NCBI GenBank assembly: GCA_949128115.1
Contig: OX421967.1
Coordinates: forward strand, 20,600,635 to 20,664,634
Source: Anaspis maculata
Lineage: Eukaryota; Arthropoda; Insecta; Coleoptera; Scraptiidae
DNA: 64,000 nucleotides
Direction: 5' to 3'
A program made the translations under genes and the position numbers. Positions 1 through 64,000 of this stretch are shown in pieces; within the stretch, counting starts at the first letter, position 1; each line of letters starts with the position of its first letter. Under the pieces are notes generated by a model. That model did not search any database and had not been told where the DNA came from. It worked only from the letters and a program-made list of their open reading frames with translations.

Positions 1-5
1 ACAGC

Positions 6-11
6 TTTATT
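6..11 (-). terminator. Polyadenylation signal of family gene 1
   Basis: TTTATT on the plus strand reads AATAAA on the minus strand, about 170 nt after the gene 1 stop codon, a spacing similar to that in the paralogs. Confidence 0.5.
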
Positions 12-182
12 TTTTTTCAGTTAGTATTATTATTGAAATGTGCTTGTTTGGTCGAGTGAAACTCTTCCAATTTATGTATACGGTCTGTCTGCTTATGGTT
101 GGTTCCCAAAATAGTTGAATTGGTAGAAAACAAGCAGGAATTCTCACGCTGCCTGTTCCGACGAAATATTTGGTTATCCTGC

Positions 183-508
183 TTACTTCTTCTTGAAGTC
201 CACATTTTTAATTTTTCCTGTAAGAGCAATGATCATTCAATTGAAAAACCAGTTAACGAAAAATCTGTGAAGTTTTGCCCACCATGATTCCGAAACTTTA
301 CACTTTTGTTTATTCCACCGGCCCGTTCTTGTTGTTGGTGTTGTTGTTGCTGTTGCTGTTGTTGTTGCTGTTGCTGCCGTTGTAGCTCTTCTGGTTCTCG
401 TTGCAGCTGGGGGCGAAGACCCGTGAGGCCGAGTCTTTGTGGACATTTTGAATGTGCTAGGTTTATAACACACATGATAACAATGCAAAAAATGATCAAA
501 TGCTTCAT
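183..508 (-). CDS. Secreted small peptide precursor, family member 1 (glutamine-rich variant)
   Basis: Two exons on the minus strand: 508-283 and 217-183, intron 282-218 (65 nt, donor GTGGGC, acceptor ACAG). Spliced product is 86 residues. Residues 1-20 form a hydrophobic signal peptide starting MKHLIIFC and ending LAHS. The middle is not acidic as in the paralogs but carries a run of about 12 Gln followed by His-Gln-Gln-Gln. The C-terminus VKFRNHG / KIKNVDFKKK matches the other five genes, and the intron splits the same Gly codon in the same phase. I chose the internal ATG at 508 because it aligns with the paralog starts; an upstream in-frame ATG at 532 would add eight residues. Unspliced, the frame runs on to a stop at 233. 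The acidic spacer and the GKK end are missing, so it is the most divergent in its middle. Function unknown. Confidence 0.78.
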
Positions 509-1279
509 TTTGACTAGATTGAAAAATGGCATTTATGCATGTTCTTTTATGCTCAAATCCACTCTTGGGTATCTGCGATGGAGAATCCATAGGCGAACCT
601 GGTAAAACCTTGCCGGGTGAATTCGCGGATATGTTGTCAACTGATTGGAATAATGTCACAGTGATAGTAACTAAAGCTAAAAACTAAACTAAAGTACTTA
701 CGAGCTTGGATCTTAACTGTTGTACCTACCCAAACAATATTCATAAACTGACTGTTGAGGTGATATTGGCAATTTTATGCAGTAGGTACCACCTGTCAGA
801 GACTTTTTAGGTCTGATCTTGAATCTGTTGCCGGATCAAGCCTTTTTTGTCAAGTCTTATGCAGCAATGAAATGCAATAAAATCAATTCGAATGCATTTT
901 GTCGAACATATTGGCAATATATTGCCGGCGAAATTGTAAAACTCTCAAGTTTTTATTTTCATATTTTTTGTTGGGCCGGTCGTGGTGTGCCGTGCGATTT
1001 AAGAAGTCATTTTTGTGGCACTTCTGTTGTACTTTCTGAATACCGCGTTGTTTTTAAGCTTCGCCAGACGTGTTGGCATAGGCTATTTGTGGCCGCTTTT
1101 GTTCCTCGTTTCCTATAGTAAAATTCTCCTAAATCTTCCATATTCCATATCTTCCGGACGGTTCAACATATCGAGTTCGTTCTTTCGTTAATCGAATTTT
1201 ATCAGCGCACTTCTCCAAACGGGAAGGCGCTTTTGTCTTCGCTTTGTCAGTCCGTCAAAGCATCTAGTCCTAGACGGAA
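509..1279. other. Intergenic; part of a dispersed repeat
   Basis: No gene recognised. CATAAAA on the minus strand at 545-551 is a possible weak TATA for gene 1. The part around 1045-1225, starting near AAGCTTCGCCAGACGT, resembles 52615-52790 (shared CGCCAGACGT, GGCTATTT and TCGTTAATCGAAT-like stretches), so it is an old dispersed repeat. Confidence 0.45.
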
Positions 1280-1870
1280 AGGTTTTTGCGAAAAATTTTC
1301 ATCCAATGGGTAGCTCATGACCTTGTATCCCGAACCATGAAAAATCTCGACGAAATAATGATAAACAATTACAATAATAACAATTTAGTGTGGCGCGGCA
1401 TCGCCGTTGAATGCTGGCTGCATTTCAGAAGCCGGCCTGATCTCGAAAGTTATCACATGCGAACAAGTACCCGTTCTTATCATTTTACAATAATACATAT
1501 GCGGAGTTATATTAAGAGGAGCATTTGAACTTCATTTTAACAAAAATTCCACATCGGTGCGGGACACGGGTCAATACTTATGAATTTTTGAAAATGACTC
1601 CGAAGCTGCGGCTCGGCCGCAAATGATTATTCGTTGTTTGCTGGCGCTTGGAATCTTCTTCTCTGAACGGGACGGAATGCTTGACAAGAAAATTTCAACT
1701 CAAATATGAATAACTCATGGTCTTGGTACACGAACCAAGAAAAAGCCTGCCGAAATAACGATAAACAACTACAATAAAAACATTTGAGTGTACGGCGGCG
1801 TCGCGGATTAATTGCTGAATTTCACATTTGAATGTAAGAAATTAGAACATGCGGAGAAGTACATATTAGA

Positions 1871-3357
1871 ATAGAAATAGAAATATATTTGTCTCTGATT
1901 CATATACAAGAATGTAGACTTTGACATAGATAACAAAACAATACAGAAAAACAAGACTTAAGCCTCTGTCACACGATCAATGAAATCATACTTGTCATAG
2001 AAAATCTAGGACGAGATCAATGATGAAAACAAGTATACTTGCAAGTATACTCGCAAGTATGCCAGAAAATTATGATGGAACGCATTCTATTTCAAATCTT
2101 TGACTTCATCTTGATCCAGTCAGATTACACCTTCCACCCTGCACAGAAATGATGACCGTGTGAAAACTTTTACTCCAGATTTCTGGCATACTCGCAAGTA
2201 TACTAGTTTTCATCCTCGTTTTCATCATTGATCTCGTCTCAGATTTTCAATGACAAGTATGATTTCAATGACCGTGTGACAGAGGCTTTACACTATAATA
2301 CAGTACTAGGTATTATTAATCACATAATAGTCGCAGCAAAATACTCTGAGAAGCTATAATACGCCCCCTCGGCGAGGACACTCCTAAGCCTGATCTTGAA
2401 GGATCTAACACTCTGAATATCTTTGATTGCAGGTGGCAAAGCATTGAACAGTTTTACGCCGAGGTAACTTGGAGATCTTTCGTACATTGAGGCAAAAGGC
2501 CTCCGCCCCGAGTAGGGTACTCGTGGCCGCTGTTGTTCGTGACAAAATTATTGACATTTCTCTTGATAAACAAGATGAGCTTATAAATAAATATACATGG
2601 AGCAGTCAAGATCATGTGAGTCTTAAATAGCGGTCTACACGACTGTCGGGCGTTAAGGCCAAACAGTAAACGTATTATGCGTTTTTGTCCAATGAAAGCA
2701 CGATTCATGTTAACGGCAGCTCCCCATACACAGACGTTATGATTGAGAGCGGAGTGTGCCAACGAGTAATAGACACTCATTAAACTTTCCGCTCCCAAAC
2801 ACGATTTTAGGTTCAATATTGCAAAAAATGCCGCGTTGAGCTTTTTCGTCACGCTCTGGATCTGCTCGGACCAATCCAGGCGAGAGTCCAGAACCGTACC
2901 CAAATACTTAATACATTCCGAGGGTGCCGGGAGCTGAAGGTCAAAGTTAAAATTCAAGTCGTTTCCCGTCAGAGGCCTCCTGTTAAAAAATGTCACAAGT
3001 TCCGTTTTATCGACATTCAGAAGAAGTCGATTTCTTTTTGCCCAACTCGTGAACTCGGACACTACGCGCGCAACCGCCTGACGTAATTCCTCCTCCCCGC
3101 GGGCTGATACCAGAATGGTCGAGTCATCGGCGTACAACACCGTTTTTCCCTGTGTGAGATGTTTAAATAAATCGTTAATGAACAAAACAAACAGCAATGG
3201 CCCCAGGACAGACCCCTGGACCACCCCAAGCCTCAGCCCGCGAGGGCGAGACTCCGCCCCATTCACCCTGATAACGACCTTTCGGTCCGTCAGAAAAGAC
3301 TTCAGCAGGGACAGAAAAGTCCCTCTAAAACCGAGACACCTGAGCCTCTCGAACAGT
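1871..3357 (-). mobile_element. 5'-truncated, frameshifted non-LTR retrotransposon (LINE)
   Basis: Minus-strand reverse transcriptase, longest open stretch 3377-2454. Visible RT motifs: QGSVLGPLLF, FINDL and the catalytic LYADDST box, followed by the thumb region (KYLG, LDWSEQI) and a C-terminal RSPSYLGVKLFNALP-like domain. That last part is in another frame, so there is a frameshift near 2470 and the copy is dead. Endonuclease and ORF1 are missing, as expected for 5' truncation. The 3' end carries a TTCTATTTC-type tail near 1871-1895. A MITE (1960-2288) has inserted in the 3' region. The 5' junction is a small CAGTATG repeat (3355-3390). Jockey/R1-like by general appearance; clade not certain. 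Confidence 0.85.
1960..2288. mobile_element. MITE-like foldback inside the LINE 3' region
   Basis: Long inverted repeat: AAGCCTCTGTCACACG at the left end is matched by CGTGTGACAGAGGCTT at the right, and complementarity continues inward for about 130 bp per arm (ATGAAATCATACTTGTCA, ATCAATGATGAAAAC, AAGTATACTTGCAAGTATAC). No coding capacity. Confidence 0.75.
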
Positions 3358-3540
3358 ATGCAGTATGCAGTATGCATGCATGCAGTATGTATTCTAATGG
3401 AAATACATCACCACATGTGCGGGGTTATATTTAGAAAAAAACTCGAACTTTCTTTTGACAGAAACTCCACTGCGATACGACCCCCGGATCATAAGTTAAT
3501 AATTTTTGAAAACGACCGCAAAGCTACGGCTCGGCGCAAT

Positions 3541-3944
3541 TGAAAAGCTGTACGACTCACTACGGGCGTGTTTCGGTAGCGCATAGAATAAGATAATGAC
3601 GCTTATTATATTATGGCGGGTTTCTTTCTTTTAATTTTTGATGTTTTCTTTATGGCGCATCAATTGCTAGATATTACCGCCGGAACTGTAATGTTTGTTC
3701 AAATTTCAGAAATCAGATCACTGATTTCCAGGAAACGTTAACATTTTGCGTATTACATTACAAGAGCTTAAATGTCTTTGATGTTAGCGGGGAGGGGGGG
3801 AGAAAGAAACAAGAGCCTTGGAACTTTTTTTCAATGGGTAGCTAACATGGATGTAGGAATGATGGCTGGATGGAGCATTACGTCAAAAATGCGGTTCCCA
3901 AACCGGAAATGTCAGAAAAGGCCTCCAAAGTGAACTTGATTTAT
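3541..3944. other. Intergenic, no feature recognised
   Basis: AT-rich DNA without a convincing ORF, RNA gene or internal repeat. It contains the short G-rich run GGGGAGGGGGG near 3788. Confidence 0.4.
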
Positions 3945-5134
3945 GGTGCGATTCTGTAACGAAATGTAAGGCTTAACATTATGCTAGATGCCATGTTATG
4001 TTAGCTTTAGCATAATGTTATCAAATTGCGATTCTCCAAGTGCAATGCAACGCTGTTGCTAACATAACATGGTATGTAGCTAACAGTGCCGGCTCCCCCC
4101 AATGTAAAGCGTTAACATAGCACGTATTAATTATTTTGGTCAGTCCTCCCCATTTTTCTTGAATGTAATTCGACGGCAGTGTGGGGTCGATTGTTCCCGA
4201 CCGAAAAATGTAGCTACCTTCCATAAAATTTAAATACGATTCATACTGAAAACTGCTGGTTCGCATGCCCCGTTTCTTTTTTTTTTTGAGGAATTGCCAT
4301 TTCGTATTATTGGTATTACTTCTCAAAACAGAGTATACTTATAAACACAAGAAAACACCAAAATTTACTAATAATTTTACTAGGTTATGATTAGGGCTGG
4401 GTGGTACCAGAATTCCGGATCGATACTTTTTACCTGATGGGCATCGATATTTAATAAAGTATCGATACCTGACCTAGGATCGATGAAAGTATCAAAGGTA
4501 TCGAGGGTATCGTAGGTATCGACGTATCGCAGGTATCGAAGTATCGCAAGTATCAAAGTATCGCAGGTATCGAGGTATCACAGGTAAAAAAATTTGAAGG
4601 TTTATATTTCAATTTCCACGCGTTATACTAAGTAGTACGTGTCACAAGGATGTATGCTTTTGACATGTTGAATAAGTGCCACAATACGAGTTCCAAAAAA
4701 AAATAGATATCGAACACTTCCTCGGGTCGCAGTACCTAATTAAACAAATCACAAGAGCACATGGTTGTTTATAAACAAACCTCGAAATAAAGTAGGTACT
4801 AACTTCAAACTTCGAGTCTTCGAATACCTACACTCGCCATACCTACTAATCGTACTACCTATATGATTTACATCAGGATATTATGTATAATCATAATCGG
4901 AGCTAAAATAAATCGAAGAATTGACTTCCAGCGCGCATGTTTCTTGGCTCTGTTGCACCATTACTTCGAAACTTTACATTTTTGGTCTAATGAGAACAAT
5001 GTTATTGTGCAAGTAACATTTTGAGTTACAGAATTCGAGTTTATTAACATAATGTTATGTCTCTGCTAACAGAGCTATGTTATCAACATTATGTTAGAAT
5101 AACATAATGTTACGCATAAAGTTACAGAATCACC
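3945..5134. mobile_element. Non-autonomous TIR element (GATTCTGTAAC family)
   Basis: Left end GGTGCGATTCTGTAAC (3945-3960) is the inverse of right end GTTACAGAATCACC (5121-5134). Subterminal TAACATTATG / CATAATGTTA blocks repeat in both orientations at 3975-4030 and 5040-5110. No transposase ORF. A TATCG minisatellite sits inside. Confidence 0.55.
4405..4590. repeat. TATCG-rich minisatellite
   Basis: Degenerate repeats of about 8-17 bp built on (A/C)GGTATCGA and AGTATCGC, with about 15 TATCG or TATCA words in under 200 bp. ATCGAT palindromes recur. Noncoding. Confidence 0.8.
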
Positions 5135-6658
5135 CCATTAGTCGGGTAACAGTGGCGCACAATTATTTTTTTCAAGGGTTTGGCATTTTAGCTGTCACAA
5201 AACGTAAATCGCCAATGCCATCACGTACATTGAGAAAATTTGAAGATAATGAAGAAAAATGCGGCCGAGGTAGTGACTAAATCGCGTTGTTGTTCAGTTG
5301 GGTCTTACGAAAATGCAGGTCAGCCAATATTATAGCAGATCAGCAAGAGACCTTATACAGTTATCCGGCCGGGCAAGGCTGCAAGAATTTTGTGCCCTGT
5401 CGCCGCCAGTAGCAACGCTTTGGGAACTTTGTGCTTATAAATGTGACCTTTTATTCATACACCAAGGAGGTGAAAATCTGAAATTGAACCCCTCTGATTG
5501 AAAAACCACCCTGGACTAGTTTAGCAATGTCGTTGAGAAGCAGCCATTGAAAGGACCTGGAGTGGAGCATCTTGTGATTGTGGCCTGAAGCTGCTCGTAG
5601 AAAATTAAAGGAGTCTGCTTAGATGGGCTAACCTACAAGAACTGATCTATTTGACCTGCAAAAGTGACTGGCCTCCACTTCAAACTCCTCAAAACTCCAA
5701 ATCAAAGTTTTCCAATTTTGAGCTTGTTTCAGTACTGAATAAAATTGTGTTTACTCATACAAGTGTAGTGTAAGGTTTGATTGGATATCTGGATAAAACA
5801 GGCAATTAATTTCAAATATCAAGTACATAGGCGCTTATATTATAGTTAGTAAAAGACAAATTATTATAACTGCTATCTACGAACATGTTTTTAATATCAA
5901 TCATAATGAAGAAATCACTTCTGACTTCTGGAACAGTAGACAGTGGTATCGACACCAAAGTGAGCAACAATTTCACAGGAATTTCTTGAGAATCATGATT
6001 ACCTACAATAAAGTGTGAGAATCTCAGTCTGAGCTTAATGCAAAAGGTTAATACTTGCAAGATATAATAACTACTGAGTATTGAGTACTTGGTATATTGA
6101 TAACCGAGGACTCAATCACTGATGTCTCAACTTTAACATACATAATTGTAGTACCAGTGACAACAAAAAAACAGACCACTGTCATTCATTATTTCACGGT
6201 TTTTGCAACAATTTGGACTCCAAATGCTCCTCAATTAGGATATGTTCATATCTTGGCTGTTAGTTGCAACCGACATGTCCAAATTGGAGGTCGTTTGGGC
6301 CAAATTGTAAAAAAAAACGGTTGAGTACTGAATGACTGTGTCCTCCTTTTTTGTCCCCACTGGTACCAATTCAAATTCCAACACAGTTACTAGGAAAGGT
6401 AAAGCGTTTGTGAAAGCATAAGCTTTTGTTGCATTATAAAACTTCCAACAGGACAAGATGTTTCGGCAGCATGGCAGCTTCGATGACAGCACAGTGAGCC
6501 AAGTCTTTCTCCATTTGAGAACGGCAGTAGATAGCAGCCAAAACGCAGTATCCTAACTAGTTTTTTTCGAGAGTTTTTGCCATTCCACATTGCACTTGGT
6601 GAAGTTTTGTATCAGTCAGGCAAATTTTCTTTCAGGCAAGTATTATTAGCTTGGAAAT
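5135..6658. other. Intergenic, nothing recognised
   Basis: Short ORFs occur (for example 5298-5501 and 6097-6324), but none has a recognisable motif, signal peptide or splice-site support. The 6170-6360 region repeats a few words in inverted order (TTGGACTCCAAATG / CCAAATTGGAGG), perhaps a worn foldback. Confidence 0.4.
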
Positions 6659-6856
6659 ATGTCCGAAAACGAAGCCGAAGAACGGAATTCTTCATCTAAA
6701 ACCAATCCATTCAACGTATATCTCCGAGCATCTTCATCTTCATCTCCATCATTCAAACGAGCATTCAAACTTCTAATTTTATTTGAAGTGTTGACTTGGG
6801 AGTTGCCGGAGTTTTCACTATTTTCTGCAAGAAATCAGAACCTCATTAAAAAATAA
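6659..6856 (+). CDS. Short Ser/Glu-rich ORF, doubtful gene or first exon
   Basis: A 65-codon ORF begins MSENEAEERNSSSKTNPF with a Ser-rich stretch around residues 26-32. The first 45 codons look more protein-like than neighbouring ORFs, but the rest (LFEVLTWELPEF...) shows no known domain and no TATA or initiator is obvious upstream. It could be the 5' exon of an unseen gene, or chance. I do not recognise it. Confidence 0.2.
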   Translation: MSENEAEERNSSSKTNPFNVYLRASSSSSPSFKRAFKLLILFEVLTWELPEFSLFSARNQNLIKK

Positions 6857-6864
6857 TCATGTAG

Positions 6865-7086
6865 CCCCCGTTTGCACCAAAAATTTGATCATGAAATAGT
6901 GAATTGAGCTTTTTTTGCTGAATTTTAGCGTAGTACCTGATGAAAAATGCAGTTTTACAAAAAAATATGGGAAAATGTTCATTTCTTAACAGCTTAGATG
7001 CATCGCCTGTGGTCAGTCAACTGGCAGACCACAGAAAATCCTCAATTAGCTATTTCATGATTAAATTCTTATGCTGCAACCGGGGG
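6865..7086. mobile_element. MITE with CCCCCGTTTGCA termini
   Basis: Left GCCCCCGTTTGCACCAAAAA pairs with right CTTATGCTGCAACCGGGGG; next inward ATCATGAAATAGTGAATTGAG pairs with CTCAATTAGCTATTTCATGAT. About 220 bp, noncoding, with a small inner hairpin (CTGTGGTCAGT...CTGGCAGACCACAG). Confidence 0.65.
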
Positions 7087-8100
7087 TAGGTTTAATAAAG
7101 ATTGCAATTTGTTGGGCGATTTAGCCCTTTTTTCCAAGATGCCTGATGGATGTAACCCCACTGAAGGTGCTGTCAAATCGCATAAGTGAGGTTATGTAAG
7201 GTGGTGGAATGAAGCGTTTTTCGGGGAAAAAATGAATTAACATGAATATTACGGCCAGCAATTTATCAAACTTGACTTACCGATGAAGCGCAATGCCCTC
7301 TGAACTTGAGGTTGTGGTCCGCAACAGCCCGCACAATTTACAGGACACCATCGTGGACAACTCTGCAAAATGAATCGGATTACAAACGAACTGCACTGGA
7401 ACTGGTAGAAAAAAACAGTATTCTCGTTGTTGTTATGATAGATCAGACATTACTTACTCAGAATTACAAATTTTGATGCACTCAATTCCACTTATTTGGA
7501 CTGACGCGATTTCTGTGACAGCCAGTTGACGGTTTCGAACAGCGTGTTGATTATATCTCAAAAATCAAGTTCACCTTGGCCTTGGAGGCCTCGCTTCCGC
7601 TTTAAGCCCCGCCCCTCAGCTCAAAATCGGGTACCAAAAATTCAATTGTTTTTGGCTTTATGCTCTATCCAGCCATTCCTACATCCATGGTAGCTAATGT
7701 TCTTTAGGATAGCCAATGGGCACTGTTTTTCTTATCCATTCATAGTTATCATTATTATTAAAAAAAAATCTGTGCACTTAGAAGAAGTTGAACTTTTCCT
7801 CAGGGAATGAAGCTACAGCCCTTGAACTTTATCCGATGGATAGCTTAGATCCTCAAGGACCAAGTAGGCAGATTGGCCTAATAATTCCGCCGCCATCTTA
7901 GCCGCCATATTGGAATCTCTTATTAGTTGTACGATTGTCATGAATCTTGAAACTTATCTTGTCTGGTACGATCATTCTCATTTTCAATTTTAGCCGAATT
8001 CCATGATTCTGCCGCCATCTTAGCTGCCATATTGAAATTTCTTATTAGTGTAACGATTTCCATGGAACTTGAAATTTAATCTTGTCTTGAATATAAACAT
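7087..8100. repeat. Intergenic with composite YY1-motif repeats at the right end
   Basis: 7087-7700 shows no gene. From about 7700, the AAGAAGTTGAAC...GATGGATAGCTTAG unit is the same as the longer array at 18966-19375. It is followed by two copies (about 7890 and 8005) of a roughly 118-bp unit with CCGCCATCTTAGCCGCCATATTG, the unit of the 19380-20080 array. Confidence 0.6.
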
Positions 8101-8335
8101 TCTTATTTGGGCATTGGGCATCATCTGCGATAAGAGGAAAAATCGTACCTACCACCCCTACTATTACAACAGGCCAAAACAGCCTATGGGATTCTTGATT
8201 CCCAAGTTTTTTTCCGACGTATTTTCCAATTAATTGCTATTATCACACTGTGACATTATTGAAAGAAAGGCAATAATAATCAATCTGAGTTTATTCCAAA
8301 TCGCTCAAAAATTCCCACCATAGATACAGTAGACT

Positions 8336-8372
8336 TATAAAAGCGAACGCGTGAAAGCATCAAGTATTCAGT
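8336..8372 (+). promoter_or_regulatory. TATA box and TCAGT initiator of family gene 2
   Basis: TATAAAA at 8336-8342 and TCAGT at 8368-8372 lie about 31 nt apart, the usual arthropod core promoter geometry, with the ATG 21 nt downstream of the initiator A. The same layout recurs at genes 3, 4 and 5. Conservation among paralogs continues upstream to about 8090. Confidence 0.75.
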
Positions 8373-8390
8373 TCCACTGCTGCATCTAAA

Positions 8391-8743
8391 ATGAAGTACT
8401 TGTTTGTTTACTGCTTTCTGGTCATGTTCGCTTTGAATATGGCCCGTAAAATTGAGCCCGAACCACTGAATGACAAATCCCTCAATGCAGAACTAGGAGC
8501 TCCCAATCCAAACTTACTGGACACCCAAGGCTTTGTCGGCGATGAGGGTGATGAGGGTGATGAGGGTGGAGAAGGGGAAGAAGAACAAGAAGCCAGTGGA
8601 GAACAACACACCAATATCAAATTCAAAAATCACGGTAAGATAATTAAACTAAAGAAGTTCTCTGAATACTTGAATAAATAATAATAACTTAAATAATGAT
8701 TTGTTCAGGTAAAATAAAAAATGTGGACTTCGGCAAGAAGTAA
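8391..8743 (+). CDS. Secreted acidic-pro/basic-tail peptide precursor, family member 2
   Basis: Exons 8391-8634 and 8709-8743, intron 8635-8708 (74 nt, GTAAGA...TTCAG). Product 92 residues. Residues 1-18 (MKYLFVYCFLVMFALNMA) are a signal peptide. The mature N-terminal part is strongly acidic with GDEGDEG repeats and EEEQE. The basic tail IKFKNHGKIKNVDFGKK is encoded across the splice junction. Gly-Lys-Lys after Phe is a canonical C-terminal amidation and dibasic processing signal in secreted peptide precursors, so an amidated -VDF end is possible (inference). A TATA/initiator lies just upstream and AATAAA at 8867-8872. It is the only plus-strand member, in inverted orientation to its paralogs. 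Unrecognised family. Confidence 0.88.
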
Positions 8744-9180
8744 CTATTTTGTGAGTTGTGACCAATAGACGGCAGACAGTCCCTGCTCAAGCCACCATGG
8801 ACAATGAACATATCCACATAAACATCTAACTCAACGTTGTTTTGCTTTGAGTAACTTATTGTTATGAATAAAATATCACTATTATTGCCCAATCCTGATT
8901 ATAATTAATTACCTACTGATCAATTTGAATAGTGTCCACAATTCTCAAGTGGCTGCTGGACCATCAACATATTATAGAAAAAAAAAACTCGTCAACCACA
9001 AAAAATTATTGTGGCACCACAATACTGTCCCGGCTAGTATCCAGGATGGCGGGTCAAATTTTCATCTCGAAAACAATTTCCTTGATTCAGCTGGAATGCA
9101 TGCTAAATGCAACGAGCGCCGTGTGTTGCATATCACGAAAAATGTGAACGATGGTGCTGACCTCATACGTTGTTAGTGGT
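8744..9180. repeat. 3' flank of gene 2, duplicated beside genes 3, 4 and 5
   Basis: The 3' UTR and a following block (GTGGCACCACAATACTGTCC, GTCAAATTTTCATCTCGAAAAC, GCAACGAGCGCCGTGTGTTG) recur in inverse orientation at about 24411-24830 and, shortened, at 32960-33276. 16080-16289 has the proximal part. ORFs here are by-products of the repeat. Confidence 0.75.
8867..8872 (+). terminator. Polyadenylation signal of family gene 2
   Basis: AATAAA about 125 nt after the stop codon. The 3' UTR sequence (GACGGCAGACAG, CCACCATGGACAATG) is shared with genes 3-5, whose signals lie at the equivalent position. Confidence 0.7.
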
Positions 9181-9399
9181 CGTTGAAGATTCCTACCCTG
9201 TGTTAAGCTAACTTTACATTGAGCAACAATTGCACTCGAGCAACAAGTGCGTGTAATTGTTGCATGCAACTGTGAATATGTTGTGATTTTGTTGCATGCA
9301 ACTTGCAGTTTTTCACTAGATTTGAGTATTTTTGGTTTGGTTTGTTGCTATTACTTTGTGGTTTGTTGTTTGGTGTCCAAAGAAGAATGGAAACAGGGA

Positions 9400-9770
9400 C
9401 TGAGAAAGTACTAATAGAGGATCAATTCGGCTTTCGGCGAAATGGGGGAACCGTGAGGTCATTTTAGCTTCACGAATTTTAGTAAGAAACCAATAAGAAA
9501 AGGTCTTCATAGGTTTCGTGGATTTAGAAAAAGCCTTTGATAATGTAAAATGAGGGGAGATGTTCGAAATCCTTAAAACGGCAGGGATAAAATACAGAAA
9601 TAGAAGACACGAGAATACAGATTGGTAGCGAATAAGAGGTGGAGAAAGTCGCAAATTCCTGCTATTTGGGCAGTCAAATCACTCAGGATGGTAGGAGTAT
9701 GAGGGACATTGATTAAATAATAGCACAAGGCCGAATCGCTTTTAACAAAAAGAAGATTCTATTGTTGTGT
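9400..9770 (+). pseudogene. Relic of a second LINE reverse transcriptase
   Basis: Broken plus-strand reading in shifting frames shows fragments typical of non-LTR RTs: EDQFGFRRN (about 9417), F-V-D-L-E-K-A-F-D-N-V (about 9507-9550, containing the catalytic first Asp region), MFEILKTAGIKYR, then after a gap CYLGSQITQDGRSM (about 9655-9705) and IAQGRIAFNKKKIL. Much of the palm with YADD is deleted and several stops and frameshifts are visible. Different from the LINE at 1871-3357. Confidence 0.6.
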
Positions 9771-9802
9771 TGATTCTTGTCAAATTTGGTCCTAATCCAT
9801 CG

Positions 9803-10785
9803 GATAAAGGACCCCGCACGATTCTTATGGAAAATGGCTCTGGAAAATGGAGGTTTTGACGGCTTAAAAATGATATTCTGACGTAAATAAAAGCTTTCTA
9901 TTTAGTTTCTCTTCAAGTTGTGTTTCATGCTAAATGTATTTATTCGACAGAAAAATATCAACCTTCTCCTTCACCCCCATCCCCTATCTACCATCACAAA
10001 ATTCGAGATTACTCTCAAAAGCCATGCAGATGGCTTCTGTGATTTAAATTATGAATTTTGACATAAAAATTATTTTCCACCCCTAATGTTGGGGTGCCGA
10101 TTTTCCAATTTTCCTCGGTTAATTTGGCTGAATTTTTGGTATTGTGTACTTCTAATTCTGCTGAACAAAAAGTTCTCAAACCAAAACTTATTCCTATGAA
10201 CAGTTTTTGTTCTGCAGGGGACTTAAGTTGAAGATTTGAGAGCATAAATATTGAACTTCAGTCCCCTGCAGAACAAAAACTGTTCATAGGAATAAGTTTT
10301 GGTTTGAGAACTTTTTGTTCAGCAGAATTAGAAGTACACAATACCAAAAATTCAGCCAAATTAACCGAGGAAAATTGGAAAATCGGCACCCCAACATTAG
10401 GGGTGGAAAATATTTTTTATATCAAAACTCATAATTTAAATCACAGAAGCCATCCGCATGGCTTTTGGGAGTAATCTCGAATTTTATGATGGTAGATAGG
10501 GGTTGGGGATGGAGGAGGGGGTTGAGATTTTTCTGTCAAATAAATACATTTAGCATGAAACACAACTTGAAGAGAAACCAAATAGAAAGCTTTCATTAAC
10601 GTCATAATATCATTTTAAAGCTGTCAAAACCTCCAACTTCAACCCCCTGTAGATAAAAAAATATCCATTATTTGAGTTTGGGGTTCACGGTATTCGATTA
10701 GTATCTCATGAGCTACAACATATCACAAATTCAGAGAATTTAACCGGGAGCCATTTTCCATAAGAATCGTGCGGGGTCCTTTTGA
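9803..10785. mobile_element. ~1-kb foldback element
   Basis: Nearly symmetrical arms around about 10250. AAAGGACCCCGCACGATTCT (about 9805) matches AGAATCGTGCGGGGTCCTTT (about 10765); the inner 220 bp per arm are almost perfect (AGCCATGCAGATGGCTTCTG versus CAGAAGCCATCCGCATGGCT). The right arm is about 90 bp longer. ORFs inside are arm reading frames without a known domain. Confidence 0.8.
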
Positions 10786-11589
10786 ATAACAAAATAACAA
10801 AGCTTTGGAGTTTTTTTAATATTTGACAGATGACATGCGGAGAAATACTTCGAACTGTTTCGAGTAAAGTTTTCCAAGGGCTTTCAAATGAGATATTGCA
10901 AGTCAAGTTTTGTTACATAATGCTCTCTGTCATTTTTTATGGTGACATTTCCGTTTGACAGATGACAACCAAAACGTAGTAGGCTCATTTGACAGCAAAA
11001 CCATGTCCGCATACCAAATTTCAAGTCGAAAGGACTAACGTTGCGGATGTTATCGTGGAAGATTACGGACACAGAGGCACACGGCTCCGTAAACTCCTCT
11101 AAAAGACTTTGCCATTCAATTGTTCAATATCTATCCGATGGATTGGAACCAAATTTGGTAGGAAGCAACAAAACAAAAGAATCAAGTTAAGCCCGCAGTT
11201 TCAGCCTCCTACCGCAATTACCAGTTGGACGTTACGAGTTTTCAAATTTTCTCCTGGCCGTTACCACCGGAGACGGCCGCTCACTTGGATTTTGACCAGG
11301 ACGACCCATGTTTGGTACAGGACTCAACTCGGCCGTCCTTTCCTGATGGGGGACTGACTTTTTTCGAAAAATTCCAACTGATATCGGAAGTAGATTGCAT
11401 TGGGCGTCGCGCCGTGTAGGCTCATTTTCAAATCTGACACGGTTCTGGCTTTTCGATGGTGATTTTTTTTCACATAATAAATGTAATTTCCAAGTTTTCT
11501 TTTTTTTTTCACTCTTAGGAAAGAAATGCAAAATTCTGATGAAACCTGGAATAAATTAAGGAAAATCTGAAAATTTGAGGATCGCTTCA
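10786..11589. other. Intergenic, scattered repeat fragments
   Basis: No gene. 11130-11370 is similar to 27840-28060 (GGATTGGAACCAAATTTGG, AGCAACAAAACAAAAGAAT, GGCCGTTACCACC), a dispersed repeat. 11232-11531 gives overlapping ORFs on both strands without a motif. Confidence 0.4.
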
Positions 11590-11934
11590 GAATTTGATGG
11601 AGAACAACATACTAAAAGTCCCCATCTGTCCAAGGCTTAGCATTTTTTCTGTGGGAGGTCGAAGGTACAAGAAGTTACCATTTCCAAAGTTGGTATTTTT
11701 TAGGGATTTTTCCATTGGACTTCATATTTCCAAGATCGAGGAACCCAATGCAATGGTTACCAGAAAGTATAATGCACCAGTGGCGTACCAGATGGCTGCG
11801 AAGTGGCCGAGGTGCGATTTTTCATAAAGTCGTATGGTAAACCGTGACTAACAGCTTTTTTTGACATGTTTGGTATCATTTCTTTTCAAGTCGCACATTT
11901 TGACTTCACAAGTAGGTGTGAAATTCTGGTAGAG

Positions 11935-12990
11935 ACGTGTTCAAACCAGTTATATCAGAAAGAAACATGATTTTTTTTATCCTCAAATTTGATGCTTTGT
12001 AGCTCTAGTTCCATCAGTGTCCAATGTATTTCTAACTATTATTTTGATTTTAAGAGTTGGTTTGGGCTATTTTATACACAAATATCATTCGCTGATTTTT
12101 TTTCTTGTTTTTGAAAAGTCACGGGGTGATTTTGTTTCTTGAGATGTATCATGCCAAAGTTTGATTTGACGAAACGTGCTATTTCACAAGAAAAATTAGG
12201 CCACGATCAGAATGTAGCTTTGAATTGATACTTTATTCATTTTATGGCATGAACATAGTTTTCTCTATCAAACAAAATGAAGGAAACAAAAATCGGAGCC
12301 GTATTTTAGTCATGACATCATTTTTCTTCCGAAAGTGCGGAATAAATTTCGCAAAGAAACGCGAAGTTTCGATTATAAATTTTCGTTTGTAGCTCCATTT
12401 CCATCGTGGTTCTAAACACCCATTATAACAATTTTGACATAGATTGTTCAATTGAACTATTTAATGGATGAATTCCATAACTAGAAGTTTCTGTCGCTGT
12501 TACAGTCACACGGTAATTTTGTTCCAAAACGTGCATCATGTAGAAATTTAATTTCGAAAGCTCGCATTGTCGGAGGAAAAATTATGTCATGACTTAAATA
12601 CGGCCCCGATTTCAGTTTTTTCTGTTTTGTTTGATAGAGAAAACTATTTTCATGCTTTGAAATGAATTAAAAGCCAAATAAAAGTTACATTCTGGCCGTA
12701 GCCTAATTTTTCCTGTGAAATAGCACGTTTCATCAAGTCAAGCTTTGACATGGTACATCTCAAGAAACAAAATAACTCCGTGACTTTGTAAAAACGGGAA
12801 AAGAAATCAGAAAATGATACTCAAGTGTGAAATAGTCCAAACTAACTGTCCAAATCAAAATCATGGTTGTGAATACATTGGACACTGATAGAACTGGAGC
12901 TACAAAACATCAAATTTAAGGGGAATAAAATCATGTTTTTTTCTGATGAAACCGGTTTAAACACGTCTCTATCAAAATGTTATACTCATT
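11935..12990. mobile_element. Foldback (palindrome A) inserted in an arm of palindrome B
   Basis: Arms converge at about 12480: TAGAGACGTGTTCAAACC (11931) mirrors GGTTTAAACACGTCTCTA (12955); AGCTCTAGTTCCATCAGTGT mirrors ACACTGATAGAACTGGAGCT; TTTTCTCTATCAAACAAAAT mirrors TTTTGTTTGATAGAGAAAAC. No transposase. It makes the left arm of palindrome B about 1.1 kb longer than the right. Confidence 0.75.
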
Positions 12991-13792
12991 TTTTGAATCA
13001 GAGAGTGCGGTTTAGTTAGAAATGATAGTCAGGGGGCATAGGGTCAAAAAAAGGTTGGCCGTGTGCAGCTTCGTGAAGATATATAGGGATATGTCCTAAT
13101 CGATTCCTGGGCGATCAAGGACCATGAAAAATTATGGTGGAATATTGACATCTGCTGCAGGCAAATATGGTGGAGGCGCCAAAATGGGCTTCATCTGATG
13201 ATAAGAAACTGGCTGTAGCTCGTTTGTTTTCTAACGGATTTCAACATCTGAAGCATCATTTTGTAGACAAGAAAATTCTCTTCTTATTTTATGCCTAAGT
13301 TTACGAACGTCATTCCGGGAAACTGTCAAAATTGTCTTCATAAGATATGCTAAACTCCGGCCTTTTTTCAAGGTTATCTGATATTTTTGAAACTTGGCAG
13401 TATTATAGATCTTGAGGTGCCCTTTCCGAATTTTCACTTTTTCACTTCGTATATTTGCCGTTTTGGCCGCCATATTGGAAAGATGGCGCCCAAAAAACAG
13501 TTTTTTGTCAATATCTTCATTTCAGTCAATGTGAGGTGGAAGCGTTTGTATGCGAATGAAAGCTTATTCAATTATCTACAATTTGACACCTTACTCGTGT
13601 ACGTGCTATTTCCGGTTCTTGGGTTATGGCTTCTAGAACTCCCTGAAGCATCAACTTTTGTCATCCAATTAGCATGGCAAGTTGATCTTAGCTCCACGTG
13701 GCAGTCAAATTAACCATAAATAATGATAAATTGTCAACCACAGACCATTAATATCCAGAAAATCAATGATGGTAACGGTTGCTATGCAACTA

Positions 13793-14147
13793 CAGGGTGA
13801 ACTCTAAGGGAAAATTAACTTTGAGAAGGTATAGCTTGAGAACTGTAAGTCGCACATGAGTGATTCAGACGTCAAATTATAGACAATTTGATAGACCTTC
13901 ACTTTTAATATGAATTTTTAAGTTTTATGACAAATTTTTGAAAAAAAATCGAAAATATGTTTTTTTGGGCGCCATTTTTTCAAAATTATCGCCAGAACAG
14001 CAAAGATACGAAGTGGAAAAGTGGATATTCTGAATGATGACCCCAAATCTCATCATAATAATGAGTTTCGAATGTATCTGATATCCTTCAAATGCTATAT
14101 TACCTTTATTTCTTTCTAAAGTCAGTTTGCTTTCACAGTTCACCCTG
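13793..14147. mobile_element. TA-flanked CAGGGTGAAC foldback at the centre of palindrome B
   Basis: Starts CAGGGTGAACTCTAAGG after TA (13791-13792) and ends CACAGTTCACCCTG before TA (14148-14149). The arms are imperfectly complementary. Both sides abut the innermost arm sequence of the host palindrome. Confidence 0.65.
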
Positions 14148-15190
14148 TAATTACACAAATAACATCACCATGATCGATTTTCTAAATTTTTATTATCTAT
14201 GGTTAATGACCAAGAGCTATTGATGGGTTATTTGCCTACTACATGACGATGGTATCAATTTAACATGCTGATTGAATGCCGAAAGTTGATGCTTCCGGAA
14301 GTTCTGAAAGCTCTAACTCAAGAACCGTAAATCGCACAATTATGACTGATATGTCAAATTGTAGAGATTGGAATGGGCTTTCCTCCGCATACACACATTT
14401 CAATCTTGAGTCAGTTGAATTCAAGATATTGACAAAAAACTGTTTTTTGGGCGCCATCTTTTCAATATGGCGGCCAAAACGGCAAAGATACGAAGTGGAA
14501 AATTAAAAATTCTAAAAGAGCACTTCAAGATCTATGATACTGCCAGGTTTCAAAAATATCGGATAACCTTCAAAAAAGGGCGGAATTTAGCATGACTTAT
14601 AAATACAGATTTGACAGTTTCACGAAATGACGTTTGTAAATTTAGGTATGAAATAAGAAGAGAATTTTTTTGTCTACAAAATGACGTCCCAGATGTTGAA
14701 ATCCGTTGGAAAACAAACGAGCTACAGCCAGTTTCTTATTACCAGATGAAGCCCATTTTGGCGCCTCCACCATATTTGCCTGCAGTGGATACGAATATTC
14801 CACCATCATTTTTCATGGTCCTTGACCCCCCAGGAATCGACTAAGACATATCCCTATATATCTTCACGAAGCTGCACACGGCACGACCTATGCCCCCATA
14901 CTATGATACCAAATATGTCAAAAAAGGTGTTAGTCAGGTTTACCATAATACTTCGTCTAAAATTGCACCCCGCCCCTTCGCAGTCGTCTGGTACGCCACT
15001 GGTGCATTACACTTTCTGGAAACTTATTTCATTGGGTTCTTCGACCTTGAAAATATGAGGTCAAATGAAAAAAGTATGGAAAAAGCAACGATTTCAAAAA
15101 TGGTAACTTCTTGTACCTTCGACCTCCAACAGAAAAAATGCCAAGCCTCGGACAGATGGGGACTTTTAGTATATTGTTCTCCATGAAAAA

Positions 15191-16080
15191 TCCCTTCCTC
15201 TGAAGGGATCCTCAAATTTTCAAATTTCCCAAACGTCAATTTTTCAAGCAAAACCTTCGAAAGTATAAACTCGGAAAAAACAGCACCACATGCACTATTC
15301 TACCGTGCATGACTTTTATCGATAGATTCAAATGTCTTTTCAAATTACCAATTGTCTTCTAATTTGGTTGATAGGATCTATACGGATCTATGGGTGGTTG
15401 TGTGTAAGAACAGCTGAAGCTTAGGCTCCAAGCTGAACTCCGCCACAAATAAAGGCCTATATTATTATTATTATTATTATTTAATTATACGGATTATAAG
15501 ATCTCGATGGAAAGGTGCCGATTTAATTGAGGGTTTTTTCTAACTGAAATATCTCGAAAACGATTGTATAAATCATGGAAAAACCAAATCCAAAACTGAC
15601 CGGGAAATCAAAAAAAATGATTATTTTCCACAAACATCCACTGGCGTCGAAGATATTTGGGTATAAAGAGACTAACCCTCTTTCACCTACGCCACTGAAC
15701 AATTTTCTGAAATTCATTTAAGTACTAGCTTAATGTAAGTGCGTTCAGTCAGCTTATTTAGCCGCAAGTTTTAATTTTAGTTGCTAGCGCAGCGACGGCG
15801 ACGCCCATTGGCTCTTATGAACCAGCCTCCTCAGAACAGCCAATGAGCGATGCAGCGCTTACGGCTAAAATTAAAACTTGCGGCTGAATCAGCTGACTGA
15901 ACGCACATTGTGTATTTGACGAAATCTGTGAGAAATTTGGGCTCAATCAGTTCGGCTTATAGCTCCGTTATTATGCACTTCAGATATATAGCTTTTAGGA
16001 CAGGTCCTCTTCTTTTTTGATTCTCTATGACCCTGAATATGTTTCTACTAAAACCTGGACCATCCTGTATAATATCTAAT
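15191..16080. other. Intergenic with one small MITE
   Basis: No gene. 15732-15910 is a palindromic MITE (AAGTGCGTTCAGTCAGCT ... AGCTGACTGAACGCAC; inner CGCAAGTTTTAATTTTAG ... CTAAAATTAAAACTTGCG). An ATT trinucleotide run lies at 15462-15480. Confidence 0.55.
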
Positions 16081-16289
16081 GGTCCTGTATTCACTTGGGA
16101 ACTGTAGACACCATTCAAATTAATCAATAGGTAATTATCAATAATCTGGATTGGGCAATAGTGATATTTTATTCGTAAAAATAAGTTACTTAAAGCAAAA
16201 CAACGTTGAATTAGATGTTTATGTGGATATGTCCATTGTCCATGGTGGCTTGAGCAGGAGCTGTCTGCCGTCTATTGGTCACAAAATGG

Positions 16290-16749
16290 TTACTTTTTGT
16301 TGAAGTCCACATCTTTTATTTTTCCTGAACAAATCATTATTTCAATTATTATTATTTGAGTATTCATAGAAATACCGTATGTTCATTAAAAACTTCAATA
16401 AAGGGAGGCTGTGACGCAGGCCATTCGATCCGAAAACGGCCAGGTTATCATCGGTCCACGGCCTCCCATTATTGAATTTTTTAATGAACATACTGTACTT
16501 TAGTTTAATTTTCTTACCGTGATTTTTGAACTTATAAGTATTGTGTTGTTCTTCACTGGCTTCTTCTTCTTCTTCTTCTTCACCCTCATCACCCTCATCG
16601 CCGACAAAACCTTGGGTGTCCAGTAAGTTTGGATTGGAAGCTCCTAGTTCTGCATTGAGGGATTTGTCATTCAGTGGTTCTGGCTCAATTTTACGGGCCA
16701 TATTCAAAGCGAACATAACCAGAAAGCAGTAAACGAACAAGTACTTCAT
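16290..16749 (-). CDS. Secreted acidic-pro/basic-tail peptide precursor, family member 3
   Basis: Exons 16749-16518 and 16324-16290; intron 16517-16325 (193 nt). Product 88 residues with the same signal peptide as gene 2, an acidic middle (GDEGDEGEEEEEEE), and a tail KFKNHGKIKDVDFNKK. The Gly before Lys-Lys is replaced by Asn, so this copy lacks the amidation donor seen in genes 2, 4 and 5. The intron is longer than in the paralogs because a 121-bp MITE has inserted in it; splice sites are intact. If the intron were retained, translation would run through MITE sequence to a stop at 16342. Confidence 0.86.
16375..16495. mobile_element. MITE inside the gene 3 intron
   Basis: Termini CCGTATGTTCATTAAAAA and TTTTTAATGAACATACTG are inverted repeats flanked by TA on both sides (16373-16374, 16496-16497). 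Genes 4 and 5 have the uninterrupted intron (TAGAAYTACTTTAG), which confirms the insertion. The end resembles the TIR of the 33934-35504 element (CAGTATGTT). TA target and CAGT start suggest a Tc1/mariner relative. Confidence 0.8.
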
Positions 16750-16767
16750 TTTAGATGCAGCAATGGA

Positions 16768-16804
16768 ACTGAATACTTGAAGCTTTCACGCGATCGCTTT
16801 TATA
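16768..16804 (-). promoter_or_regulatory. TATA box and initiator of family gene 3
   Basis: Minus-strand TATAAAA (16804-16798) and TCAGT (16772-16768), same spacing as gene 2. Confidence 0.72.
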
Positions 16805-17110
16805 AGTCTACTGTATCTGTGTGGGAATTTTTGGACGATTTGGAATAAACTCAGATCGATTATTATTGTTAAGGTTGCAATAATGTCAGAGTGTGATAAT
16901 GGAAATTAACTGGGAAAAACTTGAGATTCCAATCAATTGGGAAAAACTTGAGAATCAAGAATCCGATCGGCTGTGTCTTGGCCAGCTATAATAGTCGGGG
17001 TAGTAGGTACAATTTTTGCCTCTTATCGCAGATGAAGGTAAGTAGGTATAGTAGGTAATCTAAAAAAATTGACATTTTTTATTTTTAATTCGAGGTATGC
17101 TGGCCGGGAT
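16805..17110. repeat. Conserved upstream block of the peptide genes
   Basis: AGAATCAAGAATCCGATCGG, GGCTGTGTCTTGGCCA, CTCTTATCGCAGATGAAGG and GTAGGTAATCTAAAAAAA recur upstream of genes 4 (25245-25520) and 5 (33690-33930, then 35510-35570); part is seen upstream of gene 2 (8090-8330). It may hold shared regulatory sites, or simply mark the duplicated length. Confidence 0.7.
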
Positions 17111-18960
17111 TTGTTGATTCTTGTGTAGGTCTGTCTGTGTGTGTTGCTTTGTTTTTGTCCTTTGATCCATTTCTAAACGGTTCGACCAATTTGGACCCAA
17201 TTTAATTTGCTGAAAAGTATGGTGAGAATAAGCTTCTCGTCAGGATCTGTCATACGAACGTATGTAGTTTTCAGAGTAAAATAGGCACGACTAGTCAGGA
17301 CGCTATTGCTTATTTTATTTGAAAATTGATGGAAGCGAAGACGTTGGCTACCGATTTTATTTCATTTCCTACATCATTTATCACCTTAATAAAAAGTTGC
17401 AACATGATATCCTGAAAAATCAGCAAGTAATCGAGAAATCATTCAGTCGAAATGGTTTGCTGTACTTCGTTAAGAATTGAATGAAGCATCTTTATGCAAA
17501 GTTTCACAGCTCCATCTATTTTGATTCATGAGGTATGCATTTTTATTTGTTTCTTCTATATCACCCTGTATAGAGCGACGGCCAAGGTTGCGGCGGCGGC
17601 GTAGCTATTTTTATTGGTTCAAGAGGCTCACACCAACATTTATACCGAGTGGCATTTCTTGATACCATAAAAAGCAATCGGTCGCGGGAACAAAAATGAC
17701 GTGCTAAAGAAGGGTATATGGTATAATGTTACCTTCACTAGTACTTGTGAATACCATTTTCTTCAGATGTAATCGTATATAGATGACTTATTGAACAATT
17801 GCCACTTTATCAAAAAAATATGCTGAACTCAAGATTTATCTGAGTAATGTTGAAAGCAAACGAATCTCTACAGCGGTACCTTGGCACCCTGTCTGCGCTT
17901 GCGTGAGCGTTTTATGTCAATTCAACGTCGAAAAGGATGCGCATTGCGCAGTTGCCACGTCAGGCATACTTGCAACGTTGCTATAGCGGGTGCCAAGGTG
18001 CCGGTTATGTTCCCGCGACCTATAGCGTCCCGACTAGACGCTATTGGGAAAAATGCTCTCACTTCCAGACGCTCTATTTTGAGAACCATATGTTGAAGAG
18101 AGACTGTTGATATATCAAATTGTTCACAATTTAATGGGCTACAAAAAATCTTAGGTGCAACTTCCTGTCAGAGTGAAAGTAACACAATTTCGAAAATGGT
18201 AACTTCTTCGGTTCTTGACCTCATGCAGAAAAGAAACACCTACTAGAGGATTTTTGGGGATTCAAGATATGTTGCAGAGGATTCAATTTCCAATTCAAAA
18301 CAGCCATAAAATTGCCCATACGAATTTGTTTGACCTCAAAAACTAATTTTCCTGGGCTGGAAGCGCAGGTCGAGAGGTATATTTCTTATTCGCGCTAATT
18401 TGACATTACCTCACCCTGAAACGGTACGCAACCTAGTCAGGCATGTCAGACGGTTGCTGTACAATAATTCTATGAGACTCACTTTCACGAATCCCACATA
18501 CCAAACGGCATCGCATTATCACGATTTGGAAGGTTCAGGCGGCTAACCTACGGACTATATTGAATCATTTCCAAAGTGATGTCTGTGTGTATGTCTGTAA
18601 TCTCTCACGATAACTGTCGAGCTTGATCCGATTGAGTTGAAATTTGCAATATAGCTCTGGTTTCACCCTGGGATGCGACCGGAGAACGTACCATTCATTT
18701 TTGGCTGTCATCTGTTGATTCTGTTTTGGTTCTATTTTAGAGACGAAGCGACACGCACGCACTCTTACACAAATATTCACACCACATAAAACCGCATACG
18801 TTCTTTTTCTCGCAAACGTTCTTAAACTATAGCCTCATTTTAACTTGCTGTACTCTTGTGTTCGTTTCAGATTTTACCTATAATTTTTTTAGCGCATTTT
18901 CGTAAGAAAATTACGCTTATATGTCCGGTTTGTCTGTCTGTCCGTCCGTCTGTCTGTCCG
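17111..18960. other. Intergenic, scattered repeats
   Basis: No gene recognised. GGTCGCGGGAACA (17680) and TGTTCCCGCGACC (18008) are an inverted pair around a worn segment. 18560-18760 (TCTCACGATAACTGTCGAGC, CACCCTGGGATGCGACCGGA) is repeated at 26330-26480. A TGTC/CCGTCCGT microsatellite lies at 18925-18962, directly before the arrays. Confidence 0.45.
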
Positions 18961-18965
18961 TGTAG

Positions 18966-19375
18966 AAATTAAGAAGTTGTACTCCTCCTCGGGGAATGAA
19001 GTTAGAGCCTTGGAACTTTTTTTGATGGATAGCTGATGTCCCCAAGGATGGCCAATGGGCATTATTTTTCTCATCTATACATAGTTACCATTATTATTAT
19101 CAAAACACAGATACTTACTGTGCACTTCTAAGAAGTTGAACTCCTCGGGGAATCAAGCTAGAGCCTTGGAACTTTTTCCGATGGATAGCTGATGTCCCCA
19201 AGGGTGGCCATTGGGCAATATTTGTTTTTATACATTCATAGTTATCATTATTATTATCACAAAACAAAGATTTCCTGTGCACTTCTCAGAAGTTGAACTC
19301 CTCCTTGGAGAATGAATCTAGAGCCCTGAAATTTTCTCCAATGGATAGCTCAGGTCCTCGTGGGTGGCCAGTGGG
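18966..19375. repeat. Tandem array, ~158-bp unit, about 2.5 copies
   Basis: Units begin AGAAGTTGWACTCCTC (about 18971, 19131, 19289) and include GAGCCTTGGAACTTTTT, GATGGATAGCTGATGTCCCC and CATAGTTAYCATTATTATTA. It leads directly into the 118-bp array, as at 7720-7890. Confidence 0.8.
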
Positions 19376-19379
19376 CAGA

Positions 19380-20080
19380 TTGGATTTCATGGTTGCGCCG
19401 CCATCTTGGCCGCCATATTGAAATTCCTTACTAGTGGAACGATTTCCATGAAACTTGAAAGTTACCCTTGTCTTGTATGATCATTCTTATTTGAAGCTAA
19501 ATTTCATGATTTCGGCCATCTTGGCCGCTATATTGAAATTTCTTGTTAGTGGAACGATTTGCATGGAACTTGAAACTTACCCTTGTCAAGTATGATCATT
19601 CTTATTTTCAAGCTAAATTTCATGATCCTGCCGCCATCTTGGCTGCCATATTGAAATCTGTTAATAGTGGATCGATTGTTATGAAACTTGGAACACCTGC
19701 TCTTGTCTCGTATGAACAATCTTATTTTCATGGTGAATTTTATGATTCCGCCGCCATATTGAAATCTGTTATCAGTCGAGGGATTGTCATGAAACTTGGA
19801 ACTCACTCTTGTCTTGTATGAGCGTTCTTATTTTCAAGGTAACTTTAATCATTCCGCTGCTATCTTGGTCGCCATATTGAAATCTGTTATTAATGGAGGG
19901 ATTGTCATGGAACTTGGAACTTTACTCTTGTCTCGTATGGACATTCTTATTTTCAAGCTGAATTTCATGATTTAGCCTCCATCTTGGCCGCCATATTGGA
20001 ATTTTCCATTAGTGGAACGATTGTCATGAAACGAGAAACTTACTCTTGTCTCGTATGAACATTTAATTTTCAAGCTGGAC
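19380..20080. repeat. Tandem array, ~118-bp unit with CCGCCATNTTG motifs, six copies
   Basis: Unit starts near 19396, 19515, 19630, 19748, 19858 and 19977. Each has GCCGCCATCTTGGCCGCCAT or a close variant, then TTGAAAYYYNTTANTAGTGG, ATGAAACTTG and CTCTTGTCTCGTATGA. ORFs on both strands are repeat artefacts. CCGCCATNTT is the known YY1/Pho core, so each unit could be a binding site (inference). Confidence 0.85.
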
Positions 20081-20514
20081 TTCATTCCTATCAATGACAG
20101 TCCTGGAACTAAAAAAATGCGCTATTGAGACCCACGCAGGTGAGGGCAGATTCACTTGTTTAACATGTACTTATGTCCATCTTTTGCATAGGCTTCTCAT
20201 AGTCCAAAATTATACCCATATCTAACATACTATACGGTGATTATGCACTTACACTTACACACAAAGTTCCTTGCAAGGAACTTTAAATAAGGTTTACTGC
20301 TTTGTTCCCTTCAACTTTTTGTAAGCACCGCTTTGTATTAGTTATTATATAATTGCTAAGGAAGGAATAAACTTTTTTTTATTTTGTAATCTGTCAGATG
20401 GAACTGTCACTGCCAAAAAATGACTGAAACTATTATCTCCCGGAACTTGACGAACAGAAAGCAACGCAATGAAGGAATAAAGTTTAATCTGCCGTCGGAA
20501 TTTTCCACCATTTC

Positions 20515-20965
20515 TCCACCAATATCTCCGAAACCGTTCGAGAGAAATCAATCAAACTTGACACATCCACTAACCTTCTTATGCCCAACAAAATGAGGAA
20601 AGATTATTTCAAAAATAATTCACCAGGGGTGGGTCAGGTTGAGGTGTGGGGGTAAAAATAACCTAAACTCTTTTGAATGTGAATTGTTTCCAAATTTAAC
20701 AAGAAATTATGGAATATTGGAGTTTTCTTCAAAAAAAGGTTCCTTTGTTCAATCTCGATAGACGCATCGTTCACGAGATATTTGAGTTTGAATGTATGAA
20801 AACGTGGTCAGAAATGCTGATTTTTCAATTACGATATTCAAGGCGAAAGAAAAACTATTCCAAAGCAACTCCATTTTTGTTAGGCATTCAAATTTTATTA
20901 GGTATAAGAAGGTTATTAAATGTGTCAAGTTTGACTGATTTCCCTTGAACGGTTTCGGAAATATT
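20515..20965. mobile_element. Worn foldback
   Basis: CACCAATATCTCCGAAACCG with CAAACTTGACACATCCACTA at the left are mirrored by TTAAATGTGTCAAGTTTG and CGGTTTCGGAAATATT at the right; centre near 20740. No coding motif. Confidence 0.5.
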
Positions 20966-21668
20966 AAATAAACACCATCTTCTGGGTCCCACTTTAGGGG
21001 TCTGTAGCTCCCTTACGAAGCGTTTCCAGACCCATATTTATGGGAACTTTTTTCTTGTTTTGATGAGAGGAAGCTGCCCTAGAACGTTGTCGGTGTATTT
21101 TCGGGACACTTGTACCGGGTGGGCCATAAAAAACCGTACTGTTTTATTTTTCTCGCCGATTTTTTGTTTCTTGACCGATTTTGACAAGCTTGTTATCATT
21201 GTGTAGCTAATTGAAGAGGCTACCAGAACCATATACAAATGATCCCTAAGTGTCAAAATTCAAAATGACGGAAACAACTGAAAATAGGCCTTCTTTTGCA
21301 GTCGTTTTTTAAATTAAAATTTGACAGAATAACCCAACTATAAAGACGTTTTCTGAAAGAATGGACTATTTTCTACATTTTGAGACCACAACTAGTTCAA
21401 TTGGTTCATTCGTTGGGGAGATGTGGCAAATTGAAAACAAGCTCATTTGCTATTGTTTCAATCCAAAGTGAATGATAAAAAATATTGTTTTGCCTGTCAA
21501 ATTTTTATTTCTGGAACGATTTTGACAGGTTTAGTATCATTATGTAACCAATTAAATAGGTTGAAAAAATTCTTCCATCCTTCTTCTAATGGTGTTGACG
21601 TTATAGGTACTTTTTATTTTGCTTTGAGTTACACCATAAATAATTATTAATACTTCTTTGGCCAACCG

Positions 21669-21691
21669 GTTTCGCTGTTAAGCATCGTCAG
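21669..21691 (-). ncRNA. Hammerhead-ribozyme-like core, left arm
   Basis: Minus strand reads CTGACGA-TGCTTAACAGC-GAAAC, matching the CUGANGA and GAAA conserved boxes. Stem II would be only two or three pairs (GC/GC), so catalytic competence is uncertain. Confidence 0.4.
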
Positions 21692-21760
21692 GGTTGAGAA
21701 GTGACATTTTGTTATTATACATATACATAATTATAAATAACAAAATGTCACTTCTCAACC

Positions 21761-21783
21761 CTGACGATGCTTAACAGCGAAAC
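21761..21783 (+). ncRNA. Hammerhead-ribozyme-like core, right arm
   Basis: Plus-strand copy of the same CTGACGA...GAAAC arrangement, followed by CCGGTTGGCC, which could form part of stem III. Stem II is weak. Confidence 0.4.
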
Positions 21784-23331
21784 CGGTTGGCCAAAGAAGT
21801 ATTAATAATTATTTATGGTGTAACTCAAAGCAAAATAAAAAGTACCAATTAAATAGGCTTCAAGTGTCATATACGAATATGATTGAAATGTCAAAATTCA
21901 AAATGGCGGACTCAACTGAAAATAAGCCTTCTTTCGCAGTCGTTTTTTTTAAATTGAAATTTGACAAAATGACAGAACTAGACACGTTTTTTGAAGAACG
22001 AACTGTTTTTTAGATTTTGACACCACAACTAGCTCAATTGGTTCATTCGTTGAGGAGATGTGGCAAATTAAAAAAAACCTTGTTTGTCATTGTTTCAATC
22101 CAAAACGAATAGTAAAAAATATTATTTTGTCTGTAAAATTTATTCAAGGGGTGGCCTGAGATATAATCACCGTTTTTCAAAATATAATTCAAAATTATTT
22201 CACAGGGTGAGTTTCACTTGGTAGGTTCCTATCTATGGACGCGGACTCTCTGGATGCAAACATTTGAGGACTAGCCTAGTTTCTGTATTTGTGTTGGTCA
22301 AAGTTGTTGTTGATTACTTGAATCCATTGTTAACCTCAAAATAGACATGTAAGATAGGTTTTAATTTCACTGATGGTAGAAACATAATTCTGATAGTCTT
22401 TTCCACAACATTTGCACATCGTTTTTTTTTCAAAAAGCCCCTTTAATTCTGTCCAATTCCAATGAAAAAAAAAAACTGCAAAAGAAGGATTGTTTTCAGT
22501 TGTGTCCGCTATTTGGAATTTGGACATTTCGATTATATTCTTATATGACACTTGTAGCCTAGTTAATTGGCTACATAATGACATCAAACCTATCATAACC
22601 GCTTCAGAAGCAAAAATTGTACAGACAAAATAATATTTTTTATTATTTGTTTTGGATTGAAACAATGGCAAATAAGCTTTTTCTCAATTTGCCACATCTC
22701 CTCAACGAATGAACCAATTGAGCTTGTTGTGGTGTCAAAATGTAAAAAATAGTTAATTCTTTAAAACACTGTCATTTTGTCGAATTTCAATTTAAAAAAA
22801 CGACTGCGAAAGAAGGCTCATTTTTAGTTGTGTCGGCCATTTTGAATTTTGACATTTCAATCATATTTGTATATGACACTTCAAGCCTATTTAATTGGTT
22901 ACATAATGATACTAAACCTGTCAAAATCGCTCCAGAAACTAAAATTTGGCAGGCAAAACAATATTTTTATTATTCATTTTGGATTAAAACAATGAAAAAT
23001 AAGCTTTTTTCGAATTTGCCACATCTTCCCAACAAATGAACCAAATAAGCTGATTGTGGTCTCAAAATGTAGAAAATAGTTCATTCTTTCAGAAAACGTC
23101 TTAAGTTCGATTATTTTGTAAAATTTTAATTTAAAAAAACGACTGCAAAAGAAGGCCTACTTTCAGTTGTTTCCGCCATTTTGAATTTTGACACTTAGGA
23201 ATCATTTGTATATGGTTCTGGTAGCCTCTTCAATTAGCTACACAATGATACTAAGCTTGTCAAAATCGGTCAAGAAACAAAAAATCGGCGAGGAAAATAA
23301 AACAGTACGGTTTTTTATGGCCCACCCGGTA

Positions 23332-24410
23332 TAATGAATTATAAAAAAAATGCAGTACAAACATAGACCTGTGATGAGTCTTAGAGAAATATTCATTTCA
23401 GGTGCATATTATCCTGCAAGCCATACCTGGAGAAAAAAATTTTCGAGAAAAATTTTTAAAATCGGATCAACGGCTTTAGAGTTTTTCGCCCTGAAAAAAA
23501 ACACGATCTCTAAATTCTACCCCATGAACAATTTTTCATACATTTTTTTTTAACAATAGGTGATTGGTTCTTGAACATTTTCCAACCATTTTTTTTCTAA
23601 TTTCTCGAGAGTTTAACCGTTATTGCGAAACACCCTGTACAATTGCGGTTTTCTTTGTAGGATAGAGAATATATTTCTGCATGTAATAGGCCCATTATCA
23701 AATTTTACAAGGTTTTTCTGTTATCTTTTGAAAACTGCACCACTTGACTTGAAGTCTTGAAAATGTGCAGCGGAACTTTCGGCTTGTGATGAGCCATCAG
23801 AAATATTCATTTTAGGTGGCGACTCTCAGGTGAACATATTTATTTAGAGAAAGATTGCGTTACTTTTTAGAGCAAGAAATTTCCGAATCGGACATGCGGT
23901 TTTAGACTTTTCTTGACTTGAGAAAAAGCATTTCTAGTAACTTTTTTTTCCGTGAACCGATTGACGCCTGATAGCTTGACTTTATAATGAAGATATTTGA
24001 CGATTTTTAACAGTAGGATGATTTGTTAAAGGTATTGAGGTTTTCCCGGAAAAGTCAAATTTACCTTTATGTACCCTGAGCGGGTACATAATTTTTATAT
24101 TTTCATCCTACCTACCCAAGGATGCTGTGATTTTTTTTTCAATCGTGAAATCAAGTTCTATCTTTCATCCCGCAGGGACTTCTTGAACAAAAATTTCCAT
24201 AGGTTCCTGGTTCCTGGGTACTAGTCGGGAAAGTGTTGTGGTGCCACAACGGATCTTTTAGGTTCCTGGATACTTTTTCCGCTCATTAATGAAACGTCGG
24301 TTTTTTTTCTGCCAGAGCCAATCACCGACGCCTTTCTTTACACCGGAAATTTTGCCGAACCCCTGTCTCTTCCAACACAGGGTAGGGATCTTTAACGACC
24401 ACCAACAACG
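23332..24410. repeat. Left part of the duplicated block carrying gene 4
   Basis: No gene. Much of 23400-24400 is repeated at 32270-32950 (AACAATAGGTRATWR, TTCTTGAACATT, GTACMCTRAGYGGGTACATA, CATCCTACCTACCCAA, GGTTCCTGGGTRCTAGTCGG). It forms the left portion of the segmental duplication with genes 4 and 5. Confidence 0.65.
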
Positions 24411-24829
24411 CTAGGAGTCAGGATCATCGTTCACATTTTCCGTGATATGCAACACACGGCGCTCGTTGCATTTAGCAAGCATTCCAGCTGAATCAAGGAA
24501 CTTGTTTTCCAGACGAAAATTTGACCCGCCATCGTGGATACTAGCCGGGACAGTATTGTGATGCCACAATAATTTTTTGTGGTTTACGAGGTTTTCCTTG
24601 TATAATATGTTGATGGTCTGCAGCCACTTGAGAATTGTAGACACCATTCAAATTGATCAGTAGGTAAATAATCATAATCTGGATTGGGCAATAATAGTGA
24701 TCTTTTATTCATAAAAAAAAGTTACTTAAAGCAAAACAACGTTGAATTAGATGTTTATGTGGACATGTTCATTATCCATCCATGGTGGCTTGAGCAGGGG
24801 CTGTCTGCCGTCTATTGGTCACAAAATAG

Positions 24830-25187
24830 TTACTTCTTGCCGAAGTCCACATTTTTTATTCTTCCTGAACAAATCATTATTTCAATTGTTATTATTAATT
24901 TGAGTATTCATAGAACTACTTTAGTTAATTATCTTACCGTGATTTTTGAACTTATAAGTATTGTGTTGTTCTTCACTGGCTTCTTCTTGCTCTTCTTCTT
25001 GTTCTTCTTCCCCTTCTCCACCCTCATCACCCTCATCGCCAACAAAGCCTTGGGTGTCCAGTAAGTTTGGATTGGAAGCTCCTAGTTCTGCATTGAGGGA
25101 TTTGTCATCCAGTAGTTCGGCCTCAATTTTACGGGCCATATTCAAAGCGAACATGACCAGAAAGCAGTAAACGAACAAGTACTTCAT
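24830..25187 (-). CDS. Secreted acidic-pro/basic-tail peptide precursor, family member 4
   Basis: Exons 25187-24938 and 24864-24830, intron 24937-24865 (73 nt, GTAAGA...TTCAG). 94 residues: signal peptide identical in sequence to gene 2, acidic middle with GDEGDEGGEGEEEQEEEQEE, tail KFKNHGRIKNVDFGKK. Ends with the Phe-Gly-Lys-Lys amidation-type signal. The N-terminal spacer reads KIEAELLDDKS rather than KIEPEPLNDKS. TATA/initiator and 3' flank are shared with gene 5, its closest relative by eye. Part of a direct segmental duplication. Confidence 0.88.
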
Positions 25188-25205
25188 TTTGGATACAGCA
25201 ATAGA

Positions 25206-25242
25206 ACTGAATACTTGATGCCTTCACGCGTTCGCTTTTATA
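25206..25242 (-). promoter_or_regulatory. TATA box and initiator of family gene 4
   Basis: TATAAAA (25242-25236) and TCAGT (25210-25206) on the minus strand, preceded by the conserved upstream block up to about 25520. Confidence 0.72.
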
Positions 25243-25625
25243 AGTCCACTGTATCTGTGATGGGAATTTTTGAACCATTTGTAATAAACTTGGATCGATT
25301 ATTATTGTTTTTGTTGCAATAATGTTACAGTGTGATAATGGCAATTAGTTAGTTGGGAAAAACTTGAGAATCCAATTATTTGGGAAAAACTTGGGAATCA
25401 AGAATCCGATCGGCTGTGTCTTGGCCAACTAAATATAATAGTCGGGGGTGGTAGGTACGATTGTTGCGTCTTATCGCAGATAAAGGTAAGTATAGTAGGT
25501 AATCTAAAAAAAATGACAATTTTTTATTGTTATTTCGAGGTATGCTGAGACGCTGGGACTTATTGATATATTATTCTTGTGTGGGTTTGTCGACCCAATT
25601 TAATTTGCAGGGAAGTAGAGTCCAT

Positions 25626-25870
25626 GGGCCCGTATTCATATCCCACTTTTAAGCTAAAAGCGCTTTTAGTGCGATGCGCATTTAGGGGCATTTCTCATAT
25701 TTCAGTGTTCAAAAATACATTATTGCGATTGGGAGCGATTGTATGTACTTAATTGCAATTAATTTGCGCGTTAATTTGTATTTTTGAACACTAAAATATG
25801 AGAAATGCCCCTAAATGCGCATCGCACTAAAAGCGCTTTTAGCTTAAAAGTGGGATATGAATACGGGCCC
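25626..25870. mobile_element. MITE with ~100-bp near-perfect arms
   Basis: GGGCCCGTATTCATATCCCA ... TGGGATATGAATACGGGCCC, with complementarity through AAAAGCGCTTTTAG and AAATGCCCCTAAATGCGCAT. Inserted in the upstream flank of gene 4; the equivalent flank of gene 5 (near 35700) lacks it. The high arm identity points to a recent insertion. Confidence 0.78.
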
Positions 25871-26719
25871 ATGGTAGAATGGTGAAAATAAGCTTCTTGT
25901 CAGGATCTGCCAAATGAAAGTTTGACTGTCAAAAATTGACAGAAGATTGTGATGTAACAAATTTGACGTATGCTATGCTTCGTTTTTGGACCCTCCAATG
26001 ACTATGCAGAATGCTCATAGGGGGTTGTCCTAGTTTCCACATGTAAAAATAGGCTTTTGGCTGCGATCCGCCGATCAGGAGTACCAAAACAAAATTGATA
26101 TAAGAGCGTTGCAAATTTCGTAAATAATTCTTTTTCTTCAAAAATATTCTACGGAATACGGTGAAATTCAGTACAGTAATAGTGTTCATGGAGCAGCACC
26201 GAGTGTAGTGGGACTTGGCACACCGCGCTGCCCCACTAATGGAAGGGAAAGTATTGTGATCGTGCTAAGTTTTTTCCAGGTGACAGCAAATATCTCCGTT
26301 TTGAAGTCCTTCAAAACAATCAAATCATTTCCAAATTGATATCTGTCCGTGTATATGACTGTAATCTCTCACGATAACTGTCGAGCCGTTGATCCGTTTG
26401 AATTGAAATTTGCAATATAGTTCTGGTTTCACCCTGGGATGCGACCGGAGGAGGGACGATTCATTTTTGGCTGTCATCTGTCAGATGGAACTGTCACTGC
26501 CAAAAAATGACTGAAGCTATATCTCACCGAACTTGACTTGCGAACCTTCATTTGGAAGCCTGTGTATCCAGAATAATCAAAAGTATTTTTCCATATGTCA
26601 TCTGTCATAAACATAAACAAGCGAATATGACTCATGGGCATGAGGCTAAGTAGCGCACTTCCTTTTTGAAGGATTAGTGAACGCAAGATGTTCAGGGTTC
26701 TACCGTTATTTGGGCAGAA
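25871..26719. repeat. Upstream flank of gene 4, repeated upstream of gene 5
   Basis: 25960-26215 (GGCTGCGATCCGCCGATCAG, AAGAGCGTTGCAAATTTCG, AGTGTTCATGGAGCAGCAC) matches 35740-35990. 26320-26520 matches 18560-18760 and 20390-20430. The short ORF at 25929-26189 belongs to this repeat. Confidence 0.65.
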
Positions 26720-27760
26720 ATTTCAATATGACGGCCAAAATAGCGTCAGAATCGTGAAATTTGGCTTGAAAATTGAAATGATCGTACTATAGACAAGGGT
26801 AAGTTCCAAGTTTCATGAAAATCGTTCCACTAATAAAAGATTTCAATGTGGCGGCCAAGATGGCGACAGAATGTTGGAATTTGGCTGGAGAATAAGAATG
26901 ATCATACGAAACAAAGGTAAGTCCCAAGCTCCATGAAAATCGTTGAGTGATGAGATATTTCAATATGGCGGCAGAGCATCATTTATCCAAAATCGGATGT
27001 ATTTTGATAAAGTTCACATCGCCTGTGAATTTCACTCAAATCGGACTACTTTCAGAGAAATTCAAAACAGCGGATCAAAGATGGCGACCAAGTGACAAAA
27101 ATAATTGGTCAACTTCATATTGTGGACACGTATGCATTCGATTGGCGTTTGCACCACATCGATACCTCTTTTCGTTAAGGCATAATTCTCCTAGTTCTAT
27201 CACTTTGAAACATGTTCAATTAAGGAGAATACAAGATGGCGGCGGGGCATCAATTGTCGGAAATTGGATGTATCTAATTGAAGTTCACATCGCCTGCAAA
27301 TCTTACTCAAATCAGACCACTTTCAGAGAAATTCAAAATGTCGGATCAAAGATGGCAGCCTAATGACAAAAATCATTGGTCAACTTAATAATATGGTGGA
27401 TACGTACGCCTTTCATTGGCGTTTGCACCACATCGATGTCTCTTTTCGTTGAGGCATAATTCTCTTTATTTTATCACTACGAAACATGTTCAATATGGAG
27501 AATACAAAATGGCGGCGGGGCATAAATTGTCAAAAATTGGATAGATCTTGATGTGGTTAACATTGCCTGCAAATTTCATTTCAATCGGATCACTTTTAGA
27601 GAAATTCAAAATGTCGGATCAAATATGGCGGCAGAATAACAAAAAAACCAAAAGTCAACTTGACATCCTGCACATATGTACTATTGATCAGCGTTTACAC
27701 CACATGGATATCTTTCTTCCCCGAGGAGTTATCCCGGGTACGGACGGACGGACAAAGTGA
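26720..27760. repeat. Two tandem arrays with ATGGCGGC motifs
   Basis: 26720-26960 has about three inverse copies of the 118-bp unit of 19380-20080 (GGCGGCCAAGATGGCG). 26960-27730 is a different array of three units about 272 bp apart (CAATATGGCGGCAGAGC at 26959, CAAGATGGCGGCGGGGC at 27231, CAAAATGGCGGCGGGGC at 27507), sharing TTCAGAGAAATTCAAAA and GCGTTTGCACCACATCGAT. A CGGACGGACGGACAAAG microsatellite closes it. Confidence 0.8.
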
Positions 27761-28426
27761 AGCTAAAAGCGCCTTTTCCCTATTTTTTTTGGGAAATTGC
27801 GCTAAAAATTACAAAGTTTAAAACTAAAACATTTGGTAGCTCAAAATCTACCCGATGGATTCGAACCAAATTCGACAGAAAGCAACGCAACGAAGGAATA
27901 AAGTCTAATCTGCCGGCGGAGTCTTTCACCATTTCAAGCTTTTTTTATGGCCGATACCACTCGGGACGGTCGTTTACCCGGCTTTTACAAGGATTTTTGA
28001 CGTAAGGTGTTGCACTCATATCAACTCAGGTGACCTTTCTTGCTGGAGGATCGCCTTTTTTCGAAAAATTCTAACTGATATAAAAAGTAAATTTGGCGTC
28101 GTGTAGGCCCATTTTCAAATGCGACCCGGTCTCGGTTTTCCGGGGGTGATTTTCTCAAAACAAAACTTGCTTATTTCATGAATTATAAAAAAATGTAGTG
28201 CAAACTTCGACCTGTGATAAGTTTTCACAAAATATTCATTTCATGTGCATAATAAACTGCTCCACAATGAAGTTGTCGCCACCAAAAAAATGGCTCGACT
28301 TTGACGGCCAATAACTTTCGATTGCCAAAAGTGATTTCCATTCTGTTTGTTGCATTTACTAGCCCAATCTATCCTTAACAGATCCTGTAATTGTGAATAT
28401 CAAGAAACTGCATGTAACATTTATAC
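27761..28426. other. Intergenic, dispersed repeat fragments
   Basis: 27840-28060 resembles 11130-11370; 28180-28260 resembles 23335-23410 (GAATTATAAAAAAAATGYAG, ATATTCATTTCA). No gene. Confidence 0.4.
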
Positions 28427-29558
28427 AGGGTGATATGTAAAAAGGTGAAAAACGGCGACAATTTCATCGAACCCCCATTTGCAAAAAAAAAATTTTTCAA
28501 ATTCTAAAGTGAAAATCATGAAGTGTGATGGAATTACCGAGATTGGAGGTTTTACACAGAAGATATGAATTTTTATATGGAATGTAACAGATTTGCCCTA
28601 TTTTCCCGCAAGATTCCAATGAATGGGTGTTTGACATTGGGCACGATTGTTCCTACAACCGTTCCGGATAACTTGAATTTGAAAACAACCCGAAAATTTG
28701 GTGTGGGGCCGGGCAGGGGGCACTTTTTGAAAAGCTAGTCAATGTCTGTTTTTGGCACGTTGAATTTCATCAGTATTTCAGATGTGGAACATGCTTTTTG
28801 CATGTCTAAACCCCTGAATGTGGTAGAACTTCATTTTCCGTGGAAGAGGGAGCCCCCTGGAAGTTCACTTGTGCTTGTGCTATGCCTGAGCTTTACCCCT
28901 GATTGCGTTTTTCTGGTGATACCGTCCTACAGGGATGATGAAAAATGTGTGTTGCTACAGTAACGCTGAAAACAGAGGTCTCGGCATTGTTGGAGCGACT
29001 CGACGTGTCAGTATGAACAATAGCATAAATTATAGGTTTCCAGCGTTACTGTAGCAACACACATTTTTGATCATCTTTGTAGCACGGTATCTCCAGAAAA
29101 ACGCAATCAGGGGATCCTCCTAGACCAGGGGTGAAGCCCAGGCATAGCACAAGTAAAACAAGTAAACTTCCAGGGGGCTCCCTCTTCCACAGAAAATGAA
29201 GTTCTGCCATATTCAGGGATTAGACTTACAAAAAACATGTTCGACATCTGAAATATTGATGAAATCGAATCAGCTAAATTAGTGCCAAACAATTTAGGAA
29301 TCGCATTTTGTAGAATTTTTGATGCAGTCTCCGAATATGACATCAGATTTTGAAAAAAAATTTATACAGGATGATTTTTTCAACAGAAACTTGGAAAACA
29401 AAATTTTATGTACGGTCCTGTATTTATTTTATAAGTGAATAGAGCGCTACAAAGGCTCTTGGTTCTAGAATTTACCTGCAAAGTTTCAATAGATTCTATT
29501 GATGTATTCCTGAGATATGGCCAATCAAACTTTTCGGTTGAACACATAAATCACCCTG
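28427..29558. mobile_element. Foldback with CAGGGTGAT ends and a strong inner palindrome
   Basis: TA-CAGGGTGATATG at the left and AAATCACCCTG-TA at the right bound a region whose inner 28745-29290 is a clear palindrome around about 29010 (GAGGGAGCCCCCTGGAAGTT / AACTTCCAGGGGGCTCCCTC; GTGTTGCTACAGTAACGCTG / CAGCGTTACTGTAGCAACAC). Outer arms are more diverged, so more than one element may be involved. Confidence 0.6.
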
Positions 29559-29699
29559 TATATCGGAAACGGGGGACGTCAGGAAAATTACGAAGGCAGA
29601 TTCTGATTTGCCTTGTGAAAGTACATCTACTCCTGAGCTATGTCGGTTACTTCGTGGGACACCGAAGTATTTATATAGAAATTTTATTGAAAAAATTAT

Positions 29700-32168
29700 A
29701 GTCCAAGAGCTGGCGACAAAAAAAGTGCGACAGTTTTCTAAAGGCTGAAACTCTGGAATATGTTAGATTACCCAATTACTTCCATGAAATAAATAGTCAG
29801 ACACCGGTTCATCAGAACCTGCTCAATCGGCAGCCAAAAAAAGTCCGAAATGCCCGAACGGACAGTTCTGATAACGCACAGCATTGTTGTCTGACGCACA
29901 GCTCTGTTGTCTGATGCAAATATATCAGCAGTTGCATCTGTTGTCCGAGTTACGGTTCAAGTGAATCGCCCGTAGCGACCATGGAGGTGTAGCGACATAC
30001 AGATTTGGGGAAAAAATCAGAGATAGTCCGGTGGTTAAGCGCCAAAAAAAGCTCGAACTATGCATTTTGAGCTTAAGCAATGCGCTTTTGGGGTTTGATT
30101 GAGGATCCCCATACCTTAATTTCAAGAGTTGGAGACATCGGTGCACTCGATGCGGAGGGGGTCTGGGGGGCCCTTGAAAGTTGAAGGTGCGAGGCTTCCC
30201 ACCAAATCACCATACCACCACGTAATTCCTACTGGGAGGCCATCAAACGACTCTAACCTGTACATTGACAACATTTGTTACCATGTCCAAATAGTTCTTC
30301 ACACTGAAAAAAATTAATTCTTATGACAGATCGGAAAAAACAGTTTTTCTCAATTTTTCATCCCCACAACGAATAAACTGCCAAGTGTGGTGTCATTTTG
30401 GAGTAAACGGCATCCTCTGATTTCATTCACCGAGTCAAAATGTTTGTGAGACCACCGTGCAAAAAATGACACGCCAAGAAGTGAGCATTTTTGAGCACCT
30501 CATTTAACAGTAGTTTCTCGGCTGATACCAATCGATATGATTGATAATTTTGTCATGGATCAATAACTTGAACTCTTTTGTAACGGTAATGCATGTGAAT
30601 GAAACTCGACACGAGCGTGGAGGCCTGGAAACAAATTTTTTTCTCCAGCGGTCGAATTTATTTCACGCCTACTGAGCGTTAGTTTGTTGGGCTCAGGCAG
30701 GCAGCGTTTGGATAGGTTTGGAGACAAAACTTTCATATTTGTCTATGCAGCTGTGTAGCATAATTCTGGAAACTGATTTGAGAATCATCAAAGATTATTT
30801 TGACAGTCACTAGGTACCCCCATGGGGATTAACTGCAGGGATCATGGCTGACGACGGAGGGCATTCAACTTTTAAAGTGTTATTTTCTTTTTTCCTCTAC
30901 CAACCTTCAAGGTTGTTTAATCATTTTGTACGTGTAAGTTTTCTTATGTTTGGAGAAGAAATAATTTTATAAAAACAACCGTGAAAATGACTGTCAGAGT
31001 GGCAGAGAATAAGATCTTGGACGTTGAATTCCCTCCGCCGTTAGCCATCACCTCTGCAGTTAACCACCATGTGGGTACTGACCGGCAAAACAATCATTGA
31101 TGATTCATAAATCGATTTCCAGAATTAAACTGCTCAACTTTTCAGATAGATATGGAAATTTTGCTTCCAAAGCTATCCAAACGCTGCCTGCCTGAGCCCA
31201 ACAAACTAACGCTCAGTAGGCGTGAAATAAATTCGACCGCTGGAGAAAAAAAAAATTTACAGGCCTCCACGCTCGTGTCGAGTTTCATTCACATGCATTA
31301 CCGTTACAAAAGAGTTCAAGTTATTGATCCATGACAAAATTATCAATCATATCGATTGGTATCAGCCAAGAAACTACTGTTAAATGAGGTGCTCAAAAAT
31401 GCTCACTTCTTGGCGTGTCATTTTTTGCACGGTGGTCTCATAAACATTTTGACTCGGTGAATGAAATCAGAGGATGCCGTTTACTCCAAAATGACACCAC
31501 ACTTGGCAGTTTATTCGTTGTGGGGATGAAAAATTGAGAAAAACTGTTTTTTCCGATCTGTCATAAGAATTAATTTTTTTCAGTGTGAAGAACTATTTGG
31601 ACATGGTAACAAATGTTGTCAATGTACAGGTTAGAGTCGTTTGATGGCCTCCCAGTAGAAATTACGTGGTGGTATGGTGATTTGGTGGGAAGCCTCGCAC
31701 CTTCAACTTTCAAGGGCCCCCCAGACCCCCTCCGCATCGAGTGCACCGATGTCTCCAACTCTTGAAATTAAGGTTGAGGGACCCCCAATCAAACCCCAAA
31801 AGCGCATTGCTTAAGCTCAAAATGCATAGTTAGAACGCTTAACCACCGGACTAAGAAGCCTTGTGTAATAGAACCATCTAATGAAGAGAAGTAAGTACCT
31901 AGGCACACCTAGGTGTGGTCATAGCCGTAACTCAGACAACAGATGACAGCTGTGGGTCAGACAACAGAGCTGTGCGTCAGATAACAAAGCTGTTCGTTGT
32001 CAGAACTGTCCGTTCGGGCATTTCGGACTTTTTTTGGCTGCCGATTGAGCAGGTTCTAATGAACCGGTGTCTGACTGTTTATTACATGGATGTAATTGAG
32101 TAATCTAACATATTCCAGAATTTCAGCCTTTAGAAAACTGTTGCACTTTTTTTTGTTGCCAGCTCTCC
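29700..32168. mobile_element. 2.5-kb foldback with matching ORFs on both arms
   Basis: Arms meet near 30935 (AACCTTCAAGGTT). CTGAAACTCTGGAATATGTT at 29745 mirrors AACATATTCCAGAATTTCAG at 32107. A 62-codon ORF (METSVHSMRRGSGG..., 30129-30317 +) recurs at 31570-31758 (-) with one residue difference (Pro to Ser), which reflects arm symmetry rather than coding constraint. CTGTTGTCTGA repeats lie at both outer ends. Confidence 0.8.
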
Positions 32169-33276
32169 GACTATTACACCTTCCCGACATTTTGAGCTGC
32201 TAAATGACAAAGGATACTAAGACATTGTTAACATTTGTAACAATAATAATCTAAAGAATATAGAAATTTGATATTGCAAGCCATAGCTGAAGAAAAGATT
32301 TATTTATTTTTAAAGAGACATTTTTGAAATCGGATCAACGGCTTTAAAGTTTTTCGCCCTGAAAAAAACACATTTTACCCCGTGAACCAATTTTCATCAA
32401 TTTTTTTTAAACAATAGGTAATAATTGCTTCTTGAACATTTCCCAACCATTTTTTTCTAATTTCCCGAGATTTTTTTTGTTGAGAATTCATAATCGGCCT
32501 TTTTATCCATACCAGACTCAAAATGATGGAGCTCAAAAATTTAAAGTTGTAGTCGGCAGTAGGATGATCTGTTGAAGGTGTTGAAGTTTTCCCGGAAAAG
32601 ACAAATTCACCTTCATGTACACTAAGTGGGTACATAGTTTTTATATTTCCATCCTACCTACCCAAAGATGCTGTGATTTTTTTCAATCGTGTAACTAATC
32701 AAGTTCTATCTTTCAACTCGCAGGGACGCGACGTCTTGAACAAAAATTTCCATAGGTTCCTGGGTGCTAGTCGGGAAAGTATTGTAGTGCCACAACGGAT
32801 TTTTTAGGTTGCTGGATACTTTTCCCGTTCATTAATGAAACGTCGGTTAATTTTTTCTGCCAGGGCCAATCGCCGACACCGGTGACTACTTTCCTTCATT
32901 ATACCGGAAATTTTGCCGAACCCCTGTCTCTTCTAACATAAAGTAGGGATCTTATTGTTGTCTAAACGAAAATTTGACCCGCCAGCGTGGATACTAGCCG
33001 GGACAGTATTGTGGTGCCACAATAATTTTTTGTGGTTTACGAGGTTTTCTTGTATAATATGTTGATGGTCTGCAGCCACTTGAGAATTGTAGACACCATT
33101 CAAATTGATCAGTAGGTAATTAATTATAATCTGGATTGGACAATAATGGTGATATTTTATTCATAAAAAAAGTTACTTAAAACAAAACAACGTTGAGTTA
33201 GATGTTTATGTGGATATGTTCATTGTCCATGGTGGCTTGAGCAGGGGCTGTCTGCCGTCTATTGGTCACAAAATAG
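32169..33276. repeat. Downstream flank of gene 5 (segmental duplicate of 23400-24830)
   Basis: Homologous to the flank of gene 4, with a deletion near 32950 that removes the CGTTGTTGG... segment. The CACAATACTGTCCCGGCTAG block and the 3' UTR are retained. AATAAA of gene 5 is at about 33157-33162 (minus strand). Confidence 0.65.
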
Positions 33277-33632
33277 TTACTTCTTACCGAAGTCCACATT
33301 TTTTATTTTTCCTGAATAAATCATTATTTCAATTATTATTTATTTGAGTATTCATAGAATTACTTTAGTTTAATTAACTTACCGTGATTTTTGAACTTAT
33401 AAGTATTGTGTTGTTCTTCACTGGCTTCTTCTTGCTCTTCTTCTTGTTCTTCTTCCCCTTCTCCACCCTCATCACCCTCATCGCCAACAAAGCCTTGGGT
33501 GTCCAGTAAGTTTGGATTGGAAGCTTCTAGTTCTGCATTGAGGGATTTGTCATCCAGTAGTTCGGGCTCAATTTTACGGGCCATATTCAAAGCGAACATG
33601 ACCAGAAAGCAGTAAACGAACAAGTACTTCAT
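33277..33632 (-). CDS. Secreted acidic-pro/basic-tail peptide precursor, family member 5
   Basis: Exons 33632-33383 and 33311-33277, intron 33382-33312 (71 nt). 94 residues: signal peptide MKYLFVYCFLVMFALNMA, acidic spacer with GDEGDEGGEGEEEQEEEQEE, tail KFKNHGKIKNVDFGKK. An in-frame ATG three codons upstream (33641) exists but the conserved MKYL start is preferred. It differs from gene 4 at only a few residues (for example RKIEPELLDDKS and LEASNPN). TATA and initiator lie 5'. A 1.6-kb transposon (33934-35504) has landed about 300 bp upstream, separating the gene from the rest of the conserved 5' block. Confidence 0.88.
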
Positions 33633-33650
33633 TTTGGACACAGCAATGGA

Positions 33651-33687
33651 ACTGAATACTTAATGCCTTCACGCGTTCGCTTTTATA
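33651..33687 (-). promoter_or_regulatory. TATA box and initiator of family gene 5
   Basis: TATAAAA (33687-33681) and TCAGT (33655-33651) on the minus strand, same geometry as genes 2-4. Confidence 0.72.
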
Positions 33688-34044
33688 AGCCCACTGTATC
33701 TGTGATGGGAATTTTTGAACCATTTGGAATAAAGTTAGATTGATTATTATTGTTTTTGTTGCAATAATGTTACAGTGTGATAATGGCCATTAGTTGATTG
33801 GGAAAAACTTGAGAATCCAATCAATTGGGAAAAACTTGAGAATCAAGAATCCGATCGGTTGTGTCTTGGCCATCTATAATAGTCGGGGTAGTGGTACGAT
33901 TTTTGCCTCTTATCGCAGATGAAGGTAAGTATACAGTACGTTATTTAATCAAAAAACCACCATCTGTCGCTTTCAGTTGGTAGAAAAAAAATTCCTGTTG
34001 CCCGATTAATGTTGTTATGTTGACGTCAGGTCAAAAATGAAAAA

Positions 34045-34287
34045 ATGTCAGGGATGTCAGGCCCGTCAGCTCATTCAAATTCAAAAAGCCGCTTTGACAT
34101 GAATGCCGAGAAAAACGCATCGGATGCAGAATTGACTGATTCTTCTGCTTCGGACTTTGGAGATGAAACTGGTGATGCACATAAGGTTGCCACGGAAACT
34201 TCTGATGTTCTTTCCGTTTGGTTCTTTGTTCTAGTTTTCTTTTTCATGGTTGATTTAATGTTAAGCAGCGTTCATAATGCCTGTTGA
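34045..34287 (+). CDS. Ser/Asp-rich ORF with C-terminal hydrophobic segment, inside a transposon
   Basis: 80 codons. N-terminal 50 residues are polar (MSGMSGPSAHSNSKSRFDMN, then acidic and Ser-rich to about residue 45), followed by one strongly hydrophobic stretch (VWFFVLVFFFMVDLML, about residues 56-71) and a short tail ending in Cys, which resembles a tail-anchored protein. It lies near the left TIR of a TA-flanked element. Possibly a captured host fragment, an exon, or a chance ORF. Not recognised. Confidence 0.3.
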   Translation: MSGMSGPSAHSNSKSRFDMNAEKNASDAELTDSSASDFGDETGDAHKVATETSDVLSVWFFVLVFFFMVDLMLSSVHNAC

Positions 34288-34407
34288 CTTGAACTTATTC
34301 CTTTTGATCGGTTTCTTGTCCTTCTTAATTATCGATATGACGCTTTAATTGAGGACATAGGACGAATTCAAACTTTTTATTTGTGAATTGTAGTCGTATA
34401 ATGCAAA

Positions 34408-34435
34408 GTTTCACCATAATTTAGGGCTTCATCAG
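34408..34435 (-). ncRNA. Hammerhead-like core, left arm (degraded stem II)
   Basis: Minus strand: CTGATGA-AGCCCTAAATTATGGT-GAAAC. Both conserved boxes are present, but the 3' side of stem II has changed (ATGGT instead of AGGGC), so pairing is mostly lost. Confidence 0.4.
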
Positions 34436-34764
34436 GCTAAAAATGAACATACAGATTAACAATCACAAACAAGATGTGGAAGGGCTTACCAAAATACAAA
34501 ATTGCAAAGTCAAAGGCATAATGTGGGGAGAGAGAGACGAGAAAGCCAATGCACATAATTTGGCCGAGGTGTACTAGCCGTGTGGTCGTTTTTTATTATA
34601 AAAAGCAAGATAAGATACGAGTTTTTTAACCTCGGCCAAATGATGTGCATTGGCTTTCTCGTCTCTCTCTCTCTCCATAATATGCCTTTGACTTTTCAAT
34701 TTTGTATTTTGGTAGCCCTTCCACATCTTGTTTGTGATTGTTAATCTGTATGTTCTTTTTTAGC

Positions 34765-34792
34765 CTGATGAAGCCCTAAATTAGGGCGAAAC
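34765..34792 (+). ncRNA. Hammerhead-ribozyme-like core, right arm
   Basis: CTGATGA (34765-34771), a five-pair stem II GCCCT/AGGGC with AAATT loop (34773-34787), then GAAAC (34788-34792). This is the best match in the window to the hammerhead core CUGAUGA-stem II-GAAA. The stem III and UH cleavage triplet are not unambiguous: GTTGCATTATACGAC follows and could form a short CGT/ACG stem. Confidence 0.5.
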
Positions 34793-35506
34793 GTTGCATT
34801 ATACGACTATAATTTAACTTATTCCCTAACCGTAAAACTTCAACAGTTGAAAATCAATGTTGTGGTTCACAGTAGGATGGTAACTTAATATGCCGTTCTG
34901 TCCAACTTGACCAAGATTCAAGTTCTACATCCAAGATCAAGGGACTAGTACCAACTAATACTACTAGCTACTAGTCCTACTATTATACTACCAGTTACCA
35001 GTACTACCCACCCCGCAAACCTTCAAGTTTGTGTATATTTCATATTATAGACCGTGGTCCGTACTGTCAAGTTTACATCCTACATCCTACGGCATGCGGC
35101 ATAAGTTACCGGCCATTATGAACGAAGCTTCTGCTAGGTAGAGACCAAGGTATGATCCGAAATAAATAAGTACCTACCTCATGTAACCAACCAGGCTCTT
35201 CATCATGAATAGGAAATTATCGTGTTCACCTTTTTGTAGGTTCTATCTATCCTCTGAGCAGGAGTGTCCAAGGTGAGCCTGGGGCTCACAATATCGCTTT
35301 AAATTGTCTACAAACTTCACACGGCATATTTTTTTGAAATAAACCTGTGTCAGTGTGAAGTGTGACAACCGTAAATAATTACAGACGTCTGTACTCTCAA
35401 CAGTGTCAAAAATGCTCCTAAATTTCCACACTAAACAGCGTTGCCGTTGTTCGTTTGGGGGTAGAATGCGACGTTGGTGGTTTTTTAATTAAAAAAACAT
35501 ACTGTA

Positions 35507-36322
35507 GTAGGCGTAGTAGGTAATCTAAAAAAAAAATGACATTTTTCATTGTTATTTCGAGGTATGCTGAGACGCCGGGATTTGTTGATTGTTGATATAT
35601 TATTCTTGTGTTATATCTGTGTAAGTGTGTGTTGCTTTGTTTTTGTCCTTTGATTCATTTCTAAACGGCTCGACCAATTTTGACCCAATTCAATTTGCGG
35701 GGGAGTATGGTGAATTCTGATAACGATTTTGACGTGCTATGCTTCGTTTTTGAGCCTCCAAAGACTATGCAGTATGATGGTCATAGGAGGTTGTCCTAGT
35801 GTCCAGATGTAAAAATACGCTTTTGGCTGCGATCCGCCGATCAGGAGTACCTAAACAAAATTGATGTAAGAGCGTTGCAAATTTCGTAAATAATTTTTTT
35901 TCTTCAAAAATATATCACGGAAGACGATGAAATCTAGTACAGTAATAGTGTTCATGGAGCAGCACTGAGCGTAGTGGCACTCGACCAATAAGAAATTGCA
36001 CGTATCAATAGAAGATAAGAAGACAAGGTCAAGAAGATCTCGCGGAACGTCAACCTGAGTGTCAACCACTTCAAAATAATTCCACAGAACACCATCCACG
36101 TCAAGGAGGATCCTACAGAAACACCACCCACGTCAAGAGGATTCCACAGAACATACCTACATCAGAAGGACCCCATAGGACAACGTGGAACCACTACAGC
36201 GGTGAAAAAAGGAAGGATGTGGAGACCAGCAAATGAAGCTTGTTCTTGTGATTACGCATACCTAGATTGTATAGCGTTGATGACGCACGAGTATGTAACG
36301 CGTACAGTTAGTTAGCTCCTAA
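35507..36322. repeat. Distal upstream flank of gene 5, then unassigned DNA
   Basis: 35510-35990 repeats the upstream flank of gene 4 (TTTCGAGGTATGCTGAGACG, GGCTGCGATCCGCCGATCAG). 36000-36200 has loosely repeated words (AGAACACCATCCACGTCAAG / AGAAACACCACCCACGTCAA), a small degenerate tandem. No gene. Confidence 0.55.
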
Positions 36323-36528
36323 TAGGCCATCCACAATGATGTTAATGTTAACGTAATGTTATCGGCAATGGTAATGTTAGCATTCAAAGCAACGAGTTTC
36401 AATGGTAATGATTACCATTGCCACTAACATGAATGTGAACGTCACCATTTGAAAATCGTTGCTTTGAATGCCAACATTACCATTGTCGATAACATTACGT
36501 TAACATTAACATCATTGTGGATGGCCTA
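36323..36528. mobile_element. MITE, ~205-bp palindrome
   Basis: TAGGCCATCCACAATGATGT ... ACATCATTGTGGATGGCCTA; arms continue as AACGTAATGTTATCG and AATGGTAATGTT. A few GTTAAC/AACATTAC words repeat within the arms. Confidence 0.8.
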
Positions 36529-37090
36529 TAAGACTGGATGTGTGTGTATCGATGCCGGTAGAGCCGACAAATAAAGACTGTGCAATTACATGTATTCCGT
36601 GTTATTATTTGGGCTAGCACACATCCTTACCTAAATCGACCCGCAGTTGTATAAGGAAGAGAATGGTGGTAGAATGGTTACTGTAAAATATACGGTTACC
36701 GTTGCGCTTTATGACTCAAGCACCTGGATGGTTATATTCACTCGTTCAAGTTCATCCATTTTAAGCAAATGCTTTCAGCAAAAGCCCACTAAACTACCTA
36801 GCAAAGCTAAAGCTAAGAGCGAATGCGAAAAGTGAAATCCTTGATTTTTATTTATACTGCTCATGATCACAGCACGTTGAAAATCCCTACCATCTGATAT
36901 AGAAATAGGTTCGAGCAAATTTCCATTCAGGGTGAGTGGCTCGAACCCCTGGAGTCAGTTATTGGTCTCGTCGTGAAAATAGGCCGACGTTAAATAAACA
37001 AACAGTTATCTATTGGTCAATTCCAAGTGACCAGACCTCACTTAATGATGTCATATTAGTTATGCTCATACATCGTTACCAACCAACATA
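36529..37090. other. Intergenic
   Basis: The ORF at 36647-36835 (Ser/Lys-rich) has no recognised motif. Nothing else is supported. Confidence 0.4.
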
Positions 37091-38134
37091 CCGGGTGATC
37101 ATTTGAAAACTATCCATCTGCAATAACTCCCGATTCCTAGTGAATATTTTTTCGAGCAAAAACAGGTCGATTTTTATATCGAGGGGGACATCTAAAACAT
37201 ACATTGGCAAATTTCTATATTCACCCCCCTCGCCCCCACTCACCACAACTTTGAAATTTCAAATGACACTATCTACCTTGCGATACATCAAATATTGGAG
37301 ATAAATTAATTTTCTCTCTGGAAAAAATATTTCCAAAATTTTTAACCTCACCCCCTTTTCCCTAAAAATTCTCTGACTGTTCCATTTTATATTCTGGACT
37401 CCTCATTTTTTTCTCAATTTAGTCGGCGTCATCCTAAATAGCATCGAAAAAGAAAATTTTCGGTGGGAAAAGTGCTACCCAAATTTAACAAAACACCACC
37501 TACTTTGTGATACATCAAATTGAAGGGAATTGAATTCTCTTTCTGAGAAGAATTTTTCTTAAATTTTTCACCCCTCCCCCAATAAATTGGTCATTTGGAG
37601 TATTCCAGGGGGGAAATAAGGGGCTTTAAAACTTGTGAAAAATCTTTTTCAGGAAGAGAATTCAATTTCCTCCAATTTGATGTATTACAAAGTGGGTATT
37701 GACATTTTAGTTTTTAGGGTCAGGTGGGGGGAGCGAAGGGGTGAATTTGGGTGGCACTTTTTTTTATAGAAAATTTTCTCTTTTGATGCTGTGCAGAATG
37801 ACGTTGACTGTATTGAAGGGAAATGGAGGTCAAGAATATTAACTTGGACACTCAGAGAATTTTAGGAAAAACGGGGGGTAGGGTTGAAAAATTTCAAAAT
37901 AGTTTTTTTAGAGAGAATTTAATTCTCTCAAATTTGATGTATCGCAAGGTAGGTGGTGTCATTTGGAATTTCAAAGTTGGGGTGAGTGGGGGCGAGGGGG
38001 GTCAAGATATAAATTCTCCGATGTATATTTTAGATGTCCCCCTCGATATAAAAATCGACCTGTTTTTGCTCAAAGACTTTTGCACTAGGAATCGGGAGAT
38101 ATTGCAGGTGGATAGTTTTCAAATGATCACCCGG
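37091..38134. mobile_element. TA-flanked foldback, CCGGGTGATCATTTG family, copy 1
   Basis: CCGGGTGATCATTTGAAAAC (left) and GTTTTCAAATGATCACCCGG (right) between TA dinucleotides (37089-37090; 38135-38136). Arms include AAAACAGGTCGATTTTTATA and CTACCTTGCGATACATCAAA. Same family as 58809-60181. The ORF at 37823-38194 spans an arm and the flank. Confidence 0.85.
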
Positions 38135-38376
38135 TATAACCCTCCCACATACAACACAACATTAAAAAAATCCTGGCGTAAAAAAATATTTTAAATGAAA
38201 ATAAAATACGTAGAGATATTGTATAAAGTCAGTTTTTGTTTATAAATAGTTAGTAGTTACAGTAAATAAATAGTATATGTAGTTACAAATACTTGTTACA
38301 AGCATTTCATTGTATTCAAGTTTTTAGTATGGTTATTTTCATGGTAGGTTGGGTCCAAACTGAAGTTTTTGGCAGC

Positions 38377-38685
38377 CTATTCACTGTTCCTTTTAAAGTG
38401 AACATTATGTATGGTTCCTGAAATGACAGTATCTAGTTGTAATTGTTATTAGTACCAACTGAATTATACGTTACCGTAGTTATTGATATTATAAACTTTA
38501 GTTCCGGACCTCGTTCCGAACTCTGTTTCTCCACTGTCTCCAGAGCCCTCATCACCAAGAAACCCGTCGGTGTTAAGCAGGCCTGGATCAGAAACTTCTA
38601 GTTCTGGACCAAGTTGTGGAGTGATTTTATCGGCCAAATTCATCGCGCACAAAATGCAAAAGCAGTAAACGGTCAAATACTTCAT
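38377..38685 (-). CDS. Secreted peptide precursor, divergent family member 6
   Basis: Exons 38685-38475 and 38417-38377, intron 38474-38418 (57 nt, GTAACG...TTTCAG). Product 83 residues. Signal peptide MKYLTVYCFCILCAMNLA; shorter acidic spacer (LGPELEVSDPGLLNTDGFLG, DEGSGDSGETEFG) that aligns with LDTQGFVGDEG of the others; tail YNINNYGTIHNVHFKRNSE. The intron splits the same Gly codon, and the G-x-I-x-N-V-x-F core is kept, but Phe is followed by Lys-Arg-Asn-Ser-Glu rather than Gly-Lys-Lys. No amidation donor; Lys-Arg could still be a convertase site. It has Cys residues only in the signal peptide. Confidence 0.78.
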
Positions 38686-38699
38686 TCTGAATAAGGTTC

Positions 38700-39691
38700 G
38701 AACTAAAATACGAAGTGTAAACTAAGCAAGCTCATAAACTACCAGTAGGTCGAAGCATTAATCATTAATCAAAAAGTTTCTTTTATGCAGTTCGTCTCTT
38801 ATCAGCTGAATAAAGTTTTCTCCAGCATATGTGGAATATCCGGTGCAGGATTAGTAATTAAAAATAGTGTGCGCAATATTGCTGAAGTGGGAAATCAAAT
38901 AACACATATTCTAGCATCTTAATCGCTTGAATCGGGGAAGATGCACGGAAAGTCCTAAATTCATGCTTATCAAAAGCCGAAGACGAAAATAAAACAAAGC
39001 TGTGTCGGTAGTAGGCCCTATTCATATCGAGGTCTGTACAGGGTGGTCCATTTTAGCGTAATTATCCCATAGCGGCCCTCCCGTTCAAGATAGAAAAAAA
39101 AAGATATGAGAAAGAAGTTATATGGTTTGATGAGACCTATGACCTGTAATTATTTTTAGCCAACAGGGCGTCACATTTTTACGAGATAAACAAAACGTCA
39201 ATATTTTTAAGCGAAGCACCCTACATTTATTTGCCTTTTCCTGTTCAGCCTTTTTAACTGTCTTATGCCTGTATTTTTGTTTTTCAATTATGTGGCAGTG
39301 CTACCAACTAAAAATTAAAAACTGAGAAAAATCTGATTTTCAAAGTTTGTTTAGAAAAATTGTAGCGGCCTTGCCTTTCAAAGCTAAGAGATGAAACTTG
39401 ACATGGTAATAGTCAAGTCAAAGACCAATATTCCAATTTCGAAAAGATTTTTTCACAAAAAAAAAACTTTATAAGCTTCAAAGTATCATAACTCATTTTT
39501 TTTTCAAATGGCATGCCCCCAATTTTATAACGCTATCCGATAGCTTTTTTATCCTCTTCCATTTTTACTAGGGGTACCCTACCCTTAAACTTCATATTTT
39601 TCGAGATAAGTACATAATCGGAAATTTTCACGAAATGTGCTATTTTTCTTATTTTTTCCAAAAATTAAGTCGGCAATGTTGTGTGGAATAG
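38700..39691. other. Intergenic upstream of gene 6
   Basis: CATAAAA on the minus strand at 38787-38781 is a possible TATA about 100 nt from the start codon. GTACAGGGTGGTCCATTTTA at 39046 is a single end of the CAGGGTG element class without an obvious partner. The rest is AT-rich without genes. Confidence 0.4.
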
Positions 39692-40264
39692 TCACGGTAA
39701 AGCACCACCATAGCACGTTTCAGGTTTGAAGATTAGGTGAATGAAATGAAAGAAACATTCTGGAACGCAATAAAACATTTTTCAGTAAAGTGTGTGCCGC
39801 CCATGGCCATTAGTAACAGATCTACACCTGTTGGGCATACTAAAGATCAAGTTGTTAATCTCCACTTAGTCGATGGCAAGCTATTGTTCTCGGAAGATCT
39901 CGATCTGCCTTGGGCTGCTCAGTCACCCGACTTGAATCCTATCGAACCCTTGTGGGACATGTTTGGCAGACGGCTCTGATACAGAGAAATGGGTTTCATA
40001 CGAGGGATCAGCTGATCGAGAGTCTCCGAGAACAATGACTTGTCTTGTCATCGACCAACTAGAGATTGAGAATTTGATCCTTAGTATGTCCAACAAGTGT
40101 AGCTCTTAGTTATCAATAGTCATGGGAGGCACACGCACTTCACTAAAAAAAAAGTTTTACTCCACTAACAACACTACAAACCTTGTTACATCACAAAATG
40201 TTTCTTTAATTCCATTCACGTGATCTGCAAACCTGAAACGCACTAAGGTGGTCCTTCACCTTGA
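39692..40264 (+). mobile_element. Tc1-like transposon, internally deleted
   Basis: Terminal repeats 39692-39728 and 40228-40264 match in inverse orientation (GCACGTTTCAGGTTTG / CAAACCTGAAACGC; AGCACCACC / GGTGGTCCTT). Between them, 39737-39979 ends in WAAQSPDLNPIEPLWDMFGR, the region around the last acidic residue of the Tc1/mariner DDE catalytic triad (normally SPDLNPIE.LW). A C-terminal stretch IENLILSMSNK follows in a shifted frame. Only the C-terminal third of the transposase remains. Confidence 0.75.
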
Positions 40265-40269
40265 AAAAT

Positions 40270-40740
40270 TCTAACTGGAGATTAGATTTTTTCGCTTGAA
40301 AATTTTGCCAAAAAGTCCGAAGAAAGTCCAAAAGTTGCATTTGATTTGAAAATCTCAAAGTCAATCATGGCAGCTCGAAAGCAATTTGTTGAAATTCGCA
40401 TTTTGACTTCAAAATCCCAGTATTGAAGCAAAACATGAGTGTTTGAAAGTCTCATTGAAATCTGATCACTTTTGTAAGATTCCAATATGGCGTCTTGAAA
40501 ATGACCAGAAGTGACATTTGATTTCAAAATCTTAATCATCCTCATCCAAAGAAGACCTAAGTCTAAGTGTGTTTCAAGTTCCATTCAAATCAAATAATCT
40601 ACATAAACGTTCAATATGGCGGCTCGAAAGTGACCGAAAATGACATTTGACCTTGAAATTCCAATTACTTACCCCAGACATGAGTGTGTTCCAAGTTTCA
40701 ATGAAATCGGATCACTTTCTTGGAAGTTCAACATGGCGGC
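40270..40740. repeat. Tandem array, ~115-bp unit with ATGGCGGC motifs, about four copies
   Basis: Units share CAATATGGCGNCTCGAAA, ATGACATTTGANNTNRAAAT and AAGTNNCATTSAAATCNRAT. The motif ATGGCGGC/ATGGCAGC/ATGGCGTC recurs once per unit. Confidence 0.7.
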
Positions 40741-41828
40741 ACTAAATTATCAATATCTTTGCATTTTTGTCTTCGATTTTCAAAATTAAAAACGTTACTG
40801 AAGTTGAAGCACCAATCTTCATAACCGTGCTATTGGAATGCATGAAAAAAAAATTTCAGGAAATCGCGCTCGTACTGAATTTTCGGCAATTTTACACTGT
40901 TCCAGTGATCACCCCGTAGAAACTTTATAAAATATTGTTCGTATTTGACGTGATTATGGCATGAAAACGAAGGATTGGATTGGACTATTGAACACTGAAA
41001 ACCGATATGAAATCGCTGAGGGCAATCAAAAGTTATGATGATTTTAGAAATCGTCTGAATTTGCTTGTCTCCTAGATTCTTTTGATGTGTGTAGGTTATC
41101 CGTGATTACAGAGCTTGATTCAGAGGTGTTATCTTGTTGCTGTAATTTGTTGGAAAGATTTTTGACCAACTATCACTGTCATTCAAATCAAATAGCAGCG
41201 ACGATGAGAAACCTGCTAATCAGTGGCTCTCAAATCTTCGTCTCACGATACTTTTTTTGGTTCAAACAAACCTAAGTCCACGTTTCGAAGAAAGAAGCAC
41301 ATTATTCTTAAGACACACTTCAATTTTGGAATGAGTATCAACCAATAGGAAGTTCAAATGCAAATTACAAGTTTGCATAGGCTTTTGAGAACTTCTGTTA
41401 TGTTAGCCACCATGGTAGCGCCCATATTGGCGACATGCCTCCGGTTCCATCAAAATTTTACGAGCAGATTAAATCTATCACGCTGATAGTTGATATGCAC
41501 CAGCCAATAGGATGGCCAGTTGCTTAGTTACTATGAGAGTGATAAAGTTATCACGTTGATAAAAGTTTTGTGAAACTGGAGGATGGCTACGTCTACACCG
41601 TGGTTTTGGTCTGCGACCTAAGCACTAAATTCGACCCAAATAAATTCAGTGCACGTGGTGTAAACGATCATGGACAAGGACCAAGTTAGGACCAAGTAGC
41701 TTGGGTCAGGTCTCCGGTTAGCCATGCACTGGTATAAATTTAGTTTTTAAGTTTATTTAGTTCCAGTTTATATTTTGAAATAGGTCGGCCGCTTTAGTCC
41801 TAACAATGTTTGAATTTGTTTTTTGCAG
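40741..41828. other. Intergenic or intron 5' of the LRR exon
   Basis: No exon recognised. A pyrimidine tract and TTTTTTGCAG at 41820-41828 form the acceptor of the next exon, so at least part of this stretch should be an intron whose 5' exon I could not find. Confidence 0.45.
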
Positions 41829-44800
41829 TACCTCTCAGTGACGAGAGTGATAGCGACAGCGACGATGATAATCGTCGGGGACGGCGCAACCTCTTCCGCA
41901 CGATCCGTGGCCTACGCAGAATCGTTGCATATCAAAGCGGATCACCCTATCAAGGTAGATTTATTCAAGGCGAAGTGGTGCCGAGACGACGGCGACGCCG
42001 TCTCGAACCCAGCGAGCGCCATCGCCTGCGACATTACTCACCCGACGCTGACGCTGCACAAGACGATGAAGAACCCGTCGACTATAATCATCCCGCCAGC
42101 AGTTCAATGGAAGCCGCAGCAGCAGCAGCACCGACCGAACAGCGACGAGCATCATCATCGTCATCCGGCAGCGAGCAGAACTCGAACCACAACAACGAAT
42201 CTGGATTCGCTCCCGCGGCAACGCGAGGCGTCGACGACCGTCTGAAGAGCTCGGATGATGCCGAAGCCGGTCCGTCGACCTCCTCCTACAGCGGGCCTTC
42301 CACTTCGACAGCGAGGGCTACGTCGACGAGCAACAGCCGTCACCATTTCTTCGCCAGACGAAACCAACTGGACGCGGCCAGATCCGCCGGTTGCGGCGGC
42401 GAGACAGAGAGCAAACGCCAACGCAACGAAGACGATGACGACCACGACAGTCCCGGACCGAGCAAAAGACGCCACAGTGATCCGTCGGTCGGCGAGCAGC
42501 GTCCCAGCACCAGTCGAGATAACGGTCATAACGGCCAAGACAACGGCCGAGATCGACCGGCTGCCGAAGAACCCGCCGTCGTGAACATCATAGCTCCGGT
42601 TCCCTACGTGGGGGCCGATAACTACGCGATCCAGGCCAACCTCCTGCACCCAGCGCCGGATATGCGAGTGGGCGTCATTCACTTGGGCAACCTGGCCGCG
42701 CTACAGAACCTGGGCAGGGAGCTCCCGAATGATTTCGTTTTTCGCGTGGTCAATGCCGCACACGAAGTGGAGGACGAGGACAAGGGCATCGGGTTGAAGT
42801 TCCTGTCGCTCAGGGGCTACAAGAAGATCACAGACAAGTAAGTGGCGATTGAGTATGTTAATTTGTGTCTCGCGAAAGATATGTAGGTCGAAGTGTTCGC
42901 ATAACGTAACACGCCGGTGTGATGCGAACACTCTAAGCAATTTACTCTCGATATGCAGTGCTCAACAATTAAAGTGGAACACTTGAAAACTGGTCAAATC
43001 AAAATGGTCGTATTTTCTTACGAAAAAACCGAATTGCAATAAGTTTTTTTCATGAACAGCTATGTCTTAGACTACAGCATGATATAATTCTCTTTTGTTA
43101 CAAGCTCTTCATATATTATTCATACAGAGTATAATATGTCCCCTACTGTACAGTTGCGGCCTCATAAAAGTTTACACCGATGACAATCGCATGGCCATGC
43201 TCATTCAAAATTACGTCAAAATTGAATTAGCATGGCCACTCGATCGCCGTCGGTGTAAACTTTTATGAGGCCGCAACTTAACATACTACTGCTATGGCGG
43301 CAACATAGCTAAAATGTGGTTGGCAGAAGGCCCTTGAAATTACGTTGATACGGAATTGATTAAGAAATCAAAAAAGTACGTCACCGAGGTCCAATGCGAA
43401 GTCAGGATTATCCGGATCTGTGACTGTGCTGCCTCAGGACAATCGGCGGTCGGGCCCCCACTCCTGCCTGTAGCGAAGCAGCATCCAGGTGGCCCAAAAA
43501 GTTGTTACTGGCTAGCTTGACGTGCAGCCTCGGCGTCACCGCTGAAAAAAACTTGCGATTCGCACCTGGTGCATAAGGACAGTGCAGCGGACACTGGAGT
43601 GGAGTGGGCAGGAGAGGGCCCCCAAACCGACGTCCTGAAACAACACAAACCGGCAGATAAATAGGTCTTCGACAAGGCGAAAATGAACAGGTCAAATATT
43701 GAAGTGGTCCACCCCAAAAACTCGCTCAGGTTCAAATGAGGATATCGTGACGAAAAATGAACCGATTTGAAAAAATATGGTGTTGATTATTCAAGCGTTC
43801 TTCTGACTGCAAGTTTTATATTTGGATATCGTGTTTGCTAATATACTGTATGATATACAGGGTGACAAAAGTAGGAGTGGAAAGTGGTCCATTTTTAAGC
43901 GTGTGTAACTTTTTTAAAAACAATGTTAGATTTTTTCCAATTATATTTTTCGAGAACCTCGCATCAATATCTTGAAATGGTTTCTGACATTTTACCGCCT
44001 TCTTTTTCTTGTACAGGGTGTTCGCGTATGAAGTATACACTGCTCCTTGACGACATCCCCTCAAACATAATTTCAAAAATTGAAAACGATTCTTATACAA
44101 TTTTTTCCGTGGGCTTTTAATTCGTTGACAAACATTTTCTGTGGTATATCGCTTACAGGGTGCAACATCGAAAAATTTTCTTTAATTGGACACCCCATAT
44201 TTTGATATGGGAATCGATTCCACTTTCCATCGTGATTATTAATATATATCACACTTGATAGGTTAGTCAACAAAACACGTGTGAAAAAAATTGATGAAGT
44301 TTTGAAAATTTTCGAAAAAAGATTTTTTTCAAAAGTGACTCAGTGAATATTTATTCATTTTCCTATCAATTTGGGTGAATAAATTTGTTTAAAGTTTGGA
44401 ACTTTTACTAAACTCACCTTAAACCGACAAACTTTTGAAAAAAAAAGATTTTTCCATATTTTTTGAAACATCAACAATTTTTTCAAAAGGTGTTTTTCTG
44501 AATAACCTATCAAGTGTGATATATAATGATAATCAAGATGAAAAACGGAACCGATTCCCATATTAAAATACAGAGTAATGAATCAGAAAAATTTTCAATG
44601 TTACACTCTGTAAGCAAAATGTCCCAGAAAAATATAGTGAACAGATTCGAAACCTACGGAAAAAATCATGGACGAATCGTTTCTATTTCTGAAATTATGT
44701 TCAAGGGGAAGTCTCCAGGGAGGGGGTGTAATTTATACGTGAACAGTTGAACACCCTGTACAAGAAACAGAAGGCGGTAAAATGTCAAAAACCGTTTCGA

Positions 44801-47800
44801 GCTATTGCTGCGAGGTCTCCAAAACTATAGCTGGAAAATTTCTAAAATTGTTTTTCAAAAAGTTACGCACGCCTCAAAATGAACCACTTTGCACTCCTTC
44901 TTTTGTCATCCTGTATATCATACAGTATATCAGTAAACACGATATCCAAATGAGAAACTTGCAGTCAGAAGAACGCTTGAATCACTAACACCATCTTTTT
45001 TCAAATCGGCTCATTTTTCGTCACGATATCCCCGTTTGAACCTGAGCGAGTTTTTGTGGTGGACCACTTCAATCTTTGATCTGTTCACATGATTCGACTA
45101 CAGGAATTCCTGGACCTCGGCTAGGCCATACGCAGATGAACTGGCCGGAGCTGACGGCTTCCGGGCTAGGATTGAAGTTCACAAAAGCTGAGCCAGTTTT
45201 AGCAAATGAATCGAAGAGCTAAAGTAAAGGTTAGGCCCGCGCCGCACTGAGGCTACGTCGTGAATTACAAAAGGCACTTAGCTTCCCGAAATGGACCCAC
45301 ATATTTGGGTGCCAATTTGGCCGCAAAACGGCGAACCGCGTTGGACAACGCCATGTTCCGTCGGAAGACCAGCTGACCGACACTGAAAGTCCCCTCGCGG
45401 CGCCTCAAATCGTGATGGCGCTTCGCACCTGGGCAGCCGCGCGCAGCTTGTCCCGAACCCTGGTGAACAGCTCCGACAATTTTTGAGCTCGCTTATCTTC
45501 GTCCACGCGAAATCCATCCAAATTGGCTCGTCGGTGACGATCGCCTCTCAGAAACATTTCCCGTCCAAAGACCAAGAAATATGGCGTGCGTCCCGTTACA
45601 TCATGTTTGGCGGTTTCGATTGAGGTCCCGGTCCCAATGACGGTGATCTGATTCGTTGTTGTCCAAATGTGCGGCGCGTAGCAGGGTCTTTGGGTTCCGG
45701 TTGACACGCTCGGCCGGGTTGGCCTGCGGATGATAGAATGGATTATAGCGAGCCTCACAACCATAGGTCGCCATCAGCTGCTTCATTCGCCGACTCCTGA
45801 ACTGGACGCCATTATCCATCTGGACCACTTCTGGGTCTCCATGTTCCAGGAACTCTCTCCTCCAGCAAAGTACACACTGTTTGGGCAGTTGCCACACGAA
45901 CAGGCGGCATGATGCAAAACTTGAAAAATAGGTCCTCCATCTGCCGACGGGTGCTCGGTTTCACCGAGGCACAGACATGGCATTGCGACACATAACGACG
46001 GATATCTTCGCCGTACTTAAGCCACCAATATTGCTCAACTCGGTGTCTCGTTTTGTCGATTCCAAGGTGTCCAGCCGTTGGATCATCATGACAATCACGA
46101 AAAATCTGCTGTCGCGATTCTCGGGGTGGTACTATCTTCCAATTGGACTCGCAAGTGTCACGAGTCGGCTCCATCAGTTTCTTGAAAAGGTGTCCTTCGG
46201 TGACTCGATACAGGGGGCGGGCGAGCGCTCCACATTCTCACGCAATCGTTGATACTACGCATCGGGACCAAGGTAAGGCATTGCCGGCACCTTAATGGCG
46301 CTCACCAAGTCGCTTACGGGACCGATCGAGACAAGAAATCCGGTACTACATGCTCTTTACCCTTGCGGTGTACAATGTCGACCTCATAGGGCAGCAATCG
46401 CAGTGCTCAACGGGCAAGTCGTCCCTGCGGATTTTTGAGGCAATGCAACTAGAGTAATCTGTGGTGATCGGTTTAACGCTAAAACGACGCCCTTTAAGGT
46501 AGAAGCGAAGTTTCTCCACCGGCCAAATGACTGAAAGACACTCTCGCTCGGTCGCTGAGTACTTCCGCTCCATGGCCGTCAAGGAACGCGAGACGTAGCT
46601 CACAACGCGCTCACCATATGAGTAGTTTTTTGTAAGCACGCCACCCAAACCAAAGCAAAGGTGTTCACCTGCAAAGCTGCCACAGCCGCAAGGTTTGGCA
46701 CGAAACGCCGGTACCAGGAGGCCATGCCCAGAAAGGCACGAACCCCTCGAACACACTCTGATGGCGAAACCCATGCGATGGACCGAACCTTATCAGGGTC
46801 AGTGCGCAAGCTTTGACCATCAATGACAAAGCCGCGGTATCGCAACTCAGGTCGACACAGTTGACATTTGTCAACCGCAATAACTAATCCCACCCGCTGT
46901 AGATGATCCAACACGACACCAAGCAAGTCGAGGTGGGCCTGGAACTCGGCGGTCGAGACCACTATGTCATCCAAGTAAACCCACACCCTTGGCTCGAGGT
47001 CTTCTCCCCGAACCTTGTCGACGATTCGCTGCCAGGTCGCTGGAGCGTTCGTCAACCCAAATGGCATGCGCACAAACTGAAAAAGGCCTCTGCCTTGGAC
47101 GGCGAAGGCCGTCAGCAGACGTGACTCAGAATCTAACGGCACCTGCCGATAGGCACTCTTTATATCGAGCGTAGAGAGATATCGTGTGTTCCTTAGATTA
47201 TCTAGAATTGCATCAATGTTGGGTAGGGGGTAAGCGTCTCTGAGCGTAACAGAATTCAGCCGCCAATAGTCTATACAAAACCGCTGGGTGCCGTTCTTTC
47301 TCGGCACTAGACACACCGGCGACGCCCATGGGCTCTTAGAAGGCACGACGACCTCCAAGGTCAACATTTTATCCAGTTCCGCGTCGATAAGCTCCTGTCG
47401 GAAAGGAGACACACGATATGCTCGCTGCTTCACGGGCTCTCGGGTCACAGTGCGAACCGCCAAGATCAATCAAATCACTACACTCTGTGTCGAAAGCTTG
47501 TACGCGTTTTTAATGGGCAATGACTGTACATGCCGAATTTGCCTCCTTGACATTCAAAACCTTTTGTTTTTTCATTTCAGTTACCTACTTATTTAAAATA
47601 ATAACGGCCTTGTTTAACGAGGCTTAGCACTGATGCCAACAACAATTTGTTGAGAATGAATTTGGCATTTGATTGAAAGTAGATGAGAATTTCAACAAAC
47701 GTTAACATTGTTGTTAGCATCAGTGCTAAGCCTCGCGTAAACAAGGCCAATAACTCGATGATGATAAAAACTAGTTTAGTAATGTTTTTTTTTTCAGAAC

Positions 47801-47954
47801 GCTGACTTATCTCAGGAGCTTGCAGCTCGAAGTACTGGATCTGACCTACACCAGCGTCACCCAAGCGGGCATACTTCATTACCTCGCCGAGCATCCCTAT
47901 TGCCGCGTCATCCACCAGTCCTTCTGCACGTGCGCGCCCACCATGAACTTGTAG
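41829..47954 (+). CDS. Last two exons of a leucine-rich-repeat protein (possibly F-box/LRR type)
   Basis: Exon 41829-42837 (acceptor TTTTTTGCAG, donor GTAAGT) and terminal exon 47798-47954 (acceptor TTTTTTCAG, stop TAG). Phases agree: AA at the first exon end plus A make Lys, giving KKITDKTLTYLRSLQLEVLD across the junction. The first exon codes a low-complexity acidic/Arg-rich, then Ser/Thr/Pro-rich segment (about 240 residues), then VNIIAPVPYVGADNYAIQ and a region ending in LKFLSLRGYKKI. The terminal exon adds LEVLDLTYTSVTQAGILHYL, a typical LRR_CC-like repeat, and a Cys-containing tail (CRVIHQSFCTCAPTMNL). At least one 5' exon is missing from view, since the first exon starts mid-codon. An upstream F-box is speculation from the LRR type. 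The ~5-kb intron is packed with transposons, including an antisense Gypsy. GC-rich exon codon use contrasts with the AT-rich surroundings. Confidence 0.8.
42838..43152. other. Start of the LRR gene intron
   Basis: Donor GTAAGT at 42838-42843. No further feature seen in this stretch. Confidence 0.5.
43153..43279. mobile_element. MITE in the LRR gene intron
   Basis: GTTGCGGCCTCATAAAAGTT ... AACTTTTATGAGGCCGCAAC with inner CATGGCCATGC / GCATGGCCACT. Confidence 0.75.
43858..44913. mobile_element. Middle element of the nest (CAGGGTGACAAAAG ends)
   Basis: CAGGGTGACAAAAGTAGGAG at the left, GAGTGCAAAG... then CTTCTTTTGTCATCCTG at the right, TA on each side (43856-43857; 44914-44915). Joining the outer arms across the TA restores the symmetrical CTGTATGATATATCATACAG. 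Confidence 0.75.
44014..44758. mobile_element. Inner element of the nest (CAGGGTGTTC ends)
   Basis: CAGGGTGTTCGCGTATGAAG and TATACGTGAACAGTTGAACACCCTG are inverted ends with TA on each side (44012-44013; 44759-44760). Host arms on each side read TTACCGCCTTCTTTTTCTTG and CAAGAAACAGAAGGCGGTAA. Further inner inverted repeats (GTGATATATATTAATAATCA-like) surround about 44390. Confidence 0.75.
45278..46174 (-). pseudogene. Gypsy-type integrase relic
   Basis: Minus-strand fragments in several frames. 46174-45960 holds an HHCC zinc-binding motif (HDDPTAGHLG ... CHVCASVK). 45897-45600 holds part of the catalytic core around MDNGVQF and NPFYHPQANPAERVNR. 45764-45405 holds a C-terminal part (GRTPYFLVFGREM). 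Frameshifts separate the pieces, so no functional enzyme is encoded. It lies in the intron of, and antisense to, the LRR gene. Confidence 0.8.
46346..47469 (-). pseudogene. Gypsy-type reverse transcriptase and RNase H relic
   Basis: Minus-strand ORF 47469-46600 carries the RT: SPWASPVCLVPRKNGTQRFC, LSTLDIKSAYRQVPL, MPFGLTNAPATWQRI and the catalytic VYLDDIVV box, then GYRGFVIDG-like and LGMASWYRRFVPN connection sequences. The RNase H part (ERVVSYVSRSLTAMERKYSA, TERECLSVIW) follows in another frame at 46774-46346. No gag, protease or LTR was seen on either side. The copy is decayed and truncated. Confidence 0.85.
47605..47749. mobile_element. MITE just upstream of the last LRR exon
   Basis: GGCCTTGTTTAACGAGGCTT ... 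AAGCCTCGCGTAAACAAGGCC; inner AGCACTGATGCCAACAACAA mirrors TTGTTGTTAGCATCAGTGCT. It ends about 40 bp before the polypyrimidine tract. Confidence 0.8.
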
Positions 47955-48097
47955 TCGATTTTATATAGTTTCTTCTTATTTATATTATGATAGCGAGAAT
48001 CGAGGGATCGCGCTCAAAAATCAAAATACTTTTTTGACTTGAACACATCAAAATAAGACGTGTACCCCCATACGTTCTTTTCACTTAACAGCTTGTA

Positions 48098-48236
48098 CAG
48101 AAGCCTTACTTAGGGCGGGGCCTTCAATCGCCAATCAGGCTGCTTGCATCATACAGGTGTTGCTTAGTAGCAGGAAAGGTATTTCAAGCCCTCTTTATCT
48201 TCTGTCCCACTCTGGATTTGTTGAGTGAGGCTTCTG
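48098..48236. mobile_element. MITE with CAGAAGCC termini
   Basis: CAGAAGCCTTACTTAG and GAGTGAGGCTTCTG are inverted ends with TA on both sides (48096-48097; 48237-48238). It lies between the LRR gene end and DPM3. Confidence 0.65.
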
Positions 48237-48928
48237 TATAAATTTACTGTTCTGTGTTGTAATTATTATAATCTAAAGTACTGAATATCTATAAGTAGAA
48301 AATTATATTACGTTTAAGCCATGAAGTTACTACACTTAGAGATAAGATTCTAATGATTTAGCAGCAGTGAAATATTGCAAAATTGATACTGTTACAAGGG
48401 GTGGCAAAAAGTGCTGGCAGGGGAGTTTGAGGAGTTGGGTAGAGGTTGTGTTCATTGTTTTTTTTATTATAATCAAAATATTTATCTTATTGGAATGTAG
48501 TAATAATCATGTATGCCTGGTTCTAGCTACAATCAAGGCTTGAGGCTTGTACCTACAAGTGTCCCGCTCAAAAATTGAATTAAATTGTTTTTCAATTCTT
48601 CAAGTGGTTGTAATGTGAAGAAGAGGTCAGTTTCCAGCAAACACCCTGACCCCCACCTAGAAACTACATGTTTTCATCAACCAGATCCTGTTCTGATGAA
48701 AATCTCCAGTGAAGGAGCCAGGCATTATAAAATTTAAACTTAAAAATAATGTAGACTTATTTTATTAGAGCTTGTGGGCAATTATTTTGCAGTGTTTTGT
48801 CAAAATAGGAAAACCTCAGGAAACCAGCCGAGTATGCGATTTTTGGGCCGATCTGAATAATGTATGTATAGGATTTATACATATAATATGCAATACATTT
48901 TATTAACAAAATAATGAAAAAAGCCGTC
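48237..48928. other. Intergenic 3' of the LRR gene and DPM3
   Basis: Nothing recognised. TTTATT at 48758-48763 (AATAAA on the minus strand) is a plausible DPM3 polyadenylation signal. Confidence 0.45.
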
Positions 48929-49317
48929 TCATTCCGATCCCTTGAATTTGAACCCGTCTCTTGCCAGGGCAGTCCTTGCTTCTTCAATTTCCTGAAAACC
49001 GTTTCTGTGAACGCATCAAACAACTGAAATGTGACTAAACGAACCTGTTTGAGTTCAGCTGCCGCCTCTTTGCAGTCGTTGAACGTCATCACCCTGTACA
49101 GCACCACCGACAAGGCATAAATCTGCAAAACATCGATTTTAGCTGGGAATCGAACGGACGTAACCTCACTATTTACCCCGAAGAGTCCCACGAAAATGAC
49201 CGGCGAGAACAAGACCAGGGTGTAATTCTGGTCGGTTTGTTCTTTCGTTTTGAGCAAGTAGAGCCAAATTGAAGTCAAAACGCCTAGTGCCGCAAGCCAC
49301 TCCATTAATTTCGTCAT
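48929..49317 (-). CDS. DPM3: Dolichol-phosphate mannosyltransferase subunit 3
   Basis: Two exons: 49317-49045 and 48991-48929, intron 49044-48992 (53 nt, GTTCG...TTTTCAG, phase 0). Product 111 residues, somewhat longer than the roughly 92 residues of vertebrate DPM3. It begins MTKLMEWLAALGVLTSIWLY; two hydrophobic segments (about residues 5-22 and 32-48, with another at 65-75) fit the membrane-spanning N-terminal half. The family signature YRVMTFNDCKEAAAELKQ is followed, after splicing, by EIEEARTALARDGFKFKGSE, the conserved C-terminal helix. DPM3 tethers and stabilises the catalytic subunit DPM1 in the ER membrane for dolichol-phosphate-mannose synthesis, used in N-glycans, O-mannose and GPI anchors. 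Intron retention would yield a frame of 186 residues with an unrelated tail, so the spliced form is correct. Confidence 0.93.
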
Positions 49318-49873
49318 TTTTGTGAGGTTATGTGAGCTTGACTGACGTTGACAGAACGAGGAACAGAACTGACAGGTGATAAACTCCCTAGATAAATCCC
49401 CCAGGCAAATGTCACCAATGTGACGTTTTGATTGTCAAAAATACAGTTTGAAAAGGGATTCGGAACAAGGGGTGAATCATGGGTGGATTTTAGGTATTCA
49501 CTACTGGAATGCAAGGGCTGTGAAGAGTTTCCGGGAGTGTTTCGAGTGTCGAGTGGGGAACGACGAAAATCTGGGCTGCAGCAATGACAGCAGCCTGACG
49601 CAAGTTGTTGTCATTTCCATTTTAGTGCGATTTGAATTTTTTTTACAATAATAATTATCGAAATTTCATGATCACGTACAAATTAATGTTTCGGGAACAA
49701 GTGCGTGTGGGTCGCCGCGTGGTTCTCCACCCGTAGACAATGGTGCTTGTCGTGTTGCTGGTCATGTAAACAAAGCGAGCTTTTAAACAATAGCCTGGCC
49801 TAATCTGCGGCACTATTTATCTGAAATTGATAACTGGAGCACACTGAGAGGGTGGTTGATTGCTGAACAATGG
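49318..49873. promoter_or_regulatory. Divergent intergenic region between DPM3 and the next gene
   Basis: About 550 bp separates two head-to-head starts, so it may be a shared promoter. No TATA box is obvious for either gene. TTGACTGACGTTGACAG near 49341 is a small palindromic feature. Confidence 0.4.
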
Positions 49874-50088
49874 ATGAGAGCGTTGTCCGTTTCGTCGCCA
49901 AAGGTAATTTCTCTGATTTCCCTTCGAACCGTTGCAACTCACAGCAAAGTTCCAGATGGCACCCGAAAGCCCCAGGCCGAGGACCTCAAGGCGCACATCC
50001 AGAAGATCGACGGCACCACCGTCAAGTTTCCCAGCGATTTTTCATACGTCGACATCAAAATACCTGAAGGGAACTTCTGTTTAGTCAA
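49874..50088 (+). CDS. First exon of an unrecognised gene with a possible mitochondrial presequence
   Basis: ATG at 49874, donor GTGAGT at 50089 (phase 2); without splicing, a stop follows at once (TGA at 50090-50092). It codes about 71 residues. The first 22 (MRALSVSSPKVISLISLRTV) are basic, Ser-rich and free of acid, as in a mitochondrial targeting sequence. The following KVPDGTRKPQAEDLKAHIQK and TTVKFPSDFSYVDIKIPEGN look like a conserved globular protein. Codon use is balanced and more GC-rich than the flanks. An overlapping ATG at 49870 in another frame (MDESVVRFVAK) ends in a donor-like AAAG/GTAATT, but splicing it to the acceptor at about 49950 breaks the protein-like frame. Downstream exons were not found. 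Product not recognised. Confidence 0.5.
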
Positions 50089-50841
50089 GTGAGTTTCACA
50101 CTAGATTAGATACACCTTAATGAGCTATATACCTACCTCTACCCACCATAAATTATGTATCTAAAGCCTCCTCTTATCATATTTTCGGCTGTGAGCCACG
50201 CACAGTAAGTTAACACCTGCCATAAAATGTGGTCGCAGAAAATCAAGTATCTCCAGCTGGAGCCGTGAGTATTGACAGCAAGAAAATCTTGTGGCCTTGT
50301 GATTTGGAGGTCACGCGCCTTTCGCTTTTCTTTTCTGCATGGTTGTGGTTCAGTTCATGCAGACTCGTTCAAAAGAGAACAATGAGGTCTAGTCGCACAG
50401 TTGCTTTCACTTTGCTCTGAAATGATAAAGATTTAATTTAGTTTCAATACAGTTCCAGTGGGATCTATACCTATCCAAAGTTTGTGTTTTGTGTTTGTGT
50501 CTTTTGTTTTGGATAATATTATGACATGTTCTGGCCAAAAAAGTAAGGAATTACAAAAAAAAGCGTAGGATTATTATCATCTCATATATTACCCCATCCA
50601 TGATTGGGGATGATTGGATTTACCATATGCATTAATAAATTGAAGTGTAATTTGGGAATGGAATTCGTCAATTCGTGTTACCGAAAGTTTTATCAATGAG
50701 CTTTATCAAAAGAGGATTCTGTGGGTTCCGCGCTATTATCTTTATTTTTATTATTTGTCCAAACTGTAATAACAATATTCTTTTTTGTTTATTACGTGTC
50801 AACCTGTTATTGTCTTGTGTAAAACTTGAGTGAAAATTATA
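50089..50841. other. Probable intron, no exon recognised
   Basis: Follows the donor at 50089. The ORF at 50229-50420 shows no domain. AT-rich. Confidence 0.35.
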
Positions 50842-50972
50842 CCGGGTGTTTATAAACGTCTGTGATCGCGGCAGGCTTTGGTCAGGCCAAAAGTCGCAGT
50901 GAAAGGCACGATTTGAAAGAGTGATAGGAGATTCCAAAGGCGATATGATAACAAATGTTTATAAACACCCGG
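50842..50972. mobile_element. Small TA-flanked MITE (CCGGGTGTTTATAAAC)
   Basis: CCGGGTGTTTATAAACG ... GTTTATAAACACCCGG with TA at 50840-50841 and 50973-50974. 131 bp. Confidence 0.8.
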
Positions 50973-51498
50973 TATTTATGCCAAAATGGAACAGTACGTT
51001 TCTGTTCATTAGAGCTTAAATACAGCAAAATCCTTGTTCTTTTTTCCGTTTAATAATAAGCCGGCAGGTTCCGAAATATAAACGTTTATACACATCTGGT
51101 CATTGATCTTTAACTAAGAACAATACAAAATTTAGTAATTATGTATAATTGACAACTAAATCGAGATTTTTGAGGTTCACGAAACGCAGTTGAAGATATG
51201 CAAATAGTTTGTTTTGAAGAATTCATTAATAATTCCGAATAATTTTGCAGATAGGTTATTCCCGCTTATGGGTAATTTGCAGTGACGTCATCGCGACGTT
51301 ACGCGAGGATTTCTGTTGCCTATATTCAAGATTCGAGCCATTTTCAGAGAACAAATTTTTCTCTGTATTAATTTTTTGGGCGAATAAAATATTACAAAAA
51401 TATGTTATTTTTAGTATGCCTCTGACAGCCGTAAAGTGTCATTTTTTTGTGCCATTATGTCACTTTTTTTACCGCTAGTCTTCACTGACTTGTTATGT
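50973..51498. other. Noncoding, nothing recognised
   Basis: AT-rich; ORF 51245-51478 has no motif. Confidence 0.4.
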
Positions 51499-51575
51499 TA
51501 AGGACGGAGTCAGATTGGTGAAATAAGCGTTGCGAAATCGATCCGTGTGGGTTTATTCCTTGACGGATTCTTACC

Positions 51576-52342
51576 CAGGGCCGGCAACTTTGGATTTAAA
51601 CGTGTGGTGCTGACTATTGAATATTTCAGAAAAAGAACTGGGGAGGGGGGTATCAGCGTCGCAGGCGATTTTTTTTTCAAGTTTTATTAAAACATGAAAA
51701 AAAAATTCAGGCGCACGTCATATATAAATGAAATATACTATACAGGCTCTTAAAAAAATATATTCAGGCATACGTCATATTTAAATAAAATATACTATAC
51801 AGGCTGTCCCAAAATAAAGTAGCCAAATGTCTATGGGAGATAGCCCGGAAGAAATTAGAGGCCCCTACATATTTTTTTCGGCATTCGAACTTTTTTTATT
51901 TTAATTCTTATATATGTTTTACTACTGGTTGGATTTAAGTGAAATTATGCCAATATGTAGGGATTCATTCAAAACAAGTCTCTGGCAAATATCAGCCGAA
52001 CACTTCGACCCGTTTATGAATTATTCATGAAAAACCAATGAAAAAGTCAAATTTTGAAGAGCTTTATCTCGGTTAATATTGTGCTTTCGCAAAAAAATAA
52101 TGTAGAGGTCTTCTAGTGTCTTCTAGACTCCCATAAGATCGTTGGCTACTTCATTCTGGGACACCTGTATAATAATTGGGGTAATAATACATAAATAAAA
52201 CACAAATTCTTGAAATTGGTAAACTGGAGTGCTATGGCGCTAATTTCAGTTTTTGCATTTTCAACATGTGGTGCTCAGCACCACCTCTTCGGGTTACGTG
52301 TGGTGCTCGAGCACGTCAGCACCACTATTGTTGCCGGCCCTG
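51576..52342. mobile_element. Non-autonomous hAT-type element
   Basis: TIRs CAGGGCCGGCAAC and GTTGCCGGCCCTG, flanked by the 8-bp target duplication TTCTTACC (51568-51575; 52343-52350), the size typical of hAT. Subterminal GTGGTGCTGA and GTCAGCACCAC are inverted. A further TA-flanked element (51800-52167) is nested inside. No transposase. Confidence 0.85.
51800..52167. mobile_element. TA-flanked element nested in the hAT element
   Basis: CAGGCTGTCCCAAAATAAAG and GGCTACTTCATTCTGGGACACCTG are inverted ends; TA at 51798-51799 and 52168-52169. A partial direct repeat of the left flank (AATATACTATACAGGCT) precedes it at about 51735. Confidence 0.7.
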
Positions 52343-52594
52343 TTCTTACCATTTTGGTCTCTTTCTAAAGCCACAAGGATGTACTTTGGTTTGAGCCCAT
52401 TGGCATTCCCAAAATCCAAAAAAAAATTGACATTCGAAAAAATAATTTTTGGATTTTGGAAATGCCAATGGGCTCAAACCAAAGTACATCCTTGTAGCTT
52501 TCGAAAGAGACCAAAATGGTAAAAATCCGTCAAGGAATAAACCCAGACGGATAGATTTCGCAACGCTTATTTTACCAATTCAACACCGTCCTTA

Positions 52595-54369
52595 AGCTCG
52601 TCCTTGAGCTACATTTTCAAGCCTCGCCAGACGTAGTGGCGGAGGCTATTTCTGTGGACTTTTTTTTTATTTTTCTTGTTTTTTTTTTCTCGTCCTCTAT
52701 ACTTACTTGGCAAATTTTCGAGCAAATATCGAGGTCGTTATTTCGCTAATCGAATCTTATCCATTTCGACTCGATATCAACGACATTTGAAGACAATCCT
52801 CGAGACAATGTTTCAAATATAAACAATCTTAACAACAATGAAGAATGCACAGGTCGTGGACTTCATCTAAGATAAAGAAAATGCAAATATGCTAACCTTT
52901 ACGTCATCATTCCATAATATCTAATTAAGCTATGTATTTATTTTTTTCTGTTTATTAAAATACACAGAGATATAAAGTGTATCAGCGATTAAGAAACAAT
53001 TGTTTAACTATTTATTTATGCACAAGGAAACTCCGGAAGGAAACATTTTCATCGGCTTGAATGCATCATCCTTTTCAGCAAGCGAGAAACTGTTTTGTTT
53101 ATAAAAATTTCTATATACAACCATCGAAGGCTCGATCGAAGCAAATGACGTCAAATAATTGGAGAATTGTTTCAAATAAAAAATATTTATTTAGGACTTA
53201 CAGTTCTTTAGATGTTTTTTTTTCTGACGCATCCACTTTGAAGAGCGCGCACGGCAGTGCATGCAACTTATGCCATGCAAAAACTGCTACGTAAAGTGAC
53301 GTGGGCATTTTTCATATAAAGCTGAGCTTCAGAAAAATAATTAGATATTTTATTTTTACAACGAAAAAAAGCAACAGAAAAATAATTAGATATTTTATTT
53401 TTACAACGAAAAAAAGCAAGGTCCCGTTGAGGCTAGCCGAATTATGGTGTGAAAACCGCCCTCAACGGTGCCATAGTGTTAACGTAACGTAATGATAATG
53501 ACGTTTTTTGTGATATTCGTCCGAAAAATCATGCGTGCGAGAATGAGTATATAATCCATTCCAAGCTTGAAAATCACAGCTTGCCATGGAAAATTCGAGT
53601 TTTGTTGGTGTCCCTGATTTTTGATATTTAATGTCATCTTGATACAAGGGAGGTTACGTTAAAATTTGTATCCGTATGACATGAAAGCTTCACCTGAACT
53701 ACGCTGTGTTGCGAGCTGTGTTGTCAAATTGTCATTCTGGGGACTGCGCCGCCGGCAGATCGCAGGTTTGTTCACGGACCCCATCACAGATCATGATCCC
53801 AGAGAGTGAATTAACGTACCTAGGCCTCGACCTAGGCTCTTACAGGGCGCGACGATCTTAGGTCACGAGATCACTTGCGACGAAATGACACTCCGGCGCT
53901 AGAACTGGGTCCTCCTCGGTCATTTTTTAAACTCTATATTCCTGCTATTGCATCTCTCAACACTTTCACTATTGGAATAACGTGCCTAACGGCGTTTTAA
54001 AGGCAAAAAAGAATGAAAATACTGTGTCAGTGTCAAAGTCTGACCTAACAATTGGATTAAAATGGCAATCTAGCAGAGCAAACATTACTTTTACAAATTT
54101 GATTAAGATCATCTTGGCTTTTTCAATCCATCAACTCATCAGATTGCCCAACTTGAAAAAATAAATCATAGGCGACTGTGTTTTTTTTAAGCTTGGAATG
54201 GATAATAGGTACCTCGGCTAAATTTACCTGCCTCATCTTACTAGCTACCTCAGCTCTCGCTTCTGCTTCTGTCTTGAACAAAAAAGATTACTTCTGGGCC
54301 CTAATGACCAATAATTTACAATTTATTTTCTAAGAAAAAGTAAAAACTAAGAGATGTAATTAGTATATT
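52595..54369. other. Intergenic with minor repeats
   Basis: 52615-52790 is the partner of the dispersed repeat at 1045-1225. 53331-53418 is a tandem duplication of 45 bp (AAAAATAATTAGATATTTTA, TTTTTACAACGAAAAAAAGC), giving the RKIIRYFIFTTKKS repeat in one ORF; noncoding in my view. No gene recognised. Confidence 0.45.
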
Positions 54370-54483
54370 ACATACCGAGGTGGAAAGCGTCTCTTTACAG
54401 CCAAGGGATTCAATATATTACCGAGGCGTGCCGAGGTGAGATATAATCCCGTAGGCTGTAATGAAGCTTTACTCCGTGGTATG
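54370..54483. mobile_element. Small MITE
   Basis: ACATACCGAGGTGGAAAGC ... GCTTTACTCCGTGGTATGT; inner TTTACAGCC...GGCTGTAA. Confidence 0.6.
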
Positions 54484-55072
54484 TATAGGACTTTATTCAT
54501 AATGATGCAGTTCAAATGCAAATAATTGGCTTATTTGAAGTTTTTCGCGTCAAACGTTTTAATCAGGCAGGCATAGGCAACATTTTCAAACAACGCATCC
54601 ATCAACACTTCGCGCTCCGTCACAGCTGTTTAGATCAGATCACCTCTCTTCATACATTATTTTCCAACTTTTTCAAAGTTAGGAATGTAACGATTACTAA
54701 CTCATTGTGAAAAATAAATATTTACAAGCAGTTTTAAACTTCCAACATTATGGTGATATTGACTCGAGAATGGGTAACTTAACGAAATTCTCAAACATTC
54801 ATTTTATTCCAAAAGTAGCCACTTAATTTCGATAAAAATGTATCTCTATTGAAAAAATAAAACATAAGAAACTAAAAAAGGAAGTGAGTAAATCACAAGA
54901 TGAATCACAACAGTATTGGGCTGTGAATCCAGGTCGTTTTATAAATGAATTATGAGGAAACATAACAATGGAGGAACTTTTCACAGCAAAGAAAGGTTCA
55001 TACCTACACTACAACGATCTTGAATAGATATTGTTATTATGAAGGTTATTTATTTCATTAAACTCAATTATA
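54484..55072. other. Intergenic, nothing recognised
   Basis: The ORF at 54516-54710 has no domain. AT-rich. Confidence 0.4.
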
Positions 55073-56061
55073 CAGGGTGGTCCGACTTTTATCTCATTAA
55101 ATTCAAGGATCGATAGAGAATGAAAAATGAAGGGGACTTTCTCCAAAAAACATATTTGAGAAATGCCTAATAACAGAGATACAGCCCTTCAAAGTTGGAA
55201 ATAAATAATCGTTTTTTTCGCATAACTTTTGAACCGTTCTACCGATTTGAACCAAAGGTTCACTGAAATTATCCCCTGTCAAACAATCATAACATGTTTC
55301 ATAAAAAAGTTTCAGGGGCTTAGACATTAGGGGGTGACCCTACTTTTCCCCCTCTATTTTTCACCCCCCTAGTTATTTTTGGAAAATGTTTATAATTTTG
55401 AATTCTACGTTCAATTTTGAAGGTTAAAATCACTGTTGCAAAATTTTGATTAGAGGCTTCGTTTAGGATATATTTGGGTTTTTACTTTGATAAACATCCC
55501 GAAATCGCCACTTTCAAAGGTCTAAAAATTAAAATCCAAAGAAACTCATGATTTCTCAGCTGAAATAGGTTTTCTAGAATTTTTGAGTTGATAAACCACC
55601 ATTTTTTTCAAAACACGGGAAATTTTCAGGAAAAAAACAATTTGGGTTCTGGAAAGTGGCGATTTCGGGATGTTTTCCAAAGTTTCAAACTCGAATATCT
55701 CCTAAACGAAGCCTCTAATCAAAATTTTGCAGAAGTGACTTTTTCTTCCAAATTGAACGTAGAATTCAAAATTATCAACAGTTGCCAAAAATAACTGGTG
55801 AGTGAGAAATAGGGGGGGGGGGGGGGGTAGGAACACCCCCCGATATCTACGCTCCTGAAACATTTTTATGGAACATGTTATGATTGTTCGACAGGGGCTA
55901 ACTTCAGCAAACCAGGAAAAAACTATTATTTATTTCCAACTTTGAAGAGCTGTATCTCTGTTATTAGGCATTTCTCAAATATGTTTTCTGAAGAAAGTTC
56001 CCTTCATTTTTCATTTTCTATTGATCCTTAAATTTAATGACATAAAACGAGGACCACCCTG
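55073..56061. mobile_element. TA-flanked ~1-kb foldback (CAGGGTGGTCC)
   Basis: CAGGGTGGTCCGACTTTTAT ... GAGGACCACCCTG with TA at 55071-55072 and 56062-56063. Arms share AATGAAGGGGACTTTCT, AGAGATACAGCYCTTCAAAG and CGAAATCGCCACTTTC; centre about 55570. A G-run (55815-55828) lies in the right arm. Confidence 0.82.
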
Positions 56062-56359
56062 TATTATGCAGTTCAGTAGATTTGGTTTTTGTTCTTGATT
56101 GAGCTCAAAATTTAGTATTCAACTAATTAGTTGCTACTAATTACCAGATTATGTACCGTCGCAAAGCAAGCATAACTTTCCCTCGAATTTTCCAGTCGTA
56201 TTTCTTCTCATTCCAAAAAAAAGGCGATCCATCAACCTACTACCTACCTACTACTTTTTTTAAGATATCAGATAGATGGATTTGTTTATTTGCTCAAATG
56301 AATGTTTCATTGTGAAATAGACCGATCGAGTAACAACCATCGAAATCCAGCAAGCACAT

Positions 56360-56385
56360 GTTTCGACCTGTTTGGGTATCATCAG
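56360..56385 (-). ncRNA. Hammerhead-like core, left arm
   Basis: Minus strand: CTGATGA-TACCCAAACAGGTC-GAAAC, with ACC/GGT as a short stem II. Confidence 0.42.
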
Positions 56386-56433
56386 TGCTGAAGCATTTGA
56401 GGCGATAGCCCAGCGAGTCCAACAATCTCAGCA

Positions 56434-56459
56434 CTGACGAGACCGAAACAAGTCGAAAC
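56434..56459 (+). ncRNA. Hammerhead-like core, right arm
   Basis: CTGACGA-GACCGAAACAAGTC-GAAAC: stem II GAC/GTC, then ACACG...CGTG could form stem III, but the UH triplet after it is not clear. Confidence 0.42.
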
Positions 56460-56499
56460 ACGTATCTGCTGGAAATCGTGGGTTGCTACTCGGTCGGCC

Positions 56500-57801
56500 T
56501 TATAATTTCAAATTTAATTACTGGATTTTGACCAAATTTGGTACACAAAACAAGTTGATGCATACCTACAAGCTGGTCATTTTGATTTTTGTCACATTAT
56601 TGAAATTTATTTATTTTTTTTTTTTTTTTTTTGTGAAAGTACTTATATTTTGATGCTCTACCATCTCATAAAATATTGACAAAATAAAGCGAAACACTGT
56701 AATGCTCCCTCTAATGTTGAAAAATTTGAAGACCCACTGAAAGTATTGTTTTTGAAGTGTGAAGTTCAATTTTATTCTTCTTCAGTTTGCTCCAGCAAGT
56801 TTGCTAAAATCTCATCAGGTAATGAAAATAAGAGGTGGCCACTCGGGTGGCCAAGCCTTCCTCCATCCATATCCCCAAGAATGGAAAAACTCTAAAAAAT
56901 AATTCACATTATTCTGGCACATTTGATTTCAAAGCATTTTCCTAAACTGCATTTGACTCTGGGCGAGACTCTGGGACATGAGTTCTGGGGCATGAGTTCT
57001 GGAACACCCTCTGTATCTCTGGTTTCATGTCGTGATTGCCTTGCAATCAGTGATTTAAGATCACCGTGATTTTTATTATTTTAGTAATCAAGACAAACAT
57101 ATCTCACAAATCCTTACTGGTATAAAATGGATCGTTATCCTTGCTATGTCAAAATTTTACTGCGATTGGTTTGGCCGTTTTCTCAATAACGATTCCGAGT
57201 GAGCTTTTAGAAGACAAGAACAAAACGGCCAATCCATTTGCAGTGAAATTCGGGCATAGCTAGCTGGGATAATAATCCATTCTCTACCAGTGAGAACTTG
57301 TGAAGCATTAGCACCTAAAGTTCAAAAATTATGAATCTTAACTACCGAAATTGGAAGGGAGTTTTGAGGTGCGAAGATTCCAGTCTTAACCAAGATAATT
57401 TACCCGTTTTTATTGGCCTTATAAATTCTTTGGTAGTTTGGTTCTTTGTGAATTATCGGAAATTTAAATCCCTAATAATTTACCATGTATTTTTCATTTT
57501 TTAATCGAGATTTAATTTTGAATTTAAATACGTAGATTTTTTCATTCATTTTACTTGTTTTTTTTTTTCTGATAGCACACTTTTGTGGCAAATTTCGATT
57601 TTATCATTTTGTTCCTCATTTTACTTTTCAATTAGGCTGTTATGTTATACACTTATTCGTATAAGGCGTATTATCAAAAAGTCCCCGAAATGCTTAATTT
57701 TTATTTACAGGTCACATACAAGGTGTCAACCCGAAAACTTTGTCATACCTAAACTTCTTTCCAGCTCGAGTGAAATTCATAATATGCACTGTTGTGATAT
57801 A
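56500..57801. other. Intergenic, nothing recognised
   Basis: Includes a T-run at 56610-56630 and an approximate inverted repeat near 57140-57290 (GTCAAAATTTTACTGCGATTGG / CCAATCCATTTGCAGTGAAATT). No gene. Confidence 0.4.
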
Positions 57802-57803
57802 TA

Positions 57804-58297
57804 CTACGTTTCCATGGAGAATTGAAATCGATTTGAAAACTGTATCGGAATTGAATACGGAAGTGTTCACATGAGTGGTTCGAACTTGGTATTCAAATCG
57901 ATTTGAATTCTGTTTACATATCTGTCATGTAAGTCTAACCCTAACCTAAAACTATCCCAACCTAACGTATCAAAGAAAGTGCAAGTACTCTGCAAACTGC
58001 AAGTGTGCAGAAGGCAGAAGTACAGACAACAGGTGCAAGTATGAATGCGACCCTCGATGCGACCAGAACAGCGGTTTTACTCATTGCTATGTATCAGTTT
58101 CTGTTTGTTGATGTCTCGATCCAATCCGATTGGGTTTCCATGAGTATTATTTCGATCCGATTCCGATACGATCCCAGAATTTGCCGAATCGACCTTGAGA
58201 CTCAAATCGATTTGGATACAGTTCTGCAAGTGTTTACATGCAGTTTTCAATCCCGATACCGTTTTCAAATCGATTTCAATTCTCCATGGAAACGTAG
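57804..58297. mobile_element. TA-flanked MITE (CTACGTTTCCATGGAGAATTG)
   Basis: CTACGTTTCCATGGAGAATT ... AATTCTCCATGGAAACGTAG with TA at 57802-57803 and 58298-58299. AAATCGATTTGAA words recur in both arms. Confidence 0.78.
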
Positions 58298-58490
58298 TAA
58301 TTATTTATGGGCACGGCTGCAACTATCAAATAGGCAAATTCTGGACATTTCAGGCCGCTTTCATGTCTCGATGACTTGACACTTGACATCGCCGATTGCC
58401 ATCGCCATCGATAATTGCAGCCGTCCCAATAAATTATATCACAGCTGTATCTACACATCAGTCAACGATAATGCCTACCTAATAACCCTA

Positions 58491-58611
58491 GACACACTGG
58501 AGCTTAATGAAAGTTAACTATAGATCGTCATTAAATTTGCCCTGCTGTTTTGGTGACAGCATGGGAAAAATAGTGACGTTTCTGGTTGAGCATTAAGCTC
58601 TCTAGTGTGTC
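58491..58611. mobile_element. TA-flanked MITE (GACACACTGGAGC)
   Basis: GACACACTGGAGCTTAATG ... CATTAAGCTCTCTAGTGTGTC with TA at 58489-58490 and 58612-58613; 121 bp, partly palindromic centre. Confidence 0.75.
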
Positions 58612-58808
58612 TATTGCCAGGGGCATAAGTCTTATTCTCTCTATTGTCGCCTCAGTTGTCACTGTCTCAAATTTTTGTCCAAAAATTTCTACCGCTGGCA
58701 GCTGCAATAGTGAAATGGTATTATTGTTACAATCATTTAAATTTCACTTCATGCTCGCTCTTAGATGCATTGGTCTATTTTCTTGATTGGTTATCAGTGG
58801 ACTCTATA

Positions 58809-60181
58809 CCGGGTGATCATTTGAAAACTATCCACTATTCAACTCCGGATCCCTAGTGATATTCCTTAAAGCAAAAACAGGTCGATTTTCAATCGAAGGG
58901 TACATCTGAAACATGTTGGCGAATTTTTAATTTACACCTTCGCCCCCACCCATCCCAACTTGAAAATTTTAAATGACACCACCTACTTGTGATACATCAA
59001 ATTGAAGAGAATCAAATTCTCTTTTTAAAAAAATATTTCTAATTTTTTACCCCACCACCCTTCTTATTAAAATTATCTGATTGTACATTTTATTTGTCTT
59101 AAATCTCGTCTTCAACCCTTCAATTATTTTCAATGTAATCAACGTCATCCTGCATAGCATCGAAGAAGAGAATTGTCAGTGGACAGAGTCAGAGGCGTAT
59201 CTACGGGGGGGCAAGTGAGAGGAAAAGGTAAAAATGAAAAATGAAAACATTGAATAATGTATAGATATTTGAACTGTTGAAGAAGGAACATAGAAAAAGA
59301 AAAAACAAAACCAATACATTCAAACAGACGATCAACGTTCGACTTTTTCATCCGATCCAGATACATATAGCCTAATATGGGGGCCCAGTTTGTCGCTGGC
59401 CCACCTGAATTTTGAAAGAAAACGTCTGCGACGCATTTTCCAAGGTTCCTAATTTGGGGGCGCACTTTTCATGTTTTGCCCTAGGCGCGATTTACCCTAG
59501 ATACGCCACTGGACAGAGTGAACTACCCAAATTCACCCTTTAGCTTACTCCAAAGTTTAAAATGGCACTACTTACTTCATGTTATACCAAATTGGGGGCA
59601 ATTAAATTCTCTTTTTGAATAAAGTGTTTTAAACATTTTCGAACACTTCCCCAATTAATTGGACAGTTGGAGAACTTGAGGAGAAAAAGGGGAGGTTTAA
59701 AAATTTTTAGAATATTTTTGTTCGAACGAGATATTAATTTCCTTCAACTTGATGTATCACAAAGTGGGTGGTGCCGTTTCAAATTTCAAAGTGGGGAGCG
59801 AAAGGGTGAATTTGGGTAGCACTTTTTCACTGAAAATTCTCTCCTTCGATGCTATGCAGGATGAAGTTGAATACATATAAGGAAAATTAAGGAATCGAAA
59901 ATAATAATTTTGACACTCAGAGAATTTTAGGTGGGGTTGAAAATTTTGATTTTTTTTCAAAAAAGAATTTTAATTCTCTTCACTTTGGTGTATCGCAAAG
60001 AGGTGGTGCCATTTAAAATTTTAAAGTTCGGGTGGGGGCGAAGGGGCTGAAGATAAAAAATTCACCAGTGTGTGTTTTAAATGTCGCTCTTGATATAAAA
60101 ATCGACCTGTTTTTCCTCAAAGAAATGTTGACTAAAAATCCCAAGTCATTACGGGTGGATAGTTTTCAAATGATTACCCGG
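58809..60181. mobile_element. TA-flanked foldback, CCGGGTGATCATTTG family, copy 2
   Basis: CCGGGTGATCATTTGAAAAC and GTTTTCAAATGATTACCCGG between TA (58807-58808; 60182-60183). Arms correspond to those of 37091-38134. A hAT-type element has inserted in it (59190-59511). Confidence 0.83.
59190..59511. mobile_element. hAT-type MITE
   Basis: CAGAGGCGTATCTACGGG and CCTAGATACGCCACTG are inverted ends flanked by the 8-bp duplication GACAGAGT (59182-59189; 59512-59519). 322 bp; the ORF over it is not a gene. Confidence 0.85.
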
Positions 60182-60796
60182 TATTCTCGAGGGTATTCTA
60201 GTTCCTTAAAATACGAGTACACCTAATCTATGGTTCTTTCATTAGTCTACAATATTCAAATATTATGTTATCTAGCACTTCAAGGAAATTGAATACTTAC
60301 CATTGTCAAGACGGTTTTTCCACAAAATTATCAAAAAACCAAAACTTATTAATTTGGAAACATACAAAAAAACACAATCACACAACTTGTCAAAGCCAGA
60401 GCTCACACCACACTTACATACCATTAAATTCCTTTCTAGGGCTCGCCACTCCCCACCTATTTCTATTTCTATTCCATAATTAACTTTTTTCCTACTTCGT
60501 TTTGCACATTTTGGTAATTTCCCATTTTATTACTAATTTTCGACCATAATAAGATGTTTCAATCATAATTGTCAAATTGGCTCTATATAATATCAGTTAG
60601 ATCTTACATCATTATCTAAACTTATTGTGTAAATGTGTTCACGTCTTTCTCTGTCTGTTCCTCGCCCTCTCTTCATCTTTCATTTCCCAGATTTTCTTAT
60701 CTGTTGTGATTGATGTATTATCTTTCATTTAAGCATACTGCTCTTCAAAAGTTAGGGACGCTGTTAGACTTGAGGTATTGTATATGCACAGGTAAG
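60182..60796. other. Intergenic
   Basis: AT-rich, no gene recognised. Confidence 0.4.
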
Positions 60797-62144
60797 CAGT
60801 GCCGTAACTAGGGCGTGGCGAAGGTGGCATTTGCCACAGGCGCAAAAATTCCAGGGGCGCAAAATTCAGCTTGAGTAATACTTTTTACTAATTTTTTTCA
60901 ATTTTCATTTAAAATTTTTACCTGAACCTATATCTACTTCTACCTACAACTTCACTAACTTTCTAAATGAAACAACCAAAAGCGGCTTTTTCTACCACCG
61001 TTTCATGACATGATCCAAAACAGCCATAAAACGGATAAAATTGAAAAGCACGGCGCTACAGAAAGTAGCATGCTGAGGATGAGGCAGCGCTCGCGCTCGG
61101 CGCTCGGCGCCCTCCGCCAACGCCGGTCGGTCTGGGTGCTTTTTGAGTTCCAGCCTGACTATTACCGCATGCATTTATTTGCATTCTGCACCAAATAAAT
61201 ACAAGAGCGCCGAATCAGTCTTTGATGGGGCCTCTTTATATTCTGCAGAGATTTTTCATCTCAAATGCAGCAACTGAGGCTTGTCAAGTCGTATTTGCGC
61301 CCTTTGTCGGCCAAGAAAGATTAACAAAGATATCATCTCTACTTTCAATCGATGAAACAGCTACGTCAAGCTTGAATTTTGAGGAATTATAGACATATTT
61401 TTTGAATCGAAATCTAGAAAAGTTCAGCTTGGTGGTTGAAGTTTCAAGATTTTTTCCATTTCCCATTTTTTTTCGTCATAAAATTCATCTTCAGTTACTT
61501 ACTTGGGTATTTGAAAATGGGGAAGCAACGTGCATCTTTTTCCATTTTGATTATAAATATTTTGTCAATAACTTGACAAGTTTTGTTTTGTTGTTCAATT
61601 TTCAACTTTATTATCCTATAGGTACTACTAGTATTCTGTTAACTTTTTTGTGTGAAAAGATTATCGCTTTGTCTTAATGTTTTTATTTCTGGGTTGGGAA
61701 GCTTGACTGCAAAAGAATGGACGGCCGGGAGTTAGAAAAATTCTTCTAGGAGCCGAATGAGTTTATTCACCTATTTTTCATGAAATATTGAGTGAAAGAT
61801 TTTAAAAATATGTTTTTCTAGGAGCCGAATGAGTTTATTATTGATTTCACCTATTTTTTATGGAAGATCGAGTGAAAGATTTTAAAAATATGATAATCAT
61901 CTTATTGGCCATTTTTAATTTTTTTATAGATAATTGTGTTCCCATTGTCATCAAAAATCTGGAGGGGGAGAAAATGGAAGCTTTCGGCCTAAATTTGCGA
62001 TTATTATTAGCATTATTATTATTATCTGAGAAAATTTTCGCCTGCGGCGCTCTAGCCGGGTCTGACCCCCTTGGGTTGTTCACTTTCTTGGGGCGCACAT
62101 TTGCTACATTGCCACAGGCGCCAACAAGCCTAGTTACGGCACTG
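60797..62144. mobile_element. Non-autonomous hAT-type element, 1.35 kb
   Basis: CAGTGCCGTAACTAGGG and CCTAGTTACGGCACTG are inverted ends flanked by CAGGTAAG (60789-60796; 62145-62152), an 8-bp target duplication. Subterminal TTTGCCACAGGCGC / GCCACAGGCGCC direct-type words are present. No transposase motif in the ORFs. Confidence 0.85.
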
Positions 62145-62360
62145 CAGGTAAGTATCGGCTGAAGATATACTCGTCAAATTTTGTGAAAACCGATACCTAC
62201 GTATTGCTGATGCTTTTTTTGGAATGAAAAAAAAAACGTTATTGAAAATCTTATGCTGCAAGAGCTTTCTAGGTCTGATTCAAAATTCCATTAGAAAATT
62301 GATTTACTAAGTGATGATTTTTTTCTCAATATTGTACCTTTACAATAATATGAGTGTCAA

Positions 62361-62434
62361 CCCGGTCGGCAGCACGGTGAGCTCGGCCCCGCGTTCAAAG
62401 TTGGAGGTCCCGGGCTCGAATCCGCACCGGGCCA
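62361..62434 (+). repeat. tRNA-like SINE head
   Basis: GGGCTCGAATCC (62412-62423) fits a pol III B box, GGCAGCACGG (about 62367) is a possible A box, and CCCGGTC / ACCGGGCC could pair as an acceptor-like stem. About 200 bp of non-tRNA sequence follows (GATGCCCCGGGAAAAGGGAT). It is too irregular for a functional tRNA. Confidence 0.4.
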
Positions 62435-64000
62435 GATGTACTTTTTCATGCGTTCCTTAGTACTGGGGCATCTACTACCGTGCGGTGATGCCCCGGGAAA
62501 AGGGATGAAACGGAAAAGCCATCGAAAACAAAACCATACTGAAAACCCCCCACAGTCACAAAAACTGTTACTACACGTTGTGACGTCGTTCTTTGTTATC
62601 GTTACCGAAAAATCACCGAAAAAAGTCTGCTAAAAACCCAGTAGTTGATGCAGGAAAAAAAATGTGTCATCAGATTTTTTTTAAATGAAAATTATGCAGC
62701 CGTTTTGAGTTCTTTTCGAAAGCCATTATTAGAGTAATCAAAAAGGTAACTAACATGGATGACAGGCGACTGGTAAAAATATTCCATCGGCTAAACAATT
62801 TCATTTTACCAAAATATAACCAAGAAACGTTACGAATCAAAGGTTACTATAAGTAAATAACTGAGAACGCACCAAAGGTTCCCTTCTTTTCACGTCCCAC
62901 GCTTTACTTAGCTTTACCCTTAGACTTGATAAATTCGTAATTTAAGCAGGCTGTGATCTGATCAAATTCAGGGGTATGGAACTGCTTTTAGCTAGGGCAC
63001 ACCCTTCCTGATTATTTGATCATGATATGCGGCTCGGTATGCGGTCTTCCTTGGACTCCCATAATCAATTAATCATGCCTATCCTGTATCTCGTAACGAG
63101 CTCGTTATGTGCATGCTATCTTTGTCTGTATCGATGGATCCCCTATACCTTCATCTCTGTCTACCTGCGTCAACCAGTCGTTACGAGGATACAGAATAGC
63201 CCTCAATATCTAGAATTCGGCGATGACCCTAACTTTCGTGGAGCAGTTTATAATCAAATCGTTATCTATTTATTTGTACAGTAAAGCGTGGTGTCTTCAA
63301 TTTTATCGCGCGCTCATTTGTGAGTAAACCTCGTACGGCGCAACGCGTCATACCGAAGAAATGCCGTACTAATTAATTGAGCCGAATTATATTTGAAACA
63401 AATCTTTAAAAAATTGTACTATTTCGTACTCGTAGGTGTGTTAATTAGCTGGTTCGTGCCTTATTAAACTCGCATTGCTTGTGTATGTGTGTGTGTATGT
63501 ACGTAGGTACAGGAGGCCGATACAATGGACGATAAGGTGCTGCTTTTATCTGGAAAAAATGAATGGTAGGTACAATAACCAACTGCTCTGGTCTATGGTG
63601 TTAAATCAACAACGATAGTTGAGTCGTTGACAAGTCGATGAGTGTTTGAAAAAAATTTGAGGTGCCAGTCACAGTGGTGTTCGAATGTCCTCTGGTAAAT
63701 GTTGTCGCTCATAAGAGGTTTTGTGGTCATAAAGGTGGTCATAAGCTTCGTCTCTATGACCCTCAAAATACTGGTGCAGACGATAGCGAGTGTCAAGATT
63801 TGGTTAGTTTTTTTTTTGTAAATATGATTTTCCTGTTAACTATGTATTTTTTAATTTAGTATTTTCTAAATTTCGAATTTTTCGTTTTTTATTTCATTTT
63901 TCAATTTTGGTTTTCTTTTTATTTTGGCCAATTTTTTTCATGGATTAGTTATTATTTTAATTCAGACTAATAAAAAAAATCCAGATTGTTATCTTTTCGA
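62435..64000. other. Unassigned right end
   Basis: No gene recognised. 63027-63284 and 63662-63859 are open but lack a known domain; the latter ends in a hydrophobic, low-complexity stretch. A TG microsatellite lies at 63480-63497. Confidence 0.4.

Follow-up and report, generated by a model that had tools for sequence, protein, structure and literature searches.

Six two-exon genes in the window

The window analysed here, a stretch of 64,000 nucleotides on contig OX421967.1 of Anaspis maculata, harbors six loci (g1 to g6), all of which combine a signal-like N terminus, a phase-1 GT-AG intron and a short tail encoded by exon 2. This is the arrangement described in the original prediction, including the common Gly codon: at every locus (6/6), the donor cuts this codon as G/GT and the acceptor reads AG/G, the slash marking the splice. 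On the minus strand, g1 has its exon 1 at positions 283..508, encoding the signal, a Gln-rich spacer and VKFRNH, and its exon 2 at 183..217, encoding KIKNVDFKKK. The plus-strand gene g2 encodes an acidic spacer and IKFKNH in exon 1 (8391..8634) and KIKNVDFGKK in exon 2 (8709..8743). The remaining four genes lie on the minus strand, namely g3 (exon 1, 16518..16749; exon 2, 16290..16324, KIKDVDFNKK), g4 (24938..25187; 24830..24864, RIKNVDFGKK), g5 (33383..33632; 33277..33311, KIKNVDFGKK) and g6 (38475..38685; 38377..38417, TIHNVHFKRNSE), the last being a divergent member that is closest to the pair found on chromosome 2. In all six, the tail is followed directly by a stop codon.

The lengths of exon 1, intron and exon 2 are 226/65/35 bases in g1, 244/74/35 in g2, 232/193/35 in g3, 250/73/35 in g4, 250/71/35 in g5 and 211/57/41 in g6. 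The 193-base intron of g3 contains an inserted inverted-repeat element. The junctions had been predicted with base accuracy, as exon ends for g2 and as intron ends for the other five. Five of the six genes had been expected to be missed or wrongly ended when read as single ORFs; the mis-ending was confirmed, and it affects all six, the unspliced reading frame giving 91 residues versus 86 in the spliced product for g1, 96 versus 92 for g2, 135 versus 88 for g3, 88 versus 94 for g4, 90 versus 94 for g5 and 73 versus 83 for g6. The starts of g1 to g5 are 7.9 to 8.4 kb apart, close to the proposed spacing of about 8 kb, but they do not form a uniform 8-kb array, since the DNA shared between copies spans only about 1.0 to 1.2 kb, g2 has the opposite orientation and, for g1, no self-match reaches 150 bases. 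The window as a whole abounds in repeats and retroelement pieces.

We then searched for the exon-2 motif, defined as AG/G, x[IV]xx[VL]x[FL]x[KR][KRN] and a stop, with 10 to 12 codons. It occurs six times in the window, in each case exactly at one of the six loci, versus a mean of 0.01 and a maximum of 1 in 100 first-order Markov sequences. Because this motif was composed after the tails were known, the paralogues outside the window represent a better test. All further intact paralogues (8/8) share the intron, and each has a candidate exon 2 at the corresponding position, which independently supports the splice and the tail as real. Overall, intron position and phase are identical in 14/14 intact members, and the donor is GTAAG in 11 of them, weaker donors being present in g1 (GTGGGC), g6 (GTAACG) and C4a (GTAAAA).

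A family of at least 14 genes on four chromosomes

The genome of this false flower beetle contains at least 14 apparently intact genes of the family and one disrupted copy, distributed over chromosomes 2, 3, 4 and 7, and the initial count of six was thus too low. Fourteen places in 758 Mb is a lower bound for the search; with the low-complexity exon 1 of g1 outside the query set, further Gln-rich members could also be missed. Among six close copies, coding lengths vary by whole codons only and pooled pN/pS is 0.38. In the same copies, divergence is no lower in exon 2 (0.116) than in the intron (0.113). In the chromosome-4 trio, pN/pS is 0.79. Between the groups on chromosomes 7 and 4, exon 1 has diverged to about 35% identity, yet the tail pattern is still kept.

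That these loci are chance ORFs or transposon pieces is scarcely credible. A window rich in repeats and retroelement pieces would suit such an origin, but the number of places found (at least 14 in 758 Mb) is far from the very many genome-wide copies of a transposon family, the introns are kept, and the differences in whole codons and the pN/pS of 0.38 indicate coding constraint. Furthermore, the ends of the DNA shared around the copies differ from copy to copy instead of being fixed.

No relatives were recovered in the databases searched. With exon-1 queries, none of the 51 and none of the 829 candidates from a protein collection matched at E values up to 10, the two chromosome-2 rows of the query alignment being cut at 51 residues; this collection may hold few eukaryotic proteins, and absence from it is therefore weak evidence of novelty. 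Similarly, Pfam-A returned no family at E values up to 10 for the six spliced members scanned out of 14, nor did any of the six match known antimicrobial peptide families (defensin, attacin, coleoptericin, cecropin and others). For g1 the scan covered exon 1, which gave seven weak Pfam matches, all under the cut-off. The PDB yielded no match for the two members compared, C4a and one chromosome-2 gene. Leaving aside the genome note, the literature matches listed included no work on peptides of this beetle, and the first 10 of 4,724 papers in one listing mention neither Scraptiidae nor Anaspis. The proposal of an undescribed, spliced, secreted family is in good agreement with this lack of relatives in the protein collection, Pfam and PDB. 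The best explanation is that the family is young, expanding and so far peculiar to A. maculata.

Conserved ends and a spacer of reversing charge

Three parts of the protein are kept across the family: the signal, an LL[DN][TP]xGF motif (absent from g1) and the tail pattern. Charge was scored in 12 members, and in all 12 the N terminus is hydrophobic and ends in Ala, as judged by a hydropathy heuristic and not by a signal-peptide predictor. After the predicted signal, the product measures about 65 to 76 residues. Spacer composition differs between groups: acidic for the chromosome-7 group, rich in Lys for chromosomes 3 and 4, and rich in Gln for g1. Among the six close copies its net charge is between -12 and -15; it is -4 in g6 and -1 in the poly-Gln spacer of g1, but +4 to +6 on chromosome 4 and +11 on chromosome 3. 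Tail net charge ranges from +7 to -1 among the 12 members and is +4 or +5 in the six close copies. Of the 12 mature products, 7 are net acidic.

The pairing of an acidic spacer with a basic tail had been likened to antimicrobial, neuropeptide or salivary effector precursors, and would suit a precursor in which the spacer neutralises the cationic tail until cleavage. The six close copies have this pairing, but they lack a convertase site, and the spacers of chromosome 4, chromosome 3 and g1 break the rule, which we reject for the family as a whole. We consider such a neutralising function improbable.

Even less likely, in our view, is a neuropeptide or hormone precursor from which the tail would be cleaved, with amidation in some members. 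The C-terminal GKK present in 4/12 tails, as FGKK in g2, g4, g5 and L034, would read as an amidation signal, both chromosome-2 genes terminate in Gly, and dibasic sites precede the tail in the chromosome-4 genes. However, other tails have N, K or D in place of the Gly, and no dibasic site separates spacer from tail in the six close copies. Additionally, hormone genes seldom exist as many divergent copies.

Promoters and a possible role in host defence

Of the 14 promoters examined, 9 carry a kappaB-like/AGAT/TATA block between -82 and -119 relative to the ATG, and these represent three lineages (chromosomes 7, 4 and 3); the proximal kappaB-like block is absent from g1, g6, both chromosome-2 genes and C4b. 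In the g2 promoter (8121..8390, plus strand), a kappaB-like GGGAATTTTT in reverse orientation at -84 is followed by ATAGATA and then by TATAAAAG. The g4 promoter (25188..25481, minus strand) has the same block, with a kappaB-like site at -84, AGATA and TATAAAAG. A background of 256,320 strand-bases contained four modules, the same number as the window's own g2 to g5, which were left in it. Chromosome 3 also has an orphan copy of the promoter, with GGGGATTTTT in reverse orientation and a GATA 2 bases off. As a positive control of one gene, the single defensin found in the genome has GGGGATTCCT about 290 bases ahead of its ATG and GATAA nearby.

The Rel-type consensus GGGRAYYYYY occurs 7 times versus 0.2, with hits that are non-independent (5/7 within one recent clade). 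The fly Rel motifs GGRDNNHHBS and GGGHNNNDVH, published in PMC12419901, are weakly enriched in 250 bases (24 versus 16.7 and 25 versus 16.1, respectively).

An exact copy of a 16-base element, TATCACTGTGACATTA, is located upstream of g1 (651..666, minus strand; C7:20601285-20601300). Genome-wide we found it at 18 places (3 exact and 15 with one mismatch) versus 7 in the reversed control, and 3/3 exact and 2/15 one-mismatch copies lie near genes of the family or near what remains of one of its promoters. At the other 13 places, no family-like gene was recognised within about 650 bases downstream; the element therefore looks family-specific, and we rejected it as a general switch. One of these 13 places, L053, has a kappaB-like site.

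Rapid duplication with a drifting spacer but a stable signal and gene structure is also seen in lineage-specific peptide families secreted by other glands. The genes could be of that kind (male accessory, salivary or defensive gland, or gut), the conserved promoter block then being a gland element. Conserved signal and termini around a drifting spacer, the raised pN/pS of the chromosome-4 trio (0.79) and the family-specific TATCACTGTGACATTA fit this possibility, which we regard as the main alternative though less likely than the leading reading, while the kappaB-GATA block across three lineages points away from it. A salivary effector, one of the original suggestions, seems less likely for a flower-visiting beetle with saproxylic larvae, as A. 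maculata is characterized in PMC11252652.

Our leading reading, to which we assign a probability of roughly 45%, is that the family consists of immune-inducible host-defence peptides. Each two-exon gene would give rise to a signal peptide, the LL[DN][TP]xGF motif, a rapidly evolving spacer whose charge varies, and a C-terminal segment, F-x-N-(x)-G-x-I-x-N-V-x-F-x-K-K, that would exist only once the intron is removed and that we read as a putative beta-hairpin-like active end. Upon infection, Rel/NF-kappaB and GATA factors would most likely switch the genes on, and the presumably secreted peptides would act as host defence in haemolymph or at barriers, duplication having probably raised gene number. 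The antimicrobial option raised by the original prediction gains from the promoter block and the defensin kappaB-GATA pair; the weak enrichment of the fly motifs and the 5/14 promoters without the block weigh against it. A net acidic mature product is likewise unusual for classical cationic antimicrobial peptides and counts against host defence, as do the intron-like divergence of exon 2 among the six close copies and the pN/pS of 0.79 in the chromosome-4 trio.

Within the same genome, the defensin offers a comparison: it too is small and secreted, its gene has an intron, and a kappaB-GATA pair lies upstream. It differs in its Cys-rich fold, the tails of the new family containing no Cys, and in the distance of its kappaB site from the ATG (about 290 versus 82 to 119 bases). 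The moricin promoter of a moth is reported to require both its kappaB and its GATA site, which lie 2 bp apart (PMC5457402); the new family resembles this lepidopteran gene in having adjacent kappaB-like/GATA sites near the transcription start, a likeness of promoter only, with no protein match found in Pfam. Bomanin, Daisho, Baramicin and Paillotin, described as lineage-restricted host-defence peptides of flies, are likewise short secreted products of small genes, and Paillotin, reported as found in Brachycera only, has a conserved C terminus like the tail described here (PMC12419901). The Bomanins are listed as ten genes clustered at one locus (PMC12894722). A sequence relation to these fly peptides is not shown, and the beetle family differs in that exon 2 completes its tail and that induction is predicted from promoters.

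We also considered, as a rather unlikely extension of the host-defence reading, that the family represents a new insect immune class, in which the splice-assembled hairpin-like tail would be the conserved active part and a linker differing in charge from one paralogue to another (about -15 to +11) would re-tune the scaffold to different targets.

Small secreted genes with a last exon of 11 to 13 codons are easily mis-ended by ORF reading, and in this family the comparison of paralogues settles the gene models without RNA. Judging from sequence, this family of small, probably secreted peptides, which had no match among the families searched, may serve antimicrobial defence in A. maculata. Should the promoter evidence be borne out, it would be a testable orphan immune family in a beetle lineage with no peptide work among the papers listed, and a natural experiment in which the peptide ends are kept while the charge between them reverses.

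Gene structure and genomic distribution

The window corresponds to G000:C7:20600635-20664634 of the 757.8-Mb genome of the false flower beetle Anaspis maculata (Tenebrionoidea: Scraptiidae); for its assembly, icAnaMacu3.1, a total of 757,844,310, a longest scaffold of 141,817,626, an N50 of 95,735,550 and an N90 of 62,968,389 are given in PMC11252652. All six predicted loci (g1 to g6) were recovered with the structure described for them. The original prediction also held that reading single open frames would miss or wrongly end five of the six genes; the wrong ends were indeed found, and the unspliced reading fails for all six. Genome searches, which score the best candidates only, added at least eight intact members: two close copies at distant sites on chromosome 7, at 31.78 and 62.04 Mb, a pair at 1.41 Mb of chromosome 2, a trio at 29.17-29.18 Mb of chromosome 4 and a single gene at 74.03 Mb of chromosome 3. 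Chromosome 4 also carries a disrupted copy, at 29.147 Mb.

In all 14 intact members, exon 1 ends with the first base of a glycine codon followed by GT, and an AG/G acceptor with a short open tail lies 57-193 bases downstream of the donor, the acceptor having been picked from several candidates per gene by its likeness to the known tail. The tails read KIKNVDFGKK, KIKNVDFKKK, KIKDVDFNKK, RIKNVDFGKK, KIGNVDFGKK, KIKTVDFNKK, VIENVRFNKK, VIDTVTFNKK, VIENVRFDKK, IVGSLKLKKK and TIHNVHFKRNSE, while the two chromosome-2 tails are longer, starting with TIKNLK and TINNMIFK and finishing with FDFGISLG; a terminal KK is found in 11 of the 14. Scanning the window with the exon-2 motif gave matches at the six genes only, versus 0.01 in shuffled sequence. 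We consider it very probable (about 0.95) that the gene family is real.

A chromosome-4 query retrieved the gene on chromosome 3 (E 6.4e-13) and, with E values between 1.5e-4 and 0.008, the copies on chromosome 7; with g6 as query, the two chromosome-2 genes were retrieved with E values of 1.0e-14 and 5.5e-13. The searches run returned no relatives, other beetle genomes being outside their reach; the family is thus an orphan within the collections searched. The public annotation of this species (BRAKER2 in protein mode; PMC11252652) used protein evidence only and so may lack orphan genes of this kind.

The g3 intron (16325-16517) harbors an insertion about 120 bases long whose inverted ends measure roughly 17 bases. 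It resembles a non-autonomous DNA transposon of small size and has a 92% copy on chromosome 2 (stretch L030, near 4390-4534). A repeat with a period of about 118 bases (7881-8108, 19384-20085 and 26716-26972; also in the outside stretches L026, L027, L029 and L030) lies close to members of the family on chromosomes 7, 4 and 2. The window further contains long inverted repeats at 30053-31834 and 9843-10640 (with 589-base arms at 98% and 395-base arms at 94%, respectively), Gypsy-like retroelement pieces on the minus strand at 45405-47469 (RVT_1 reverse transcriptase and integrase zinc-binding domains), and an RVT_1 fragment, apparently of a non-LTR element, at 2457-3407 (minus strand). A partial DPM3 gene (dolichol-phosphate mannose synthase subunit; Pfam DPM3) occupies 48760-49434 on the minus strand, and on the plus strand 41804-42841 is an open frame of 345 codons that has a high content of Ser, Arg, Asp and Glu and matched no Pfam family.

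Peptide anatomy and sequence constraint

The signal, a motif and the tail are retained across the family. The motif, LL[DN][TP]xGF, follows the signal in 13 of the 14 members and is replaced by a glutamine run in g1. An acidic spacer, proposed to stand beside a basic tail, does not hold for the family as a whole: between motif and tail, charge ranges from -15 to +11 among 12 members, which rules out acidity as the principle by which all of them work. In the tail, a hairpin is suggested by the pattern F-x-N-(x)-G-x-[IV] and its alternation of residues.

Among the six close copies (g2 to g5 and the two distant chromosome-7 genes), mean p-distance was 0.149 upstream, 0.060 in exon 1, 0.113 in the intron, 0.116 in exon 2 and 0.102 downstream. 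Exon-1 lengths differ by multiples of three only, and exon 2 is free of indels. Pooled pN/pS was 0.38 (exon 1, 0.34; exon 2, 0.56), a descriptive value since the compared pairs share ancestry. The chromosome-4 trio gave 0.79; constraint there is therefore weak, or change is faster.

Promoters and possible function

A block in which AGAT and a TATA box come after a reversed kappaB-like site, defined after inspection of the promoters, is present in 9 of the 14 (six of six close copies on chromosome 7, two of three genes on chromosome 4 and, in a looser form, the chromosome-3 gene), and the aligned promoters show that its spacing is conserved. The block is absent from the promoters of g1, g6, both chromosome-2 genes and the chromosome-4 member C4b. 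Published fly motifs (PMC12419901) were weakly enriched in the family promoters (24 versus 16.7 and 25 versus 16.1 expected). Strong conservation among active kappaB sites is described as limited to GGG (PMC4742911), and a moth moricin promoter is reported to require both kappaB and GATA sites, 2 bp apart (PMC5457402). The sole defensin found in the A. maculata genome carries GGGGATTCCT and a nearby GATAA, albeit about 290 bases before its ATG.

A second element, the 16-base block TATCACTGTGACATTA, has three exact copies genome-wide, all in promoters of this family. Near the chromosome-3 gene, stretch L033 (about 650-775; C3:74026758 region) holds a family promoter copy with the 16-base block and a reversed kappaB-like site, GGGGATTTTT, with GATA 2 bases away. 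No family gene was seen downstream of this copy, which is a remnant of a lost family member.

Secreted peptides specific to another gland are a possible but rather doubtful reading of the family. Our preferred reading, held tentatively and at slightly less than even odds, is that these genes would encode immune-inducible host-defence peptides.
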